Positions 1 through 58,056 of a DNA stretch of 58,056 bases are shown here, piece after piece. The stretch's first letter is position 1, and the number at the start of each line of letters is the position of its first letter. The position numbers were made by a program, and so were the translations under genes. The notes beneath the pieces were generated by a model. It was not told the DNA's origin. It saw nothing but the letters and a program-made list of their open reading frames with translations, and ran no database searches. The DNA comes from Bacteroidaceae bacterium (GTDB lineage: Bacteria > Bacteroidota > Bacteroidia > Bacteroidales > Bacteroidaceae): the NCBI GenBank assembly GCA_017940565.1, contig JAGAYH010000020.1, positions 1 through 58,056 on the forward strand. The letters run 5' to 3'.

Positions 1-1062
1 CAACCACTGGCCGCTAAAGTGCTGAAACAAATTATTGCCCAAATGCCAACCATGATGAGTTGGGAACTGGCTGACACCGAACAGAACAGCACGGGGCTGA
101 CACTACGTTACATCATCACGAAGCCCGACAGTTCTACCTCGAAGGCAACAATCCTTTTTAGTGCTGACAATTTGGTGCTTGAAGCCAATTTGCTATCAGG
201 TAATGTCTCGCTTCTAAAAGCCAATCCCACACCCAACACACGATCCGAAGTGAGCATGGTTCGCGTACCAATACATCGCCATAACGGATTACCCATCGTA
301 ACCGTCATCATTGATGGTCAACCGTGCAATATGTTCTTCGACACAGGTGCCCCAGGAGTCATTCTCAACAGCAAGTATTTTGACCACAACATCGATGGAC
401 AAGTGATGGGAAGTGGTGGTCGTGGTGCTGTTGGCACAGGTTCTGTGAGCGGTATACACCATGTGAAGTTGATGGACATGGGCGGTGTTACGCTCCATGA
501 GACGGACATCATGACAACGGACTTGAGTAATCTGGAGACCGTCGGCGTAACGGTGCACGGCATCTTGGGACAGAGCTACTACAAAGATTTTGATGTGCTG
601 TTTGATTTCAAGAGGGACGAGATAGTGCTGCTAAGCCCGGACACCTCGCACCAATGGCTGCTGAACGAGGGCTACAGTTGCCAAACGGTGAGCGGCGTAA
701 AGAAAGGCCACTTGCTGACCTTCGACTGCCAAGTTGGCGGTGTACTCGTTGTGCTCGCTTTCGACAGTGGAGCACAAAGCAACCTGCTCGCCAGCGATTG
801 GCCACAACTGCATCCGACCACTGTTAAGGGCATCAAGAAAACCCACCTCACAGGCTATGGCGATGGACGGGCATCGATTACAAAGGGCAAAACCACCCTT
901 ACGCTCGGCGGGCGGGCATTTATGAAACAGCAGACAGCATTCTCTAATGTGTCTCACCTGAAAGAGAGCAAAGGCATTGACGGTCTCTTCGGTTGCGAAG
1001 TACTTGCCAAACAAAAACTGCTTATCTCATACAAACGCCAAGAACTGATACTGGTTGATTAA
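1..1062 (+). CDS. Retropepsin-like aspartyl protease, tandem domains, 5' partial
   Basis: The reading frame is open to the left edge, so the true start is probably outside the window; the first in-frame possible start is GTG at 19. Counting from that GTG, 347 residues show two retropepsin-like halves. The first has a catalytic-type FFDTGAPG loop (Asp108) and a GILGQSYYKDFDVLFD segment, the second has AFDSGAQSN (Asp249) and GIDGLFGCEVLAKQKLLISY. The pattern of a DTG/DSG loop followed by G-[IL]-[LD]-G near the end of each half is typical of the bacterial aspartyl protease (retropepsin-like) families of Bacteroidetes. Two halves in one chain could form an intramolecular dimer, as in pepsin. The N-terminus and any signal peptide are not visible. 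Substrate unknown. Confidence 0.72.
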   Translation, partial: QPLAAKVLKQIIAQMPTMMSWELADTEQNSTGLTLRYIITKPDSSTSKATILFSADNLVLEANLLSGNVSLLKANPTPNTRSEVSMVRVPIHRHNGLPIVTVIIDGQPCNMFFDTGAPGVILNSKYFDHNIDGQVMGSGGRGAVGTGSVSGIHHVKLMDMGGVTLHETDIMTTDLSNLETVGVTVHGILGQSYYKDFDVLFDFKRDEIVLLSPDTSHQWLLNEGYSCQTVSGVKKGHLLTFDCQVGGVLVVLAFDSGAQSNLLASDWPQLHPTTVKGIKKTHLTGYGDGRASITKGKTTLTLGGRAFMKQQTAFSNVSHLKESKGIDGLFGCEVLAKQKLLISYKRQELILVD

Positions 1063-1223
1063 AGTCACAAGCAAGACGGAATTAATGAGCAAGTAAAACG
1101 TTATTATCTTCGGAGCTACATCAACAAAATCTACTATTCAGTCTGTATCGATTATTGTAGATTATTCTTATTAGAAAAAAAGTTGTCCTTCCCATGCAGT
1201 CTTTTTCTCTGTTGTAGGACTTA

Positions 1224-2942
1224 ATGGATAGAGACGTTATGTTCACGATGGAGATAACACGGCTGATAGAACGGTGCAGACAGGGGGATGCGGATGCCCT
1301 CGGAGAACTGTACAAGGCATATGCCCAGAAGATGAGGGGCGTATGCCGTCGGTATATCAGCGATGAACAAGCCATCAGCGACGTATTGCATGACGCGTTC
1401 GTGATTATCTTTACCTCTTTTGACAAACTATGCGATGACAGGAAAGCAGAGGCATGGATGATGTCGATAACGAGAAATGTTGCATCGAAATATAAAGACC
1501 ATCAGGCGAAGATGACTTTTGTGCAACTGGAAGAAGCAGAGCATGTGCAGATACCAGAAGGTGTGAGCGAAGTGAGAGGTGTGCCATTGGAGGATGTACA
1601 GCAGCTCGTTGACCGTTTGCCAGAGGGCTATGGCCAGGTGTTCCGACTTTCGGTGTTCGAGGGGTTGTCGCACAAGGAGATTGCCGACATGCTGGGCATA
1701 GAGCCCCATTCATCGTCATCGCAACTGGCACGGGCGAAGAAGATGCTGCGCAAGATGATGCGGCAATATTGGGTAGCCGTGCTTCTGTTGCTACTTGTTC
1801 CCATTACGTTTAGTCTATTCAGAAAAGGGGATACTGCCGTCAAGGATGAAAAGCCAGTTATGGCAAAACAGCAAGATACGACGAAAAAAACGCAGAAAGA
1901 TTCTCGGTCGGAACAGCCACAGAAACCTGTGATTCTCCATTTGCCTGCGCATCGTTCTACGATTGTTACAATTGGTAGCCTTCCGTCGGAAATAGCTCAG
2001 GCTACGGATTCCGCCACGGCAGACACCTTGTTTAATATGGTTGCACAAGGACAGTCAAATACAGACACGATACTGAACGATACGGCAAATACAATGCACG
2101 GGGTAGTAATTCCACATTACGACATCGCAGACTTATTACCCCAAAAGCCCGCCGGCAGCACCCGCCGTCAACAAAAATGGTCGGTGGATCTTGCATACGT
2201 TGGAGGCTTTGGTGAACAGAATTATAACCGTCCGTACGGTTTCACGGAGATACCGATGATATTTCCGACAGGTGAGCCACTATCGCCTGTCACCTTTGAG
2301 AACTGGAGCGACTATGCAGCCTTCTTGGCTGAGATGCCTGATGACGGCAGCAGCCATAGCCGAAGCGTCATTATGAACATCGCACTGAATAATGCCGGAG
2401 ATGCCCTGGGTACAGGTACAGACAGGATTGTCCGCAAGAGCCATCACTACATGCCCGTCAACTTCTCATTGGCATTGAAGTATAGGCTGAATAATCGCTT
2501 TGCGCTGGAGACCGGGCTGAGCTACAGTAGGCTGAAGTCTGATTTTGAAATGGGCTCAAACGGTAATACTATCAATGAACAGCAAACCATTCACTATATC
2601 GGCATCCCCTTGAAGGGTACCTACAATATATATAATAGAAAGGCGTGGAGCCTCTACGGAGGTCTCGGCGTTACCGCGGAGATACCTCTCTACTCGCCGC
2701 TCAACACAAGTTACTACTTGCATGGCCTGTTGGAGGCAACCGACAAGACCACCATTCGTGCTCCCTGGCAGTGGTCACTGGGTACCGGTCTTGGCCTGCA
2801 ATACAATATCACTCCCAACATCGGACTGTTCGCAGAACCAAGCTTGCAATACTACATTCCGACGGGGACACAAATTGAAACATACCGCACAGAGCATCCG
2901 TTCACGTTCTCTTTGCCCTTAGGCATCAGAATTACGTGGTAA
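1224..2942 (+). CDS. ECF sigma factor fused to transmembrane helix and outer-membrane beta-barrel domain
   Basis: One uninterrupted 572-residue frame combines domains normally found on separate proteins. Residues 12-93 match sigma-70 region 2 (RLIERCRQGDADALGELY, then DVLHDAFVIIFTSF). Residues 125-178 match region 4 (VDRLPEGYGQVFRLSVFEGL, then the helix-turn-helix SHKEIADMLGIE). Residues 182-199 are a hydrophobic membrane helix (VAVLLLLLVPITFSLF). Residues 200-316 form a polar, Lys/Gln/Thr-rich linker. Residues 317-572 look like a small outer-membrane barrel: alternating aromatic strands (WSVDLAYVGGFG, NFSLALKYRLNNRFALETGL, WSLYGGLGVTAEIPL) and a final ITW with the terminal aromatic residue expected for barrel assembly. 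Start ATG 1224 keeps region 2 intact; 1239 and 1248 are alternatives. As drawn, the sigma part would sit in the cytoplasm, tethered to an envelope sensor, and might need proteolytic release. That mechanism is inference; the domain order is read from the sequence. Confidence 0.8.
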   Translation: MDRDVMFTMEITRLIERCRQGDADALGELYKAYAQKMRGVCRRYISDEQAISDVLHDAFVIIFTSFDKLCDDRKAEAWMMSITRNVASKYKDHQAKMTFVQLEEAEHVQIPEGVSEVRGVPLEDVQQLVDRLPEGYGQVFRLSVFEGLSHKEIADMLGIEPHSSSSQLARAKKMLRKMMRQYWVAVLLLLLVPITFSLFRKGDTAVKDEKPVMAKQQDTTKKTQKDSRSEQPQKPVILHLPAHRSTIVTIGSLPSEIAQATDSATADTLFNMVAQGQSNTDTILNDTANTMHGVVIPHYDIADLLPQKPAGSTRRQQKWSVDLAYVGGFGEQNYNRPYGFTEIPMIFPTGEPLSPVTFENWSDYAAFLAEMPDDGSSHSRSVIMNIALNNAGDALGTGTDRIVRKSHHYMPVNFSLALKYRLNNRFALETGLSYSRLKSDFEMGSNGNTINEQQTIHYIGIPLKGTYNIYNRKAWSLYGGLGVTAEIPLYSPLNTSYYLHGLLEATDKTTIRAPWQWSLGTGLGLQYNITPNIGLFAEPSLQYYIPTGTQIETYRTEHPFTFSLPLGIRITW

Positions 2943-3006
2943 TCGGTGCAGTCATTCGTTGCAATTTTGGACTTTATAAGTAGAGAACAAAATTGTAACG
3001 AATTGT

Positions 3007-4068
3007 ATGTATAGTATCTATGATTACGCCTATAATGGGCTACTCTATCTGAACAACATGATTAGGCCAAACCACAAGCGGCTTTCGCAGCTGATGCTTT
3101 ACTCGACCACTGCTTGTCAGTCACGCTGTAAGCACTGCAATATATGGCAGAAACGGCCAGTAGAGCATCTTTCGCTCAGTGATATTCAGCGTATCATGCA
3201 AAGCCGATGTGTAACCAATCGGACAATTGTTGGTCTGGAGGGTGGCGAGTTCATCCTTCATCCACAGGCAGAGGAAATCATGGCGTGGTTCCATGAGCAT
3301 CATCCTAATTACACGCTGCTCTCAAATTGTCTTGCGCCCCGTCGGGTTATAGATGCCGTCCGTGACTATCAGCCGCAACATCTGTATGTCTCTCTCGACG
3401 GTGGCCGTGAGACTTATCAACGGATGCGGGGCCGAGACGGCTACGACCGGGTGATTGAGGTGGTTGAAGCCCTCAAGGATGAAGTACCCCTGTCGCTGAT
3501 GTTCTGTCTGTCACCGTGGAACTCATTCGACGACATGGCATTTGTCATTAATGTGGCTAAGCATTACGGCATAGACGTTCGCATTGGCATCTACGGAACG
3601 ATAGCTTTCTTCGACACAACGAGTGAATTGCTGACGGCATCAGATTTCGTGAAGCAGATACCCAGAAGCATACACGACACACAGGAGAACTATGACTTTG
3701 TAGCACTTTATGACGAATGGCGCAACGGACATCTTCGCCTGCGCTGCCAGAGCATCATGAGTTGCCTCGTGGTGCATAGCAACGGTGACGTGCCGCTCTG
3801 TCAGAATCTTGATGTTATGTTAGGAAATATCCATAAGCAATCGCTTGACGAGATTTTCAACGGAATATCAGCCGGTCAGACGCAATGTCACTATTCCCGT
3901 CACTGCAACAACTGCTGGATCAACTTTCACCGTAAGTATGACATCATCCTCGTGCGCAACTTTGAGCGATTGTTGCCCAAATGGCTTATTGAGAAGTTCT
4001 ACGGCCAATACCAATGGGCGGCAGACCCTAAGCAGACATATCGCAAACACCTAAAAGTAATACAATGA
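3007..4068 (+). CDS. Radical SAM protein with SPASM-like cysteine-rich C-terminus
   Basis: 353 residues. The radical SAM cluster motif CxxxCxxC is present (CQSRCKHC, Cys37, Cys41, Cys44), followed by GLEGGEF and LYVSLDGGRETYQRMRGRDG, which fit the glycine-rich SAM-binding and beta-strand motifs of the barrel. The C-terminal part has further cysteines (CQSIMSCLVVHSNGDVPLCQN, then CHYSRHCNNC) spaced like a SPASM/twitch domain that binds auxiliary Fe-S clusters. The stop codon overlaps the start of the next gene by four bases (ATGA at 4065-4068), so the two are probably translationally coupled. Together they resemble small-molecule or modified-sugar maturation pairs, but no substrate can be read from the sequence. 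Base composition is more AT-rich than genes after 5148. Confidence 0.85.
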   Translation: MYSIYDYAYNGLLYLNNMIRPNHKRLSQLMLYSTTACQSRCKHCNIWQKRPVEHLSLSDIQRIMQSRCVTNRTIVGLEGGEFILHPQAEEIMAWFHEHHPNYTLLSNCLAPRRVIDAVRDYQPQHLYVSLDGGRETYQRMRGRDGYDRVIEVVEALKDEVPLSLMFCLSPWNSFDDMAFVINVAKHYGIDVRIGIYGTIAFFDTTSELLTASDFVKQIPRSIHDTQENYDFVALYDEWRNGHLRLRCQSIMSCLVVHSNGDVPLCQNLDVMLGNIHKQSLDEIFNGISAGQTQCHYSRHCNNCWINFHRKYDIILVRNFERLLPKWLIEKFYGQYQWAADPKQTYRKHLKVIQ

Positions 4069-5105
4069 TACAGGAAATGATCAACCGATACAAGCGGATG
4101 CGCACTGAGTCTTACCTGCGCCAGACGTACCAGCATCAGTATGCCTTCGTGGGCATGGGACAACACGCACTCACCAACCTTTATCCCGTTCTCCATTATC
4201 TCGGTGTGCCGTTGAAATATATCTGCGTCACGTCAGAACGGAAGGCGCAACTGATAGAACGGAAGTTTCCTGATGTGAAAGCCACTACCTCACTCGACAC
4301 GATTCTCAAAGACGATGCTATCAAGGACATTTTCGTCTCAGCCTCCCCATCGTCTCATTTCTCAATCGCCTCGCAAATCCTTCGTAGTGGCAAATCGCTT
4401 TTCATCGAGAAGCCGCCCTGCCAAACATTGGAAGAACTCGACACGCTCATTGATTTACAGCGGCTCTATGGCTCGCCCGTCGCAATGGTTGGGCTACAGA
4501 AACGCTATGCCCCTGCCGTGCAACTATTGAAGAAACGTCTCAGTAAAGCGCATCTTGTCAGTTACGACCTGCATTACCTCACAGGAGCGTACCCGGAGGG
4601 TGATGCTCTGCTCGACCTCTACATCCATCCCCTCGACCTCGTCTGTTTCCTGTTTGGCAAACCATACATCCTCGTCTGCCGTCAGGTAGCCAAGGGTTCA
4701 TACATCCTCATGCTCCAGCATCCGCACATCGTCGGTACACTGGAACTTTCTACATCCTACACATGGATTGCCGCGGAGGAAACACTGAAGGTCTGCACAA
4801 AATCTGGCATCTATCACCTCTCGCAAATGGAGGAACTTACCTTTACACCTATTTCCTCCACCGCTTTCGGCATCCCGGTGGAGAAACTGCATACCCATCA
4901 TGAAACAAAAGAAATCCTCTGCCAGCGAAACAATTTCACCCCTACCCTGGCAAGCAATCAAATATACTCACAAGGCTATTTCAACGAAATGGAGACCTTT
5001 GTCAATGCTGTGGAAGGCCGTAATTATACTGTCGCAACGGACATAAAGACAATCAGGGGAACATACCAACTGATAGATGAAATACAAACCAATAAAAGCA
5101 GGTAG
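4065..5105 (+). CDS. Gfo/Idh/MocA family NAD(P)-dependent oxidoreductase
   Basis: 346 residues. A Rossmann nucleotide-binding start is visible near residue 27 (YAFVGMGQHALTNLYPVLHY), and the family hallmark EKP occurs at residues 115-117 (SLFIEKPPCQ). The central YDLHYLTGAYPEGDALLDLY with a conserved-type HPLDL segment fits the substrate domain. Members oxidise or reduce sugars, cyclitols or biliverdin with NAD(P)H. The start codon overlaps the stop codon of the radical SAM gene, so the pair is probably one transcript and one pathway. An unusual extension of about 25 residues precedes the Rossmann fold. The actual substrate is unknown. The gene ends 42 bp before the convergent zinc-ribbon gene. 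Confidence 0.85.
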   Translation: MIQEMINRYKRMRTESYLRQTYQHQYAFVGMGQHALTNLYPVLHYLGVPLKYICVTSERKAQLIERKFPDVKATTSLDTILKDDAIKDIFVSASPSSHFSIASQILRSGKSLFIEKPPCQTLEELDTLIDLQRLYGSPVAMVGLQKRYAPAVQLLKKRLSKAHLVSYDLHYLTGAYPEGDALLDLYIHPLDLVCFLFGKPYILVCRQVAKGSYILMLQHPHIVGTLELSTSYTWIAAEETLKVCTKSGIYHLSQMEELTFTPISSTAFGIPVEKLHTHHETKEILCQRNNFTPTLASNQIYSQGYFNEMETFVNAVEGRNYTVATDIKTIRGTYQLIDEIQTNKSR

Positions 5106-5147
5106 TAAAGCTAACGCTTTTTTGATGAATATGTCACGTTCGAGAGA

Positions 5148-5939
5148 TTACACGTTGGGCACGATGTCGTCATCGGCTTCGGGGGCGTCGCCGTCGCTGC
5201 CGAAGAGGTCGGGCAGGAGGTCGTTGATGCCGATGCTTTCACGGATGTTGTCCCAGAGGTCGCCGAGGATGCTGCTGGCGTCTTTCTGTTTCTCCGTTTT
5301 CCATTTGCGCACCTCGCGCTTGAGGTCTTCTTTGGTGAAGAAACAGAACACGTGGTTGGCCACGCCGAAGGTGATGGTTTCTTCCTTGTCCTCGCCGGTC
5401 TTGAAGCGTCCCATGGAGAAGAGTCTGTAGTTGTCCACGCGCAGCTGGTGGCTGACGGCGTAGCGTGTGACGCGGTCGACTACGCCGTCGATGATGCTCA
5501 GGCCGTTGGTCACGCCCATGGAGTCGCGCATCTCTTCCACGGCTTCGGCCACGCGCTGGCTGACTATGTCGGCGTGTTTCTTCTGGTCGGGACAGGTGGC
5601 AAAGAGCACGATGCAGCAGAAGATGAGCACGAGCAGCACGATGCCGGTTACCATGAGGCCCCGGGAGCCCCGCTTGGCGGGGGGCAGCGGTTGCTGCGGC
5701 ATGGGGACGTAGCCGTAGGCGGGGCCTGCCGGTGTTGGCGGCGCGGGTACGGTGGCGGGCTGTTTCACTTCTTCATACACGGTTTCGGCGGGTGCGCCGC
5801 ATTGGGGACAGGTCTCTGCCCTTGCGGGCATCGGGTGGCCGCAGGCCCTGCAGAGGATGATGGGTGCGCCGCAGTGGGGGCACGTCTGGGCGGTGGAGGA
5901 CACGGTGCCGCCGCATTCAATGCATTTTATCAGTGACAT
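5148..5939 (-). CDS. Double zinc-ribbon, single-pass membrane protein
   Basis: 263 residues. Four CxxC knuckles form two zinc ribbons at the N-terminus: Cys6/Cys9, Cys20/Cys23, Cys30/Cys33 and Cys44/Cys47. A Pro/Ala-rich linker (about 55-90) follows, then one membrane helix (GLMVTGIVLLVLIFCCIVLF, about 94-114) and a 150-residue C-terminal domain rich in charged residues with KTGEDKEETITFGVANHVF. The C-terminal part may belong to a DUF4359-like family; I am not certain. The gene follows the dipeptidyl peptidase gene on the same strand after 30 bp and may share its transcript. The N-terminal ribbons should face the cytoplasm. No function can be assigned. Confidence 0.75.
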   Translation of the reverse strand: MSLIKCIECGGTVSSTAQTCPHCGAPIILCRACGHPMPARAETCPQCGAPAETVYEEVKQPATVPAPPTPAGPAYGYVPMPQQPLPPAKRGSRGLMVTGIVLLVLIFCCIVLFATCPDQKKHADIVSQRVAEAVEEMRDSMGVTNGLSIIDGVVDRVTRYAVSHQLRVDNYRLFSMGRFKTGEDKEETITFGVANHVFCFFTKEDLKREVRKWKTEKQKDASSILGDLWDNIRESIGINDLLPDLFGSDGDAPEADDDIVPNV

Positions 5940-5969
5940 GGCTGTTAGTTTTTTTGTTGTGTCTCGAGC

Positions 5970-8177
5970 CTATTTCCCCAGCAGGTGCTCCTTGAAGAAG
6001 TTGGTCATGCGGGTCATCAGGTGGTAGCGCGTGTTGCCGCCGTAAATGCTGTGGTTGCGGTTGGTGTAGGTCTGCATTTCAAACTGCTTGTCGGCCTGCA
6101 CCAGGGCTTCGGTGTATTCGTAGGTGTTGCGCACGTGCACATTGTCGTCGGCCAGTCCGTGACACACGAGCAGGGCGCCGCCCAACTGCTTGGCTCGGCT
6201 GAGGGCGTTGTCGTCGTAGCCGTCGGGATTCTCCTGTGGGGTGCGCATGTAGCGTTCGGTGTAGATGGAGTCGTAGTAGCGCCAGCTTGTGGGCGGGGCC
6301 ACGGCTACGCCGGCTTTGAAGACGGGCCGGCCTTCGCTCATGCTCATCAGGGTGTTGAAGCCGCCGTAGCTCCAGCCCCAGATGCCGATGTTGTTCTTGT
6401 CCACGTAGCTCAGTCCGCCCAGATAGATGGCGGCCTCCACCTGGTCGCTCGATTCATATTTGCCCAGCCGTTGGTAGGTGCACTTCTCGAAGTCGGCACC
6501 TCGTCCGCCTGTGCCGCGTCCGTCAACGCAGGCCACGATGAAGCCCAGGCTGCACCAGTGGCTTTCCAGCAGGCCGCCGCTGCCGAAGCCCACGCCCCAG
6601 GCGTCGTTGACGCACTGTGAGCCCGGTCCGGAGTATTGGTAGAGAATGACGGGGTACTTCTTGTTGGGGTCGAAGTTCACCGGCTTCATCATCCAACCGT
6701 TCAAGTCGATGCCTTCGGAGGTCTTGAACGTGAAAAACTCCTTCTTGGCCACGTTCACTTCGCTGAGTTTCTGGCGCAGTTCCGCGTTGTCGATGAGGGT
6801 CTTCTCCGTGTGTCCCTGACCGGTGCACAGGGTAGTGACGGGTGGGGTGGTCAGGTTGGAAAACACGTTGATGAAATACTGGCAGCCCGTGCTGAAGGTG
6901 GCGTCGTTGCTTCCCTTCTGGGCGGAGAGTTTCTTGGTCTGTCCTTTCAGGTTGGTGCTGTAAACGGCGGTGCGCAGGGGCGACTCGTCCTTTGCCTGAT
7001 AATAGAACGTGCCGCTTTTGGCGTCGTAGCCGTAGTAGCGGGTGACGGGCAGGGGGTGGTTGGTCAGCTGCTTCACCAGTTGTCCGGTGAGGCTGTACCA
7101 GTAGAGCTGTGCCATACCGCTGCGCTCGCTCAGGATGACGAAGTTGTTGCCCTCGAAGGTAAGCATGTCGTATGCATCCTCGCGGATATATCGCTCGTCC
7201 TTCTCGTCAAGCAGCAGTTTGCACACGCCCGAGCGCAGGTTGCAGGCGTAGAGCTTCATGTTGTCCTGATGTCGGTTCAGGGTGACCACGGCCAGCTGGT
7301 CGGGCTGTGCCATGATGGGCTTGATGCGCGGGATATAGCCGTCCTTGTCCAGGGGCACGTCCATCTGGTGTGTCACGCGGCTCTTGATGTCGAACGAGTG
7401 GACGGTCACCGTGGCGTTTTGTGCCCCGGCCACGGGGTATTTGTAGCTGTAGGCGCCGGGATAGTCGGCGTATTGCTTCTGCTCGGGCTGCATGCCGCGG
7501 AACATTTGCATGTGGTACACCGGCACCTGGCTTTCGTCGTAGCGTATCCAGGCCAGCAGTTTGCTGTCGGCGCTGAAGGTGAAGGCGCGGCTCAGGGCAA
7601 ACTCTTCCTCGTTCACCCAGTCGGGCACGCCGTTGAGCACCTCGTTGAACTTGCCGTCCTTGGTCACCTGGCTCTCGGAGTTGTTGAAGAGCAACTTCAC
7701 GAGGAACAGGTTATTGTCGCGCACGAAGGCTATCTGCGTGCCGTCGGGCGAGAATGTGGGTTCCTGCTGCTTGCCGGCCGTCGAGAGGGGCTGCATGCGG
7801 CGCGATGCCACGTCGTAGATATAGTAGGTGGCCTTCTTCGAGCGGCGGTAGATATACTCCGTCTCCGTCTGTATGAGGATGCGGCTCTCGTCGGGCGCCA
7901 TCACGTAGCCTTCCACGCCGTCCACTTTCACGTCGCGGGCCGTTTCGGCATCGAAGAGCACGCCCGTTTCCTCGCCCGTCTTGAAGGCATACTTCACGAT
8001 ACGCTTGCCGTCGGGGCTGATGCGGGCAAAACTCTGGCCGTCGGCCAGCGGATAGACACCGCGCAGCGACCGCGGATAGTAGTTGCCGCCGATGGCTTCC
8101 TTCAGGGTCAGGTCGCGGCCGCCCCATGCCGTGGTGAGCCACACCAGGGCCACCATAAAGAGAGATATACGTTTCAT
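5970..8177 (-). CDS. Dipeptidyl peptidase IV (S9B prolyl oligopeptidase family)
   Basis: 735 residues from ATG at 8177. The longer frame to 8336 is rejected because it runs through a promoter-like TAnnTTTG box and has no signal peptide, whereas MKRISLFMVALVWLTTAWG is a good one. The N-terminal part carries beta-propeller type repeats (FARISPDGKRIVKY, PTFSPDGTQIAFVRDNNLF). The C-terminal alpha/beta hydrolase has the nucleophile in GWSYGGF (Ser603), the acid in GLADDNVH (Asp677) and the base in NRNHSIYGG (His709). Spacing (74 and 32 residues) is close to that of mammalian DPP4. The protein should remove X-Pro or X-Ala dipeptides from peptides in the periplasm or at the cell surface. Confidence 0.93.
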   Translation of the reverse strand: MKRISLFMVALVWLTTAWGGRDLTLKEAIGGNYYPRSLRGVYPLADGQSFARISPDGKRIVKYAFKTGEETGVLFDAETARDVKVDGVEGYVMAPDESRILIQTETEYIYRRSKKATYYIYDVASRRMQPLSTAGKQQEPTFSPDGTQIAFVRDNNLFLVKLLFNNSESQVTKDGKFNEVLNGVPDWVNEEEFALSRAFTFSADSKLLAWIRYDESQVPVYHMQMFRGMQPEQKQYADYPGAYSYKYPVAGAQNATVTVHSFDIKSRVTHQMDVPLDKDGYIPRIKPIMAQPDQLAVVTLNRHQDNMKLYACNLRSGVCKLLLDEKDERYIREDAYDMLTFEGNNFVILSERSGMAQLYWYSLTGQLVKQLTNHPLPVTRYYGYDAKSGTFYYQAKDESPLRTAVYSTNLKGQTKKLSAQKGSNDATFSTGCQYFINVFSNLTTPPVTTLCTGQGHTEKTLIDNAELRQKLSEVNVAKKEFFTFKTSEGIDLNGWMMKPVNFDPNKKYPVILYQYSGPGSQCVNDAWGVGFGSGGLLESHWCSLGFIVACVDGRGTGGRGADFEKCTYQRLGKYESSDQVEAAIYLGGLSYVDKNNIGIWGWSYGGFNTLMSMSEGRPVFKAGVAVAPPTSWRYYDSIYTERYMRTPQENPDGYDDNALSRAKQLGGALLVCHGLADDNVHVRNTYEYTEALVQADKQFEMQTYTNRNHSIYGGNTRYHLMTRMTNFFKEHLLGK

Positions 8178-8206
8178 TCCTGTCATGATTTTCAGTTTAG
8201 TCAGTG

Positions 8207-8214
8207 CAAAGGTA
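8207..8214 (-). promoter_or_regulatory. Bacteroidetes -7 box of the dipeptidyl peptidase gene
   Basis: The minus strand reads TACCTTTG, matching the Bacteroidales -7 consensus TAnnTTTG, 30 bp before ATG 8177. A clear -33 TTTG at the expected distance was not found. Confidence 0.5.
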
Positions 8215-8311
8215 ATAATAAAATGGGGCAGGTCATGCATGGCGGCCCTGTTTTTTGTGTCCGCGCTCCCCGGGCAGGGGTCGGGAGGCGGGTGTGACCG
8301 CCTTTGCCGGA

Positions 8312-8438
8312 CGGTAAGCGTTCTCGTTCTCCCCAAATGCGTTTTCGTTTTGCCTAAATGCGTTTTCGTTTTTCCGAGGCGCCGCCTTTAACGTTTGAGG
8401 CGCCGTTTTGAAAATTCCACGCGCCGTTTATGTTTTTC
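8312..8438 (+). repeat. 21-bp-period intergenic array, six units of two types
   Basis: Three units of the first type begin at 8312, 8333 and 8354 (the last is CTAAATGCGTTTTCG). After a 22-bp step come three units of the second type at 8376, 8397 and 8418 (GAGGCGCCG cores, the third degenerate: CACGCGCCG). Within each set the period is exactly 21 bp. This fills most of the 327-bp divergent gap between the dipeptidyl peptidase and the M15 peptidase genes, and lies between the two putative core promoters. The two types share an xxAAxxCCGTTT-like core, and here they occur side by side. Confidence 0.75.
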
Positions 8439-8473
8439 GGAAGCCGACATCCTCTTTTTATTGGCCGTTTTTG

Positions 8474-8481
8474 TATTTTTG
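8474..8481 (+). promoter_or_regulatory. Bacteroidetes -7 box of the M15 peptidase gene
   Basis: TATTTTTG matches TAnnTTTG 23 bp before the ATG at 8505. No convincing -33 TTTG was seen. Confidence 0.45.
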
Positions 8482-8504
8482 TAGCGTCAAAACGGCGAAT
8501 ACGC

Positions 8505-9227
8505 ATGCTACGAACAAAAATAGTAATACTTCTGCTGCTGGCCACGTCAGCGCTCCGGGCGCAGCCGGCGGCCGATGGCAGCGACGCCCTGCACCGTTGG
8601 CAGGCCGGTGTGGCCGTGTCGGCCGAGGCCATAGCCCGTGTGGGCATGGACAGCTGTTTCCGTGCCGAGCCCGTCGGCGATGCCGTCTTTGCGCGCATGC
8701 TCGGTAAGTCGTATCCCAAGGACTGCCCCGTGGCGCGCTGTGACCTGCGCTACGTGCGCGTGCTCCACTACGACTGGCAGGGCCGTGTGCTGACGGGCGA
8801 ACTGGTGTGTCACCGGCAGATTGCCGACGACGTGGTGCAGGTGTTCCGCCAGCTCTACCGCCAGAAGTACCCCATCGGCAGCGTGCGGCTCATCGACGAC
8901 TTCGACGCCGACGACGAGCGTTCCATGCGGGCCAACAACACGTCGTGCTTCTGCTACCGCAGCGTGAACGGCTCACAAAAATTGTCGAAGCACGCCCGCG
9001 GACTGGCCGTCGACATCAATCCGCTCTACAACCCCTGCCGCCGCCGGACAAAAAACGGCCGCTGGCGCGTGGAACCGGCCACGGCCGTGCCCTACTGCGA
9101 CCGTACCAAGACCTTCCGCGGCAAGATAGATCGCCAGGACCTCTGCTACCGCCTCTTCACCGCCCGCGGCTTTACCTGGGGCGGCAACTGGCGCACGCTG
9201 AAGGACTGGCAGCACTTCGAAAAGTAG
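8505..9227 (+). CDS. Exported M15-type peptidase (D-Ala-D-Ala carboxypeptidase-like)
   Basis: 240 residues from ATG 8505, which gives a signal peptide (MLRTKIVILLLLATSALRAQ); the longer frame from 8430 crosses the promoter. The C-terminal half has the M15 zinc signature: SKHARGLAVDIN with His163 and Asp170, and the third ligand His237 in WQHFEK at the extreme C-terminus. YRSVNGSQKLSKHARG and GFTWGGNW fit the Peptidase_M15_4 type. The family cleaves peptide bonds with D-amino acids in peptidoglycan. It stands 43 bp before the VanX-like gene, so two peptidoglycan peptidases of the same clan are probably co-transcribed. Confidence 0.87.
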   Translation: MLRTKIVILLLLATSALRAQPAADGSDALHRWQAGVAVSAEAIARVGMDSCFRAEPVGDAVFARMLGKSYPKDCPVARCDLRYVRVLHYDWQGRVLTGELVCHRQIADDVVQVFRQLYRQKYPIGSVRLIDDFDADDERSMRANNTSCFCYRSVNGSQKLSKHARGLAVDINPLYNPCRRRTKNGRWRVEPATAVPYCDRTKTFRGKIDRQDLCYRLFTARGFTWGGNWRTLKDWQHFEK

Positions 9228-9270
9228 TTCACACAATTAAATAACAAACCAAGGGAAAAGAACCGTAACC

Positions 9271-10035
9271 ATGAAGAAAGAAACGCTCAAGACGCTCGTC
9301 GTCTTACTGATTCTATGCGCCGTGATTGCCGCCACGTGCTACTATCGCGCCCATCCGAAAGAAAAAGTGATAACGCCGGAGGACAACAGCGAGTTTGTCA
9401 ATCTGACGGACGCCGTGCCCGACGCCATTCTCGAAATCCGCTACTTCGGCACCTACAACTTCGTGGGCGCCCGCATCGACGGCTACAAGGCCCCCGTCGC
9501 CCTGCTCACCCGTGTGGCCGCCGACAGCCTGCGCGCCGTCAGCGACGACGTGATGAAACAGGGCTACCGGCTGAAAATCTACGATGCCTACCGTCCGCAA
9601 GAGGCCGTGGACCACTTCGTGCGCTGGGCCGAGGATGTGGCCGACACGCTGATGAAGCCTTACTTCTATCCCGACTTGGACAAGTCGGTGCTCTTCGCCC
9701 AGGACTATATTGCCGAAAAGAGCGGACACACCCGCGGCTCCACCGTTGACCTGACCCTCTTCGACATGCAGACCGAGAAGGAACTCGACATGGGCGGCAC
9801 CTTCGACTACTTCGGCCCCGAGAGCCATCCCGACTTCGGCGGCAACCCCGAGACCGGCGAATACGCCCCCGCCAAGGGCATCACCGCCGAGCAGTTTGCC
9901 CACCGCATGCTGCTGCGCCAGGCCATGCTGCGCCACGGTTTCAAACCGTTCGACTCCGAGTGGTGGCACTTCACGCTGAAGGACGAACCCTTCCCCGACA
10001 CCTATTTCACCTTCCCGGTGAAACCGATCAGATAA
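9271..10035 (+). CDS. VanX-type D-alanyl-D-alanine dipeptidase (M15D)
   Basis: 254 residues with an N-terminal membrane anchor or signal (TLVVLLILCAVIAATCYY). VanX hallmarks are visible: YDAYRPQEA, SGHTRGSTVDLTLFD with zinc ligands His153 and Asp160, and SEWWHF with the catalytic Glu230 and zinc ligand His233. Family members hydrolyse D-Ala-D-Ala; outside vancomycin-resistance clusters they recycle cell-wall dipeptides. No vanH or vanA gene is nearby, so a recycling role is more likely than resistance. It follows the M15 gene by 43 bp. Confidence 0.9.
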   Translation: MKKETLKTLVVLLILCAVIAATCYYRAHPKEKVITPEDNSEFVNLTDAVPDAILEIRYFGTYNFVGARIDGYKAPVALLTRVAADSLRAVSDDVMKQGYRLKIYDAYRPQEAVDHFVRWAEDVADTLMKPYFYPDLDKSVLFAQDYIAEKSGHTRGSTVDLTLFDMQTEKELDMGGTFDYFGPESHPDFGGNPETGEYAPAKGITAEQFAHRMLLRQAMLRHGFKPFDSEWWHFTLKDEPFPDTYFTFPVKPIR

Positions 10036-10101
10036 GGTCCGCCGCCTACATCCCACTGGCGGCACGCGCCTTCCGCCGGCCCGTCTCATCGTTCAAAGAC
10101 A

Positions 10102-10158
10102 CGAAAACGGATTCGGGCGGCGCGAAAACGGAGTTAGTCGCGACGAAAGCGGATATAG
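10102..10158 (-). repeat. 21-bp-period intergenic array, three units
   Basis: CGAAAACGG or CGAAAGCGG cores begin at 10102, 10123 and 10144, a period of exactly 21 bp. The best unit, read on the minus strand, is CTAACTCCGTTTTCG. The array lies 44 bp upstream of a TAATTTCG box (10203-10210) before the antiporter gene. Confidence 0.75.
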
Positions 10159-10226
10159 AAAAATGCTCGTGCGGCGGATAGACTCCGATGAAAAACTTTT
10201 TGTAATTTCGCAGAAATTTCGACAGC

Positions 10227-11174
10227 ATGTTATTAGACCTACTTTTCATAATCATAGGCATCGCCCTCGTACTGTGGGGTGCCGACAAGTTTACCGACGG
10301 TGCCAGTGCCCTGGCCCGCCGCATGAAAGTGCCCCCCATCGTCATCGGCCTCACCGTGGTGGCCATGGGCACCAGTGCGCCGGAACTCTTCGTGAGCATG
10401 GCTTCAGCGCTCAAGGGCTCATCGGGCATGGCGCTGGGCAACATCGTGGGCAGCAACATCTTCAACGCTTTGGCCATCGTGGGTTGCGCTGCCCTTGTAG
10501 CCCCCATCGTCATCACGCCGGGTACGGTGAAGAAAGACATTCCCTTCGCCATCGTTGCCTCGGCGGCCTTGGCCCTGCTCACCCTCATCGATGGCCGTCT
10601 CGACCGCATCGACGCCCTGCTGCTGCTCGCCGGTTTCGCCGTCTTCATGGTCTATACCCTGCGGCTGGCGCGGAGCGGCAACGCACAGCAGGAAACGACC
10701 GGCGAAGCGGCTGACGCGACACCTGCCAACCTCTGGAAGTGTCTCGGGCTTATAGTGCTGGGACTGGCCTGTCTGATTGTGGGCAGCAACATCTTCGTGA
10801 ACTATGCCTCTGACGTGGCCCGTCAGTTGGGTGTGAGCGATGCCGTGGTCGGCCTCACCATCGTGGCCTGCGGCACCAGCCTGCCCGAACTGGCCACCAG
10901 CGTGGTCTCTGCCCGCAAGGGCGAGAGCGCCATCGCCATAGGCAATGCCATCGGGTCGAACGTGTTCAACATCCTGCTGATTCTCGGACTCACGGGAACC
11001 ATCTGCCCCATGACCCTCGGCGGCATCACCTGGATTGACATGGCCATGATGTTGGGCAGCATCGGGCTGCTATGGCTGTTCTCGTTCACAAAACTGCGGG
11101 TACAGCGGTGGGAAGGTGGCGTGCTTGTGGCCATCTTCCTGGCTTACATGACGTGGCTCGTCGTCACTGCCTAA
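10227..11174 (+). CDS. Na+/Ca2+ antiporter, CaCA family (YrbG-like)
   Basis: 315 residues, about ten hydrophobic segments and two inverted alpha-repeats typical of the family: GLTVVAMGTSAPELFVSMAS with GNIVGSNIFNALAIVG, and GLTIVACGTSLPELATSVVS with GNAIGSNVFNILLILG. The paired GTSxPE and GSNxFN motifs carry the cation-binding residues. It should exchange Na+ or H+ for Ca2+ across the inner membrane. It has its own upstream region with a 21-bp array and is followed by a large independent gene with a strong promoter, so it is probably monocistronic. Confidence 0.93.
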   Translation: MLLDLLFIIIGIALVLWGADKFTDGASALARRMKVPPIVIGLTVVAMGTSAPELFVSMASALKGSSGMALGNIVGSNIFNALAIVGCAALVAPIVITPGTVKKDIPFAIVASAALALLTLIDGRLDRIDALLLLAGFAVFMVYTLRLARSGNAQQETTGEAADATPANLWKCLGLIVLGLACLIVGSNIFVNYASDVARQLGVSDAVVGLTIVACGTSLPELATSVVSARKGESAIAIGNAIGSNVFNILLILGLTGTICPMTLGGITWIDMAMMLGSIGLLWLFSFTKLRVQRWEGGVLVAIFLAYMTWLVVTA

Positions 11175-11259
11175 ACGGCAAAAACTGTCCTACAACCTTA
11201 GGCTTACACAGTTTTTTTTCTTCGATTTTATCAATTTTTATGAGAAAAAACTGAATTTA

Positions 11260-11291
11260 TTTGGTTTTTTCTACACATCTCAGTATTTTTG
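11260..11291 (+). promoter_or_regulatory. Strong Bacteroidetes promoter before the metallophosphoesterase gene
   Basis: TTTG at 11260-11263, 20 bp spacer, TATTTTTG at 11284-11291: a complete match to TTTG-N19/21-TAnnTTTG. Transcription should start near 11298, which excludes the TTG codon at 11261 as the gene start and supports ATG 11342. Confidence 0.8.
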
Positions 11292-11341
11292 TGCCTATTA
11301 ATTTAAAGGTCAAAAAACAAACTGAAAAATTCTTATGTAAA

Positions 11342-14300
11342 ATGAAACAGAAATTTATTTTAGCGTTTCTGACCATGCTGATTTGTATGGGCGGAATGGG
11401 TGTAGGGGCTCAGAACAACGAACGGCTTTCGTTCGGAGTCATTTCTGACATCCACTTTGACAACCGTGTGGGCGAGGGAGCCATGGTGAAAGTGCCAAAG
11501 GCTCTGAAGAACCTGACTTCGCACAAGGCCCTTGACGCCTTGGCCGTGGTAGGCGACCTGGCCGACAGCGGAGCCGCATCTCAATACGAGATGCTCACAA
11601 GCGTCTTTTCAGACAAGGCAAACTTTACAAACCCCGTTGGAACATTCCTCTTCATGATGGGTAACCACGACAATTTCGACGCAAACGGGAAGTCGAACTT
11701 TCAGGAAGGGTTGAAGTCCTTTAACGGTGGAGAACCCTATCCTCTCCATTCCTATCGCGTCATTAAGGGTTATCCTTTCATCACCATCAGTATGAGCGCC
11801 GGTGGCAGCAATGATGTCAGCAACAGTTCGACGGGCAAAGCCGCCTATCCCGAAGAGGTGGTAAACCAACTGGACGCATGGTTGGCTCAGGCCAGCAACG
11901 AATGTCCCGGCAAGCCTATCTTCGTGTTCACCCATGTCCCGCCCCGTTGGTCGGTTTACGGTTCATGGTCAGAGTATGAGACGGGAAGCTCATGGTCAAT
12001 GAGCGTGCTCAACCCCGTGCTGAACAAATATCCCCAGGCCGTTGTGTTCGCAGGACACAGCCACTACCCCCTGGGTGACCCGCGCAGCATCCACCAGGGC
12101 ACCAACCCCGAATCGGCACATCAAAACTACTTTACTGTAATCAACACGGCGAGCACGACCTACTCCGAGATTAACCCCGGAGCCGTCAGCGCAGGCATTC
12201 ACCCCGAGGGCTATGCTTACGTGACCGAAGGCATGATTGTAAGCGAGCTGGAGAACGGCGACATTGACATCTGCCGTTACGACACCTATCGCAACCTGGA
12301 AATTGGTGCTGAAAAGCACTGGGTGCTCAAGGCCCCCTTCGATGGTTCAAAGTTTGAATATGCCGACATCCGTGATGCCAACGACAACCCTAACAACGTG
12401 GCTCTCCGTGACGGTATGCCCGCCCCGGTATTTTCTAAGAGCGCTGCAATCACGTTGGACGTTTCGGATTTCGACGCCGTAGCCACCTTCCCGCAGGCTA
12501 CCGACAACGACTGTGTATTCCGCTATCGCGTCCGCGTCAGCAAGGACGGACTGGTGGTCACCGAAAAATACATCTTCTCACAGTTCTACTTGAACACCGA
12601 CAAGCCCAAATCGCTGAGCTATACAATTCAGAACCTCGTTTCGAATGCTACCTATAACGTGGAGGTCGTAGCCTTTGACTCCTACGATAACGCATCAACA
12701 CCGCTTACCGCAACCTTCAAGGCTCCCACGATTGATGAAAGCAAAATTCCCGATGCTGACGGCCAGTGGAAGTTCGAAGACAAGAACGACCTTCTGAAAG
12801 TAGAGAAGGGCGACATGTCCTTGGTTCCCTGCCTTGTTGGCAACAAATCCATATCAACTGCCGAAAGTGTGACCGAGGCTAACATCACATCCGTTGATGG
12901 TCCGACAGCCAGCAACAAGGCCATCGTGGTTCCCAAGTCATCGGCCCTCAAAGCCGTGCGTGTCAATAAAGAAGCAACGCAGAACTATACCATCATGATG
13001 GACATCAAGGTGGCAGATGCCAATTCATACAACGGACTGATTCAGACGAATGCCAGCAACAGCAACGACGCCGACCTGTTCTACGCTAAAAACAAGATTG
13101 GCATGAACGCCATGGGAGGATACTTCGGAGAAATCAAAAACAACACATGGTACCGCGTGGTCATGGTGAACCGCGACGGGAAGGTTACCGTTTATGTGGA
13201 CGGAGAAAATCTGATTAACACTGGCGGCGACCTGCGTTGGGAATTAGACCCGTGGGGATTCTACCTCTTCTGCGACGAAGACGGCGAAATGGTGGACACG
13301 GAAGTGGCCGAAATCGCTTATTGGGAAAGAGGACTCTCGGAGAATCAGATAAGAAGTCTCTCCGGTTTGGATCCTATCAACAACGACCAAGATCCCTACA
13401 TCACCGTGAAGACCTCGTCCGTCAAAATATTGGACGGACTGGATTTCTCCATCAAGATCGACGCCAACACATCCTTCACGTTTGACCTTCCCGACTGGAT
13501 TGAAGCTGTTGACGTCACGCCCTTTGCCGGTGAGAAGGCTTACACCTTTCGTGCCAAGTCAATGGATGCCAGCGGACGCCGCGAAGGCACCATTACCGTA
13601 AAGAGCAACAGTCTGGAAAGCCAGGATATTCAGGTTACCCAAATCTTCTTGGGCAAAGACATTCCCGAGGCGCTGGGTGTCTGGACCTTCGATAACCGGT
13701 CTGACCTGCTGCATGGGGAAGGCACTGCCGTGCTGGAAGGAGCATTCAACACAAGCGAAGGCCCTCAGAAAAGGCAGAATCTGGAAATAACCGGGCTTAA
13801 AGCCTCCGAAGGAGGAGGTCCGACCGAGTCCAACGGAGCCATCTTTGTTCCGAAGAACGCTTACCTGTGGCTTACGACCAATGCCAGCACCGAGGTGCTT
13901 TCCGACTATACCGTTATGTTTGATATCAAGCTCGCCGACCTGAACGGTTACAAGGCTCTCTTCCAAAACGACATTACGAATAAAGATGACGCTGGTCTCT
14001 TCTTCAAGAACAATCAAGTAGGTCTTGGCGCTACGCTCGGATATCATGGCAACTTGCAGGCCGGCCAATGGTACCGTCTGCTGTATGTTGTCAAAGACGG
14101 CCGCGCCATTCTTTATCTCGACGGTGAAAAATTGGGCGAGGCCGGCAATGCCAATGCCAAATGGCCCATCAACAAGGAAGCCTTGCTCTTTGCCGACGAC
14201 AGCAACGGCGACGAGGAAGGCCCGCTCGACGTGGCTGAAATTCGTTTTTGGGATTTGCCCCTTTCCGACGCCCAGGCCAAGAGGCTCGGCGACGTCTATA

Positions 14301-16018
14301 AGGATGCCGACGAATATTTCGTGGTTCAGACTCCGTCCGTCCGTCTGATTAACGAGAACGAATTTACCATATCAGTCAAGTCCAATGTTCCTGTCTATTT
14401 TGAACTGCCCGAATGGATTGAGGCAGTGGACGATCAATTTGTCGAGGGCGAAAAGGCATACAAGTTCCGTACCAAAGACATGGACGAGCCCGGTCGCCGC
14501 GAGGACGTCATTGGTGTCTACTCAGACTATTTCTCGCCAGAAGCCGTGAACGTATTCCAAATTCTGATGGGTGCCGATGTACCCGAAAGCTCCGGCTGGT
14601 GGACCTTCGACGATTCCTCCGACCTGATGGCCGGTACGGGCACTGCCACAATACAGGCCGCCTTTAAGACGGAAGAAGGTCCTGCCACTACAAACAATCC
14701 GGAAGAAGCCGGCATCACGCCCATTGAAGGACCCCTCGAAGGCAATGGTGCCGTCACCATGCCTGTCGAAGCATACCTCATGCTCTCAACTAATCAGGAC
14801 GTTCCCGAAATGAAGGACTATACCATCATGATGGACATAAAGCCCGGCGACCTGACCGGCTACCATGCCCTCTTCCAGACAAATCCGCTCAATACCACTG
14901 ACGGTAGTTTCTTCACGAAAGGCAACAGCATTGGTCTGAACAACTTCGACCTGGGTTACCACGGCATCATGGAAGAAGGCAAGTGGCACCGCGTTGTCTT
15001 TGTAGTAAAGGAAGGCTATGCCTATTCCTACCTGGATGGAAAGAAAGTAGGTCAAAGCTCCAAGCCCGGCGGTTCTTTGTGGACACTGCTGCCCAAGGCT
15101 CTTTTCTTCGCCGACAACAACGATGAAGACGGTTACAACGAGGTGGCCGAACTGCGTTTCTGGGACGTTCCTCTCACCGATGCACACGTCCAACAGCTCG
15201 GCGGTGTAGACCAGAATTGGGAAGACGAGCCCATTGAAGATCCCGTCAGCGTGTGGACCTTCGATGATGCGTCCGACCTGCTGGCAGGTACCGGCGAGGC
15301 TGAACTGAAAGCCGCTGTCAAAGGAGAAAGCGGTCCTGAAGAGACCGATATTGAAACTGCAGGCCTTGTGTCTGTCAATGGTCCGAAAAATGGTAACGGA
15401 GCCATCACTGTTCCCATTGACACCTATCTCCAGATGGCTCACAATCAGGACGGCGACCAGGAGACCTTCACCATCATGATGGACATCCGTCCCAAAAGCC
15501 TTGCAGGCTACAATGCCTTGTTCCAGAGCGATGTCGACAATGCAAACGACGCTGACCTCTTCCTTAACAAGACACGCCTCGGCATCAATACCGGCGGTCT
15601 GGGCTACGGCGGAACCGTCGTTGAAGGAAAATGGCACCGCATTGTCTTCGTCGTGGACGAGTGCAACATTACCACCTATATTGACGGGGAAAAGGTAGGC
15701 AGCTCCAGTTCGCCCAGCGACGAAAAATGGACGCTCCGCGACGTGGCTTATTTCTTTGCTGACGAGGACGGCGAAGAAGGTGCAGTTGACATTGCCGAAC
15801 TCCGTTACTGGGACGTGGCTCTCTCCGGCGTTCATGTCAACCAGCTGGGTGCCGTAGAATACGCCCGTGCCGATGTCAACCGTGACGGCGTCGTCGACAG
15901 TGCCGACATCGTGGCGGTCATTAAGGAAATGCCGGACGGTGACATGAAAGCCGATGTCAACGGCGATACCGTCATCGACTCCGCCGACATCGTGGCGGTC
16001 ATCAAAGAAATGAAGTGA
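11342..16018 (+). CDS. Giant secreted metallophosphoesterase with Fn3, LamG-like, BACON-like and dockerin-like domains
   Basis: 1558 residues from ATG 11342, with a signal peptide (MKQKFILAFLTMLICMGGMG). The N-terminal calcineurin-like phosphoesterase has SDIHFD, VVGDLADSG, MGNHDNFD, FTHVPP and AGHSHYPLG, the usual metal-binding set. A fibronectin-like segment follows (about 375-465). Four LamG/concanavalin-like repeats then begin near residues 470, 775, 1083 and 1300, each opening with W-[KT]-F-[ED]-[DN]. BACON-like modules (REGTITVKSNSLESQDIQVT) separate the first from the second and the second from the third. The last 48 residues are two dockerin-like calcium loops (DVNRDGVVDSAD and DVNGDTVIDSAD). 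The N-terminal enzyme could hydrolyse a phosphodiester or phosphomonoester on a host or dietary polymer, with the repeats binding glycans or cell surfaces; this is inference. Confidence 0.87.
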   Translation: MKQKFILAFLTMLICMGGMGVGAQNNERLSFGVISDIHFDNRVGEGAMVKVPKALKNLTSHKALDALAVVGDLADSGAASQYEMLTSVFSDKANFTNPVGTFLFMMGNHDNFDANGKSNFQEGLKSFNGGEPYPLHSYRVIKGYPFITISMSAGGSNDVSNSSTGKAAYPEEVVNQLDAWLAQASNECPGKPIFVFTHVPPRWSVYGSWSEYETGSSWSMSVLNPVLNKYPQAVVFAGHSHYPLGDPRSIHQGTNPESAHQNYFTVINTASTTYSEINPGAVSAGIHPEGYAYVTEGMIVSELENGDIDICRYDTYRNLEIGAEKHWVLKAPFDGSKFEYADIRDANDNPNNVALRDGMPAPVFSKSAAITLDVSDFDAVATFPQATDNDCVFRYRVRVSKDGLVVTEKYIFSQFYLNTDKPKSLSYTIQNLVSNATYNVEVVAFDSYDNASTPLTATFKAPTIDESKIPDADGQWKFEDKNDLLKVEKGDMSLVPCLVGNKSISTAESVTEANITSVDGPTASNKAIVVPKSSALKAVRVNKEATQNYTIMMDIKVADANSYNGLIQTNASNSNDADLFYAKNKIGMNAMGGYFGEIKNNTWYRVVMVNRDGKVTVYVDGENLINTGGDLRWELDPWGFYLFCDEDGEMVDTEVAEIAYWERGLSENQIRSLSGLDPINNDQDPYITVKTSSVKILDGLDFSIKIDANTSFTFDLPDWIEAVDVTPFAGEKAYTFRAKSMDASGRREGTITVKSNSLESQDIQVTQIFLGKDIPEALGVWTFDNRSDLLHGEGTAVLEGAFNTSEGPQKRQNLEITGLKASEGGGPTESNGAIFVPKNAYLWLTTNASTEVLSDYTVMFDIKLADLNGYKALFQNDITNKDDAGLFFKNNQVGLGATLGYHGNLQAGQWYRLLYVVKDGRAILYLDGEKLGEAGNANAKWPINKEALLFADDSNGDEEGPLDVAEIRFWDLPLSDAQAKRLGDVYKDADEYFVVQTPSVRLINENEFTISVKSNVPVYFELPEWIEAVDDQFVEGEKAYKFRTKDMDEPGRREDVIGVYSDYFSPEAVNVFQILMGADVPESSGWWTFDDSSDLMAGTGTATIQAAFKTEEGPATTNNPEEAGITPIEGPLEGNGAVTMPVEAYLMLSTNQDVPEMKDYTIMMDIKPGDLTGYHALFQTNPLNTTDGSFFTKGNSIGLNNFDLGYHGIMEEGKWHRVVFVVKEGYAYSYLDGKKVGQSSKPGGSLWTLLPKALFFADNNDEDGYNEVAELRFWDVPLTDAHVQQLGGVDQNWEDEPIEDPVSVWTFDDASDLLAGTGEAELKAAVKGESGPEETDIETAGLVSVNGPKNGNGAITVPIDTYLQMAHNQDGDQETFTIMMDIRPKSLAGYNALFQSDVDNANDADLFLNKTRLGINTGGLGYGGTVVEGKWHRIVFVVDECNITTYIDGEKVGSSSSPSDEKWTLRDVAYFFADEDGEEGAVDIAELRYWDVALSGVHVNQLGAVEYARADVNRDGVVDSADIVAVIKEMPDGDMKADVNGDTVIDSADIVAVIKEMK

Positions 16019-16042
16019 CAAACGATAACGTTGCATACTGAA

Positions 16043-16079
16043 GAACGCGTCCCCATCGGGGGGACGCGTTCTTTTTTTT
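16043..16079. terminator. Intrinsic terminator between convergent genes
   Basis: Perfect 12-bp stem (GAACGCGTCCCC paired with GGGGACGCGTTC), short loop and a following run of seven T. It ends the phosphoesterase transcript and may also serve the convergent BASS gene. Confidence 0.9.
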
Positions 16080-17073
16080 ATCCGTTCAACCTGTGGCCCG
16101 CAGTTCGCCGCTCGGCCAACTGGCGGCGCTCAATCTGCCAACTGTTTATGATGTTTTGCCAAAGTATGTAGCTGCTCGGCGCCAGCGCGATGACGGGCGG
16201 CAGATACATGTATGCCACCCAAATGGCAAAGACGGTGTTTTTCTGGCCCAGCGCCTGGCCGGCACTGATGCGGTCGCCATAGCGGGTGCCGATGAGTTTG
16301 CCCGCCGCAAAGAGGGCGACGCAGCAGACCAGGCCCGCCACGGCCAGGGCCGTCTTCTCGCTCCAGGGCTCCGTGCCGTTGACCATGGCGCGCAGGGCCT
16401 GGCCGATGACCACCGTCAGGTTGAATGCCCACAGGTAGAACGCCATGTTGCGGCAGCGGCGCAATATCCAGCCGTGCAGCCACGGCAGCAGCCAGCGCAC
16501 GGCCCATGCCAGAAGCAGCGGCATGATCATCAGTGGGAATACCTTGGAGAGAATCAGTAGAAACTGCGACAGGAACGGGAGCTCCAACGAGGGCTCCACC
16601 ATGGGGAAGGCCAGGGGGATGACCACTGCCGCCGCCGTGTTGCTGAGGATGGTGTACATGGTCAGCGACGTCTCGTTGCCGCCCAGCTTGGCCGTCACCA
16701 CCGGTGCCGCCGCCGCCGTGGGGCAGATGAGACACACCAGCACGCCCTCCCATGTCATGCGGCCCGACAGCCACGGCAGCCACTGCAGCAGGGCCACCAC
16801 GCCAAACGTGCCGGTCACCTGTATCAGGAGCAGCCACAGATGCCAGCGCCGTGGACGGAGCTCACGGGGATTGACTTTGCAAAAGGTGAAAAACAGCATC
16901 AGGAACATGAACGACGGGATGACGTCGGCCGCCACCCTCTCCGCCGCCGGCTTCAGGGGCGACAGCACCGGAAAGCAGTGGAACAACACATAGGCCAGGG
17001 CGCCGCCTGCCATGCCCAGCGGCAGCGTCCAGTCCTTCATGAAACGTAATACCTTTTGTCCGCACGTTCCCAT
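16078..17073 (-). CDS. Bile acid:sodium symporter (BASS) family transporter
   Basis: 331 residues with about nine or ten hydrophobic segments (DWTLPLGMAGGALAYVLF, IPSFMFLMLFFTF, ICPTAAAAPVVTAKLGGNE, YTILSNTAAAVVIPLAFP). The conserved-type segment with ICPTAAAAPVV and the GQALGQKNTVFAIWVAYMYL region fit BASS proteins, which import organic anions such as bile acids, pantoate or pyruvate with sodium. The substrate cannot be deduced. It is transcribed towards the phosphoesterase gene and shares a 460-bp divergent gap with the leucine-rich repeat gene. Confidence 0.82.
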   Translation of the reverse strand: MGTCGQKVLRFMKDWTLPLGMAGGALAYVLFHCFPVLSPLKPAAERVAADVIPSFMFLMLFFTFCKVNPRELRPRRWHLWLLLIQVTGTFGVVALLQWLPWLSGRMTWEGVLVCLICPTAAAAPVVTAKLGGNETSLTMYTILSNTAAAVVIPLAFPMVEPSLELPFLSQFLLILSKVFPLMIMPLLLAWAVRWLLPWLHGWILRRCRNMAFYLWAFNLTVVIGQALRAMVNGTEPWSEKTALAVAGLVCCVALFAAGKLIGTRYGDRISAGQALGQKNTVFAIWVAYMYLPPVIALAPSSYILWQNIINSWQIERRQLAERRTAGHRLNG

Positions 17074-17091
17074 TGCGGCGCGAAATTACAA

Positions 17092-17099
17092 CAAAGTTA
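17092..17099 (-). promoter_or_regulatory. Bacteroidetes -7 box of the BASS transporter gene
   Basis: The minus strand reads TAACTTTG 19 bp before the ATG at 17073. A -33 TTTG was not recognised. Confidence 0.45.
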
Positions 17100-17205
17100 C
17101 CATTTGCGCAACGTCATAGTGAAGAAAACCGCCTGCCTCCGGCCTCATCGCTCCCTTTCCCCTATGACGGTGCAGCCATAACCCCTCTTCCGGCACCTCT
17201 GATGG

Positions 17206-17384
17206 CAAAAAATCGTTACATTTCCCCGACAGACGTCCCGTTTCGGCGATTACAAGTGGGACTTCGGCGCACAGAAACGGCGTTTCAAAATTCCGAAGCG
17301 CCGCTTCTGTTTGCCTATTTCTGAGGCCCGATGATAATCAACGGATTACAAAACCATCAAAAACATTCCAAAAATTTTTGACAC
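17206..17384 (+). repeat. Composite intergenic element, copy A
   Basis: The element starts with a degenerate AAAAAATCGTTACA (from about 17206) and ends with AAAAATTTTTGACAC (to about 17384), about 164 bp apart. Between them is an array of four units at 17232, 17253, 17274 and 17295, exactly 21 bp apart; the third and fourth are the palindromic pair GAAACGGCGTTTCAAAATT and GAAGCGCCGCTTCTG. A GATGATAATCAACGGATTAC segment follows the array and recurs in the other copies. The element occupies the middle of the 460-bp gap between the BASS and leucine-rich repeat genes. Confidence 0.72.
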
Positions 17385-17454
17385 TTTCGCCCTGTTGAGG
17401 CTACTTTCGACTGTCGCATGCGTAGGAAGGCTTAGTGAAAAAACGCTCTAAAAT

Positions 17455-17485
17455 CTTGTTGCGTAACAAAATATTTATAACTTTG
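17455..17485 (+). promoter_or_regulatory. Bacteroidetes promoter of the leucine-rich repeat gene
   Basis: CTTG at 17455-17458, 19 bp spacer and TAACTTTG at 17478-17485. It lies 49 bp before ATG 17535 and fits the Bacteroidales consensus with one mismatch in the -33 element. Confidence 0.7.
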
Positions 17486-17534
17486 CAACGAATAGTAAGG
17501 AAAGAAGTCAATAATTATATAAAAGTATAAAACC

Positions 17535-20453
17535 ATGAAGAAGATTTTCATTCTGACGGCGCTCTGCACCCTGTTTGGCACATGGGGCATGGTGGCTCAT
17601 GCGAAGTATTATGGCATCCAGGTGGGCGGTGTAGAGGTTACTGACATTAATGCCTCGAATGTCACTGGCTCAAACATCAAGGCGAAAGACTCATCGCGCC
17701 CCTACTCAGTGGTTTACAATGCCTCAACCAATACGCTGACGCTCGACAATATCAAGATAGTGCGCACGGGCAGCTACAACCGCGCCATCCTCAATGAGAG
17801 CTGCGACGGGCTGACGGTAATATTCAAGAGTGCTTGCTCACTGGAAGCTGAAGATTCTTCACCAGTAAGACTCAACGCCAATACCACACTGAAGTCTGTC
17901 GATTTTTGCGATGTTTATATTCATGGAGGTAATGAGGATGGCCTGACAATTGGAAACGGTGCCACCCTGACTATTGACCGAGCTTATATAAGAATATCTG
18001 GTAGTGATAGTGACGGTCTATGTGGAAACACTGGCAATGAGAAGGTAATAGTGAAAAATAACGCTATCGTGAGTACGAGCGGCGGTTATCACGGGATGGA
18101 CAATACAGGTATAGACAATATCGCATCTCTTTACGTTGAGAATGCTTTCTTTCATACCGATAGAGCAAATAAACTGAAGGCTTTTACTTTGTCTGAAAAT
18201 ATGTACAGTCACCGAAATTACTACAATGCCGAAAAGCAAGGTTTTGGCTCCAATGGAACATCCGACGGTGGCGCAGTTCCCTGTGTCTATATCAATGAAG
18301 AAACGTTCCCTGATGACAGTCTAAGAGCATACATATTGAATACAGACTACAATTATTTAAAAAAGGGGGTATTGATTCACACATGTCCCGTTGAAGGAAT
18401 TGGTTTTTACTTGCAGATCGGTAACTCGACGACTAAAGGAGCACTGACAGAGCTGAAACTTTCATATACGAAAATAAGAAACCTGAAAGGCATAGAACAT
18501 TTTGAAAACCTGGCGAAACTAAATTGTGCCGGGCTCGGACTGACCACTCTTGATGTGACGCCTTTCCAACATTTGGAGTATTTGAAATGTGATGAGAATG
18601 AAATATCATCGTTGGATTTGAGAAAAAACCCGCAACTGAAAACGCTGTTCTGTAATGACAATAAACTGACTACGCTCAATATGTCTCAGCCAACAGCGGT
18701 GACGACGATAAAATGTAATAATAACAACCTGACCACGCTCAATCTGTCGAATCAGACAGCACTGTCAACATTAGACTGCAGCAACAACAACCTGACGGCA
18801 CTCAGCCTGCCCAATTCTGCAACGTTGATATCGTTGAATTGCAGTAACAACAACCTGACGGCACTTAACATGACGAATGCGACGGCCTTGAAAGAAGTCT
18901 ATTGTAATAACAACAACCTCTCCACGCTCAACTTGTCAAAACAGACCCAGTTGATTAGATTAGACTGTTCAAGTAACCAATTGACATCGCTGACTCTCGG
19001 TTGCAAGAGTTCGTTGGTTGTACTGTACTGCAGTACGAACAAACTCACACAATTAGATCTTGCAGGCTATAACCATATCAATTGGCTTGATTGTAGCGTC
19101 AATCGTCTGACATCGTTGACACTCTCATGCCCGACCTCATTGGAACGTCTGATATGCGGAGAAAATAGCCTTACGCAATTGGACCTTACGGATTATGTTA
19201 TACTCAGGTATCTTGATTGCAGTAGAAACAAGCTGACGTCACTCAACATTGGAGGTTGCGAGAAATTAGTCGAGTTACGATGTGGAAACAACAAACTGAC
19301 AGAATTAAATACTACGGACAATACGAGTTTGCAGGTACTACAATGCCAGAACAACAGCATATCTACGCTCGATTTGGCTAAGAACCAACAATTGTTGGAT
19401 ATCGATGCTTCCTGCAATAAATTGCAAACCCTGAATTTGTTGTGGTGTACGAAGTTGGAACAGAGCATTAAGATTTCAGGCAACAATATCAATGGCGAGG
19501 GACTGGACAATCTGATAGCCAACCTGCCGGCAAAGCATTTGAACATACGTTTGGTCGACCACGAATACGCAGACGAGCAGAATGAATGTACCGCGGCACA
19601 GGTGACAGCTGCAAGCAACAAAGGGTGGACGGTGCAGCATAATCTCAACGGTTGGAAAACAACGACTGAATGTGCATTATACGACCTGTGGATTAAAGGA
19701 CTGCACGTGCATAACCACGGACCAGTAGGACCAGTAGTAACTGGAACGAGCTACGACGCTGCCACGAATACGCTCACGCTCAACAATGCCAACATCACCT
19801 ACGACGGCTCGATAGCCATCCTCTCGAAGATCGATAACCTGAATGTGAAACTGACTGGAAAGAACGTCATCAATGCCCCGGGCTCGACGGTAGGCATGCG
19901 CCTCATGGCGAATACCGATGACAGCAAGGTGACCTTCTCCGGTGGCGGAGAGCTGAATGTTACCACGGGTGGTCCTGCATTATTTACATTTGCCGACGTG
20001 GAGTTTAAGGACGGCGTGAAAGTATCGGCAGAGTGCACCGACGTCTATAATGGAATGATAGGACGCAAGTTCTCGGCCGACGGGAATTTCCCCACCATCA
20101 TCATGTCGGGCGAGGGCACGGAGGTAAAGGCCAAGGGTGGCAAGCAAGGGTCGGTGTTGAACTTCCACGCCCTGAACTTCAGCGACGGCATCACCATCGC
20201 CGAGCCTACGGGAGCGACATACGCTGAGGACTCTGGCGTCGTGAAGGATAACAAGATAGTCGCCGGGGAGTGGGTAGTGTTCAAGAAAGGCAGTTTCAAT
20301 CCGGCCGACGTCAACCGCGACGGTACGGTGGACAGCGCCGGCATCGTGGCAGTCATCAAGGAAATGCCCGACGGTGACATGAAGGCGGACGTGAATGGTG
20401 ACAAAGCCATCGACTCGGCCGACATCGTGGCGGTGATTAAGGCCATGAAATAA
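17535..20453 (+). CDS. Secreted leucine-rich repeat protein with dockerin-like C-terminus
   Basis: 972 residues with a signal peptide (about 1-24). Residues 300-690 hold many short leucine-rich repeats of the type LDCSNNNLTALSL, each about 21 residues, as in Bacteroidetes internalin-like proteins. The flanking regions are similar to each other: YNASTNTLTLDNI before the repeats and YDAATNTLTLNNANITYDG after them, each followed by beta-helix-like sequence. The last 48 residues are a two-loop dockerin-like module nearly identical to that of the phosphoesterase; the first loop has SAGIVAV where the other protein has SADIVAV, so one calcium ligand is lost. The protein is probably displayed or secreted and binds proteins or glycans. 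No enzyme domain was recognised. Confidence 0.87.
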   Translation: MKKIFILTALCTLFGTWGMVAHAKYYGIQVGGVEVTDINASNVTGSNIKAKDSSRPYSVVYNASTNTLTLDNIKIVRTGSYNRAILNESCDGLTVIFKSACSLEAEDSSPVRLNANTTLKSVDFCDVYIHGGNEDGLTIGNGATLTIDRAYIRISGSDSDGLCGNTGNEKVIVKNNAIVSTSGGYHGMDNTGIDNIASLYVENAFFHTDRANKLKAFTLSENMYSHRNYYNAEKQGFGSNGTSDGGAVPCVYINEETFPDDSLRAYILNTDYNYLKKGVLIHTCPVEGIGFYLQIGNSTTKGALTELKLSYTKIRNLKGIEHFENLAKLNCAGLGLTTLDVTPFQHLEYLKCDENEISSLDLRKNPQLKTLFCNDNKLTTLNMSQPTAVTTIKCNNNNLTTLNLSNQTALSTLDCSNNNLTALSLPNSATLISLNCSNNNLTALNMTNATALKEVYCNNNNLSTLNLSKQTQLIRLDCSSNQLTSLTLGCKSSLVVLYCSTNKLTQLDLAGYNHINWLDCSVNRLTSLTLSCPTSLERLICGENSLTQLDLTDYVILRYLDCSRNKLTSLNIGGCEKLVELRCGNNKLTELNTTDNTSLQVLQCQNNSISTLDLAKNQQLLDIDASCNKLQTLNLLWCTKLEQSIKISGNNINGEGLDNLIANLPAKHLNIRLVDHEYADEQNECTAAQVTAASNKGWTVQHNLNGWKTTTECALYDLWIKGLHVHNHGPVGPVVTGTSYDAATNTLTLNNANITYDGSIAILSKIDNLNVKLTGKNVINAPGSTVGMRLMANTDDSKVTFSGGGELNVTTGGPALFTFADVEFKDGVKVSAECTDVYNGMIGRKFSADGNFPTIIMSGEGTEVKAKGGKQGSVLNFHALNFSDGITIAEPTGATYAEDSGVVKDNKIVAGEWVVFKKGSFNPADVNRDGTVDSAGIVAVIKEMPDGDMKADVNGDKAIDSADIVAVIKAMK

Positions 20454-20500
20454 TAAGGAAAAGACAGTAACTGTAGCCACTATAGGGACTATACATATAA

Positions 20501-20533
20501 ACGCGGCACACCTCATTCGGGCGTGCCGCGTTT
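20501..20533 (+). terminator. Probable terminator after the leucine-rich repeat gene
   Basis: Nine-base stem ACGCGGCAC / GTGCCGCGT with a 13-base loop. The T run that follows is short, so termination efficiency is uncertain. Confidence 0.5.
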
Positions 20534-20610
20534 GCAGATAAAATGAAAATAATTATCGGCTTTACAATAAAAAATGGTTTTTAATCATCTGACATATCAA
20601 AGAAATTTCG

Positions 20611-20618
20611 TACTTTTG
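20611..20618 (+). promoter_or_regulatory. -7 box of the tRNA-Leu gene
   Basis: TACTTTTG matches TAnnTTTG and sits 22 bp before the first base of the tRNA. Confidence 0.55.
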
Positions 20619-20639
20619 CGCCGTGTTTGAGAAAATGAA

Positions 20640-20721
20640 GCCCAGATGGCGGAATTGGTAGACGCGTTGGTCTCAAACACCAATGCCGCAAGGCGTGCCG
20701 GTTCGATCCCGGCTCTGGGTA
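20640..20721 (+). tRNA. tRNA-Leu (anticodon CAA)
   Basis: The acceptor stem GCCCAGA pairs with TCTGGGT (one G-T pair at the end). The D-arm is TGGCGGAATTGGTAGACGCG. The anticodon stem TTGGT / ACCAA encloses loop CTCAAAC, giving anticodon CAA for leucine codon UUG. A short variable arm (TGCCGCAAGGCGT) typical of class II tRNAs and a GGTTCGATCCC T-arm follow. CCA is not encoded (the genome has CTA after the discriminator A). Confidence 0.95.
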
Positions 20722-20726
20722 CTAAA

Positions 20727-20767
20727 AGCACCTTGAAAGTTATGGCTTTCAAGGTGCTATGTTTTTT
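20727..20767 (+). terminator. Intrinsic terminator after tRNA-Leu
   Basis: Perfect 13-bp stem AGCACCTTGAAAG / CTTTCAAGGTGCT, six-base loop, then ATG and a run of six T. Confidence 0.9.
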
Positions 20768-20813
20768 CATTTCGTGCTAAGATGAAGGTGAAAAAATGGG
20801 TGCGTTCCTTCTC

Positions 20814-20972
20814 TTACTTCTCCTTCAGGTGCAGATAGACGGCATAGCGGCTGAAGTGGATGCCGTTATAGGGCTCGAGGAAGAACTCGTGAGTTGCACA
20901 GTCTTGCGGAACGCGGAAGCGGAGGGTGTGGCCCTGGTCGCTGCGCTCCATGCTCTTCATGACTTTTCCCAT
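20814..20972 (-). pseudogene. 52-codon remnant resembling a glycosidase C-terminus
   Basis: A short frame from ATG 20972 to TAA 20814, starting 20 bp after the murQ stop codon. It reads LRFRVPQDCATHEFF then LEPYNGIHFSRYAVYL near its end. The pattern of L-x-P-[FY]-x-x-I-H-x-x-R-Y-x-V-Y resembles, from memory, the extreme C-terminus of DUF1680/GH127 beta-L-arabinofuranosidases. No catalytic domain is present upstream, because murQ occupies that place. It may be the decayed end of a displaced glycosidase gene, or a very small protein co-transcribed with murQ. It continues in an open frame upstream only as a shadow of murQ. Confidence 0.4.
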
Positions 20973-20992
20973 TCGTTGACTGGTTTGTCTGT

Positions 20993-21808
20993 TTACTTCT
21001 TCATGGCTTCGAGCGCGGCCTCCACGGAACCGTGGAGCAGGAGTAGCTGCTTGGCTTGTCCGTAGCCCAGACCGAGTTCTTCTACGAGCATACGGGTGCC
21101 GCGGTCGATGAGTTTCTGGTTGGTGAGCTGCATGTTCACCATCTTGTTGCCCTTCACGCGGCCGAGCTGTATCATCAGGGCGGTGCTTATCATGTTGAGA
21201 ATCATCTTCTGTCCCGTTCCCGACTTCATGCGCGAGCTGCCGGTGACAAATTCCGGGCCGACGACCATTTCGATGGCCACGTCGGCCTCTTTCGTCATGG
21301 GGGCGCCCGGGTTGCTGGTGATGCATGCCGTCAGTATGTGGCGGTTGCGGGCTTCGCGCAGGGCGCCGATGACGTAGGGCGTGGTGCCCGAAGCGGCAAT
21401 GCCCACCACGGTGTCGCGGTGGTTGATGTTGTGCTCCATGAGGTCTTCCCAGCCCTTGTGCTCGTTGTCCTCGGCGTTTTCAATGGACCGGCGCAGGGCC
21501 GACTCGCCGCCGGCGATGATGCCCACCACCATCGAGGGCGGCATGCCGTAGGTGGGCGGTATTTCCGAGGCATCGAGCACGCCGAGGCGGCCGCTCGTGC
21601 CGGCGCCGATGTAGAACAGGCGGCCGCCTTGCCGCATGCGGGGCACCAGCAGCGTTACGAAGCGCTCCACTTGGGGTATGGCGCGTTTTACGGCGAGGGC
21701 CACCTTCTGGTCCTCCTCGTTGATGTGAGTCAGCAATTCGCCTATCGACATCTGTTCCAGATGGTCGTAGGGCGACGGTTGTTCCGTAATTTTCACAAAG
21801 TCTTCCAT
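20993..21808 (-). CDS. murQ: N-acetylmuramic acid 6-phosphate etherase MurQ
   Basis: 271 residues from ATG 21808 (MEDFVKITEQPSPYDHLEQM); the longer frame to 21847 runs over the -7 box. The SIS-fold signature is clear: YIGAGTSGRLGVLDASE, then GIIAGGESALRRSIENAED and VGIAASGTTPYVIGAL, with SSRMKSGTGQKMILN near the end. MurQ removes the D-lactyl ether from MurNAc-6-phosphate to give GlcNAc-6-phosphate in cell-wall recycling. The usual Bacteroidales partners (a MurNAc kinase or AnmK) are not adjacent here. Its occurrence with the M15 and VanX-type peptidases elsewhere in the window fits peptidoglycan recovery. Confidence 0.95.
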   Translation of the reverse strand: MEDFVKITEQPSPYDHLEQMSIGELLTHINEEDQKVALAVKRAIPQVERFVTLLVPRMRQGGRLFYIGAGTSGRLGVLDASEIPPTYGMPPSMVVGIIAGGESALRRSIENAEDNEHKGWEDLMEHNINHRDTVVGIAASGTTPYVIGALREARNRHILTACITSNPGAPMTKEADVAIEMVVGPEFVTGSSRMKSGTGQKMILNMISTALMIQLGRVKGNKMVNMQLTNQKLIDRGTRMLVEELGLGYGQAKQLLLLHGSVEAALEAMKK

Positions 21809-21829
21809 TGTCGGTCTTTTTTGGCTCTG

Positions 21830-21837
21830 CAAAATTA
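21830..21837 (-). promoter_or_regulatory. -7 box of murQ
   Basis: The minus strand reads TAATTTTG 22 bp before the murQ ATG. Confidence 0.5.
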
Positions 21838-21878
21838 CAAAAAACACTTCAACCGGCCGCGATGGCGGGCGGGTAAAA

Positions 21879-21935
21879 CGAAAACGGAGTCAGTCGGGCC
21901 TAAATCGGATATAGGCGCGGCGAAAGCCGAGTCGG
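21879..21935 (-). repeat. 21-bp-period intergenic array, three units
   Basis: The CGG/CCG centres are at 21885, 21906 and 21927, exactly 21 bp apart. Units are CGAAAACGGAGTCAG, CTAAATCGGATATAG and CGAAAGCCGAGTCGG. The array lies between the murQ -7 box and the -33 box of the divergent HerA-like gene. Confidence 0.75.
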
Positions 21936-21988
21936 TTTTTCTAAAGCGCGGGCTCCGGGGGCGAAGACGCATTTTCGAGGCAAAAAAT

Positions 21989-22019
21989 TTTGATGATTCG
22001 CAAAATTGGCGTAATATTG
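21989..22019 (+). promoter_or_regulatory. Promoter of the HerA-like gene
   Basis: TTTG at 21989-21992, 19 bp spacer, TAATATTG at 22012-22019 (one mismatch to TAnnTTTG), 36 bp before the ATG. Confidence 0.6.
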
Positions 22020-22055
22020 TACCTGAAAAGTTTTACTCCACATTTCTGATTCATT

Positions 22056-23627
22056 ATGTACGACAAAGACAAAGGACTCTACATCGCCCATTGCGCCGGC
22101 GGGCCGCTGAGCATCCTCGGCAAGATGGCCAACCGCCACGGCCTCATTGCCGGAGCCACCGGCACGGGTAAGACCGTCACCCTGCAAGTCATCGCCGAGA
22201 GCTTCTGCCAGGTGGGCGTGCCCTGTTTCATGGCCGACATGAAGGGCGACCTCTCCGGCATCAGCCAGACGGGCAAGATGTCATCGTTCATCGAAAAGCG
22301 CCTGCCCGAGTTCGGGCTCGACACCCCGCAGTTCCAAAGCTGCCCTGTGCGCTTCTACGACGTCTTCGGCGAGCAGGGCCACCCCATGCGCGCCACCATC
22401 TCGCAGATGGGTCCCCAACTGCTCTCGCGGCTGCTCGGACTGAACGAGACGCAAGACGGCGTGCTCAACATCGTCTTCCGCATTGCCGACGAGCGCGGGC
22501 TCTTGCTGCTGGACATCAAGGACCTGCGCGCCATGCTCGACTTCGTGTCGAAAAACGCCAAGCAGTACACCACCACCTACGGCAACATCTCCCCCGCCAC
22601 CGTGGGCGCCATACAGCGGGCCCTGCTGGCTCTGGAGAACCAGGGCGCCAACCTGTTTTTCGGCGAACCGGCCTTCGACATCCACGACCTGCTGCAGACC
22701 GAAGGCGGCAAGGGCGTGATGAGCGTGCTCGCCGCCGACAAACTGATGATGCAGCCCAAACTCTACTCCACCTTCCTGCTGTGGTTGCTCTCCGACCTCT
22801 ACTCGCAGTTGCCCGAGGTGGGCGATATGGAACTGCCAAAGCTCATCTTCTTCTTCGACGAGGCCCACATGCTCTTTGAGGACACCTCGAAGGCCTTGAC
22901 CGACAAGATTGAGCAGGTCATCCGTCTCATCCGGAGCAAGGGCGTAGGCATCTACTTCGTCACCCAGAGCCCTTCCGACATTCCCGAAAACATACTCGGC
23001 CAGTTGGGCAACCGCGTGCAGCACGCTCTGCGTGCCTATACCCCCAAAGACCAGCGGGCGGTGAAGACCGCGGCCGACACCTTCCGTCCCAATCCGGCCT
23101 TCAAGACCGACGAAGCCATCATGAACCTTGAAACGGGCGAGGCCCTCGTCTCGTTCCTCGACGAAAAGGGAGCCCCCACGGTGGTGGAGCGTGCCAAAAT
23201 ACTTTTCCCCCTCAGCCAGATAGGCGCCATCACCGAAGGCCAGCGCGGCGACCTCATCCGCCAGTCGCGCGTCTATGGCAAATATGACAAACCCATTGAC
23301 CGCGAAAGCGCCTTCGAAGTGCTCATGGCCGAGGCCCTGACCGCCGAGCAGGAGGCCGACGACGCGAAAGAGGCTGCCAAGGAAGAAAAGTCGGGGGGCA
23401 AGAAAAAGACCGGCCTCATTGCCAAAATCATCAAGGCCGTGGTCACCGCCGTCACCGCCACCATGGCCACGTTGCTGGGCACGATGGTCTCTGATGCCGT
23501 TACGGGCAAGAAGACCAAGTCAAAGACTTCGGCCACCGGCCGTGTGGCCAAAAACGCCACGTCGGCAGCCACGCGTACCATTACCCGTGAGCTGACCCGC
23601 GACATCCTGGGCAATCTTATCAAGTGA
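22056..23627 (+). CDS. HerA-like / DUF853 P-loop ATPase
   Basis: 523 residues. Walker A is GATGTGKT (residues 33-40), Walker B is [12 protein letters not shown], and an arginine-finger type region [20 protein letters not shown] follows. These features fit the DUF853 branch of the FtsK/HerA superfamily. The C-terminal 90 residues differ: a charged Glu/Lys stretch followed by alternating small hydrophobic residues ([20 protein letters not shown]), which could be a membrane-associated or oligomerisation helix. HerA proteins usually pump DNA, but the DUF853 branch has no settled role. No NurA nuclease or defence gene lies next to it, so a defence role is not supported. Confidence 0.88.
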
Positions 23628-23647
23628 CCGCCCCGGCTGTGTAAACA

Positions 23648-23710
23648 GAAACGGCGCTTCAAAAATTTGAAACGGCGCCTCGAAATTTCGAGGCGCCGTT
23701 TCGTTCGCTT
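23648..23710. repeat. 21-bp-period palindromic array between convergent genes
   Basis: Three units start at 23648, 23669 and 23690: GAAACGGCGCTTC, GAAACGGCGCCTC and GAGGCGCCGTTTC. The second and third form a long perfect inverted repeat (GGCGCCTCGAAA / TTTCGAGGCGCC). The array fills the 93-bp gap between the stop codons of the HerA-like and transglutaminase genes, so it could form a bidirectional terminator hairpin. Confidence 0.75.
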
Positions 23711-23720
23711 TTGGTAAACC

Positions 23721-24950
23721 TTATTTTCCTATAGGCTGAATCTTGCGGCGCACTTCTGACGTGATGGGGAGGAGCGTGTAGCCTACGGTGTTGTTCTTAA
23801 AGAACTTGTCATACCTTCTCATATTGTTCTGCGCATACTCCATGGCCTTGTTGAAGGTGAGGAGCGACGCTTCGTTCTTGGTGCGGTGGGCCATGGTGGA
23901 ATCGAGCTTTTCGTCGGGAAAATAGTCGTCCAGATTCACGTTGCCCACCATGGTGGTCTCCAAGTAGTTGGCGTGGCGCATCTCGCGGTCGGTGTAGAAA
24001 CCCACGAACATGTGGCGGGGCAGGCGCACGAGGATGGGCACGATGTTGATGGCCCGCATCAGCGACGCCATGAGGACGCTGCCGTCGAGACAGTTGATTT
24101 GAGATGAGGCCAGAGCGTCGTCGAAGGTGCGCACGCGCTGGGCTGCCACCACGCCGGAGGAGAACGAGGAGTTGGAGATGGAACTGTATTTGAATCCGCG
24201 GCGCTGCAACACGTTCCACAGGGCATAGACCTGGCGCACGACGGTGGCCGAGTCGCCTTGGTAGCCCACGAAGCGGTTGATGATGCGCGTGTTGAGGGCT
24301 TCGCGGAGCACTTGGTCTATTTGGGGGTTGTCTTCGTTGACGTAGGCGGCAAAGAGCTGGCGGCGGTCAATGAAGCGGCGCTGCTTGCCGTTGTCGTAGG
24401 GGCGGTAGTAGCCCAGCAGACACTCGTTGATGCTGCGCACGGAGAAGGTGCGTACTTTCTCTCTTTCGCGATGGTGCCCCACCTGGGCCTGGATGACCAC
24501 ACTGACGGGCGTTGCCTGCACATTGGCCCGCAGGGCACCGTAGTTCCACACGATGTCGGGGTAAACCACGTATTCCGTCCACGGCCGCGGCAATACGAAC
24601 TCGGATACGGAGCGGCGGAAGAAAGGTGTTTCTGCCACTTCCACCCTGATGCGCGTGTTGCGTGTCCGTGAATGCACCTTCACACCGATGAGCGACGAAG
24701 GCGTGCCCACGTAAGGCGTGTCGCAGGGCAGGATGAAGTTCTCGTCGCTGGTGGCGGTGGCCAGAATGGCCGATGGGAAGATGTTGCCGCCCAGACTGTC
24801 GACGATTTCCATCGACGTGTTGGCGAAGAGGCGGTTGTAGAGGGCATAGCCCAATGCTCCCAGCAGCACCAGGCCCACCAGCAGGAGCAGTTCCCACCGC
24901 CGAATGCTGATGAGAATACGGATGAGAGGTGTCTTCTTTTGTTTTGGCAT
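23721..24950 (-). CDS. Membrane-anchored transglutaminase-like domain protein
   Basis: 409 residues with an N-terminal membrane helix (about 18-39, WELLLLVGLVLLGALGYALY). A beta-rich extracytoplasmic domain follows (IRVEVAETPFFRRSVSEFVL). The transglutaminase-like core has the catalytic-type Cys287 in NCLDGSVLMASL, His313 in LPRHMFVGFY and an acidic residue in NYLETTMVG. The family includes proteases, peptide amidases and transglutaminases, so the reaction is open. It starts 7 bp after the HI0933-family gene and is probably co-transcribed with it. Confidence 0.75.
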   Translation of the reverse strand: MPKQKKTPLIRILISIRRWELLLLVGLVLLGALGYALYNRLFANTSMEIVDSLGGNIFPSAILATATSDENFILPCDTPYVGTPSSLIGVKVHSRTRNTRIRVEVAETPFFRRSVSEFVLPRPWTEYVVYPDIVWNYGALRANVQATPVSVVIQAQVGHHREREKVRTFSVRSINECLLGYYRPYDNGKQRRFIDRRQLFAAYVNEDNPQIDQVLREALNTRIINRFVGYQGDSATVVRQVYALWNVLQRRGFKYSSISNSSFSSGVVAAQRVRTFDDALASSQINCLDGSVLMASLMRAINIVPILVRLPRHMFVGFYTDREMRHANYLETTMVGNVNLDDYFPDEKLDSTMAHRTKNEASLLTFNKAMEYAQNNMRRYDKFFKNNTVGYTLLPITSEVRRKIQPIGK

Positions 24951-24957
24951 ACAGAAA

Positions 24958-26145
24958 TTAGTTCTTGTTGCAGATGGCCTTGGCCACGGTGTAGGCTGTG
25001 GTCCACGCGGCCTGGAAATTGAATCCCCCCGTTATGCCGTCAACGTCGAGCACTTCGCCTGCAAAGTAGAGGCGGGGCATGACGCGGCTCTCGAGGGTGG
25101 CTGGATTGACAGACGTCAGGCTGATGCCGCCGCAGGTGACGAACTCGTCCTTGTAGGGGCCTTGGCCGTTGACGCTGTAGATGTCGTTGCAGATTGTATT
25201 GACAAGCTTGTTGAGGCGCTTGCCGTGCAGGTCGGAGCATAGTCCGCCGGCTTCGCCCAGACTGCGCCAGACCAGGTATGACCAGAGCCGTGACGACAGG
25301 CCCTGAGGAACTGCGTTGGCCAGTTGCTTCTTCGGGTTGTTCGCGGCGGTTTCCCTGAGTAAGGAGTGCACCGTGTCGTCGTTCTGCCCCATCCAGTTGA
25401 TGGAGATGGTGGCGTGGTACTTGCACTCGGCCAGATGGCGTGCGGCGAAACTGGAGAGCTTCAGTATGGCCGGGCCGCTGAATCCCCAGTGGGTGATGAG
25501 CAGGGCGCCGTCGGTGCGGAACTTGGTGCCGGGCAGCATGACCGAGGCGTGTTCCGTAGCCACTCCCATCATGTTTTGCAGGTTGCTGCTGTGGCCGTCG
25601 ATGCTGAGGCTGAGGAGCGAGGGCACGGGCTTCTCTATGGCGTGGCCGGCGTCGGCCAGCCACTTCAGCAGGCCGGTGACGTAAGGCTGCCCGCCTGTGG
25701 TGACGCACACGTAGTCGTAGTCGCCGAGGGTGTCGAGGCCGGCAATCTTTTCGCCGCACCGTATGTGGACACCCAGCCGCGCGGCAGCCGTCAGCAGACA
25801 GTCCACAATGGTCTGTGCCTGCTGTGTGGCGGGGAATATGCGGCCGTCGGGCTCTGCCGTGAGCCTCACGCCGTGAGCCTCGAACCATTCGCGGGCCTCC
25901 TGCGGGCCGAAGGTGCGGAACAGGCGTTTCATCAGCCGGTGGCCGCGAGGATAGACGTTTTTCAGGTCTTCCACGCTCTGGAACGTATTGGTGCAGTTGC
26001 AGCGTCCGCCGCCCGAGAGCGACACCTTGTTCAGCAGGTGCTGGCTGCGCTCGATGATGGTCACATCCATTCCGGGGACCATCTCTTTCAGGTTTATGGC
26101 CAGAAAGAAGCCTGCTGCTCCACCGCCTATGATGATTGTCTTCAT
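24958..26145 (-). CDS. NAD(P)/FAD-dependent oxidoreductase, HI0933 family
   Basis: 395 residues. The N-terminus has the dinucleotide-binding IIIGGGAAGFFLAINL (GxGxxG) with an acidic residue after the second strand (TIIERS). The family motif SGGGRCNCTN follows (LSLSGGGRCNCTNTF). The C-terminal GEVLDVDGITGGFNFQAAW and the A-W-x-[ST]-[GA] region fit the FAD-binding end of the HI0933/YhiN group. Its physiological substrate is unknown; the family is thought to reduce small molecules or tRNA-related substrates. First gene of a two-gene minus-strand operon. Confidence 0.9.
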   Translation of the reverse strand: MKTIIIGGGAAGFFLAINLKEMVPGMDVTIIERSQHLLNKVSLSGGGRCNCTNTFQSVEDLKNVYPRGHRLMKRLFRTFGPQEAREWFEAHGVRLTAEPDGRIFPATQQAQTIVDCLLTAAARLGVHIRCGEKIAGLDTLGDYDYVCVTTGGQPYVTGLLKWLADAGHAIEKPVPSLLSLSIDGHSSNLQNMMGVATEHASVMLPGTKFRTDGALLITHWGFSGPAILKLSSFAARHLAECKYHATISINWMGQNDDTVHSLLRETAANNPKKQLANAVPQGLSSRLWSYLVWRSLGEAGGLCSDLHGKRLNKLVNTICNDIYSVNGQGPYKDEFVTCGGISLTSVNPATLESRVMPRLYFAGEVLDVDGITGGFNFQAAWTTAYTVAKAICNKN

Positions 26146-26169
26146 TGTTTCCCGAAAAGTTTTTCACTG

Positions 26170-26177
26170 CAAAGTTA
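26170..26177 (-). promoter_or_regulatory. -7 box of the HI0933/transglutaminase operon
   Basis: The minus strand reads TAACTTTG 25 bp before ATG 26145. No matching -33 TTTG was seen. Confidence 0.5.
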
Positions 26178-26255
26178 GCAATTCATTCCGATGCACGTAT
26201 GGTTTTTTGCCGGAAACGTATGGTCCCTTGCGCCGGGCAGTCTTTCTGCGGCATA

Positions 26256-26315
26256 CCAAAACGGAGATGGAAAGAACTAAATCGGATTTAGGCCGGACGA
26301 AGTCCGATTTGGTCG
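26256..26315 (-). repeat. 21-bp-period intergenic array, three units
   Basis: The CGG/CCG centres are at 26262, 26283 and 26304, exactly 21 bp apart. The middle unit is the palindromic CTAAATCGGATTTAG. The array is inside the 398-bp divergent gap before the EF-G paralogue. The rest of that gap (26316-26543) is AT-rich towards the gene; no clear core promoter or riboswitch was recognised in it. Confidence 0.72.
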
Positions 26316-26543
26316 TGCCGGACAGCTCGTTCCGGCCCGCAGGCCGGCGAAGGGAACAGGGCGGAAACGGGGCGGAAAAATAAAAAACAGGCAACTTCTT
26401 TGCGACTCTGTCGTTTTCTGTCGCGTTTTTGGCGGATGAACTGAAAAAAGCAAGATTAAAAGTTGGCCGTTCACCGATTTTTTGGTAAATTGCGCTCGCT
26501 TTTTGCAAATTCAGAAATAATACAATTAAATACAAATTAAATC

Positions 26544-28700
26544 ATGAAGGTTTACAAGTCAAGCGAGATCAAGAACATCGCTATCCTGGGCAATGCCGGC
26601 TCAGGCAAGACCACCCTCACGGAAAGCATCCTCTTTGAGAGTGGTCAGATTCAGAGACGCGGCCGCGTGTCGCAAAAGAATACCGTCAGCGACTACTTCC
26701 CCGTGGAGCAGGAGTACGGTTATTCCGTGTTTGCCACCGTTTTCCACGCTGAGAACAACGGTAAGAAACTCAACTTCATCGACTGCCCGGGTTCCGACGA
26801 CTTCTCCGGCGCTGCCGTGACGGCACTCAACGTGACCGACACCGCCGCCATCCTCGTTAACGGCGCCAACGGCGTGGAGGTAGGCACACAGAACCAGTTC
26901 CGCACCACCAACAAGCTGGGCAAGCCTGTCATCTTCGTAGTGAACCACGTTGATGACGAGAAGTGCGACTACGACAGCATCATCGAAAAACTGAAAGAAC
27001 TGTTCGGCCAGAACGTTGTGCCCGTGCAGTATCCTGTAACGACAGGTCCCGACTTCAGCACCATCATCGACGTGCTGACCATGAAGCAATATACCTACGG
27101 CGCCAACGGCGGCAAGGCTACCGTGAGCGACATCCCCGCCGACCAGCTGGACAAGGCTACCGAACTGCACCACGCCCTCGTGGAGGCCGCTGCCGAACAC
27201 GACGACGCCCTGATGGAGAAGTTCTTCGAGACCGAAGACCTGACCGACGACGAGGTGCGCGAAGGCGTGCGCAAGGGTCTCGTGGCCCGCGGCATCTTCC
27301 CTGTAGCCTGCGTATGTGCTGAAAGCGACAAGGGCGTGGACCGCCTGCTCGAATTCCTCGGCAACGTGGTGCCCTTCGTAACCGAAGTGCCCAAGGTGAA
27401 GAACGCTGCCGGCGAAGAAGTGGCTGCTGATGAGAACGGCCCCACATCGCTCTTCTTCTTCAAGACCGGTATGGAACCCCACATTGGTGAAGTGCAGTAC
27501 TTCAAGGTGATGAGCGGCAAGGTGCACGAAGGCGACGACCTCGTCAATGCCGACCGCGGCTCGAAGGAACGCCTCTCACAGCTCTTCGTGTGTGCCGGAC
27601 AGAACCGTACCAAGGTGGAAGAACTCCGCGCCGGTGACATCGGCTGCTCCGTGAAACTGAAGGACGTCAAGACGGGCAATACCCTTAACGGCAAGGATAC
27701 CGACAACCGCTTCGACTTCATCAAATATCCCAACTCCAAGTGCATCCGCGCCATCCGTCCGGTCAACGTGGCCGAAATGGAAAAGATGATGGCCGCCATC
27801 AACCGCATGTCGGAAGAAGACCCCACATGGGTGGTAGAGCAGAGCAAGGAACTGCGCCAGGTACTCATCCACGGCCAGGGCGAATTCCATCTGCGCACCC
27901 TGAAGTGGCGTCTGGAAAACCTCGACAAGATTCAGGTGGAACTCTACGAACAGCGCATCCCCTACCGTGAGACCATCACGAAGAAGGCCCGCGCCGACTA
28001 CCGTCACAAGAAGCAGAGCGGTGGCGCCGGACAGTTCGGCGAAGTTCACCTCATCGTCGAGCCATACACCGAAGGCATGCCCGAACCGAGCATGTACAAG
28101 TTCAACGGTCAGGAATTCAAAATCACGCCGCGCAGCACCGAAGAAGTGCCTCTGGAGTGGGGCGGCAAGCTCGTCTTCATCAACTCCGTAGTCGGCGGTG
28201 CCGTCGACACCCGCTTCATGCCCGCCATCCTCAAGGGTATTATGGAGCGCATGGAGCGCGGACCGCTCACCGGCAGCTATGCCCGTGACGTGCGCGTCAT
28301 CGTTTACGACGGTAAGATGCACCCGGTTGACTCCAACGAAGTCTCCTTCATGCTCGCCGGCCGCAACGCCTTCAGCCAGGCCTTCAAGGAGGCAGGACCG
28401 AAGATTCTGGAACCCATCTACGACGTGGAAGTGCTCGTTCCCGCCGACTACATGGGCGACGTGATGAGCGACCTGCAGGGCCGCCGCGGCATGATCATGG
28501 GTATGGAGTCGGAAGGCGGCTACCAGAAGCTCAACGCCAAGGTGCCCCTGAAGGAGATGTCCAACTTCTCCACCTCGCTGAGCTCCATCACCGCCGGCAG
28601 CGCCTCATTCGACATGAAGTTCGCCAGCTACGAGCTCGTGCCCGCCGAAGTACAGGACGAACTCATCAAGGCTCACGAAGCAGAACAGGCCGAGGACTAA
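26544..28700 (+). CDS. fusA2: EF-G paralogue (EF-G2 type) lacking the catalytic histidine
   Basis: 718 residues with the full EF-G domain order: GTPase domain with P-loop GNAGSGKT (16-23), domain II, and the C-terminal domains III-V (GGAGQFGEVHL, RRGMIMGMESEGG). In ordinary EF-G switch II reads DTPGHVDF; here it is DCPGSDDF (80-87), so the catalytic His is Ser84. The NKxD motif reads NHVD (134-137). Work on Bacteroides thetaiotaomicron described an EF-G2 that supports translation without GTP hydrolysis and is needed during carbon limitation in the gut. This protein has the sequence changes expected of that class. Its upstream gap is long and may carry starvation control sites, which I could not identify. 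Confidence 0.9.
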   Translation: MKVYKSSEIKNIAILGNAGSGKTTLTESILFESGQIQRRGRVSQKNTVSDYFPVEQEYGYSVFATVFHAENNGKKLNFIDCPGSDDFSGAAVTALNVTDTAAILVNGANGVEVGTQNQFRTTNKLGKPVIFVVNHVDDEKCDYDSIIEKLKELFGQNVVPVQYPVTTGPDFSTIIDVLTMKQYTYGANGGKATVSDIPADQLDKATELHHALVEAAAEHDDALMEKFFETEDLTDDEVREGVRKGLVARGIFPVACVCAESDKGVDRLLEFLGNVVPFVTEVPKVKNAAGEEVAADENGPTSLFFFKTGMEPHIGEVQYFKVMSGKVHEGDDLVNADRGSKERLSQLFVCAGQNRTKVEELRAGDIGCSVKLKDVKTGNTLNGKDTDNRFDFIKYPNSKCIRAIRPVNVAEMEKMMAAINRMSEEDPTWVVEQSKELRQVLIHGQGEFHLRTLKWRLENLDKIQVELYEQRIPYRETITKKARADYRHKKQSGGAGQFGEVHLIVEPYTEGMPEPSMYKFNGQEFKITPRSTEEVPLEWGGKLVFINSVVGGAVDTRFMPAILKGIMERMERGPLTGSYARDVRVIVYDGKMHPVDSNEVSFMLAGRNAFSQAFKEAGPKILEPIYDVEVLVPADYMGDVMSDLQGRRGMIMGMESEGGYQKLNAKVPLKEMSNFSTSLSSITAGSASFDMKFASYELVPAEVQDELIKAHEAEQAED

Positions 28701-28734
28701 TGTCCTCCGGGCCTGTGTCATCACGATACCAACA

Positions 28735-28776
28735 GAAGCGGCGTCACAAAATTTTGTGGCGCCGCTTTGTGATACT
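28735..28776. repeat. Two-unit palindromic 21-bp array, possible terminator
   Basis: Units GAAGCGGCGTCAC (28735) and GTGGCGCCGCTTTGTG (28756) are 21 bp apart and form an inverted repeat 35 bp after the EF-G stop codon. It could act as a terminator hairpin. Confidence 0.65.
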
Positions 28777-28780
28777 ATTC

Positions 28781-28959
28781 AAAAAATCTTGACAAACCGT
28801 CGGCAGGGGTCCCATTTCGGCGCTCACAAGTGGGATTTAGGATTGCAGAAACGGCGTTTCAAAATTACGAAACGCCGTTTCTGTTTGGACAGGTTTGAGG
28901 ACTGATGAAAATCAAATGGTTACAAAGCTACCGGATTTTGGGTGAAAAATTTTGACAAA
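28781..28959 (+). repeat. Composite intergenic element, copy B
   Basis: AAAAAATCTTGACAAA at 28781-28796 and GAAAAATTTTGACAAA at 28944-28959 bound the element; their starts are 163 bp apart. The four-unit array starts at 28806, 28827, 28848 and 28869 (21 bp each), the last two being GAAACGGCGTTTCAAAATT and GAAACGCCGTTTCTG. CTGATGAAAATCAAATGG follows at about 28900. It lies in the 410-bp gap upstream of the six-hairpin glycosidase gene. Confidence 0.75.
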
Positions 28960-29061
28960 TTTCTCACCGGCCATGCGGCCGGTAGCCGGAGGGCTTGACC
29001 GAACAAGGGGGTAAATAAAAAATAAAGGTAACGTATGCCTGCGGATAAGCGCAAAAAGTGG

Positions 29062-29069
29062 TAACTTTG
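29062..29069 (+). promoter_or_regulatory. -7 box of the glycosidase operon
   Basis: TAACTTTG 41 bp before ATG 29111. The -33 position holds CCTG rather than TTTG, so dependence on an activator is possible. Confidence 0.5.
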
Positions 29070-29110
29070 AAGGGTGAAAAGACTAAAAGGATATATAAAC
29101 GAATAATAAG

Positions 29111-31114
29111 ATGAAGAAAATCGTATTGTCATTGGCGGTACTTGCCCTTACGTCCTGGGGCGTGCAGGCCGCCACCCGCTGGCAGATGCAGGCCGACGGC
29201 AGCATCCAGTGGACTCCGAAGGACGATGTGCCCCACGAAGACCACATTGAAATGAGCGGCAAGCGCGTGAGCGTGGTACTGCGCTACGGCGTGGACCAGA
29301 AAGGTGCGTTTCATATCAATCAGAGCATGGTGTGGCCCATGCTGCGCACCATTCCCAACAACACCCACGCCTCGCTGATGCGGCGGTTTGACTGGAACGC
29401 GCTGGAGGACGTGCAGGTGAACGGCCGGGCGCTGGGCAACGAGCGGGTGAAGAAAATCACGCTCGACGGCACGCTGCGCGTGGAAAGCCAGATGTGGGCC
29501 AGCCAGTGGCTCACGGTGAAGCGCCAATACTTCCCCTCGACCGAGGGTCCCGTGCTCTACGAGCGTTTCGCCATTGTGAACACCAGCGACAAGGCGGTCG
29601 GTGTGGAACTGCCCGTCGCGCTCAAACTCTATAACACCGATGCCCGGAAGGGCGTCTATGGCGCCTATGGCATCCAACTGCGCACGAGCGTGGACGACAA
29701 GCACTACCATTGCCAACTGCAACCGAAAGACTCCGTGGTGTTCTGGGCCTCCATAACCGCTGCCAAAGAGGGCGAGAAAGGGGCCGTGACGACCGACGAA
29801 GCCTATGCCAAGGAGTTGCAGGCCCGCTACGACCTGGTGGCCGCCCTGCAGAAGAACCTGGTGCTGGAAACGCCCGATGACGTCATCAACCGCATGTTTG
29901 CCTTTGCCAAAGTGCGTGCCTCGGAGAGCATCTACGAGACCAAGCAAGGTCCGGTCCACGGACCCGGCGGCGAGAGCTACTATGCAGCCATCTGGGCCAA
30001 CGACCAGGCGGAGTATGTCAATCCGTTCTTCCCCTTTGAGGGCTATGCCTACGGCAATGCTGCCTCGCTGAACAGCTACGAATGGTTTGCCCGTTACATG
30101 AACGACGAGTGGAAGCCCATACCCAGCAGTATCATTGCCGAAGGCACCGACATCTGGAACGGTGCCGGCGACCGTGGCGATGCTGCCATGATAGCCCACG
30201 GGGCCGCACGCTATGTGCTGGCCCGCGGCGACAAGGAAGAGGCCCTGCGGCTGTGGCCGCTCATCACGTGGTGTCTGGAGTATTGCAACAAGCAGCTGAC
30301 TCCCGAAGGTGTCGTGGCCAGCCGGAGTGATGAACTGGAAGGCCGTTTCCCCAGCGGCAAGGCCAATCTGTGCACCTCGTCGCTCTACTACGACGGTCTC
30401 ATCTCAGCCGCTTACCTGTGCAAAGAACTGGGCGAGCCCGCCCGTGTGGCCAAGCGCTATCTGCAGCAGGCCGCCGACCTGAGGAAGGCTATGGACAAGT
30501 ACTTCGCCCGCCCCATGGACGGATTTGATACTTACCAGTACTACGAAGGTAACGACAAACTGCGTGCCTGGATTTGCATCCCCCTGTGCATGGGCATCAC
30601 CGAGCGCGCCAAGGGAACAATCGACGCCCTGTTCTCACCGCAGCTGTGGACCAAGGACGGCCTGCTGACCCAGGCGGGCGACAAGACTTTCTGGGATCGT
30701 TCCACCCTCTACGCCCTGCGCGGCGTTTATGCCGCCGGCTATCCTGACAAGGCCGACGAGTATATGCACTATTACTCCGAGACCCGTCTGCTGGGCGACC
30801 ACGTGCCTTATGCCATTGAGGCATGGCCCGAGGGCAGCCAGCGCCATCTGAGCGCCGAGAGCGGCCTGTATGCACGCATCGTGACCGAAGGCTTGTTCGG
30901 CATCCGGCCCACCGGTTTCCGCTCGTTCCTGCTGAAACCCGAAATGCCCACCAAGTGGCAGACCATGGCCCTGCGCCATGTGCGGGCTTTCGGCGGTGAC
31001 TTCGACATTGAGGTGAGCCGCAAGGGCGCTAAACTGAATGTCGCAGTGAAACAGAGCGGCAAGACAAAACGTTATACTGCAAAGCAAGGACAAAACATAG
31101 AAGTGAAATTATGA
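29111..31114 (+). CDS. Secreted six-hairpin (alpha/alpha-barrel) glycoside hydrolase-like protein
   Basis: 667 residues with a signal peptide (MKKIVLSLAVLALTSWGVQA). A beta-sandwich N-terminal part (to about 260) is followed by a helical toroid with acidic, aromatic motifs typical of six-hairpin glycosidases: GPGGESYYAAIWANDQAEY, IAEGTDIWNGAGDRGDAAM, and near the end IEAWPEGSQRHLSAESGLY. A beta-domain closes the chain. The architecture resembles GH78/GH95-type enzymes acting on rhamnose- or fucose-containing glycans, but I cannot fix the family. The stop codon overlaps the start of the GH43 gene (ATGA at 31111-31114), so the two enzymes are made together. Confidence 0.72.
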   Translation: MKKIVLSLAVLALTSWGVQAATRWQMQADGSIQWTPKDDVPHEDHIEMSGKRVSVVLRYGVDQKGAFHINQSMVWPMLRTIPNNTHASLMRRFDWNALEDVQVNGRALGNERVKKITLDGTLRVESQMWASQWLTVKRQYFPSTEGPVLYERFAIVNTSDKAVGVELPVALKLYNTDARKGVYGAYGIQLRTSVDDKHYHCQLQPKDSVVFWASITAAKEGEKGAVTTDEAYAKELQARYDLVAALQKNLVLETPDDVINRMFAFAKVRASESIYETKQGPVHGPGGESYYAAIWANDQAEYVNPFFPFEGYAYGNAASLNSYEWFARYMNDEWKPIPSSIIAEGTDIWNGAGDRGDAAMIAHGAARYVLARGDKEEALRLWPLITWCLEYCNKQLTPEGVVASRSDELEGRFPSGKANLCTSSLYYDGLISAAYLCKELGEPARVAKRYLQQAADLRKAMDKYFARPMDGFDTYQYYEGNDKLRAWICIPLCMGITERAKGTIDALFSPQLWTKDGLLTQAGDKTFWDRSTLYALRGVYAAGYPDKADEYMHYYSETRLLGDHVPYAIEAWPEGSQRHLSAESGLYARIVTEGLFGIRPTGFRSFLLKPEMPTKWQTMALRHVRAFGGDFDIEVSRKGAKLNVAVKQSGKTKRYTAKQGQNIEVKL

Positions 31115-32091
31115 AACGAAAGGCACTTTTCTTACTGTTGTCTGTGGTCTCGTTGACGTTGCTGGCCCAGACACTGACGTTCCAGAACCCCATTGTCAAT
31201 CAAAACGGGCCCGATCCGAGTGTGATGCGCGACAAAGACGGCACGTTCTACATGTTTACCACCGGTAACCACATCTTCCGTTCCCCGAACATGGTCGACT
31301 GGACCTATTTGGGTGAATGTTTCACTCCCGAAGGCCGGCCCACCTTTGTGCCCGGTGTGAAATACCTTTGGGCGCCTGATATAAACAGAATAGGCAAGCA
31401 GTATGTGCTCTACTATGCCATGTCGAAGTGGGGCGGCGAGGACAGTTGCGGCGTCGGCGTGGCCTATGCCGACTGTATTGAAGGCCCCTATACCTGCATC
31501 AACGGCAACGGCAAACTGTTCCGCAGTTTTGAGATAGGTGTGCGCAACAGCATCGACCCGTTCTACATCAAGGACCGAGGGAAACACTGGCTCGTTTGGG
31601 GCAGTTTCCACGGCATCTACGCCATCGAGCTGACCCGCGACGGTTTGGCCGTGAAGCCCGGTGCAGAGAAAGTGAAGATAGCCGGTTCGGCCTACGAAGG
31701 CGCGTATATATATAAAAGGAAAGGTTACTATTACTTTTTTGGCTCCACCGGCTCGTGTTGCGACGGTGAGCGGAGCACCTACCGCACCTGTGTGGCGCGG
31801 TCGAAACGTCTGCTCGGTCCCTATGTGGACAAAGAAGGCCGTCCCTTGTTGGAGAATAATCACGAGGTAATACTGCACAGCAATGCGCGTTGGGCCGGTA
31901 CGGGCCATAATGGCGAAATTATCGTGGACGACGCCGGTCAGACGTGGCTGCCCTACCATGCCTACGACAAGCTTGAGCCGGAGAAGGGCCGCAAGGTCCT
32001 GCTCGACCGGATACAGTGGGATGAGGATGGCTGGCCCTACATCGATTATGACATGCCGGCTACGGTCAGTCCGCGCCCGGTGGTGAAGTGA
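31111..32091 (+). CDS. Secreted GH43-family glycoside hydrolase
   Basis: 326 residues with signal peptide (MKRKALFLLLSVVSLTLLAQ). The five-bladed propeller motifs of GH43 are visible: GPDPSVMRDKDGTFYMFTT with the catalytic base Asp35, VRNSIDPFYIKD with Asp149 as the pKa-modulating acid, and GSAYEGAYIYKR with the catalytic acid Glu196. Typical substrates are arabinan, arabinoxylan or other alpha-L-arabinofuranosides and beta-xylosides. Translationally coupled to the six-hairpin enzyme, suggesting that they act on the same polymer in sequence. Confidence 0.9.
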   Translation: MKRKALFLLLSVVSLTLLAQTLTFQNPIVNQNGPDPSVMRDKDGTFYMFTTGNHIFRSPNMVDWTYLGECFTPEGRPTFVPGVKYLWAPDINRIGKQYVLYYAMSKWGGEDSCGVGVAYADCIEGPYTCINGNGKLFRSFEIGVRNSIDPFYIKDRGKHWLVWGSFHGIYAIELTRDGLAVKPGAEKVKIAGSAYEGAYIYKRKGYYYFFGSTGSCCDGERSTYRTCVARSKRLLGPYVDKEGRPLLENNHEVILHSNARWAGTGHNGEIIVDDAGQTWLPYHAYDKLEPEKGRKVLLDRIQWDEDGWPYIDYDMPATVSPRPVVK

Positions 32092-32116
32092 TGTCCTTTT
32101 GAGAGGCATAAAACAG

Positions 32117-32157
32117 CGAGCGGCCTGCGTTCCTTTCGGGGGAATGCAGGCCGCTCG
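32117..32157. terminator. Terminator between GH43 and the LacI-type regulator
   Basis: A 17-bp stem with one mismatch (CGAGCGGCCTGCGTTCC / GGAATGCAGGCCGCTCG). On the minus strand it is followed by TTTTAT, so it probably ends the regulator transcript and may also stop the GH43 transcript. Confidence 0.75.
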
Positions 32158-32173
32158 ATTATGTCGGGCCAGG

Positions 32174-33184
32174 TCAGTGCAGGTGTTTTATCGAGTTGCG
32201 CAGCACGATGCTGGGCGCCATGCAGATGTTGGCTTGCAGCTGTTCCTTCTTGGCAATGGCCTGGAGCAACAGGTTTATGGCCGTTTCGGCAATGTCGGTG
32301 ACGGGTTGCTTGATGCGGGTCACGGGGGGATTGAGGTAGTCCAGGTAGGTGTTGTCGTCGAAGGAGATGACCGAGACGTCGTCGGGAATGTTCAGCTTGT
32401 GCTCGTTGAGTGCCTTGAGCACGCCCAGCAGAATGGTGCTGCTCAGGGCAAAGATGGCCGTAGGCGGTTGCTTTGCGCCGATGGCCAGTTGGGTCTCAAT
32501 GTAGCCGTTCTGTACGGAGAAGTCATTGCCCACCACGCTCAGCCGGCAGTTGTTGCCGCTCCGTGCGATGGCGTCGTGGCATCCGCGCACACGCTCGTTT
32601 GAGGTGACCGACACGTCGGGACCTTTGATGCAGAGCACGCGGTTATGGCCTGACTCCAGCAAGAGCTGCATGGCCCGGTAGCCGCCGTCGTAGTTGTCGG
32701 TGGACACGTAGGGGATGTCGGCTTCGGGATAGTAGCGGTCAATGAGGATGAGGGGCACCCGTTTGCACAGGCTGGCAATGGTGGCCGGGTCGTCGCCGCA
32801 GGGCACCACGATGATGCCGTCCACGCTGCGGGCCACCATGGTGTTCAGGGCCTGGCGCTCGGCCTCGGGATTCTCCATGGTGTCGATGAGGGTGACGATG
32901 TAGCCGGCCTGGCGTGCGTTGGTGATGACGGTACTGGCCAGGTTGGCGAAGAACGGGTTGCTGATGTAGGGCACCACCAGCCCGATGGTCTTGCTCACCT
33001 TGCTGCGCAACATCTGGGCCACGCTGTTGAGCTGGTAGCCCGTGTCCTTGCTTACCTTCATGATTTTCTCCACAGCCTGCTTGCTGATGCGGGCCGAGGC
33101 TGCTTTGCCGTTGAGCACCCTCGACACGGTGGTCTTCGAGTAACCCGTGATACGGGCGATGTCGTCTAATGTATGTTTCTCCAT
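32174..33184 (-). CDS. LacI-family transcriptional regulator
   Basis: 336 residues. The N-terminal LacI helix-turn-helix and hinge are clear (LDDIARITGYSKTTVSRVLN, then KVSKDTGYQLNSVAQMLRSK). The effector domain is of the periplasmic-binding type (IGLVVPYISNPFFANLASTV, DGIIVVPCGDD, ILLGVLKALNE, ISFDDNTYLDYLNPPVTRIK). It is convergent with the GH43 operon and divergent from the ADP-ribosylglycohydrolase gene, so it most likely controls this glycan locus in response to a released sugar. It has a full consensus promoter of its own. Confidence 0.93.
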   Translation of the reverse strand: MEKHTLDDIARITGYSKTTVSRVLNGKAASARISKQAVEKIMKVSKDTGYQLNSVAQMLRSKVSKTIGLVVPYISNPFFANLASTVITNARQAGYIVTLIDTMENPEAERQALNTMVARSVDGIIVVPCGDDPATIASLCKRVPLILIDRYYPEADIPYVSTDNYDGGYRAMQLLLESGHNRVLCIKGPDVSVTSNERVRGCHDAIARSGNNCRLSVVGNDFSVQNGYIETQLAIGAKQPPTAIFALSSTILLGVLKALNEHKLNIPDDVSVISFDDNTYLDYLNPPVTRIKQPVTDIAETAINLLLQAIAKKEQLQANICMAPSIVLRNSIKHLH

Positions 33185-33203
33185 GGACGTTACTTTGCGT
33201 TTC

Positions 33204-33235
33204 CAAAGTTACAAATAAAACGGCGGGCGGGCAAA
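33204..33235 (-). promoter_or_regulatory. Promoter of the LacI-type regulator
   Basis: Minus strand: TTTG (33235-33232), 20 bp spacer, TAACTTTG (33211-33204), 20 bp before the ATG at 33184. A complete Bacteroidales consensus. Confidence 0.78.
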
Positions 33236-33285
33236 CGAAACGCGCTTTTTTCTTTCCGTGGCCGGCGGAAACGTTTCTTATGACG

Positions 33286-33342
33286 CAAATGCGTCTTCGT
33301 TTTCCCTAAATCGGATTTAGGTGCCGCCAACTCCGTTTTCGT
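33286..33342 (+). repeat. 21-bp-period intergenic array between two divergent promoters
   Basis: Units centred on TGCGTCTTCG (33290), TCGGATTTAG (33311) and TCCGTTTTCG (33332) keep the 21-bp register; the middle unit is the palindromic CTAAATCGGATTTAG type. The array lies between the -33 boxes of the regulator and of the ADP-ribosylglycohydrolase gene. Confidence 0.72.
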
Positions 33343-33415
33343 TCTTACGTGTGGCGACCTTCATGGGTGTTTTCACAGGTTCTGAATATAAAAAAATAAA
33401 AAAGTTGCCGATTTA

Positions 33416-33447
33416 TTTGTTTATTTCCGCAAGAGTTACTAATTTTG
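33416..33447 (+). promoter_or_regulatory. Promoter of the ADP-ribosylglycohydrolase-type gene
   Basis: TTTG at 33416-33419, 20 bp spacer, TAATTTTG at 33440-33447, 40 bp before ATG 33488. A complete consensus promoter. Confidence 0.8.
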
Positions 33448-33487
33448 CGCAAACGATTGCGCTAATTAACGGACAAAACGAAAAAAT

Positions 33488-36400
33488 ATGAGAAAGAAAG
33501 CGACTCTCAGAGGCTTCCGAGCCCTGTTTACAGGTGTGATGCTGTCGCTCCTGCCGTGCACCGCGTTGCTGGCGCAGGACGGCGGGGATGAAGGCACCGT
33601 AACCCTGTCGAAAGAAGTGTTGATGGACAAAATCAAGGGCGGCTGGGCAGCCCAGACCATCGGGTGCGCCTACGGCGGCCCCACGGAGTTTGTGTACCGC
33701 GGCGTGATGATTCCCGACGCTACGGAAATCAAGTACGACGAACACCATCTGAAGTACTACTTCGACAACATTCCCACACTTTACGACGACATCTACATGG
33801 ACCTGACCTTCATGGACACGTATTACAAACACGGACTGGACACCCATGTCGACTCGTTTGCCCTGGCCTTTGCCCATGCGGGCTACTCGCTGTGGCACGC
33901 CAACCAGCAGGCGCGATACAACATCCTGCGTGGCATCATGCCCCCCGAGTCGGGCCACTGGAAAAACAATCCCCATGCCGACTGCATCGACTTCCAGATT
34001 GAAAGCGACTTCGCCGGACTGATGTCGCCGGGCATGCCCAACGCCGCCTCGGCCATTTCCGACAAGATAGGCCACATCATGAACTACGGCGACGGCTGGT
34101 ACGGCGGCGTCTTCATCGGTGCCATGTATGCCCTGGCCTTCGTGGAAAACGACATCGAAACCGTCGTGCAAAAGGCGCTGCAGGCCATTCCCAAGGAGAG
34201 CAAGTTCTACGAGCGCATCAATGCCGTCATCACATGGTACAAGGAAGACCCCACCGACTGGAAACGCTGCTGGACACTCTACAACCAGTACTACAGCCGC
34301 GACGTGGGCTGCCCCGAACTGATTCTGGCTCCCGGCAACATCGACGCCACGATGAACAGCGCTTACGTGGTCATGGGCCTGCTCTACGGAGCCGGCGACT
34401 TTGGCAAAACCATGGAGATTTCTACCCGCTGCGGCCAAGACTCCGACTGCAACCCCTCGTCGGCTGCCGGTGTGCTGGCCACCATGAAAGGCTACAGCTG
34501 GATACCGGAGAAGTGGATGCCCAACCTGCGTGAGGTCGAAGACCGCGTGTTCTCCTACACCAAGATTTCGCTCAACAAAGCTTATCAGATGAGCTACGAC
34601 CTGGCTCTGCAGATGATTGAGAAATACGGCGGTACAGTGGGCGAAAACGATGTGACCATCAAAGTGCAGACCCCAGAAACCGTACGTTTGGAGCAGGGCT
34701 TCCCCAACATGAAGCCGAAACTGCTCACATCGAACATCGAATACCTCGGTCAGGAAAAAGCCGGCCAAAACGAATTTAAGTTCCACGGTACAGGCATCGT
34801 ATTCTACGGCAACATCTCCTATCCCGACAACAAGTTTGTGGCCCAGCTCGAGGTAACCCTCGACGGCGAGGTGGACTGCGTGATGCCCATACCCGCCGCC
34901 GGCCACGACCGCACGGCCGACGCCCTTTATTGGAAGTATGAACTGGAGGACGGCCCCCACACCGTATCGTTCAAATTCCTCAACGCCAAGTCGAGCGCCA
35001 ACATCAAGGTGGACCGCGCCATATACTACGTGCCCGACGAGGAAGTGGAAGTGCCCACGCTCCAGCCTGTCATTTTCAACCGATGGGCCGACGCCTACAC
35101 CAATGGTGTGTCGCTGGACTACGACAATGACGGTATTCAGGACGTCTTCATGACCGGAAGCGAGATGGGCGTGCATTTGCTTAACGGTACCGGCGAGAGC
35201 GTTCATCCGGGCGCCTACAAGGAAAACTTCTACATCGGCGACATCAAGAACGTGGACTTCTTCGCCAGCCTCTATCCCGTTGATTTCGACGGCGACGGCA
35301 ACCTGGACCTGGTGGCCTTCGATGCTGAGCCGAGCGGCAAAACTACTGACGACGGCGGTCCCGAAGGCATCTTCCTCGGCGATGGTACGGGCAAGTTTGT
35401 CCTGGCCAAAACCATCGTTTACGAAGAAGACGGCACTACCGTGGATGACGATTTCAATTGGACCTGGATCAAGTCGGGCGACGTGGCCGACTTTACGGGC
35501 AACGGATGTCTCGACCTTGTTGTCGTCTCCGACCATGCCGGCTACAACAACCTGCTCATTAACGAAGGTGTGGACGAAACCGGCGCCTTTAAGTTCCGCA
35601 AACGTTCCTACGACACCAAAGACAGGTATCTCATCCTGAACAAAGCTTGGAATCAGTGTGCCGGCTACGTGAAGGCCTACGACTTCAACAGCGACGGCTA
35701 CATGGATTTCTTTCTTGCCGGATCTAACAGTTCCTCGGCCACTTATTACTGCCTGAACACGCCCGATGACCCGGGTAAATTCTCGATTAAGAAATTCCCC
35801 ACCACACGCTATGTGCCTTCGTTCGACATTGCCGACGTGAACAACGACGGATACCCCGATGTCTATTTCTCGGGCGAGTACAAGAACGGCTGGTTCAACC
35901 AGATTTATGCGTACGACAGCGCCACGGATAAGTTTAAGCTGTGGAACACCCTGCCGTGGCAGAACAACGACATCTGCATGGGCTACCGTTCCAGTGTCTT
36001 CGTTGACTGGGATGGCGACGGCATCGTTGACATCATTCAGACGGGTCGCTCCGACACCGAACTCTCGTTTGGACAAAACCTTGATTCGCGTGCTTCAAAA
36101 ATTCGCATCAACTACGGTGACGGTACCGAATGGAAAGACCCCATCCTGACGGCGGGCTCCAACATGAATACCGGCATCCTCTCCGACATGAACAACGATG
36201 GTGTCGTGGACTATCTGCGCAACGGCAGCAACGATCTGGCCGTAAGTCTGGATGACCTGAACTACAGCCGGGGCAACCTCTTCACCGCTACGCTCAACCC
36301 CAGCACCACCGTTTACCAGCCCGAAGCTCCTGTGCTCAATGAACCTGCCATTGACTCTACCACGGTGACCCTCTCGTGGGAAGCTCCCGCAAGTGCCAAG

Positions 36401-36775
36401 GGTAACGAGACCTACGAGTACGTGGTCTTCGATTCCAAGGACCGTCGCGTGGCCGGAACCGGTGTGGCGGATGTTGAAAGCGGCAAGCGCAAGGTGTTTG
36501 CCAACGGCAATGCATGTCAAGCCAAACAGGTGAAACTCACCCTGCCCAATGGCAAGTACACCTACGCCGTGCAAACCGTCAGCACCGCCTATGTGGGCTC
36601 CAAGTTCGTCACCGGCAAGTTCAAGATTGCCGCGGCCGGCATTGGAAAGAACAAGGTGAAAAAGAGCAAGGCCACGGCTTACTATTCCCTCAACGGCATG
36701 CAGGTGCAGGCAGACGCCCCGGGCATCAGCATCGTCCGCTACGAAGACGGTACGGCCAGGAAGGTCAAGAAATAA
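33488..36775 (+). CDS. Secreted ADP-ribosylglycohydrolase-fold protein with CBM-like, FG-GAP propeller and Fn3 domains
   Basis: 1095 residues with signal peptide (about 1-30). Residues 45-370 match the ADP-ribosylglycohydrolase (DraG/ARH) fold: GGWAAQTIGCAYGGPTEF, the acidic pair in YDDIYMDLTF (Asp100, Asp101, Asp105) and QDSDCNPSSAAGVLATMKG (Asp318, Asp320), which are the expected metal ligands. A beta-sandwich segment (about 390-520) follows. Seven calcium-loop repeats of the FG-GAP type come next (DYDNDGIQD, DFDGDGNLD, DFTGNGCLD, DFNSDGYMD, DVNNDGYPD, DWDGDGIVD, DMNNDGVVD), enough for a seven-bladed propeller. An Fn3-like domain and a short C-terminal tail close it (YYSLNGMQVQ to RKVKK). 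The usual substrate is ADP-ribose, but in this glycan locus the fold may act on a glycoside; inference only. Confidence 0.82.
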   Translation: MRKKATLRGFRALFTGVMLSLLPCTALLAQDGGDEGTVTLSKEVLMDKIKGGWAAQTIGCAYGGPTEFVYRGVMIPDATEIKYDEHHLKYYFDNIPTLYDDIYMDLTFMDTYYKHGLDTHVDSFALAFAHAGYSLWHANQQARYNILRGIMPPESGHWKNNPHADCIDFQIESDFAGLMSPGMPNAASAISDKIGHIMNYGDGWYGGVFIGAMYALAFVENDIETVVQKALQAIPKESKFYERINAVITWYKEDPTDWKRCWTLYNQYYSRDVGCPELILAPGNIDATMNSAYVVMGLLYGAGDFGKTMEISTRCGQDSDCNPSSAAGVLATMKGYSWIPEKWMPNLREVEDRVFSYTKISLNKAYQMSYDLALQMIEKYGGTVGENDVTIKVQTPETVRLEQGFPNMKPKLLTSNIEYLGQEKAGQNEFKFHGTGIVFYGNISYPDNKFVAQLEVTLDGEVDCVMPIPAAGHDRTADALYWKYELEDGPHTVSFKFLNAKSSANIKVDRAIYYVPDEEVEVPTLQPVIFNRWADAYTNGVSLDYDNDGIQDVFMTGSEMGVHLLNGTGESVHPGAYKENFYIGDIKNVDFFASLYPVDFDGDGNLDLVAFDAEPSGKTTDDGGPEGIFLGDGTGKFVLAKTIVYEEDGTTVDDDFNWTWIKSGDVADFTGNGCLDLVVVSDHAGYNNLLINEGVDETGAFKFRKRSYDTKDRYLILNKAWNQCAGYVKAYDFNSDGYMDFFLAGSNSSSATYYCLNTPDDPGKFSIKKFPTTRYVPSFDIADVNNDGYPDVYFSGEYKNGWFNQIYAYDSATDKFKLWNTLPWQNNDICMGYRSSVFVDWDGDGIVDIIQTGRSDTELSFGQNLDSRASKIRINYGDGTEWKDPILTAGSNMNTGILSDMNNDGVVDYLRNGSNDLAVSLDDLNYSRGNLFTATLNPSTTVYQPEAPVLNEPAIDSTTVTLSWEAPASAKGNETYEYVVFDSKDRRVAGTGVADVESGKRKVFANGNACQAKQVKLTLPNGKYTYAVQTVSTAYVGSKFVTGKFKIAAAGIGKNKVKKSKATAYYSLNGMQVQADAPGISIVRYEDGTARKVKK

Positions 36776-36798
36776 CTGGCTTAGTAGCCCATATTCGG

Positions 36799-36834
36799 AC
36801 GCGCGGCTTACCACAGGGTAAACCGCGCGTTTTT
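36799..36834 (+). terminator. Intrinsic terminator of the ADP-ribosylglycohydrolase-type gene
   Basis: Stem ACGCGCGG / CCGCGCGT extended by TTACC / GGTAA, followed by TTTTT. Confidence 0.85.
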
Positions 36835-37007
36835 GTCAAAACTTTTTACGTTAAAACCCAACGTTTTGTAACTCGTTTGTTATCACAGGATGCCAAATGT
36901 GGCAAATCAGAAACGGCGTCTCAAAATTTTGAAACGCCGTTTCTGCGGCCCGATGTCCGACTTCTGGGCACTGAAATCCGGCCCCTGTCCCCGGAGTGTC
37001 CAAAAAG
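36832..37007 (-). repeat. Composite intergenic element, copy D (opposite orientation)
   Basis: On the minus strand the element runs from CTTTTTGGACAC (about 37007) to AAAAAGTTTTGACAAA (36847-36832). The four array units start on the plus strand at 36910, 36931, 36952 and 36973, exactly 21 bp apart, with consensus GAAAnnCCGnTTTCTG. TGTGATAACAAACGAGTTAC on the minus strand corresponds to the GATGAAAATCAA-GGATTAC part of the other copies. The 164-bp distance between the end motifs is kept. It lies between convergent genes. Confidence 0.7.
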
Positions 37008-37017
37008 GTGAGCGCTG

Positions 37018-38952
37018 CTATGGATTCTTCTTCCAGATGAAGCGGTAGTTGAAGCGGCGGTTGGGGGCGGTGTCGCCGTCTGTGCAGAGGGAAATCACGT
37101 TCTGAAGGTCCGCCGGGTTGTCGGCCCATTTGAAATCGAAAGTGAGCGTGTCGCCGCCTTTCAGACGGATTAGCTGACGTGGAACGGCGAGTTCTATCCG
37201 GCAGTCGCTGACGGCGTACTTCAGCGTGCCGGCTTCCTGCCACTGGCGGGTGGCGTTGTCGTAGCGCATCAGAGTGGTCCGGGTGTCGTCCACAACCTTT
37301 TTATTAATAAGGTAATCGTATCCCTCCCAACCGGTGTTGGCGTCCTGGTCGATGTCGATGAAGAGGAGCATCCAGTTGTTGCCGCTGTGCGCCGTGATGG
37401 CGTTCGCCGCTTCGGCGTAGAAGTAGATGTTCTTCTTGTCAACGGCCACACGGCTCAGAATAATGTCGTTGCGGCCCGAACGGTTGGTGTAGTGGAGGTC
37501 TCCGTATCCGTTGTGGTCGCGGTGTGTCACGTCGTTGCGCGTGTCCCGGTACGCCACGCCTCCGGAGGCCCAGTCGTGGAACATCCCGTCCACCTGGATT
37601 TTCTGGCTGCCGGTGTTCTCGGGAATCTGGCGCACACCTTTGTAGCGGCGTATGTTCTCGACCATCTGCATGTAGTAGTTGTCGGTGTATCCTCCCTTCA
37701 TGGGGGCGATGGTGCGGTTGAACTCGGCATTGTATTGGTCCACGAAGTAGAACGGATTGCCTTTCCTGCCCAGGAAGTCGATGTTCATGTCCGCTTGGCC
37801 GGAGGGGTCCTTGCCGTTGGGATATTTTCCTGCCGTCCATTCGTTCCAGTCGTTGAGATAAATGAAATCGGGGTCAACCTGGAGGGCTTCGTCCCAACGG
37901 TCCTGGAAGTAGATGCCGTATTGGGTGGGGTTCTCGCGCACTTCGTCAAGGAAGGGGACGTAAGCCTTCTTGGGCATGTCTGTCTCGTTGAGCTCCGGCT
38001 CTTTGGTCCCGATGCGCCAACTCTTTCCCACGATGGAAATGGGATGCTGGGCCGGCGTGACGGAAAACTCCTCGAGACGTCCCCGGTGGGTGGCAGTGCG
38101 CTCTTTTGGCGAGTATGCGGCCACGTGCTCGTCGTTCAGCTCTTGGCCGAAGGACCAGTTGTCTTCCGTTCCGATATATCTCTTCCCTCCCCAGCGGTCG
38201 TAGCCCCACCACATGTTGCGCAGCGTGAAGAACGTTTTCACTTCTTCCGAATAATCGGCCACGTCGTGCTGCCCCCCGTTGGGGTTGGCGTCGAAAGTGG
38301 GAGTGGCGTTGTAGAGAAGCAGGGGCTTGCCGTCCCAATAGAACCAGAGGTCTTGGTATTTGGGCTCCTTGTAATATCTTTCATAAAGGCTCTGGACAAC
38401 GGAAATGACCTGTCCGTTGAAAGCCCAGAAGCAGAATTTGGGTACTTTGTTGCCCTCCGCCTTCATGGTCTCCATTGTGCGGAAAAGAACCTCCCATTCA
38501 TCCCAATATCTTACGGCATTCGTCACGTCAAGTATGAGCACGTCCACGCCGGCATCGGCCAGCATCGACAGGTCATGGCGTATCACGTATTCGTCCTGGC
38601 TCAGGAAATAACCGTATTCCGGCTCGCCCCAATGGTAAGAGCCTGTGGTCCATGCCGGGCTGTCGTTGTTGCGGGCTGCGTTGGGGTCTTGCTCCAGCAC
38701 TTTCGACACGTCGGCCTTATAGGGCTTCCCGTTGTGTAGATTCTGTGTGTGCCAGGTAATGTAGAAGATGCCCACGGTACGTGGCTTGTCGGTCTTAAAC
38801 TGTACTTCCCCGGCCGTCGGTGTCTTTCGCCCGACGCCGTCGGTGGCCACCCATGTGTCGGGGAAGATGTCCGTGAAGTAGTTTTCCTCAGGTATCTGTG
38901 CCTGTGCCGCTATGGCTGTCAAGCACAGGACCATTGTCAGGATTCGTTTCAT
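37018..38952 (-). CDS. Secreted GH71/GH99-like hydrolase with CBM9-like C-terminus
   Basis: 644 residues with signal peptide (MKRILTMVLCLTAIAAQA). The catalytic part resembles the TIM-barrel 'GH71/GH99-like' group: VGIFYITWHTQNLHNGK, YVIRHDLSMLADAGVDVLIL, DLWFYWDGKPLLLYN and the acidic FIYLNDWNEWTAGKYPNGKD segment. The C-terminal 190 residues look like a CBM9-type beta-sandwich (IQVDGMFHDWASGG, MLLFIDIDQDANTGWEGYDY). Enzymes of this group cleave alpha-glucan or mannan linkages. It faces the ADP-ribosylglycohydrolase-type gene tail to tail. The true linkage specificity cannot be given. Confidence 0.78.
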   Translation of the reverse strand: MKRILTMVLCLTAIAAQAQIPEENYFTDIFPDTWVATDGVGRKTPTAGEVQFKTDKPRTVGIFYITWHTQNLHNGKPYKADVSKVLEQDPNAARNNDSPAWTTGSYHWGEPEYGYFLSQDEYVIRHDLSMLADAGVDVLILDVTNAVRYWDEWEVLFRTMETMKAEGNKVPKFCFWAFNGQVISVVQSLYERYYKEPKYQDLWFYWDGKPLLLYNATPTFDANPNGGQHDVADYSEEVKTFFTLRNMWWGYDRWGGKRYIGTEDNWSFGQELNDEHVAAYSPKERTATHRGRLEEFSVTPAQHPISIVGKSWRIGTKEPELNETDMPKKAYVPFLDEVRENPTQYGIYFQDRWDEALQVDPDFIYLNDWNEWTAGKYPNGKDPSGQADMNIDFLGRKGNPFYFVDQYNAEFNRTIAPMKGGYTDNYYMQMVENIRRYKGVRQIPENTGSQKIQVDGMFHDWASGGVAYRDTRNDVTHRDHNGYGDLHYTNRSGRNDIILSRVAVDKKNIYFYAEAANAITAHSGNNWMLLFIDIDQDANTGWEGYDYLINKKVVDDTRTTLMRYDNATRQWQEAGTLKYAVSDCRIELAVPRQLIRLKGGDTLTFDFKWADNPADLQNVISLCTDGDTAPNRRFNYRFIWKKNP

Positions 38953-38991
38953 GATAGCAGTGGTGAGGGTTGAGTGCCTGTGAGCGATCGG

Positions 38992-40800
38992 TCAAGCTTC
39001 GTTGTAGCGTCCTGAGCGCTTTCTTTCCAGGTGGTCGAGAATGATTTTGCGCATGCGCATCGACTTGGGCGTCACTTCAACGTACTCGTCCTCCTTGATG
39101 TATTCGAGGGCTTCCTCGAGTGAGAAGATGACGGGAGGGATGATGTGAGCCTTTTCGTCGGTGCCGCTGGCGCGTACGTTGGTGAGCTGCTTGGCCTTGG
39201 TCACGTTGATGACGATGTCGTTCTCATGCACATGCTCGCCCACCACCTGTCCGCTGTACACCTGGTCCTGCGGCGAGATAAAGAACCGCCCGCGGTCCTG
39301 CAGCTTGTCCAGGGCGTAGGCATAGACGGTGCCGCTCTCCGAGGCTACCAGCGAACCGTTCACGCGGCGTTCCATGTCGCCCTTGTAGGGCTGGTATTCC
39401 TTGTAGCGGTGGGCCATGATGGCTTCGCCCTGGCTGGCGGTGAGTATGTTGGTGCGCAGCCCGATGATGCCGCGCGAGGGAATGTCGAAGGCGATGTTCA
39501 CGCGGTCGCCCTGCGTCTCCATGGCCGTCATTTCACCCTTGCGGCGGGTAATCATATCGATGATTTTGCTTGAGAATTCCTCAGGCACGTTGATGGTCAG
39601 TTCCTCTATGGGCTCGCAGCGCTGGCCGTCGATGGTCTTGTAGATCACCTGCGGCTGGCCCACCTGCAGTTCGTAGCCCTCGCGGCGCATGGTCTCAATG
39701 AGCACTGAGAGATGGAGCACACCGCGGCCGGAAACAATCCAGCTGTCGAAGTTTTCGCCTTTTTCCACCCGCAGGGCCAGGTTCTTTTGCAGTTCGCGCT
39801 GCAGGCGTTCCTCAATCTGGCGGCTGGTGCAGAACTTGCCCTCCTGTCCGAAGAAGGGCGAGTTGTTTATCGTGAAGAGCATCGACATGGTGGGCTCGTC
39901 TATCTTGATGGGGGGCAGGGGTTCGGGGTTCTCGAAGTCGCAGATGGTGTCGCCAATCTCAAATTCTTCCAGTCCGATGACGGCACAGATGTCGCCGGCC
40001 ACGACGCGGTCGGTCTTCACATGGCCCATGCCCTCGAACGTGTGGAGTTCCTTTATCTTTGTCTTCTCCAGCGAGCCGTCGCGGTGGGCTATGGTCACGT
40101 TCATGCCCTCACGGATTTCGCCGCGTCCCACACGTCCCACGGCGATGCGTCCCGTGTAGTTGGAGTAGTCGAGCGAGGTGATGAGCATCTGCAGCGTGCC
40201 TTCCGACACTTTGGGTGCGGGAATCACTTCCACAATTTTGTCGAGCAGGTAGGTAATGTCCTGCGTGGGTTTGCGCCAGTCCTCGCCCATCCAGCCCTGT
40301 TTGGCCGAGCCGTACACCACGGGGAAGTCCAGCTGGTCTTCCGTAGCGCCGAGGTTGAACATCAGGTCGAAGGCCATCTCGTACACTTCTTCGGGGCGGC
40401 AGTTCGGCTTGTCCACCTTGTTGACCACCACGATGGGCTTCAGGCCTATCTTCAGGGCCTTTTCAAGCACGAAGCGTGTCTGAGGCATCGGGCCCTCGAA
40501 GGCGTCCACCAGCAGCAGGCAACCGTCGGCCATGCCCAGCACGCGCTCCACCTCGCCGCCGAAGTCAGCGTGGCCCGGGGTGTCGATGATGTTTATCTTG
40601 ACGTCCTTATAGACGATAGACACGTTCTTGGACAAGATGGTGATGCCCCGCTCGCGCTCCAGGTCATTGTTGTCGAGGATGAGGTTGCCCGCCTGCTGCG
40701 GGTCGCGGAACAGGTGTCCCGCCTTGAGCATATTGTCCACGAGCGTCGTTTTGCCGTGGTCCACGTGGGCGATGATGGCAATGTTTCTGATGTTCTGCAT
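38992..40800 (-). CDS. typA: Translational GTPase TypA/BipA
   Basis: 602 residues from ATG 40800 ([20 protein letters not shown]). The longer frame to 40827 runs into the -7 box and is rejected. G1 is AHVDHGKT, G3 is [20 protein letters not shown] with the normal catalytic His, and G4 is NKVD. The C-terminal TypA domain is present ([50 protein letters not shown]). BipA helps 50S assembly and translation under stress and cold. It contrasts with the EF-G2 paralogue, which has lost the same histidine. Confidence 0.96.
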
Positions 40801-40824
40801 GCGTACCTTTCTTTTTTCGGGGTG

Positions 40825-40832
40825 CAAAATTA
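40825..40832 (-). promoter_or_regulatory. -7 box of typA
   Basis: The minus strand reads TAATTTTG 24 bp before the typA ATG. Confidence 0.5.
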
Positions 40833-40943
40833 CGAATAAATGAGTGGACAGACAGCATAAAAAAGTGAGTTTTCGAGTGAAAACTTGTCCGAAACTAAGT
40901 TATTTGTCTAAAAAAAGAGTTGACGGGAGAAATATTGATGTTG

Positions 40944-41022
40944 CTAACTCCGTTTTCGTCCTTTCTAAATCCGTTTTCGTGCGAACTAACTCCGTTTTCG
41001 TTTTTACATTGTCCATCTTCGT
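40944..41022 (+). repeat. 21-bp-period intergenic array, four units
   Basis: CCGTTTTCG begins at 40950, 40971 and 40992, and the degenerate CCATCTTCG at 41013, exactly 21 bp apart. Full units read CTAACTCCGTTTTCG, CTAAATCCGTTTTCG and CTAACTCCGTTTTCG. It is the clearest array of the first type and lies in the 328-bp divergent gap between typA and the ECF sigma gene. Confidence 0.8.
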
Positions 41023-41128
41023 TCCGGCGAAACGGGGCTGAAACGGCAAAAAAATGCGGCGACGATGAAAAAAGTGCGTTTATTTCATTAACATTGCAGG
41101 CTCTAGAGCGTCTGCATTACAGAAGGAC

Positions 41129-41623
41129 ATGGATAACGAAGCGCTGACAGCTGAATTGGTGAGGTTACGCCCGCTCCTGTTGCGGGTGGCCCGCCGCTGG
41201 TGGGGCGGTGCCACGGACGAAGCCGACGATGCCGTTCAGGAAACCACCCTCCGCCTGTGGCAACTGCGCCACCGCCTGGACGAGGTGGACTCGCTGGAAG
41301 CCTTTGCCGTGCGTACGGTGAAAAACGTGTGCGTCTCGCAGCGCCGGAACCAACGTTTCGTTGACCTGCCCGAACCGACGGACGACGCCGAGCCCGGTCA
41401 CGGGACTTCGCCGCAGGCATTGCTCGAAATGAGTGAGGACGAGCGGCGCTTGGCCAGGGCCATTGCGGCTTTGCCCGAGTCGGAGGGCCGCATCTTCCGC
41501 CTCAGTCGCGACGAAGGCATGGCCGTGGGCGAAATAGCTCAGGCGTTGGGCTTCACGGAACGCAGTGTCAGTGCCCTGCTCTCGAAAGCGCGGCGCCGGT
41601 TGTGGGAGACATTGAAAGATTAA
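41129..41623 (+). CDS. ECF-type RNA polymerase sigma factor
   Basis: 164 residues. Region 2 is at about 8-70 (LLLRVARRWWGGATDEADDAVQETTLRLW, read as LRVARRWWGG then DDAVQETTLRLWQLRHRLDE), and region 4 at about 105-160 (AIAALPESEGRIFRLSRDEG then GEIAQALGFTERSVSALLS). It is a normal free-standing ECF factor, unlike the fused one near 1224. A probable anti-sigma factor follows after 23 bp, and the next two genes encode exported and outer-membrane proteins, so a cell-surface signalling role is likely. Confidence 0.9.
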   Translation: MDNEALTAELVRLRPLLLRVARRWWGGATDEADDAVQETTLRLWQLRHRLDEVDSLEAFAVRTVKNVCVSQRRNQRFVDLPEPTDDAEPGHGTSPQALLEMSEDERRLARAIAALPESEGRIFRLSRDEGMAVGEIAQALGFTERSVSALLSKARRRLWETLKD

Positions 41624-41646
41624 CAGTGAAAAATGATGACAGAACC

Positions 41647-42330
41647 ATGATAGAAACCCAAAAACAAGCGGAAACGCTGGTGAAAAAGTATTTTGACGGC
41701 CAAACGTCGCCGCGCGAGGAGCGCGAACTGCTGGACTGGTTGCTCACACACCGCGTGCCGGCCGAGTGGCAAGGGCTCGTCGCCCTGCTGACACCGGCCC
41801 TGTCGCCGGCCGAGGCCGATCACTGGCTGGCAGAGGACGAGACGGCGGCGTTTGAGACCGAAGCACCCTTCCGGCGTACGGTGTGGCTCTGGGCTGGTCG
41901 TGTGGCCGCCGTGGCGGCCGTGGCCGTGCTGGTCTTCATGATAGGCCATCGCCTGAGCGCCCCGCAACCGCAGCCGCTGATGACGGAAGCGGTGAAGCCG
42001 CAGCCACCGGTGGCGGAGCGCGTGGTGCCGGTTGCGGCGGATGTTGCAGAGCCGGTCGTGGCAGATGTCAAGCCTGCCACCCCGAAGCGTTCGGCCAAGG
42101 CCAAGCCAAAGCCTCAAACCCGACCCGAACTCTCGGCCGAAGAGCGAGCCCTGGCTTTTGAGAAGGCCATGCTCCGCAAAGAGGAAGAGATGTGGCAGCA
42201 TGAACTGGCTCGTCAGGAGTTGCTGCGCGAGTATGAAGAAAAGTTAGAGCGGGCCGAGCGCGAGTATGCCGATTATATGGCGCGGATAGAACAACTCGAA
42301 ATGCAGGATGAACCGCTCAATGTGATGTAA
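41647..42330 (+). CDS. Probable anti-sigma factor, single-pass membrane protein with coiled coil
   Basis: 227 residues from ATG 41647; the frame is open to 41602, but that start would overlap the sigma gene and add no conserved sequence. The cytoplasmic N-terminus (LVKKYFDGQTSPREERELLD) resembles the start of FecR-like or zinc-less anti-sigma proteins. A membrane helix lies at about 79-102 (VWLWAGRVAAVAAVAVLVFM). The periplasmic part is Pro/Ala/Val-rich and ends in a long charged coiled coil (LSAEERALAFEKAMLRKEEE onwards). The position directly after an ECF gene is the main evidence for the role. Confidence 0.65.
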   Translation: MIETQKQAETLVKKYFDGQTSPREERELLDWLLTHRVPAEWQGLVALLTPALSPAEADHWLAEDETAAFETEAPFRRTVWLWAGRVAAVAAVAVLVFMIGHRLSAPQPQPLMTEAVKPQPPVAERVVPVAADVAEPVVADVKPATPKRSAKAKPKPQTRPELSAEERALAFEKAMLRKEEEMWQHELARQELLREYEEKLERAEREYADYMARIEQLEMQDEPLNVM

Positions 42331-42351
42331 ATGACTTAAAGAAATAGAAAA

Positions 42352-43146
42352 ATGAAACCATTAAGAATTCTGACCGCGCTTGCGGTCGCTGCCATGGCGC
42401 TTGTTCCGATGCAGGCGCAGGAAAATGTGAAACGTGCCTTCGAGAGTTTCTACAATACGAAAGGTATCGAAGTGAGTAAGCATTTTAACGAACAGCACGA
42501 TGTGACTCAGCCCGACCGTCCCCTCTCGTTGTTGCTCAATGTTTACAATTTTAAGATGGACAAGGGCAAGCGTCGCTCTTTAGACAACGTCCTGACCGTT
42601 TTGGAGAATGAGCGTAACAGCAAGAATTGTTATTCCGTTTCGAGTCGTACGGCTGGCGATACCAACCAGGAACGTCTGGTGTACAGTAACGATATCCAAA
42701 AGAGCTATGTGATTGGTGAGATGAAGAACAGCCATTATGTGTGCATCTTGCTGTTGGATCCGAAAGATGCAACCAATTCCCACCGTTACGCATACGCTGT
42801 AGAGTGGGTGGAAAATGGCGGCATGATTGAAGGAAAACTGGTGGAAACCTACGGAAGCATACCTTCAGTGATTCAAAACAAGCCGTCAGGGAATTTAGAG
42901 GATTTCATGCGCAAGTTCAACTTCCAAATCAAGAAATTCCCCACCCTGAAAGACAAGCAAACCCGAACGGCGTCGTCCATGAGTCTGTTAAATATGTGCA
43001 GACAATATAAGCATGTATTTGTCAACCGTAACAAGGAACGGGAACAAGTGATAGACAGCTTGCAAAGCCTCATCAATTCACTGGATTCGCAGAAAGAATG
43101 GGATGCCGTCTTCTTCCTGCAGCAAGCCATGGAAACCATGATGTAA
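42352..43146 (+). CDS. Exported protein of unknown function
   Basis: 264 residues with a signal peptide (MKPLRILTALAVAAMALVPM, cut near QAQ). The mature part is alpha/beta and hydrophilic, with SYVIGEMKNSHYVCILLLDP and a Lys/Arg-rich helical end (MCRQYKHVFVNRNKEREQVI). I do not recognise the family. It is the third gene of the ECF sigma series and starts 21 bp after the anti-sigma gene, so it is probably part of that regulon. Confidence 0.6.
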   Translation: MKPLRILTALAVAAMALVPMQAQENVKRAFESFYNTKGIEVSKHFNEQHDVTQPDRPLSLLLNVYNFKMDKGKRRSLDNVLTVLENERNSKNCYSVSSRTAGDTNQERLVYSNDIQKSYVIGEMKNSHYVCILLLDPKDATNSHRYAYAVEWVENGGMIEGKLVETYGSIPSVIQNKPSGNLEDFMRKFNFQIKKFPTLKDKQTRTASSMSLLNMCRQYKHVFVNRNKEREQVIDSLQSLINSLDSQKEWDAVFFLQQAMETMM

Positions 43147-43183
43147 GCAATACAGAAACTTTTTATTCTTATAGTTAAATGTC

Positions 43184-43217
43184 GAAAGGCCTCGCCTGAC
43201 AGCGAGGCAGGCCCTTT
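43184..43217 (+). terminator. Possible hairpin between the exported protein and the barrel gene
   Basis: Imperfect stem AAAGGCCTCGC / GCGAGGCAGGCCCTTT without a clear T run. It could attenuate rather than end the transcript. Confidence 0.35.
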
Positions 43218-43235
43218 GTCTCAAAAAAAGAAAGT

Positions 43236-46157
43236 ATGCAGATGAAAAGAATCGTAATAGCAGCCATTACGCTGGTAATGGCATTGACTGCCGGTGCACA
43301 GAATAAGTCACACTATGCTATAGGTCGTGTGGAAGACCAAGTGACCCATAAGCCGGTGTTTTCCACCAAGGCCACGTTGATGCGCCCTGACTCGACGGTG
43401 GTGGACTCGGCCGTGTCGTGTCCGCCGGGTACGTGCGAGAGTTTCGGTAAGGAGGAGTCTTTCTATCAATTCCACCTGAATGAACCGGGCACCTACCTCG
43501 TGAAACTGGAAAAAGAAGGCTACGAAACGCTGTGGCATACGGTGGAGGTGAAGTTCTACCGCCGCAGCACCGGTGTGGAATGGCCTACATTGCGGATGAA
43601 ACGATTGCCCAAGCAGGTGGACCGTCAATTGGGCGAGGCGGTGGTGAAGGCATCGAAGGTGAAATTCTACTATAAGGGCGACACGCTAGTCTATAACGCC
43701 GATGCGTTCCAAATGGCCTCGGGCTCGATGCTCGACGAACTCATCAGCCAATTGCCCGGGGTGGACTTAAACGACGAGGGACAAATCAAGGTAAATGGCC
43801 GCTTTGTGGACGAATTGCTGCTGAATGGCAAAGACTTCTTCTCGAAGGATCGCACGGTAATGCTGGAAAACTTGCCTTCGTACATGGTGAATCAGGTGAA
43901 GGCCTACACCAAGGCGGGAATGAAGAGCGTCCTCGCTGGCCGCGACATGGGCGACAGCACGTTCGTGATGGACGTGAACCTGAAAAAGCAATACCAAATC
44001 GGTTGGGTAGGAAACGCCGAGGCCGGCTACGGCACGAAGGACCGCTATCTGGCCCGTCTCTTCGCCCTCCGCTTCAGCAGTCATTCGCGCCTGACGCTCT
44101 TCGGCACGATGAACAACCTGAATGACAACCGCAAGCCCGGACGCAACGGCGACTGGAGTCCCGACCGCTTGCCGCAGGGACTGACAGCCACGAAGACCGT
44201 GGGTGCAGACTACTATTTCGACGATAAAGACAGCCGCTACCAAGTGACGGGCAATGCCAAACTTGACTATTCCGACGGTGACAGCCGCACGGAGACCAGC
44301 ACGCAGAACTATCTGAAAGGCGGCGACACCTATGGTCGCCAACGTTCGGCCATGATGAGCGAAAATCTGAATTTCGCCACCAACCACGAATTGAAACTCA
44401 CGCGCAGCCGCAATTACTATTGGGGGCACGAGATGTCATTGAACTACCGTAACAACCGCAATTGGAACGGCATGACGGGCGGCACGTTCAATGAGAATCC
44501 CGACCCGTTGTTTGCCGCCGGTTTCATGGACAGCCTGCGTTCGCCCGTGGCCGGTGAACTGATGCGCAAGCTGGCCCTCAACCGCACCGTGCAGCAGGCT
44601 TATGCCAACGGTCACGGCCTGAACCTGGACTACAACACCATGTTCTGGAAAATCAAAGTGGGACATACCGATGACATGTACACTATTCGCGTCAATGCGG
44701 GTTACTACAACAACGTGGCCCGCAACTGGAACCACTACCGCCTGGACTATCCCGTGTCGGCTGCGGCCACCGACTTCCGCAACCGTTACCTTACCACGCC
44801 GCGCAACGGTTACAACTACGGTGTCAAGGGCTCGTACGACTTTGAATTCACTGGCAACGGCAATACGGACTTGTCCTACGGCTACGAACAGCGCTATGCC
44901 TCCGACGAGCGCCACCTCTACCGTCTGGACCGTCTGGAGCGTTGGGGGCTGGGCGAGGCCCCTGCCTTGGGCCGTTTGCCGGGAGAAGACAGCCTGTTGC
45001 ACTGTGTGGACGCTCCCAACACCTATACGTCGCGTCTCACGGAGCGTACCCACAGCGTGAGCGACAACACTCAATTCCAACTGTTGAAAAGAGACAGACG
45101 CACGGCCTTGGATATCCGTTTCAACGTGCCGTTTGATTTCAAAAGCCGACGTTTGCGCCACCACCGTGCCGCCCTCGACACGGCCTTCACGCGCTGCAAC
45201 ACGGTGTTCGACCCTCGTGTGCAGTTCCAGATGCGGATGGGAACCAGCCGAACTACCAGCCTATGGTTCGTCAATCTCGTCCTGCAGAAGTCAACGGATT
45301 TGCCCCTGATGAGCAGTCTCATCGACGTGGCCGACGACTCCAATCCGCTCTACATCACACGGGGCAACGCCCACCTGCGGGCGTCGTACAGCTATAAAGT
45401 GAATGGTTACGTCTGGTTGTGGAACGATCCCAGGGGACGCTCGTTCAGATTGGATTACAGTTGGACGGCCGTGCGCAATGCCCTGTCCACACGCACGCTC
45501 TACGACCGCCTGACCGGTGTCGTCACCACCATGCCCGACAACGTGAACGGCAACTGGCAGACCAACGTGTCTCTCGATATGGGCAAACCGCTGGACAAGA
45601 AGAAACAGTGGACACTCAATACCGTCAGTGAGGCGCGCTACTATAACCTCGTTGACCAGACCGACGTGGTGCAGGACGATGCCGCCCGGTGCAACAAGAC
45701 GCGGACGCTTTATCTGTCGGAGCACCTGAAACTCGGCGGCACGCTGGGCCGTTTCACGCTCGGAGCCCACGCCAAGGTCCTGTGGATGCACGCCACGGGC
45801 ACGCGGGCCGACTTCAACAGCATCAATGCCTGGGACTACCAGTACGGACTGCGGGCCTCGTGGAAACTGCCGCTCAATTTCCAGGCCACCACCGACCTGA
45901 CCATGTACAGCCGCCGCGGTTACGACGACCGTTCCATGAACGAGGACGACCTGGTGTGGAACGCCCGCGTGTCGAAGCGCCTGATGAACGGCCGCGTCAA
46001 CCTGGTGCTCGATGCCTTCGACCTGCTCCACCAACTTTCCAACGTGACAGCCACGCTCAATGCCAACGGACGTGTGGAGACGTGGCGAAACAGCCTGCCC
46101 CATTACCTGATGTTCCGTCTTATCTACCGCCTCAACAAAGAGCCGAAAAAGCAGTGA
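43236..46157 (+). CDS. Outer-membrane beta-barrel protein with carboxypeptidase-regulatory-like and plug domains
   Basis: 973 residues with a signal peptide (about 1-24). The first 100 mature residues are a carboxypeptidase-regulatory-like domain (AIGRVEDQVTHKPVFSTKAT). A TonB-receptor-like plug follows (GSMLDELISQLPGVDLNDEG, then LLLNGKDFFSKDRTVMLENL). The rest is a barrel of the 'outer membrane protein beta-barrel family' type, without a SusC-specific signature. The last strand is HYLMFRLIYRLN with a basic tail KEPKKQ instead of a terminal aromatic. No SusD partner follows. Probably the output of the ECF/anti-sigma pair upstream. The ligand is unknown. Confidence 0.8.
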   Translation: MQMKRIVIAAITLVMALTAGAQNKSHYAIGRVEDQVTHKPVFSTKATLMRPDSTVVDSAVSCPPGTCESFGKEESFYQFHLNEPGTYLVKLEKEGYETLWHTVEVKFYRRSTGVEWPTLRMKRLPKQVDRQLGEAVVKASKVKFYYKGDTLVYNADAFQMASGSMLDELISQLPGVDLNDEGQIKVNGRFVDELLLNGKDFFSKDRTVMLENLPSYMVNQVKAYTKAGMKSVLAGRDMGDSTFVMDVNLKKQYQIGWVGNAEAGYGTKDRYLARLFALRFSSHSRLTLFGTMNNLNDNRKPGRNGDWSPDRLPQGLTATKTVGADYYFDDKDSRYQVTGNAKLDYSDGDSRTETSTQNYLKGGDTYGRQRSAMMSENLNFATNHELKLTRSRNYYWGHEMSLNYRNNRNWNGMTGGTFNENPDPLFAAGFMDSLRSPVAGELMRKLALNRTVQQAYANGHGLNLDYNTMFWKIKVGHTDDMYTIRVNAGYYNNVARNWNHYRLDYPVSAAATDFRNRYLTTPRNGYNYGVKGSYDFEFTGNGNTDLSYGYEQRYASDERHLYRLDRLERWGLGEAPALGRLPGEDSLLHCVDAPNTYTSRLTERTHSVSDNTQFQLLKRDRRTALDIRFNVPFDFKSRRLRHHRAALDTAFTRCNTVFDPRVQFQMRMGTSRTTSLWFVNLVLQKSTDLPLMSSLIDVADDSNPLYITRGNAHLRASYSYKVNGYVWLWNDPRGRSFRLDYSWTAVRNALSTRTLYDRLTGVVTTMPDNVNGNWQTNVSLDMGKPLDKKKQWTLNTVSEARYYNLVDQTDVVQDDAARCNKTRTLYLSEHLKLGGTLGRFTLGAHAKVLWMHATGTRADFNSINAWDYQYGLRASWKLPLNFQATTDLTMYSRRGYDDRSMNEDDLVWNARVSKRLMNGRVNLVLDAFDLLHQLSNVTATLNANGRVETWRNSLPHYLMFRLIYRLNKEPKKQ

Positions 46158-46173
46158 CGCTCCCCTCCCTGCA

Positions 46174-46278
46174 AAGGCGGCGCCTCGAACTTCAGAAGCG
46201 GCGCCTCAAAATTTAGAAACGCCGTTTCTGATTTTTGAAGTCCGACCTTTGAAAGGGAAACTCAGTTTTCTGGTCGTC
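46174..46278. repeat. 21-bp-period intergenic array, three clear and two weak units
   Basis: Units start at 46174, 46195 and 46216 (AAGGCGGCGCCTCGAAC, GAAGCGGCGCCTCAAAATT, GAAACGCCGTTTCTG), with weaker ones at 46237 (GAAGTCCGAC) and 46258 (AAACTCAGTTTTCTG). All are 21 bp apart. The array starts 16 bp after the barrel gene's stop codon. Confidence 0.7.
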
Positions 46279-46398
46279 GGAACACGGGGGCTGAGAAAAA
46301 AGAGCCGGTTTGCCTTGAAAAAAGTGCCGTCCGAGATGTTACAAAAACGGCATGATGGCGTTTAATAGATAGAAAGAAACAATAAAACGAATACAGAC

Positions 46399-48129
46399 AT
46401 GAAACAAATTTTGCTTATTGTGGCCCTGACCCTGGTCCTTGCCATGCCGTCAGCAGGCCGCACCGTGAAAGTCTCCGAACCGGGCACGCTGGCGGCGCGT
46501 CTGGGCAAGAAACTGTTGAAAGTAGATGAGCTGGTCGTCGAGGGCGCTGTCAATCAGGCCGATTTCAAGACCATGGCCCGTATGGCGAAGGAGGGCAAGT
46601 TGCGCAAGATTGACCTCAGCCGGGCCTCCATCTGGAAGAGCGGCGACGACGCGCTGGAAGACTACGGCGTGGTGCCCAGTCGCGTGTTCCAAGGGGCGCC
46701 GGTGGAGGAAATCACGTTCGGCGACGTGAGCTACGTCTGCGGCGGCAGTTGTTTCTATCGCTGTCCCAACCTGCGCCGCGTGGTGTTCAACGGCACGCTG
46801 GGCCACATCGACGGCGGTCCGGCCTTCGGCGACTGTCCCGAATTGGAGGAAATCGTCTTCAACGGTCCGGTGATGAGCACCGGCGGCCCGGCCCTGGCGG
46901 TGGACTGCCCCAAGTTGCGCCGCGTGGCCATGAACAACATTGTGGGCCACACGTTCTTCGGCCAGCTGGAAGGCTGCCCCGAGTTTAAGGGCTACGAGGT
47001 GAATGGTGTCATTATTGAAAGTGGTGAAGAGGAATGGATACCCCAGAGCCGGCTTTCAGCGTTGAGCCCGGCTGAGATGAAGCGCGTGGACGCGCTGTTT
47101 AAGGTGTTGAACGACTATGCCGACGGCCGTATGCCAGCGCCCAAGTTTATTAAAGGCGGGGTACAAGAGAGTGCCTACAACGTGGCGTGCATCTATGCCC
47201 TGGCCAACCGCAAGAGCGAGGCGCTCGATGCCTTTGCACTGGCCATAAAGTCGGGTTTCACGCAGTATTCCCACGCGAAAACCGACTCTGACCTTGACAA
47301 CATCCGCGGCGAGGCCCGCTTCGACGTGCTGATGGCCGGCATCCGCGAGGAGGGCGACATGCTTTATGTGCTGCAGAAGGCGGCCCCTTACGCCAAGGAC
47401 GGGAAGCCCGGGCCGGCGTTCACCTATGCGCCGCCGACGGACAGCAATCTGGTGCGCGTGCGCCAGTATTTCCACCTCGACAGCATTGCCGGCCGGGGCG
47501 ACGAGGTGTCGCAAATCAAGAACGTGATGTATTGGCTGCACGACCAGATACGTCACAACGGCGGCTATTTCCCTCAGGCCGACCGCAACGCCATAGCCCT
47601 CTACGAGGCTTGCAAGAAGGAGAAGAGCGGCATCAATTGCCGCGGCCTGGCCATCATTCTGTCGGAGCTTTACCTGGCTATGGGCTGGCCGGCCCGGTTC
47701 GTGACCTGTGAGTCGAAGCATTACGACTCCGACCCCGACTGTCACGTCATCTGCATGGTGTGGAGCCGCCAACTGGGCCGCTGGCTGTGGATGGACCCCT
47801 CGTTTGCCGCCTACGTGAGTGACGAAAACGGCGAACTGCTGGGCATCCGCGAGGTGAGGGAACGCCTCATCGACGGCCGCCCGCTGGTGCTGAACGAGGA
47901 CGCTAACCACAATCACGAGACGAAGCAGACGAAAGCGCATTATCTGGAATACTACATGGCCAAAAACCTGTATGTGCTTTCCTCATGGGAGCACAGCACC
48001 TTCGGCAGCGAGGGCACGGGACGCGGACGTTCTTACATTGCGCTGGTGCCAAAGGGCTTCAACTACCATGACAAGCAGAACAATACGAGCGATGCCGATT
48101 ATTTCTTCCGTGCTCCCTCGGACCATTGA
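46399..48129 (+). CDS. Exported BspA-like / transglutaminase-like protein
   Basis: 576 residues with a signal peptide (MKQILLIVALTLVLAMPSAG). Residues 40-215 resemble BspA-type leucine-rich repeats (LRKIDLSRASIW, CPNLRRVVFNGTLGHIDGG, CPELEEIVFNGPV). A helical linker with tetratricopeptide-like sequence (YNVACIYALANRKSEALDAF) leads to a transglutaminase-like core with a complete triad: Cys414 in GINCRGLAII, His449 in DCHVICMVW and Asp466 in LWMDPSFAAYV. The reaction may be peptide-bond cleavage or crosslinking. Such fusions are unusual in combining a protein-binding repeat domain with a cysteine enzyme. Confidence 0.78.
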   Translation: MKQILLIVALTLVLAMPSAGRTVKVSEPGTLAARLGKKLLKVDELVVEGAVNQADFKTMARMAKEGKLRKIDLSRASIWKSGDDALEDYGVVPSRVFQGAPVEEITFGDVSYVCGGSCFYRCPNLRRVVFNGTLGHIDGGPAFGDCPELEEIVFNGPVMSTGGPALAVDCPKLRRVAMNNIVGHTFFGQLEGCPEFKGYEVNGVIIESGEEEWIPQSRLSALSPAEMKRVDALFKVLNDYADGRMPAPKFIKGGVQESAYNVACIYALANRKSEALDAFALAIKSGFTQYSHAKTDSDLDNIRGEARFDVLMAGIREEGDMLYVLQKAAPYAKDGKPGPAFTYAPPTDSNLVRVRQYFHLDSIAGRGDEVSQIKNVMYWLHDQIRHNGGYFPQADRNAIALYEACKKEKSGINCRGLAIILSELYLAMGWPARFVTCESKHYDSDPDCHVICMVWSRQLGRWLWMDPSFAAYVSDENGELLGIREVRERLIDGRPLVLNEDANHNHETKQTKAHYLEYYMAKNLYVLSSWEHSTFGSEGTGRGRSYIALVPKGFNYHDKQNNTSDADYFFRAPSDH

Positions 48130-48150
48130 GACGGGGCTGGTTTTGATGAA

Positions 48151-48207
48151 CGAAAACGGAGTTAGTTTTGCCTAACTCCGTTTTCGTTTTTTCTAACTCC
48201 GTTCCCG
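48151..48207. repeat. 21-bp-period array with inverted first unit, between convergent genes
   Basis: CGAAAACGGAGTTAG (48151) is the exact reverse complement of CTAACTCCGTTTTCG (48172); CTAACTCCGTTCCCG follows at 48193. Unit starts are 21 bp apart. The first two form a perfect 15-bp inverted repeat with a six-base loop, followed by a T-rich stretch (TTTTTT at 48187-48192), so it can also act as a terminator for the transglutaminase gene. Confidence 0.78.
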
Positions 48208-48226
48208 TTCCGTCGGGGCGGGGCGT

Positions 48227-49249
48227 TCAGAGCGCACCGGTGCGACGCTTGCGTATGAGGACGTAGAGTATGACGGGCACGCCGAAGAATGGGGTGATGA
48301 TGTTGAGCGGAATGAGCCCTTGGTCGCCCGGCAGGGAGCACAGGATGTTGCACAGTAATGCCAGGGCGCTGCCGCAGAGTAGGGTGACGGGCAGGAGCTG
48401 GCGGTGGTTGGCCGTGCCGAGCAGCAGGCGTGCCATGTGGGGCACGGCGAGACCGATGAAGGCGATGGGGCCGCAGTAGGCGGTGGTGATGGCCGTGAGC
48501 ACGCCGGTGACCAGAAGGAGGAGGGTGCGGGTGAGGCGGGTGTTGATGCCAAGATTAGTGGCGTAGTTGTCGCCCAGGAGCATGGCGTTGAGCGGCTTGA
48601 TGAGGGCAATGGCAGCCACGAGCCCGCTGAGGATGACGAGCGAGAAGGGCAGGAGATGGCTGAGGCTGACGCCGCTGAAGTTGCCCAAGCCCCAGATGAT
48701 GTAGGAGTGGACGCCCTCGGCGGTGGAGACGTAGTTGAGCAGGGAAATGAGCGAGGAGGTGACGTAGCTGATCATGATGCCGATGATGAGCAGCATGAGG
48801 CTGCTGCGTACGAAGGTGGAGAAGAACAGCAGCATGACGATGATGAGTCCGGCACCGATGCAGGCTGCAAGGATGATGAGGAGAAATCCGCCAAGGCTGA
48901 AAGCGCCGGCGGTGAGGCTGCCGCCCAACAGGAGAATGACAATGGCGACTCCGAGGCTGGCTCCGGCGTTGATGCCGAGGATGGAGGGGTCGGCCAGCGG
49001 GTTGGTGAAGACGGTCTGCAGCAGCAGCCCGCTCACGGCCAGGGCGGCTCCGCAGAGCAGGGCGGTGACGGCCTGGGGAAAGCGTGACTCACGCACGATG
49101 AAGGCGGCGGTGGAGGTGGTGTCGTGGCCGAGGAGGGCTTGCCACACTTCGGCGGGGGTGAAATGGACCGTGCCGTAGAAGAGACTGACGACAAAGAGTA
49201 GCACAATGAGCAGGCCGAGAGTGAGGGCTGTGACGGTACCTTTATTCAT
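48227..49249 (-). CDS. btuC: Cobalamin ABC transporter permease BtuC (FecCD family)
   Basis: 340 residues with about ten membrane helices and family motifs: PQAVTALLCGAALAVSGLLLQTVFTNPLADPSILGINAGASLG, read as GAALAVSGLLLQTVFTNPLA followed by PSILGINAGASLG, and GPIAFIGLAVPHMARLLLG before GALLC-type helices. It would form the transmembrane pore that moves cobalamin from BtuF across the inner membrane. The gene ends the riboswitch-controlled operon, 6 bp after btuF. The partner ATPase BtuD is not encoded here, so it must come from elsewhere in the genome. Confidence 0.9.
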   Translation of the reverse strand: MNKGTVTALTLGLLIVLLFVVSLFYGTVHFTPAEVWQALLGHDTTSTAAFIVRESRFPQAVTALLCGAALAVSGLLLQTVFTNPLADPSILGINAGASLGVAIVILLLGGSLTAGAFSLGGFLLIILAACIGAGLIIVMLLFFSTFVRSSLMLLIIGIMISYVTSSLISLLNYVSTAEGVHSYIIWGLGNFSGVSLSHLLPFSLVILSGLVAAIALIKPLNAMLLGDNYATNLGINTRLTRTLLLLVTGVLTAITTAYCGPIAFIGLAVPHMARLLLGTANHRQLLPVTLLCGSALALLCNILCSLPGDQGLIPLNIITPFFGVPVILYVLIRKRRTGAL

Positions 49250-49255
49250 GCGTAT

Positions 49256-50404
49256 CTATTCGGCAAAGGGCTTGAAGAAATGGAGCTGATGGTCGGGCAA
49301 CCGGTCGGGGTGAAGGATGTGGATGGCGTCGGCCAACAAGAGGTCGGGATGGAAGGGTTCTTCATCGTAGAAAGGCGTGATGAAGGTGTTGCACCCGTAG
49401 ATGCGGTGGTTCTTGTAGGGGGCGAAGCGCGTGTACTTGGGGTTGTCCTGCGCAAAGGTGGTGTAGGTGAAGTCGGCCCCGCGGCTGTATTTGACAAACC
49501 ATATGTCGGCATCGTGGCCCCGGCTGAAAACGGTCTCAAACGACAGGCGCATGCTGCCGCTTTCCTTGCGGTCGGCAAACAGATAATCGGCTCCGGCGTC
49601 CTGATAAAGCTGTCCGATGGTGCTTTGTCCGCCAGGCACGTACCAGGCTGCACCGTTCATCTGGTCGCAAAGCAGACGGGGACGTTCTTTCGCGTCTTGC
49701 ACAAGCAGGCAGAGGCGTTTGTAGTTGCTTTCTACGGTATGGAAGAGCGAATCGGCCTGTCGTTCGCGCCCGAAGAGAAGACCGAAGAAACGCACCCACT
49801 CGGCGCGGCCCAGAGCCGTGGGCTCCATGTAGTCGGCACACTCTATGAGGGGAATGCCCGTGCGCTCCAGGGTGCCGTAGCCGCTCTGTTCGAAGGGCGA
49901 AACGAGCATGCCGTCGGTATGGCCGGAAAGGATGCGCTCAATGTTGGGATTGAGGGCGCTGCCCATGTTGCCGATACGGCCTTCGCGGACTCGGAGGATA
50001 ACTTCGGGCGACTGCACGTATTCAAAGTCGCACACGCCGGAAATGAGGTCGAGTGCTCCGATGTCTTGCAGTAACCGGCAGTGGACGGAAGTGAATACCG
50101 TGGTGCGTTGCAGGGGAGTACGCACCACAGTGCCTTGTGCCAGTATGTCATCGTTCACTTTGGCTTGGCGTGGCACCAGCACATAGCGGTGGAGTTCCTT
50201 GCCCGCGCTCCACGGATTGTCCAGAACAACGAGCCGGCAGCTGTCGGGCAGGTTGTAGATATGAATGAGCTGCGCGTAGCGGAACGTTATGGAATCGTCC
50301 ATGGCCATACGGCCCTCCTGTCCTTTGCTGCCGGAGCAGGAGAGGAACAGAAGGGCCGAAAGGACCGTGATGACGAGTATATTATTACGCTGTAGGCGCA
50401 GCAT
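49256..50404 (-). CDS. btuF: Cobalamin-binding ABC transporter lipoprotein BtuF
   Basis: 382 residues with a lipoprotein signal (SALLFLSC, Cys23). The class III substrate-binding fold is visible: LVPRQAKVNDDI, GALDLISGVCDFEY, NPNIERILSGHTDGMLVSPF and ESGSMRLSFETVF. It fits the FecB/BtuF type with a long central helix (FHTVESNYKRLC). The B12 role comes from the operon: riboswitch, btuB and BtuG-like gene upstream and btuC downstream. The gaps are 9 bp after the BtuG-like gene and 6 bp before btuC. Confidence 0.85.
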   Translation of the reverse strand: MLRLQRNNILVITVLSALLFLSCSGSKGQEGRMAMDDSITFRYAQLIHIYNLPDSCRLVVLDNPWSAGKELHRYVLVPRQAKVNDDILAQGTVVRTPLQRTTVFTSVHCRLLQDIGALDLISGVCDFEYVQSPEVILRVREGRIGNMGSALNPNIERILSGHTDGMLVSPFEQSGYGTLERTGIPLIECADYMEPTALGRAEWVRFFGLLFGRERQADSLFHTVESNYKRLCLLVQDAKERPRLLCDQMNGAAWYVPGGQSTIGQLYQDAGADYLFADRKESGSMRLSFETVFSRGHDADIWFVKYSRGADFTYTTFAQDNPKYTRFAPYKNHRIYGCNTFITPFYDEEPFHPDLLLADAIHILHPDRLPDHQLHFFKPFAE

Positions 50405-50413
50405 AAGGCGTGT

Positions 50414-51514
50414 TTACTTCAGGAACACAATCTTGTTGGGGTTGATGCCATAGGCAGGGAAAGCCAACTGGTAGGTGCCGTCGGCCTTGAACTTGTAGAT
50501 GATGCCGTCGGTTGAGAAGTCGGTCGTGGCAAGGAAGATGTCGCCCGTGTAGGGGTTGACGCTCATGCTGTAAGCTGAAGATGACTTGATGGCTTCGGGC
50601 ATTTCCTTGAAGAATGTATTGTTCTTCTTGTCTGTGGTCAGGTCGTAGGTGTAGAGTGTCGTTACTGTACTTACATCAGGCCAGTTGCTCCAGTCTGTTT
50701 CAGACATGGCGGCATAAACCACATTGTTATAAACGGTGTAAGCCGTTGCGTTGCCCTTCTGTGTGTATTCCTTCGTGTCGGGATTGATGGTGCCCCAAGG
50801 ATAGCTGTTGTCGGAGCCGTAGCCCTGCACGAGAATAGCGTTGTCAGAAGCCAGCACGTTGTCAGGATTGCCCATCACTTCGATATATTCCACGGCATCG
50901 AACTTGTTGGCATCAATAACGGCCACGCGCTTGTCAGCGCCCCAACCGGAAACGGCGCAGTAAATCTTGCCGTCTTTCTCTGCCAAGGTTTCGGGATAAG
51001 TGCCCACCTTGAGGGAATCCACGTAGTTCAGTTTGTTGCCGCTGATGCGGAGCTTGCTCACGTAGCCTCCGTAAGAGGAAACGAATACGTTGTTGCCCGA
51101 CACGGCAAGGCTGCGTACCTGGCCGAGGTGCTTGTATTCTTCGCCTTCAAAGGAGAGGCGGCTCTTTTCGACGCCTGCACCTGTGAGCAGGGCTACATAG
51201 TTGGACACATTGACGGCAACCAAAATCTTGTCGCCTGCCATGCAAATGTCATTGCCGGTATCGCCGAGCTGCTTTCCGTTCTGTTCGGTGAAGATGCACT
51301 TGGGATAAACGAGATCTTCCTGCCAGTCAAAGTAAATGATGTTGGAATTGTTGGAACCGGCGTTGCCTTCGTTGAGGATGTATGCACGGGTATCGGCCAT
51401 TTCCATTTGACTGCCGTCGCGCCAGTCTTCGTTGTCATCGTCACTGCAGGAGGTGAAGCCTGCCGTTACCATCATGGCGCAGAGGGCGCCGAAGAAAAGT
51501 TTTCTGAATTTCAT
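50414..51514 (-). CDS. BtuG-like surface lipoprotein (DUF5074-type beta-propeller)
   Basis: 366 residues with a lipoprotein signal (Cys23 in GFTSCSDDDNED); the acidic residues after the cysteine are the surface-export type signal of Bacteroidetes lipoproteins. The rest is a YncE-like propeller (ILNEGNAGSNNSNIIYFDWQ, LVAVN-type strands, VRSLAVSGNNVFVSSYGGYV, GKIYCAVSGWGADKRVAVID). BtuG of Bacteroides captures B12 with very high affinity and passes it to BtuB. The position between btuB and btuF supports the same job. Start spacing is 33 bp after btuB. Confidence 0.85.
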   Translation of the reverse strand: MKFRKLFFGALCAMMVTAGFTSCSDDDNEDWRDGSQMEMADTRAYILNEGNAGSNNSNIIYFDWQEDLVYPKCIFTEQNGKQLGDTGNDICMAGDKILVAVNVSNYVALLTGAGVEKSRLSFEGEEYKHLGQVRSLAVSGNNVFVSSYGGYVSKLRISGNKLNYVDSLKVGTYPETLAEKDGKIYCAVSGWGADKRVAVIDANKFDAVEYIEVMGNPDNVLASDNAILVQGYGSDNSYPWGTINPDTKEYTQKGNATAYTVYNNVVYAAMSETDWSNWPDVSTVTTLYTYDLTTDKKNNTFFKEMPEAIKSSSAYSMSVNPYTGDIFLATTDFSTDGIIYKFKADGTYQLAFPAYGINPNKIVFLK

Positions 51515-51547
51515 TGTTTATTGGTTTTATTGGTTTGTATTTGATTA

Positions 51548-53611
51548 TTACCATTGGAAGGTGGCCGTGAGATGCCACGAGCGCCGCGGCATGGGGTAAT
51601 ACTTGACCACTTCGTATTGTTTGTTCTCCAGATTGACCACGCTGGCGGCCAGTTTGAGCCGTGAGGCTCCGAGCCGGAAGTCGCGGCTCAGGGTCAGGCT
51701 GCTTTCGGTGTACTGACGGATGCGGTATTCAGGCTTGTTCTGTCCCATAGAGTAGCGTGAACCGCAATAGCAGAGCGAGTAGCCTACGTTGACCCACGGG
51801 TTGTTGAGAATGATTGACAGGTTGCCGTGGCTTCGCGGGGTGTAGGGCACGTCGTTGTTGTAGGTCTGTGATTTCGGGTTGGTCTTGTCTTTTGCTCTTT
51901 GTTGTGTGAAGTTTCCCGTCAGCAGGGCGCTTACATTGCGTGTGAGTGGAATTTCGGTAGCCATGGTGACATCTATTCCCCAGATTTCCACCTTGCCGAA
52001 ATTGGCCATTTTCCACACATAGGTTGTCGGGAAGGCCACAATCTTGTCGTGCACGTGGTTGTAGTAGCCGTCCACGGTCAGCGAGAGGTATTTGATCCAC
52101 CGAGCAGGGCTTCCGCTCCAGGTCAGTCCGGCGTTGTATTCCGTGGCTTTCTCGGGTTTCAGGTTGGTGCTGCCCATGCGGTAGTAGTACTGGTCGTTGA
52201 AGGTCGGCATGCGGAAGGTGTTCTTGTACATCAGCCGGGCAAAGAACGACTGTTCAGGCAGCAGCCGCCAGGTGGCCGCCACGGTGGGCGAGAGGCGCCG
52301 GCGGTCGTCTGGTTTCTTGCCGGCATGAACGTCTTCAGTAGCATAGGTGCCCGTGAGATTGCCCTGAATGTTCACTCTTGCGGTGCGCCATTGGGCTGTC
52401 AGTGCCGTCAGTGAAGTGAAGCGGCGGGGGTTGGCCGGTACGACTTCCACGTTGCGCAGTATATTGTTGCGCAGGTCATTGAACGCGATGTCCTGGGCCA
52501 GGGCGAAGGACAGGTTTTCCAGAGGTTGCCAGCCGGCCGTGGCCGAGGCGTAGTATTCGTTCTGACGGTTTACGTCGCGGAATTTGTAGCGTGGGTCGGT
52601 ATAGCGGTTCCATGTGTGGGTGTACTTCATGCGCCCCTGGAGTTGCCACTGCCGTGAGAAGTGTTTGCTGTAGAGGGCCTGCGCATAGAAGTCTTCGTCC
52701 CACAGACGTTCTTCCGACGGATTGGCGTAGAAGATGACGGTGCCCGGCAGCCCGCGTTCGGAGCGGTACCACATCGTTTTCAGGTGCATTTGGCTGCCGT
52801 CGGCGAAGGCGTGGCGCAGGTCGGCCTGGCCTTGCCACGATGTCACTTCTGAGTTGTAGCGTTTCTCCTTCGAACGTTTTGAGGCGTTGAGCAGGCTGTA
52901 GGGGTAGGTGCCGTCGCTATGCATGAAGTAGGCGTCGAGCGAGAGGACGGTGCGGCGGGCCAAGCGGCGGTCGTAGTGGAGCGAGGGATTTGCCAGTCCG
53001 AAGGAGCCGGTCTTCATGGTTAGCCGTAACTGGTTGTTGCGCTCGGTCGTGAGTAACGGTGTCTTCGACTCGATGTCGAGCACGCTGGCGGCGGCATAGT
53101 GGCGGGCCGACTGCATGAGGTTGTCGCTATGGCCCGTGGAGAGGGTCAGCCGCTCCACGTTGTCGAGCAGGTAGCGTCCGATGTCAATTTGTCCGGCCTG
53201 GGTGTTGCTCACCACGATGCCGTCGTAGCTCACGGCCGTGTGGTGGGCGCCGAGGTTGCGCACGGAAACGGTCTTCATGCCGCCCACACCGCCGTAGTCG
53301 CGCACGGTGGTGCCGGCAAAGCGCTTCACGGCTTCTGCCACGTTTTCCAACCCCAGGGCTTCTATTTCCGTGCGCTCCATGGTCTGCAGCGGTTTCGTGG
53401 CGAGCACGTCGGCCGCGGTCTTGTGACCGCTCACGCTGGCAGTGCCCATACGGCGCACCTCCGTGGTGTCGCCGGCTGCCGGGCAGCGGGGGAGCAACAT
53501 GGCAGCCGGGGCCGTGCTGTAGCTTAGGCTTAGCATGGCCACGAACGCCCGTATCAACACGCTACGGCAGTTCTCTCTCTGCTTTTTGATATTTCTTCCA
53601 AGATTACCCAT
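51548..53611 (-). CDS. btuB: TonB-dependent cobalamin receptor BtuB
   Basis: 687 residues from ATG 53611 (MGNLGRNIKKQRENCRSVLI). The frame is open to 53815, but the extra 68 codons lie on the riboswitch, so they are not translated. A plug domain is present (EIEALGLENVAEAVKRFAGT then VSVRNLGAHHTAVSYDGIVV), and the barrel ends in HLTATFQW with the terminal aromatic. A TonB box could not be fixed with confidence. The protein should import cobalamin through the outer membrane, with BtuG as lid. First gene of the btuB-btuG-btuF-btuC operon. Confidence 0.92.
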   Translation of the reverse strand: MGNLGRNIKKQRENCRSVLIRAFVAMLSLSYSTAPAAMLLPRCPAAGDTTEVRRMGTASVSGHKTAADVLATKPLQTMERTEIEALGLENVAEAVKRFAGTTVRDYGGVGGMKTVSVRNLGAHHTAVSYDGIVVSNTQAGQIDIGRYLLDNVERLTLSTGHSDNLMQSARHYAAASVLDIESKTPLLTTERNNQLRLTMKTGSFGLANPSLHYDRRLARRTVLSLDAYFMHSDGTYPYSLLNASKRSKEKRYNSEVTSWQGQADLRHAFADGSQMHLKTMWYRSERGLPGTVIFYANPSEERLWDEDFYAQALYSKHFSRQWQLQGRMKYTHTWNRYTDPRYKFRDVNRQNEYYASATAGWQPLENLSFALAQDIAFNDLRNNILRNVEVVPANPRRFTSLTALTAQWRTARVNIQGNLTGTYATEDVHAGKKPDDRRRLSPTVAATWRLLPEQSFFARLMYKNTFRMPTFNDQYYYRMGSTNLKPEKATEYNAGLTWSGSPARWIKYLSLTVDGYYNHVHDKIVAFPTTYVWKMANFGKVEIWGIDVTMATEIPLTRNVSALLTGNFTQQRAKDKTNPKSQTYNNDVPYTPRSHGNLSIILNNPWVNVGYSLCYCGSRYSMGQNKPEYRIRQYTESSLTLSRDFRLGASRLKLAASVVNLENKQYEVVKYYPMPRRSWHLTATFQW

Positions 53612-53639
53612 CCGCTTTTCCTCGAAACGGTTTTCAGGT

Positions 53640-53811
53640 CTGTGGTGGCAGGTCTTCTGGCTTGTCCCCGTGCAAGACGCCTTCCCAAGCGGTGGGCTCA
53701 GTGGACTGTGTTCTATGTCTTGCCGAAAACGGGACTTACAGCAGCGGGACTGCCCGGGACTCTCACCCGGTTCCCTATTATCGCCCTGGGGGGCGAACCA
53801 CCGTTTTATTG
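53640..53811 (-). promoter_or_regulatory. Cobalamin riboswitch upstream of btuB
   Basis: On the minus strand the region ends with the B12-box AGCCAGAAGACCTGCC (53662-53647), an almost exact match to the conserved core of cobalamin riboswitches. Upstream are the G/C-rich helices and GGCG loops expected of the aptamer (CACCGGTTCC-type and GGGGGGCGAACCACC on the plus strand). The B12 box ends 36 bp before the btuB ATG, so a kissing-loop model with masking of the ribosome-binding region, that is translational repression by B12, is plausible. Confidence 0.93.
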
Positions 53812-53817
53812 TCACTG

Positions 53818-53825
53818 CAAAATTA
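53818..53825 (-). promoter_or_regulatory. -7 box of the btuB operon
   Basis: The minus strand reads TAATTTTG. Transcription would start near 53811, at the 5' end of the riboswitch. Confidence 0.6.
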
Positions 53826-53938
53826 CGGATTTATATTGGAAAACAGTCTATGTGTTGCCGATTATTTCTCTGGTCAAAGGTTAACAGCGGTTTGGGACGG
53901 CGATTCCGGCATGCCGCTTTGTGGGGTATGGGAGTTCC

Positions 53939-54118
53939 AAAAAATCTTGACAAATACGTGCCAGGGGCCGGACTTCGGCTTTCCGAGGCGCCGTTTCGTG
54001 ATTTTGAAACGCCGTTTCTAAATGCCGAAACACCGTCTTTGTTCGGGGTGGACTTAACTACTGGTGAAAATCAGTGGATTACAAAAACCAAGGAAAAGTG
54101 GTGAAAAATTTTGACAAA
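53939..54118 (+). repeat. Composite intergenic element, copy C
   Basis: AAAAAATCTTGACAAA at 53939-53954 and GAAAAATTTTGACAAA at 54103-54118, starts 164 bp apart. Array units start at 53964, 53985, 54006 and 54027 (21 bp each): the last three are GAGGCGCCGTTTCGTG, GAAACGCCGTTTCTA and GAAACACCGTCTTTG. GGTGAAAATCAGTGGATTAC follows at about 54063, as in copies A and B. The element fills most of the rest of the 620-bp gap between btuB and the sugar transporter gene; 53826-53938 holds nothing else that I recognise. Confidence 0.75.
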
Positions 54119-54177
54119 ACCCGTCGGTGTCCAGTGCCGGATGGCGCCCGATAATATGTAATGAGCCGTAACAAAAC

Positions 54178-54209
54178 GGGCGGGAGAAGTCTGATGACCT
54201 CTCCCGCCC
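54178..54209 (-). terminator. Terminator of the ribokinase/transporter operon
   Basis: Ten-base stem GGGCGGGAGA / TCTCCCGCCC; on the minus strand it is followed by GTTTTGTT. Confidence 0.75.
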
Positions 54210-54231
54210 TTATGGTATAGTTTGTCTTATG

Positions 54232-55230
54232 CTATTCTCCGGCGGCCACAATGAGGGCGAGGCCGAGGATGAAGCAGGTGAACATGATCAGCAGCAGCCG
54301 GTTGGTGGTTTTGTCGGCGCCCTTGAACTCCTTCCAGACGAATACGCCCCACAGGGCGGCTATCATGGGTGCGCCCTGGCCCAGGGCATAGGAGATGGCG
54401 GCGCCGGCCTTGCCGGCGGCAATATAGCTGAGCACGGTGCCGAGACCCCAGACGCATCCGCCGAGGATGCCCACGAGGTGGAGCTTGGCGGAACCGGCAA
54501 AGTAGGTCTTGTAGCTTACGGGCTCACCCTGGAAGGGACGCTTCATGGCGATGGTGCCCCAGAGGAAGTTGCTCAGGAAGATGCCCAGGGCGAAGAGGAA
54601 GAAGGCGGTGTAGGGCGTGGCCTTGCCCACGGCGGGAGCCACGAAGTTGTCGAGGTCCATGCCTTTGGATACAAAGGCGTAGAAGAACGACATGAGTATA
54701 CCGGCCACGACGGCGAGCACGATGCCTTTCTTATTGGAACTTTCGCCTTTCTGCAGGCGGCCCGAGGCCATGCCGTTGACGACGATGGCCACTACCACGA
54801 GAAGCACACCGATGAAAAGCAGCGTGGGATTGCCCTTGGCCTGGACGAAGTAGGTCTGGATGACTCCCAGTACCAACGCGATGCCCACGCCTACGGGGAA
54901 GGCTACGGCCATGCCGGCCATGGACACGCTGGCGGAGAGCAGGATGTTGGAGAGGTTGAAGATGATGCCGCCGACGAGTATCCATGCCACGGTGGCGCCG
55001 GACACTTGGGCGAGATCTTCGCAGAAGGGACGGCCCTGGCTGCCTATGCTGCCCAGCGTGAAGCCGATGAGCAGGGAAAAGAGCAGGATGCCAATGACGT
55101 AGTCCCAGTAGAACAATTCATAGCGCCAGCTTTTGGCGGCGAGTTTCTGGGTGTTGCCCCACGAACCCCAGCATATCATCGTGACTACGCACAGCACGAC
55201 GGCCAGGACATAACTGTTGACGATAAACAT
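54232..55230 (-). CDS. GRP/DMT-type sugar transporter (RbsU-like)
   Basis: 332 residues with ten membrane helices. The start (MFIVNSYVLAVVLCVVTMIC, then WGSWGNTQKLAAKSWRYELF) and GGIIFNLSNILLSASVSMAGMAVAFPVGVG (read as GGIIFNLSNILLSAS then GMAVAFPVGVGIALVLG) fit the glucose/ribose porter family of the drug/metabolite transporter superfamily. It starts 22 bp after the ribokinase gene, so ribose or a related pentose is the likely substrate. It should be proton-driven, as it has no ATPase partner. Confidence 0.8.
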   Translation of the reverse strand: MFIVNSYVLAVVLCVVTMICWGSWGNTQKLAAKSWRYELFYWDYVIGILLFSLLIGFTLGSIGSQGRPFCEDLAQVSGATVAWILVGGIIFNLSNILLSASVSMAGMAVAFPVGVGIALVLGVIQTYFVQAKGNPTLLFIGVLLVVVAIVVNGMASGRLQKGESSNKKGIVLAVVAGILMSFFYAFVSKGMDLDNFVAPAVGKATPYTAFFLFALGIFLSNFLWGTIAMKRPFQGEPVSYKTYFAGSAKLHLVGILGGCVWGLGTVLSYIAAGKAGAAISYALGQGAPMIAALWGVFVWKEFKGADKTTNRLLLIMFTCFILGLALIVAAGE

Positions 55231-55252
55231 AAGCCTATATTTTTATTATGAA

Positions 55253-56164
55253 TTAATCTATTTCGCCACGTTTGGGAATGCTCATCCAGGCGCCGCGGCG
55301 GGTCACGCTGAGGGCGGCGGCGCGGTTGGCAAAGCGGATGGCTCCGGTCAGGCCGTTGCCTTCGCTCAGGGCTACGCAGAGCGCGCCGCAGAAGGTGTCG
55401 CCGGCAGCCGTGGTGTCCACCACTTCGGTCTTCACGGCGGGTATGTTCACCAGCGAACCGCTCTCCGCGGTGTAGGCCCCCTTGCTTCCTGCGGTGAGGA
55501 TGACCTGCTTGATGCCGGTGGCCTGGATCTTAAGGATGGCTTGCAGGGCCGAGGCTTCGTCGGTGATGCTGATGCCGGCCATCATGCTGGCTTCGGTCTC
55601 ATTGGGCGTGATGATATCGACCAGGGCGAGCAGTTCGGCCGGCAGGGGCTCTTTGGGGAATGGCGCGGGATTGAGCACCACGAGTGCTCCCCCCTCACGG
55701 GCCAGGCGGGCGGCACGGATAAGGGTGTCGACGGGCGTTTCCAGTTGCATCAGCACGATGCCGGCCTCGCGGATGGTGTCTGCCGCGGCATCGATGTCGG
55801 CCGGCGTAAGCAGCGCGTTGGCACCGCTGGCCACGATGATGGAGTTCTCGCCGCGGCAGTCAACGGGTATCATGGCCACACCGGTGGCCACGCCCTCGGT
55901 GAGGAGCACGTGGCGTGTGTCAATGCCTTCTTCTTTAAGCAATGCGATTGATTGGCGTCCGAAACCGTCGTCGCCTACGCGGGCTACGAAGGCGGTCGTT
56001 CCGCCCAGGCGGGCCACGGCCACAGCCTGGTTGGCTCCCTTGCCGCCTTGGTTGGTCATGAAGTCGTGTCCGATGATGGTCTCGCCTGGTGCAGGCAGGT
56101 GGTCCACGCTGATAACGAGGTCGGTGTTGCAACTGCCGACCACTACTATCCGAGTCTTTTCCAT
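55253..56164 (-). CDS. rbsK: Ribokinase (PfkB family)
   Basis: 303 residues. PfkB/ribokinase motifs are complete: VVVGSCNTDLVISVDHLPAP with GGKGANQAVAVARLG, the sugar-binding FVARVGDDGFG, the acidic NETEASMM strand and the signature DTTAAGDTFCGAL with the catalytic aspartate. Residues such as the K+-site SRRGAW-type end (VTRRGAWMSIPKRGE) fit ribokinase. It phosphorylates ribose to ribose 5-phosphate after uptake by the adjacent transporter. First gene of the two-gene operon. Confidence 0.92.
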   Translation of the reverse strand: MEKTRIVVVGSCNTDLVISVDHLPAPGETIIGHDFMTNQGGKGANQAVAVARLGGTTAFVARVGDDGFGRQSIALLKEEGIDTRHVLLTEGVATGVAMIPVDCRGENSIIVASGANALLTPADIDAAADTIREAGIVLMQLETPVDTLIRAARLAREGGALVVLNPAPFPKEPLPAELLALVDIITPNETEASMMAGISITDEASALQAILKIQATGIKQVILTAGSKGAYTAESGSLVNIPAVKTEVVDTTAAGDTFCGALCVALSEGNGLTGAIRFANRAAALSVTRRGAWMSIPKRGEID

Positions 56165-56188
56165 TTCCTATGTTTTCTGTTTGTGGCG

Positions 56189-56218
56189 TAAAGTTACAGA
56201 TTTATTTTTATTCACAAA
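56189..56218 (-). promoter_or_regulatory. Promoter of rbsK
   Basis: Minus strand: TTTG (56218-56215), 18 bp spacer, TAACTTTA (56196-56189), 24 bp before the ATG. One mismatch in the -7 box and a slightly short spacer. Confidence 0.5.
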
Positions 56219-56337
56219 ACTTTTTTACTACTAAATGCAAAATCGATTGTGCAAAGAGTCCCTTTCCTGCCTTTCTGAGGTAAGCCAGGTGTCGGCCAAA
56301 GGGCTTGTTCCGCCCTCTTGCAGTCCTCTGGGTGGCG

Positions 56338-56413
56338 CCAACTGCGTCTTCATTTTTCCTAAGTCCGTTTTCGTCGGCCCTAAGTCCGTTTTCGTTCTGC
56401 TGAGCCGTTTTCC
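56338..56413 (+). repeat. 21-bp-period intergenic array, four units
   Basis: Units start at 56338 (CCAACTGCGTCTTCA), 56359 and 56380 (both CTAAGTCCGTTTTCG), exactly 21 bp apart; the fourth (CTGAGCCGTTTTCCC, near 56400) is offset by one base. The array lies between rbsK and the methylmalonyl-CoA mutase gene, upstream of the rbsK promoter. The remaining part of the 325-bp gap shows no other feature. Confidence 0.75.
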
Positions 56414-56489
56414 CTGCATGAGGTGACAAAAAAACGTCGCCCGGCAGACTTGCCAGGCGACGTGGATGGGAATGCGTGGGGCGGAGCGG

Positions 56490-58056
56490 TTATTCTTCGC
56501 CCAGGATATGCATGATTTCGATGGCCGAACGCATGACGTTGGAGCCCGGGCCGAAGATGGCGGCTACGCCGGCCTTGTAGAGGAAGTCGTAGTCGTTGAC
56601 GGGAATGACGCCGCCGGCAATGACGGCGATGTCGTCGCGTCCGAGCTTCTTGAGCTCTTCGATAACGGCGGGCACAAGGGTCTTGTGGCCGGCTGCCAGC
56701 GAGCTGACGCCGAGCACGTGGACGTCGTTCTCCACAGCCTGGCGTGCGGCTTCGGCCGGTGTCTGGAAGAGCGGGCCCATATCAACGTCGAAGCCGCAGT
56801 CGGCGTAACCGGTGGCTACCACCTTGGCGCCGCGGTCGTGACCGTCCTGGCCCATCTTGGCCACCATGATACGTGGACGGCGGCCTTCCTTCTTGGCAAA
56901 CTGTTCGGTGAGGCGGCAGGCTTCCTTGTAGTCTGCATCGCCCTTGGTTTCTGCTGAATACACGTTACTGATGGTTTTGATGACAGCTTTGTAACGTCCC
57001 ACCACCTTTTCGCAGGCGTAGGAGATTTCACCGAGGGTGGCGCGCAGTTGGGCGGCCTTGACGGCGAGGTCGAGCAGGTTTTCCTTGCTCTTCTTGCCGT
57101 CGGCAAACTCCTGCACGCAGGCGGTGATGGCGTCGAGGGCCTTCTGGACAGCCTCGTTGTCGCGGTTGGCGCGGAGCTTGCGCAGTTCTTCTTCCTGCTG
57201 CAGGCGTACGGCGGTGTTGTCGATTTCGAGAATGTCGATGGGGTCTTCGTGGTCGAGGCGATACTTGTTTACACCGACGATGACCTGCTGGCCTGTGTCG
57301 ATGCGGGCCTGGGTACGGGCCGAAGCCTCTTCGATACGCATCTTGGGCACGCCGGTTTCGATGGCCTTGGCCATACCGCCGAGGCTCTCAATTTCCTGGA
57401 TGTGGTCCCAAGCCTTGTGGGCGATTTCGTCGGTGAGCTTCTCTACATAGTAGGAACCGGCCCACGGGTCGATTTCGCGGCAAACCTGCGTTTCGTTCTG
57501 GATATAAATCTGGGTGTTGCGGGCTATACGCGCACTGAAGTCGGTCGGCAGGGCAATAGCCTCGTCGAGGGCATTGGTGTGGAGCGACTGGGTGTGGCCG
57601 AGAACGGCTGCCATGGCTTCCACGCAGGTGCGGCCCACGTTGTTGAACGGGTCTTGTTCGGTGAGCGACCATCCGGAGGTCTGCGAGTGGGTGCGGAGCA
57701 TCATCGACTTCGGGTTCTTGGCGCCGAAGCTCTTGGTGATCTTGGCCCACAGCATACGGGCGGCGCGCATCTTGGCAATCTCCATGAAGTGGTTCACACC
57801 GATGGCCCAGAAGAAGGAAAGGCGCGGGGCGAAGGCATCGATGTCGATGCCGGCGTTGATACCCGTGCGGAGGTAGTCCATACCGTCGGCCAGCGTATAG
57901 GCCAGCTCAATGTCGGCGGTGGCACCGGCTTCCTGCATGTGGTAACCGGAGATGGAGATGCTGTTGAACTTCGGCATCTTCTGTGAGGTGAACTCGAAGA
58001 TGTCGGCGATGATCTTCATGGAGAAGGAGGGCGGATAAATGTAGGTGTTGCGCACC
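56490..58056 (-). CDS. mutB: Methylmalonyl-CoA mutase large subunit, 5' partial
   Basis: The C-terminal 521 residues are present; the start lies beyond the right edge, since the frame is open there and the visible [13 protein letters not shown] is an internal family motif. The substrate-binding barrel is represented by [40 protein letters not shown] and [20 protein letters not shown]. The C-terminal cobalamin-binding domain has the DGHDRG motif (DxHxxG) followed by [15 protein letters not shown] and [19 protein letters not shown]. The enzyme interconverts succinyl-CoA and methylmalonyl-CoA in the propionate route of Bacteroidales and requires adenosylcobalamin, which links it to the nearby B12 uptake operon. 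Confidence 0.96.

Follow-up and report, generated by a model that had tools for sequence, protein, structure and literature searches.

Helix-Phased Intergenic Arrays with Species-Variable Cores in Bacteroidaceae

Introduction

LytTR regulators read tandem direct repeats with sites about 21 bp apart and have few targets per genome. The intergenic arrays described here share this two-turn, same-face spacing but occur in genomes (G001 and G014) that have no LytTR domain. BldC forms a cooperative head-to-tail oligomer on phased direct repeats at many promoters, and the protein that we propose below would likewise bind phased repeats cooperatively; the arrays, however, consist of dyads, are also found in convergent gaps and have species-variable cores. 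Lrp-like proteins oligomerise on phased dyads, with a spacing that is usually about three turns. The sites of matS/MatP, Noc and parS resemble the arrays in being short palindromes at many chromosomal places, but they are single sites of stable sequence, whereas the arrays are phased and differ in sequence between species of one genus. The DNA uptake sequences of Neisseria, with their species dialects, are high-copy, short, species-specific motifs as the array cores are, but they form no fixed helical array and occur within genes too.

REP, BIME and REPIN sequences with RAYT are short palindromic, extragenic, high copy, species-typed and sometimes clustered, and the arrays are likewise extragenic, high-copy short palindromes. 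REP/REPIN sequences are described as ending, on one side, in a GTAG or CGTC tag (PMC3733652). Literature searches on such arrays returned no earlier description, in agreement with a sequence-only reading of the locus that knew of none.

A 21-bp Period in Intergenic DNA

The window, as we call the whole stretch analysed, is 58,056 nt of contig JAGAYH010000020.1 from a Bacteroidaceae bacterium (GCA_017940565.1), whose own genome is labelled G000. The sequence-only reading had counted sixteen sets of units in 15 gaps. All 16 starts give 21-bp columns once written out, but the gaps number 14, not 15. The starts at 8312 and 8376 belong to a single six-unit array in one register, and those at 28735 and 28806 share a gap in different registers (Table 1).

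Table 1. Arrays, composite elements and array-free gaps of at least 90 bp in the window.
Coordinates	Strand	Description	Detection
8312..8437	.	Six units sharing a register: three type-A-like in plus orientation, then three type-B-like; unit starts 8312, 8333, 8354, 8375, 8396, 8417	21-bp columns, template test, TRF period 21
10102..10164	.	Three type-A units, minus orientation (CGAAAACGGAGTTAG)	21-bp columns, template test
17215..17383	+	Composite element; GTTACA left end 17215, TTGACA right 17378, GATTACAAAAC; units at 17232, 17253, 17274, 17295	
21879..21935	.	Three type-A-like units; G018 orthologous gap holds an array with other cores	
23648..23710	.	Three type-B units, convergent gap; type B in G018 too	
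26256..26318	.	Three type-A-like units, upstream of EF-G-like gene	
28735..28776	.	Two type-B-like units, mutually inverted	21-bp columns
28789..28957	+	Composite element; TTGACA at 28789 and 28952; units 28806, 28827, 28848, 28869	
33286..33348	.	Three type-A-like units, divergent gap	21-bp columns, template test
36834..37002	-	Composite element; G018 gap near-identical	
40944..41006	.	Three type-A units; orthologous gap in G018 matches in phase but with type-B-like cores	
46174..46271	.	Three type-B units, then in-register C- and A-like units; G018 the same	
48151..48213	.	Three type-A units (one minus, two plus), convergent gap	
53947..54116	+	Composite element; TTGACA 53947 and 54111; units 53964, 53985, 54006, degenerate 54027	
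56338..56400	.	Three type-A-like units	21-bp columns, template test
1063-1511		Array-free gap; less GC-rich head	
5781-5969		Array-free gap	
11175-11290		Array-free gap	
20454-20813		Array-free gap; contains tRNA	

A single shared 21-bp design is borne out by the spacing of core-template matches. Across the 22 intergenic segments of the window (5,824 bp), 34 pairs of matches lie 21 bp apart, one pair 20 bp apart and none at any other distance between 14 and 39 bp, and shuffled segments yield a mean of 0.0 pairs at 21 bp. Template-free counting of self-matching blocks (11/16 or better) gives 18 blocks for lag 21, 10 for lag 42 and 0-3 for each of the remaining lags from 12 to 45, with a shuffled mean of 1.25 at lag 21. 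The same peak, which the sequence-only reading had named as a check, recurs in 424 kb sampled from the genome, where type-A units have centre distances of 21, 42, 63 and 84 bp. Centres placed two helical turns (21 bp) apart support its view that the units present the same face of the helix. Of the 18 window gaps that reach 90 bp, 14 contain an array and four do not. The observation of helix-phased intergenic arrays is confirmed as real.

The arrays are confined to DNA between genes. In the 424-kb sample, with genes called by a home-made hexamer caller, type-A units occur at 3.54/kb in intergenic and 0.036/kb in coding sequence, a difference of about 100-fold that upholds the proposed confinement. 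Coding sequence is not free of units, as had been thought, since single hits occur (14 type-A, 5 palindromic-A and 51 type-B in about 384 kb), but it has no 21-bp self-match above the codon rhythm. In divergent gaps the distance from a type-A unit to the nearest start has a median of 136 bp and a 5th percentile of 72 bp (n = 57), which agrees with an earlier placement of the arrays outside the start region. Units in tandem gaps show 39 along and 38 opposed to transcription.

Core Types and Register

Two core types had been recognised at first, and this division proved too simple: types A (CTAAMTCCGTTTTCG), B (GAARCGSCGYTTC) and C (GAAGTSSSACTTC) are present, as is a palindromic form related to A. 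Unlike core types keep a common register, with A-to-B centre distances modulo 21 of 0 in 17, 20 in 5 and 19 in 2 of 24 pairs from 7 gaps. In units chosen by template, a conserved 16-bp core is joined to about 5 unconserved spacer bases. Information exceeds 1.3 bits at 13 of 15 type-A core positions in 142 units, a value inflated by their selection with at most three template mismatches. The variant core AWATGCG has 44 matches in G000 and a single match in G018.

Spacers of adjacent same-orientation A units agree at 1.81 of 5 positions, compared with 1.54 of 5 between different arrays (n = 57), and are fully identical in 4 of the 57 adjacent pairs. Because spacers differ almost as much between neighbouring units as between separate arrays, most arrays are not fresh tandem duplications, and an origin by simple tandem duplication was for the most part rejected.

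Among dyad-centre distances in G000, the half-period of 10.5 bp is commonest (21 pairs), followed by 21 bp (14). In relatives 22 bp is prominent (27), and 11 bp (18) is no different from 8.5 bp (18) and 10.5 bp (17). These distances replaced a dyad score within lag-hit blocks, which was uninformative in the first-copy blocks of named relatives; at least 6 of 7 dyad pairs were found in 4% of blocks at lag 21 and 12% at lag 22 against 4% in shuffled sequence, with higher values at lags 17, 19, 23 and 24. Perfect dyads with 6-bp arms were too strict for relatives, giving 2 pairs at 22 bp and 5 at 23 bp. The half-period in G000, together with a fixed period and different cores at the same places, is consistent with a shape or supercoiling element (for gyrase, HU or alike), for which helical phasing would suffice and the core letters would be incidental. 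Shape alone does not require a core to be conserved at many places per genome, however, and we consider such an element distinctly improbable. An HU-HIG match was found in 52 of 61 genomes across the phylum, of which one was assessed for arrays, and is too widespread to inform.

RNA Folding and Gap Orientation

A test for stable stem-loops separates the two main core types. Type B folds strongly, with a median RNA-fold z of -5.5 and 94% of 50 strands below -2, while type A folds weakly, with a median of -1.05 against -0.4 for random intergenic pieces; 37% of 122 type-A strands fall below -2 compared with 15% of 60 random pieces, a modest folding excess. Inter-unit covariation of type B is present in G018 and absent in G000. 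For this type, the strong hairpins and the covariation in G018 are easier to reconcile with a nucleic-acid structure than with a protein dyad. As a general explanation the RNA hairpin was rejected, as it suits B far better than A.

These features of type B would fit bidirectional terminators or RNA 3'-end hairpins, as would its distribution over gaps, with 8 of 32 convergent and 3 of 35 divergent ones containing it (p = 0.10). The terminator role offered earlier is accordingly possible mainly for type B. Type A, by contrast, is commoner in divergent (20/35) than in convergent (6/32) gaps (p = 0.002, in stretches chosen around A hits). All 20 sampled G000 stretches lie around type-A hits, so that these gap fractions overestimate the genome and the window is the fairer guide. 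Furthermore, RNA hairpins have no need of an exact 21-bp step across core types, and terminator-like sites (a GC-rich hairpin with a T run) are at chance level in 36700-56500, the region searched, with 21 found and 20.1 expected, two of which overlap arrays (53984-53998 and 56334-56348). Terminators are a quite improbable explanation of the arrays. In the window no Rfam match at gathering level covers an array, and the only matches at that level are a cobalamin riboswitch (53630-53817) and a tRNA (20640-20721).

Different Cores in Relatives

A comparison of G000 with its congener G018 reveals unlike cores at orthologous positions. Seventeen orthologous gaps are at least 90 bp long in both; 13 have an array in both genomes, none in G000 only, one in G018 only and three in neither. 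Of the 13 shared cases, 8 are dominated by different core types in the two genomes; two of the 13 dominant types were set by a tie rule (L147 2644, A/C, counted as same; L158 10726, C/B/A, counted as different). The template detector scored 0 of 680 shuffled gaps as positive, a control that guards against chance and not against template choice, as the templates were drawn from G000 and G018 themselves. Another detector, applied to 19 gaps of at least 90 bp in at least one species, gave 6 in both, 5 in G000 only, 4 in G018 only and 4 in neither.

High-copy cores are particular to one or a few species. Type-A pairs with at most one mismatch are confined to G000 among 19 genomes of the genus, and template-free analysis finds arrays with a period of 21 or 22 bp in relatives, each with its own cores; the 22-bp period is seen, for instance, in a Bacteroides sp. 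represented by L124. The congener G001 (99% complete) has its own core at about 304 places, a core absent from 18 further genomes in the genus, and two Bacteroidaceae have 327 and 220 own-core pairs, with none in 14 other genomes. G001 and G019 each have more than 300 own-core matches, and the own cores of relatives have zero matches in most other genomes searched; with reversed cores as a control, G006 still had 2 matches and G007 had 11, which renders low counts there meaningless. Three unlike cores are found in G022, and several per genome are awkward for a single reader.

A lag-21 block is present in 8 of 17 congeners sampled and was not found in the 3.7-20 kb samples of G003, G005, G007, G009, G010, G011, G012, G013 and G017; the sample of the congener G006 read N. 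G016 has 47 lag-21 blocks, some of which are simple repeats, and 23 at lag 14. B. faecis (41 kb) has 3 blocks at each of the lags 22 and 44, compared with at most 4 at other lags. No 21/22-bp excess appeared in other families of the order, each represented by a single 20-kb sample of little power, and isolated 21/22-bp repeats occur in two samples from outside Bacteroidaceae (L228 and L235). Statistics on named loci exclude L138, which consists of simple repeats.

Two observations had escaped the sequence-only reading. The design occurs in relatives with other cores, at 22 bp in some, and the same gaps hold other cores between species, with position and period kept.

Candidate Movers and Readers

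Part of type B sits within a 163-bp dispersed element, whose TTGACA-like ends are separated by 163-164 bp, an arrangement that suits mobile DNA. Together with the hairpins of type B and a high extragenic copy number of one to few types per genome that differ between species, it favours REP/REPIN-like selfish palindromes, spread in species-specific types by a trans-acting transposase. REP-like repeats with a CGTC tag have been reported in the phylum (PMC3733652). Such an origin is nonetheless unlikely in our estimation. Y1_Tnp (PF01797) is present in only one of 12 genomes, several of them incomplete (G000, G018 and G016 are 63-80% complete). The one is G017, which has no 21-bp block in its 20-kb sample; none was found in G000, G001, G014, G016, G018, G019, G020, G022, G030, G029 or G012. 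RAYT/REPIN membership was rejected on this count and on its absence from G001, 99% complete and with a core at about 304 places, and the array-bearing genomes searched contradict the suggestion of a REP-like repeat in the RAYT sense. The strict 21/22-bp register, the weak folding of type A and the persistence of positions with other cores also set the arrays apart. Neither type-A nor type-B units are marked by the GTAG or CGTC end tag: CGTC ends 28 of 144 type-A units, whose core itself ends in CGT, and GTAG 3 of 144, while 14 exact type-B pairs from the samples have an outer-end tag in 2 and CGTC at the inner junction in 1.

LytTR domains occur in 8 of 12 genomes and are absent from G001, G014, G018 and G012. 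A LytTR reader was rejected because G001 (99% complete) and G014 (95%) both have 21-bp arrays. Sites for a global Lrp/AsnC regulator would draw on a family present in 14 of 15 genomes, G018 (68% complete) having none. The stretch that we take to be its recognition helix is SRAVVHQRV in G001, G012, G014, G015 and G016 and SRAVVHQRI in G000 and G017; it is identical in G019 and G022 despite their different cores (three copies each, one compared) and is also found in other families of the order (G119 and G151). Nearly constant across species with unrelated cores, it does not track core sequence. An Lrp reader was rejected, and we hold Lrp/AsnC sites to be highly improbable. The genes that flank the longest arrays in G000, G016, G019 and G001, compared by eye over their first 60 residues, have nothing in common that would point to an autoregulated reader, and no binding protein was found among the candidate families searched.

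A Proposed Docking Model and Its Implications

We give an even chance to a model in which the arrays are operator-like dyads, two helical turns apart, for one or more cooperative putative DNA-binding proteins of species-variable specificity. Each dyad would span about 13-16 bp, with centres exactly two turns apart (21 bp, or 22 bp in some relatives), such that all dyads would face one side of the DNA. One or more dimeric sequence-specific proteins would occupy each dyad and contact the adjoining molecules along this face. We infer the protein reading, the oligomerisation, the coevolving specificity and the function. Of the roles offered by the sequence-only reading, the target of a global DNA-binding protein is the best fit for type A, with binding predicted.

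Most of the window's long gaps contain arrays, which adjoin functionally unrelated genes and have no orientation to transcription, and this makes a chromosome-wide role likely. This role would probably be nucleoid organisation, insulation of transcription units or that of a general promoter-flanking regulator, and not a single regulon. The fixed spacing with different letters in some relatives suggests an undescribed chromosome-wide docking system. It is possible, if somewhat short of an even chance, that a Bacteroidaceae-wide ruler of dyads, exactly two helical turns apart, lies in the long gaps, read by a predicted cooperative protein or a few paralogues whose specificity is rewritten between species, with hundreds of sites changing their letters in concert at unchanged position and spacing.

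If the arrays are instead RAYT-less mobile palindromes, they would form a REP-like class of a new kind, unusual in its positional constraint. If the docking model is true, a major gut-bacterial family has undescribed chromosome-wide docking arrays in which geometry is conserved and letters are not. This would be a bacterial case in which hundreds of binding sites turn over in concert, and would provide both a way into chromosome organisation and an annotation rule for intergenic DNA in Bacteroidaceae.

Period and Placement of the Arrays

The repeating unit of these arrays is a quasi-palindrome of 13–16 bp joined to an unconserved spacer. Type A has the core CTAAMTCCGTTTTCG(T), its cores being separated by about 5 unconserved bases, and type B the core GAARCGSCGYTTC. 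A third core type (C), GAAGTSSSACTTC, is common in a relative and present in the genome of the window (G000) too. The sequence-only reading had claimed an exact 21-bp period at 16 places between genes, and all 16 of 16 fall into aligned columns once written in 21-base lines. Within the window, 34 pairs of matches to the core templates lie 21 bp apart, one lies 20 bp apart and none at any other spacing from 14 to 39 bp, with arrays occupying 14 of the 18 gaps of at least 90 bp.

The same spacing extends to a 424-kb genome sample, made up of the window together with 20 stretches selected for their type-A hits. Centre distances there are 21 (146), 42 (63), 63 (8) and 84 bp (5), and every other distance occurs at most 3 times. 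Intergenic self-matching peaks at lags 21, 42 and 63 (0.315, 0.294 and 0.279 against a background of about 0.255), whereas coding sequence has codon rhythm only. Type-A units number 144 between genes (3.54/kb) and 14 within them (0.036/kb); for type B the counts are 70 (1.72/kb) and 51 (0.133/kb). A palindromic relative of A, CTAAATCSGATTTAG, has 27 intergenic matches in this sample at up to 3 mismatches. A template-free search for tandem self-matches (blocks) in the G000 sample yields 92 at lag 21, no other lag from 12 to 33 exceeding 4. Genome-wide, G000 holds 83 pairs of type-A units spaced 21 bp (allowing 3 mismatches) and pairs of type B at 87 places (allowing 1); reversed control patterns of both have no match in the whole genome. 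Neither chance nor coding rhythm is the source of the period.

The head of the window (1–5130) has a lower GC content (0.486 vs 0.567), its sole called gap above 90 bp carries no array, and it is possibly acquired DNA. A single 572-aa open frame at 1224–2942 (+), which begins as an ECF sigma factor and finishes in an outer-membrane beta-barrel domain, represents either a genuine fusion or two separate genes read as one.

A Common Register for Unlike Cores

Unlike cores keep a common register. A-to-B pairs were searched up to 300 bp, and the 24 found, from 7 gaps and at most 126 bp apart, have centre distances modulo 21 of 0 (17 of 24), 20 (5 of 24) or 19 (2 of 24) in G000. The first set in the window joins three A-like and three B-like units with unbroken phase. 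The period is not merely a leftover of recent duplication, because the spacers of adjacent A units in the same orientation are nearly as unlike as those of unrelated arrays; fully identical spacers (4 of 57) are a small surplus. The direction in which A units point in tandem gaps does not depend on transcription (39 run along it, 38 oppose it). In divergent gaps these units keep their distance from called starts, in agreement with the sequence-only reading, which put the arrays there outside the core promoter boxes.

Seventeen orthologous gaps reach 90 bp or more in G000 and also in its congener G018, a Prevotellaceae MAG; 13 carry arrays in both, 1 in G018 only and 3 in neither, and shuffled orthologous gaps yield none. 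Type A dominates 9 of the 13 shared gaps in G000 and type B the other 4. All four B-dominated gaps are B in G018, while 8 of the 9 A-dominated gaps count there as B- or C-dominated (1 assigned through a tie, 2 still containing A-like units) and the ninth is an A/C tie. In G018 the counterpart of the window's array at 40944 is type-B-like and keeps the same phase. Most other aligned gaps have diverged, but 36776–37017 is almost identical to 13896–14137 of the G018 locus L147. One of its flanking genes is 99.7% identical and the opposite one 84%; this gap may have been exchanged recently between the two genomes.

Type-B Hairpins and a Dispersed Element

Pairs of type-B units form strong hairpins, with a median fold z of −5.5 against −1.05 for type A and −0.4 for random intergenic pieces. 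The two units covary like paired strands in G018 (p=0.001 and 0.0001); such covariation is absent in G000 (p=0.78 and 0.65), even though 45 of 49 and 22 of 25 pairs have a complementary central base. A dispersed element whose internal spacing is fixed contains eight of the type-B arrays sampled in G000 and five of those sampled in G018. It consists of a TTGACA-like end followed by four phased units, a stretch of 36–37 bp, GATTACAA or GTTACAA, and then another TTGACA. Eleven copies from the two species align nearly gapless across 172 columns, an alignment that leaves aside the 53947 copy and L147, a near-identical one. In the window, the ends of three copies stand 163 bp apart and those of the fourth 164 bp. 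Since these type-B arrays sit within a fixed-spacing element, class B may in part be mobile, or else a longer regulatory element; no comparable frame was noticed around class A. A cobalamin riboswitch, 53630–53817 (−), lies upstream of the large minus-strand gene 51548–53560 and shares its gap with a composite array element.

Copies of the dispersed element
Source	Position or locus	Strand
Window	17215-17383	
Window	28789-28957	
Window	36834-37002	minus
Window	53947-54116	
G000, further loci	L022, L024, L026, L029	
G018	L058, L147, L148, L162, L164	

Arrays in Related Genomes

Type-A pairs (up to 1 mismatch) are absent from all 18 other genomes of the genus, and type-B pairs occur in only one of the 18, G018. 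Block searches given no motif find 47 blocks at 21 bp in G018 (at most 4 at other lags), 14 at lag 21 and 8 at 42 in G001 (at most 2 elsewhere), and 47 at 21 and 25 at 42 in G016 (up to 23 elsewhere, some being simple repeats). In other genomes the same motif-free approach finds 22-bp arrays: G019 (15 blocks, 12 at lag 44, at most 4 elsewhere), Bacteroides sp. Marseille-P3684 (19, 14 at 44, with 10 at lag 14 and 9 at lag 21) and B. heparinolyticus (15, 11 at 44, no other lag above 6). There is little signal in Paraprevotella xylaniphila (2 and 2 blocks) or B. faecis (3 and 3).

The cores of these genomes differ. TTCCA-N5-TGGAA occurs at about 304 places in G001 and at none in the 18 other genomes of the genus; TYTAATCGCG has 202 matches in G016, 83 in G015, 14 in G002 and 0–2 in the remaining genomes; TCAACGTGTTG forms 327 pairs in G019, 220 in G020 and none in 14 others. 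The reversed control of the TYTAATCGCG search matched 2 and 11 times in G006 and G007, which may have cores of their own that are similar to the control. Geometry is the constant, core letters being conserved inside each genome and varying from one genome to the next.

Among 79 named loci gathered through an EF-G-like protein (L138 excluded), at least 1 and at least 2 blocks occur in 45 and 29 at lag 22, 41 and 18 at lag 44, and 33 and 13 at lag 21; across the lags between 12 and 45, multiples of 21 and 22 excepted, the ranges are 2–33 and 0–9. An outgroup sample with one usable stretch from each of 18 genomes (17 belonging to other families of the order, 1 to another genus of the family) has no excess, with 4 blocks at lag 21, 4 at 22 and 0–5 elsewhere. 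Judged by this thin sample of 18 stretches, the trait seems to be concentrated in the family. Two loci hold further repeats. L206 of G022 has many CAATTGACAATTG-type repeats at a 21-bp lag (about 5811–19387), distinct from that genome's 22-bp dyad arrays, and G022 also has 10 lag-14 blocks. In Bacteroides pyogenes (L107, 17929–18400), a 22-bp tandem array of about 13 copies of TTGAAAACAGAGCCTCTGATGC is followed by a 21-bp array of a different unit.

Relation to Known Repeats and Candidate Readers

Searches of an open-access library, including PMC5771137, PMC8040213, PMC3733652 and PMC6006769, brought up no description of such arrays in Bacteroidales; the sequence-only reading knew of none either. 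A P. gingivalis paper states that it left short repeats of 3 to 31 bp unannotated, CGTC-tagged repeats are reported from several phyla including Bacteroidetes (PMC3733652), and a Y1 transposase subclass, mostly from Bacteroidetes, is reported with atypical structures (PMC6006769). The array-bearing genomes searched gave no match to Y1_Tnp, the domain of the RAYT transposase. Were REP to mean any extragenic palindrome, the arrays would be a variant of it; by REP's own defining features they are not a member.

Among candidate readers, LytTR is absent from G001, G014 and G018. Of 15 genomes searched, 14 have Lrp, but the recognition stretch of Lrp does not track the cores. HU-HIG is too widespread to discriminate. 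We give even weight, for and against, to the arrays being read by a protein that would recognise the dyad and touch its neighbour two turns away. Such a protein would account for the exact period, the shared register and the intergenic placement, as well as for the indifference to gene function and direction and for unlike cores at constant positions.
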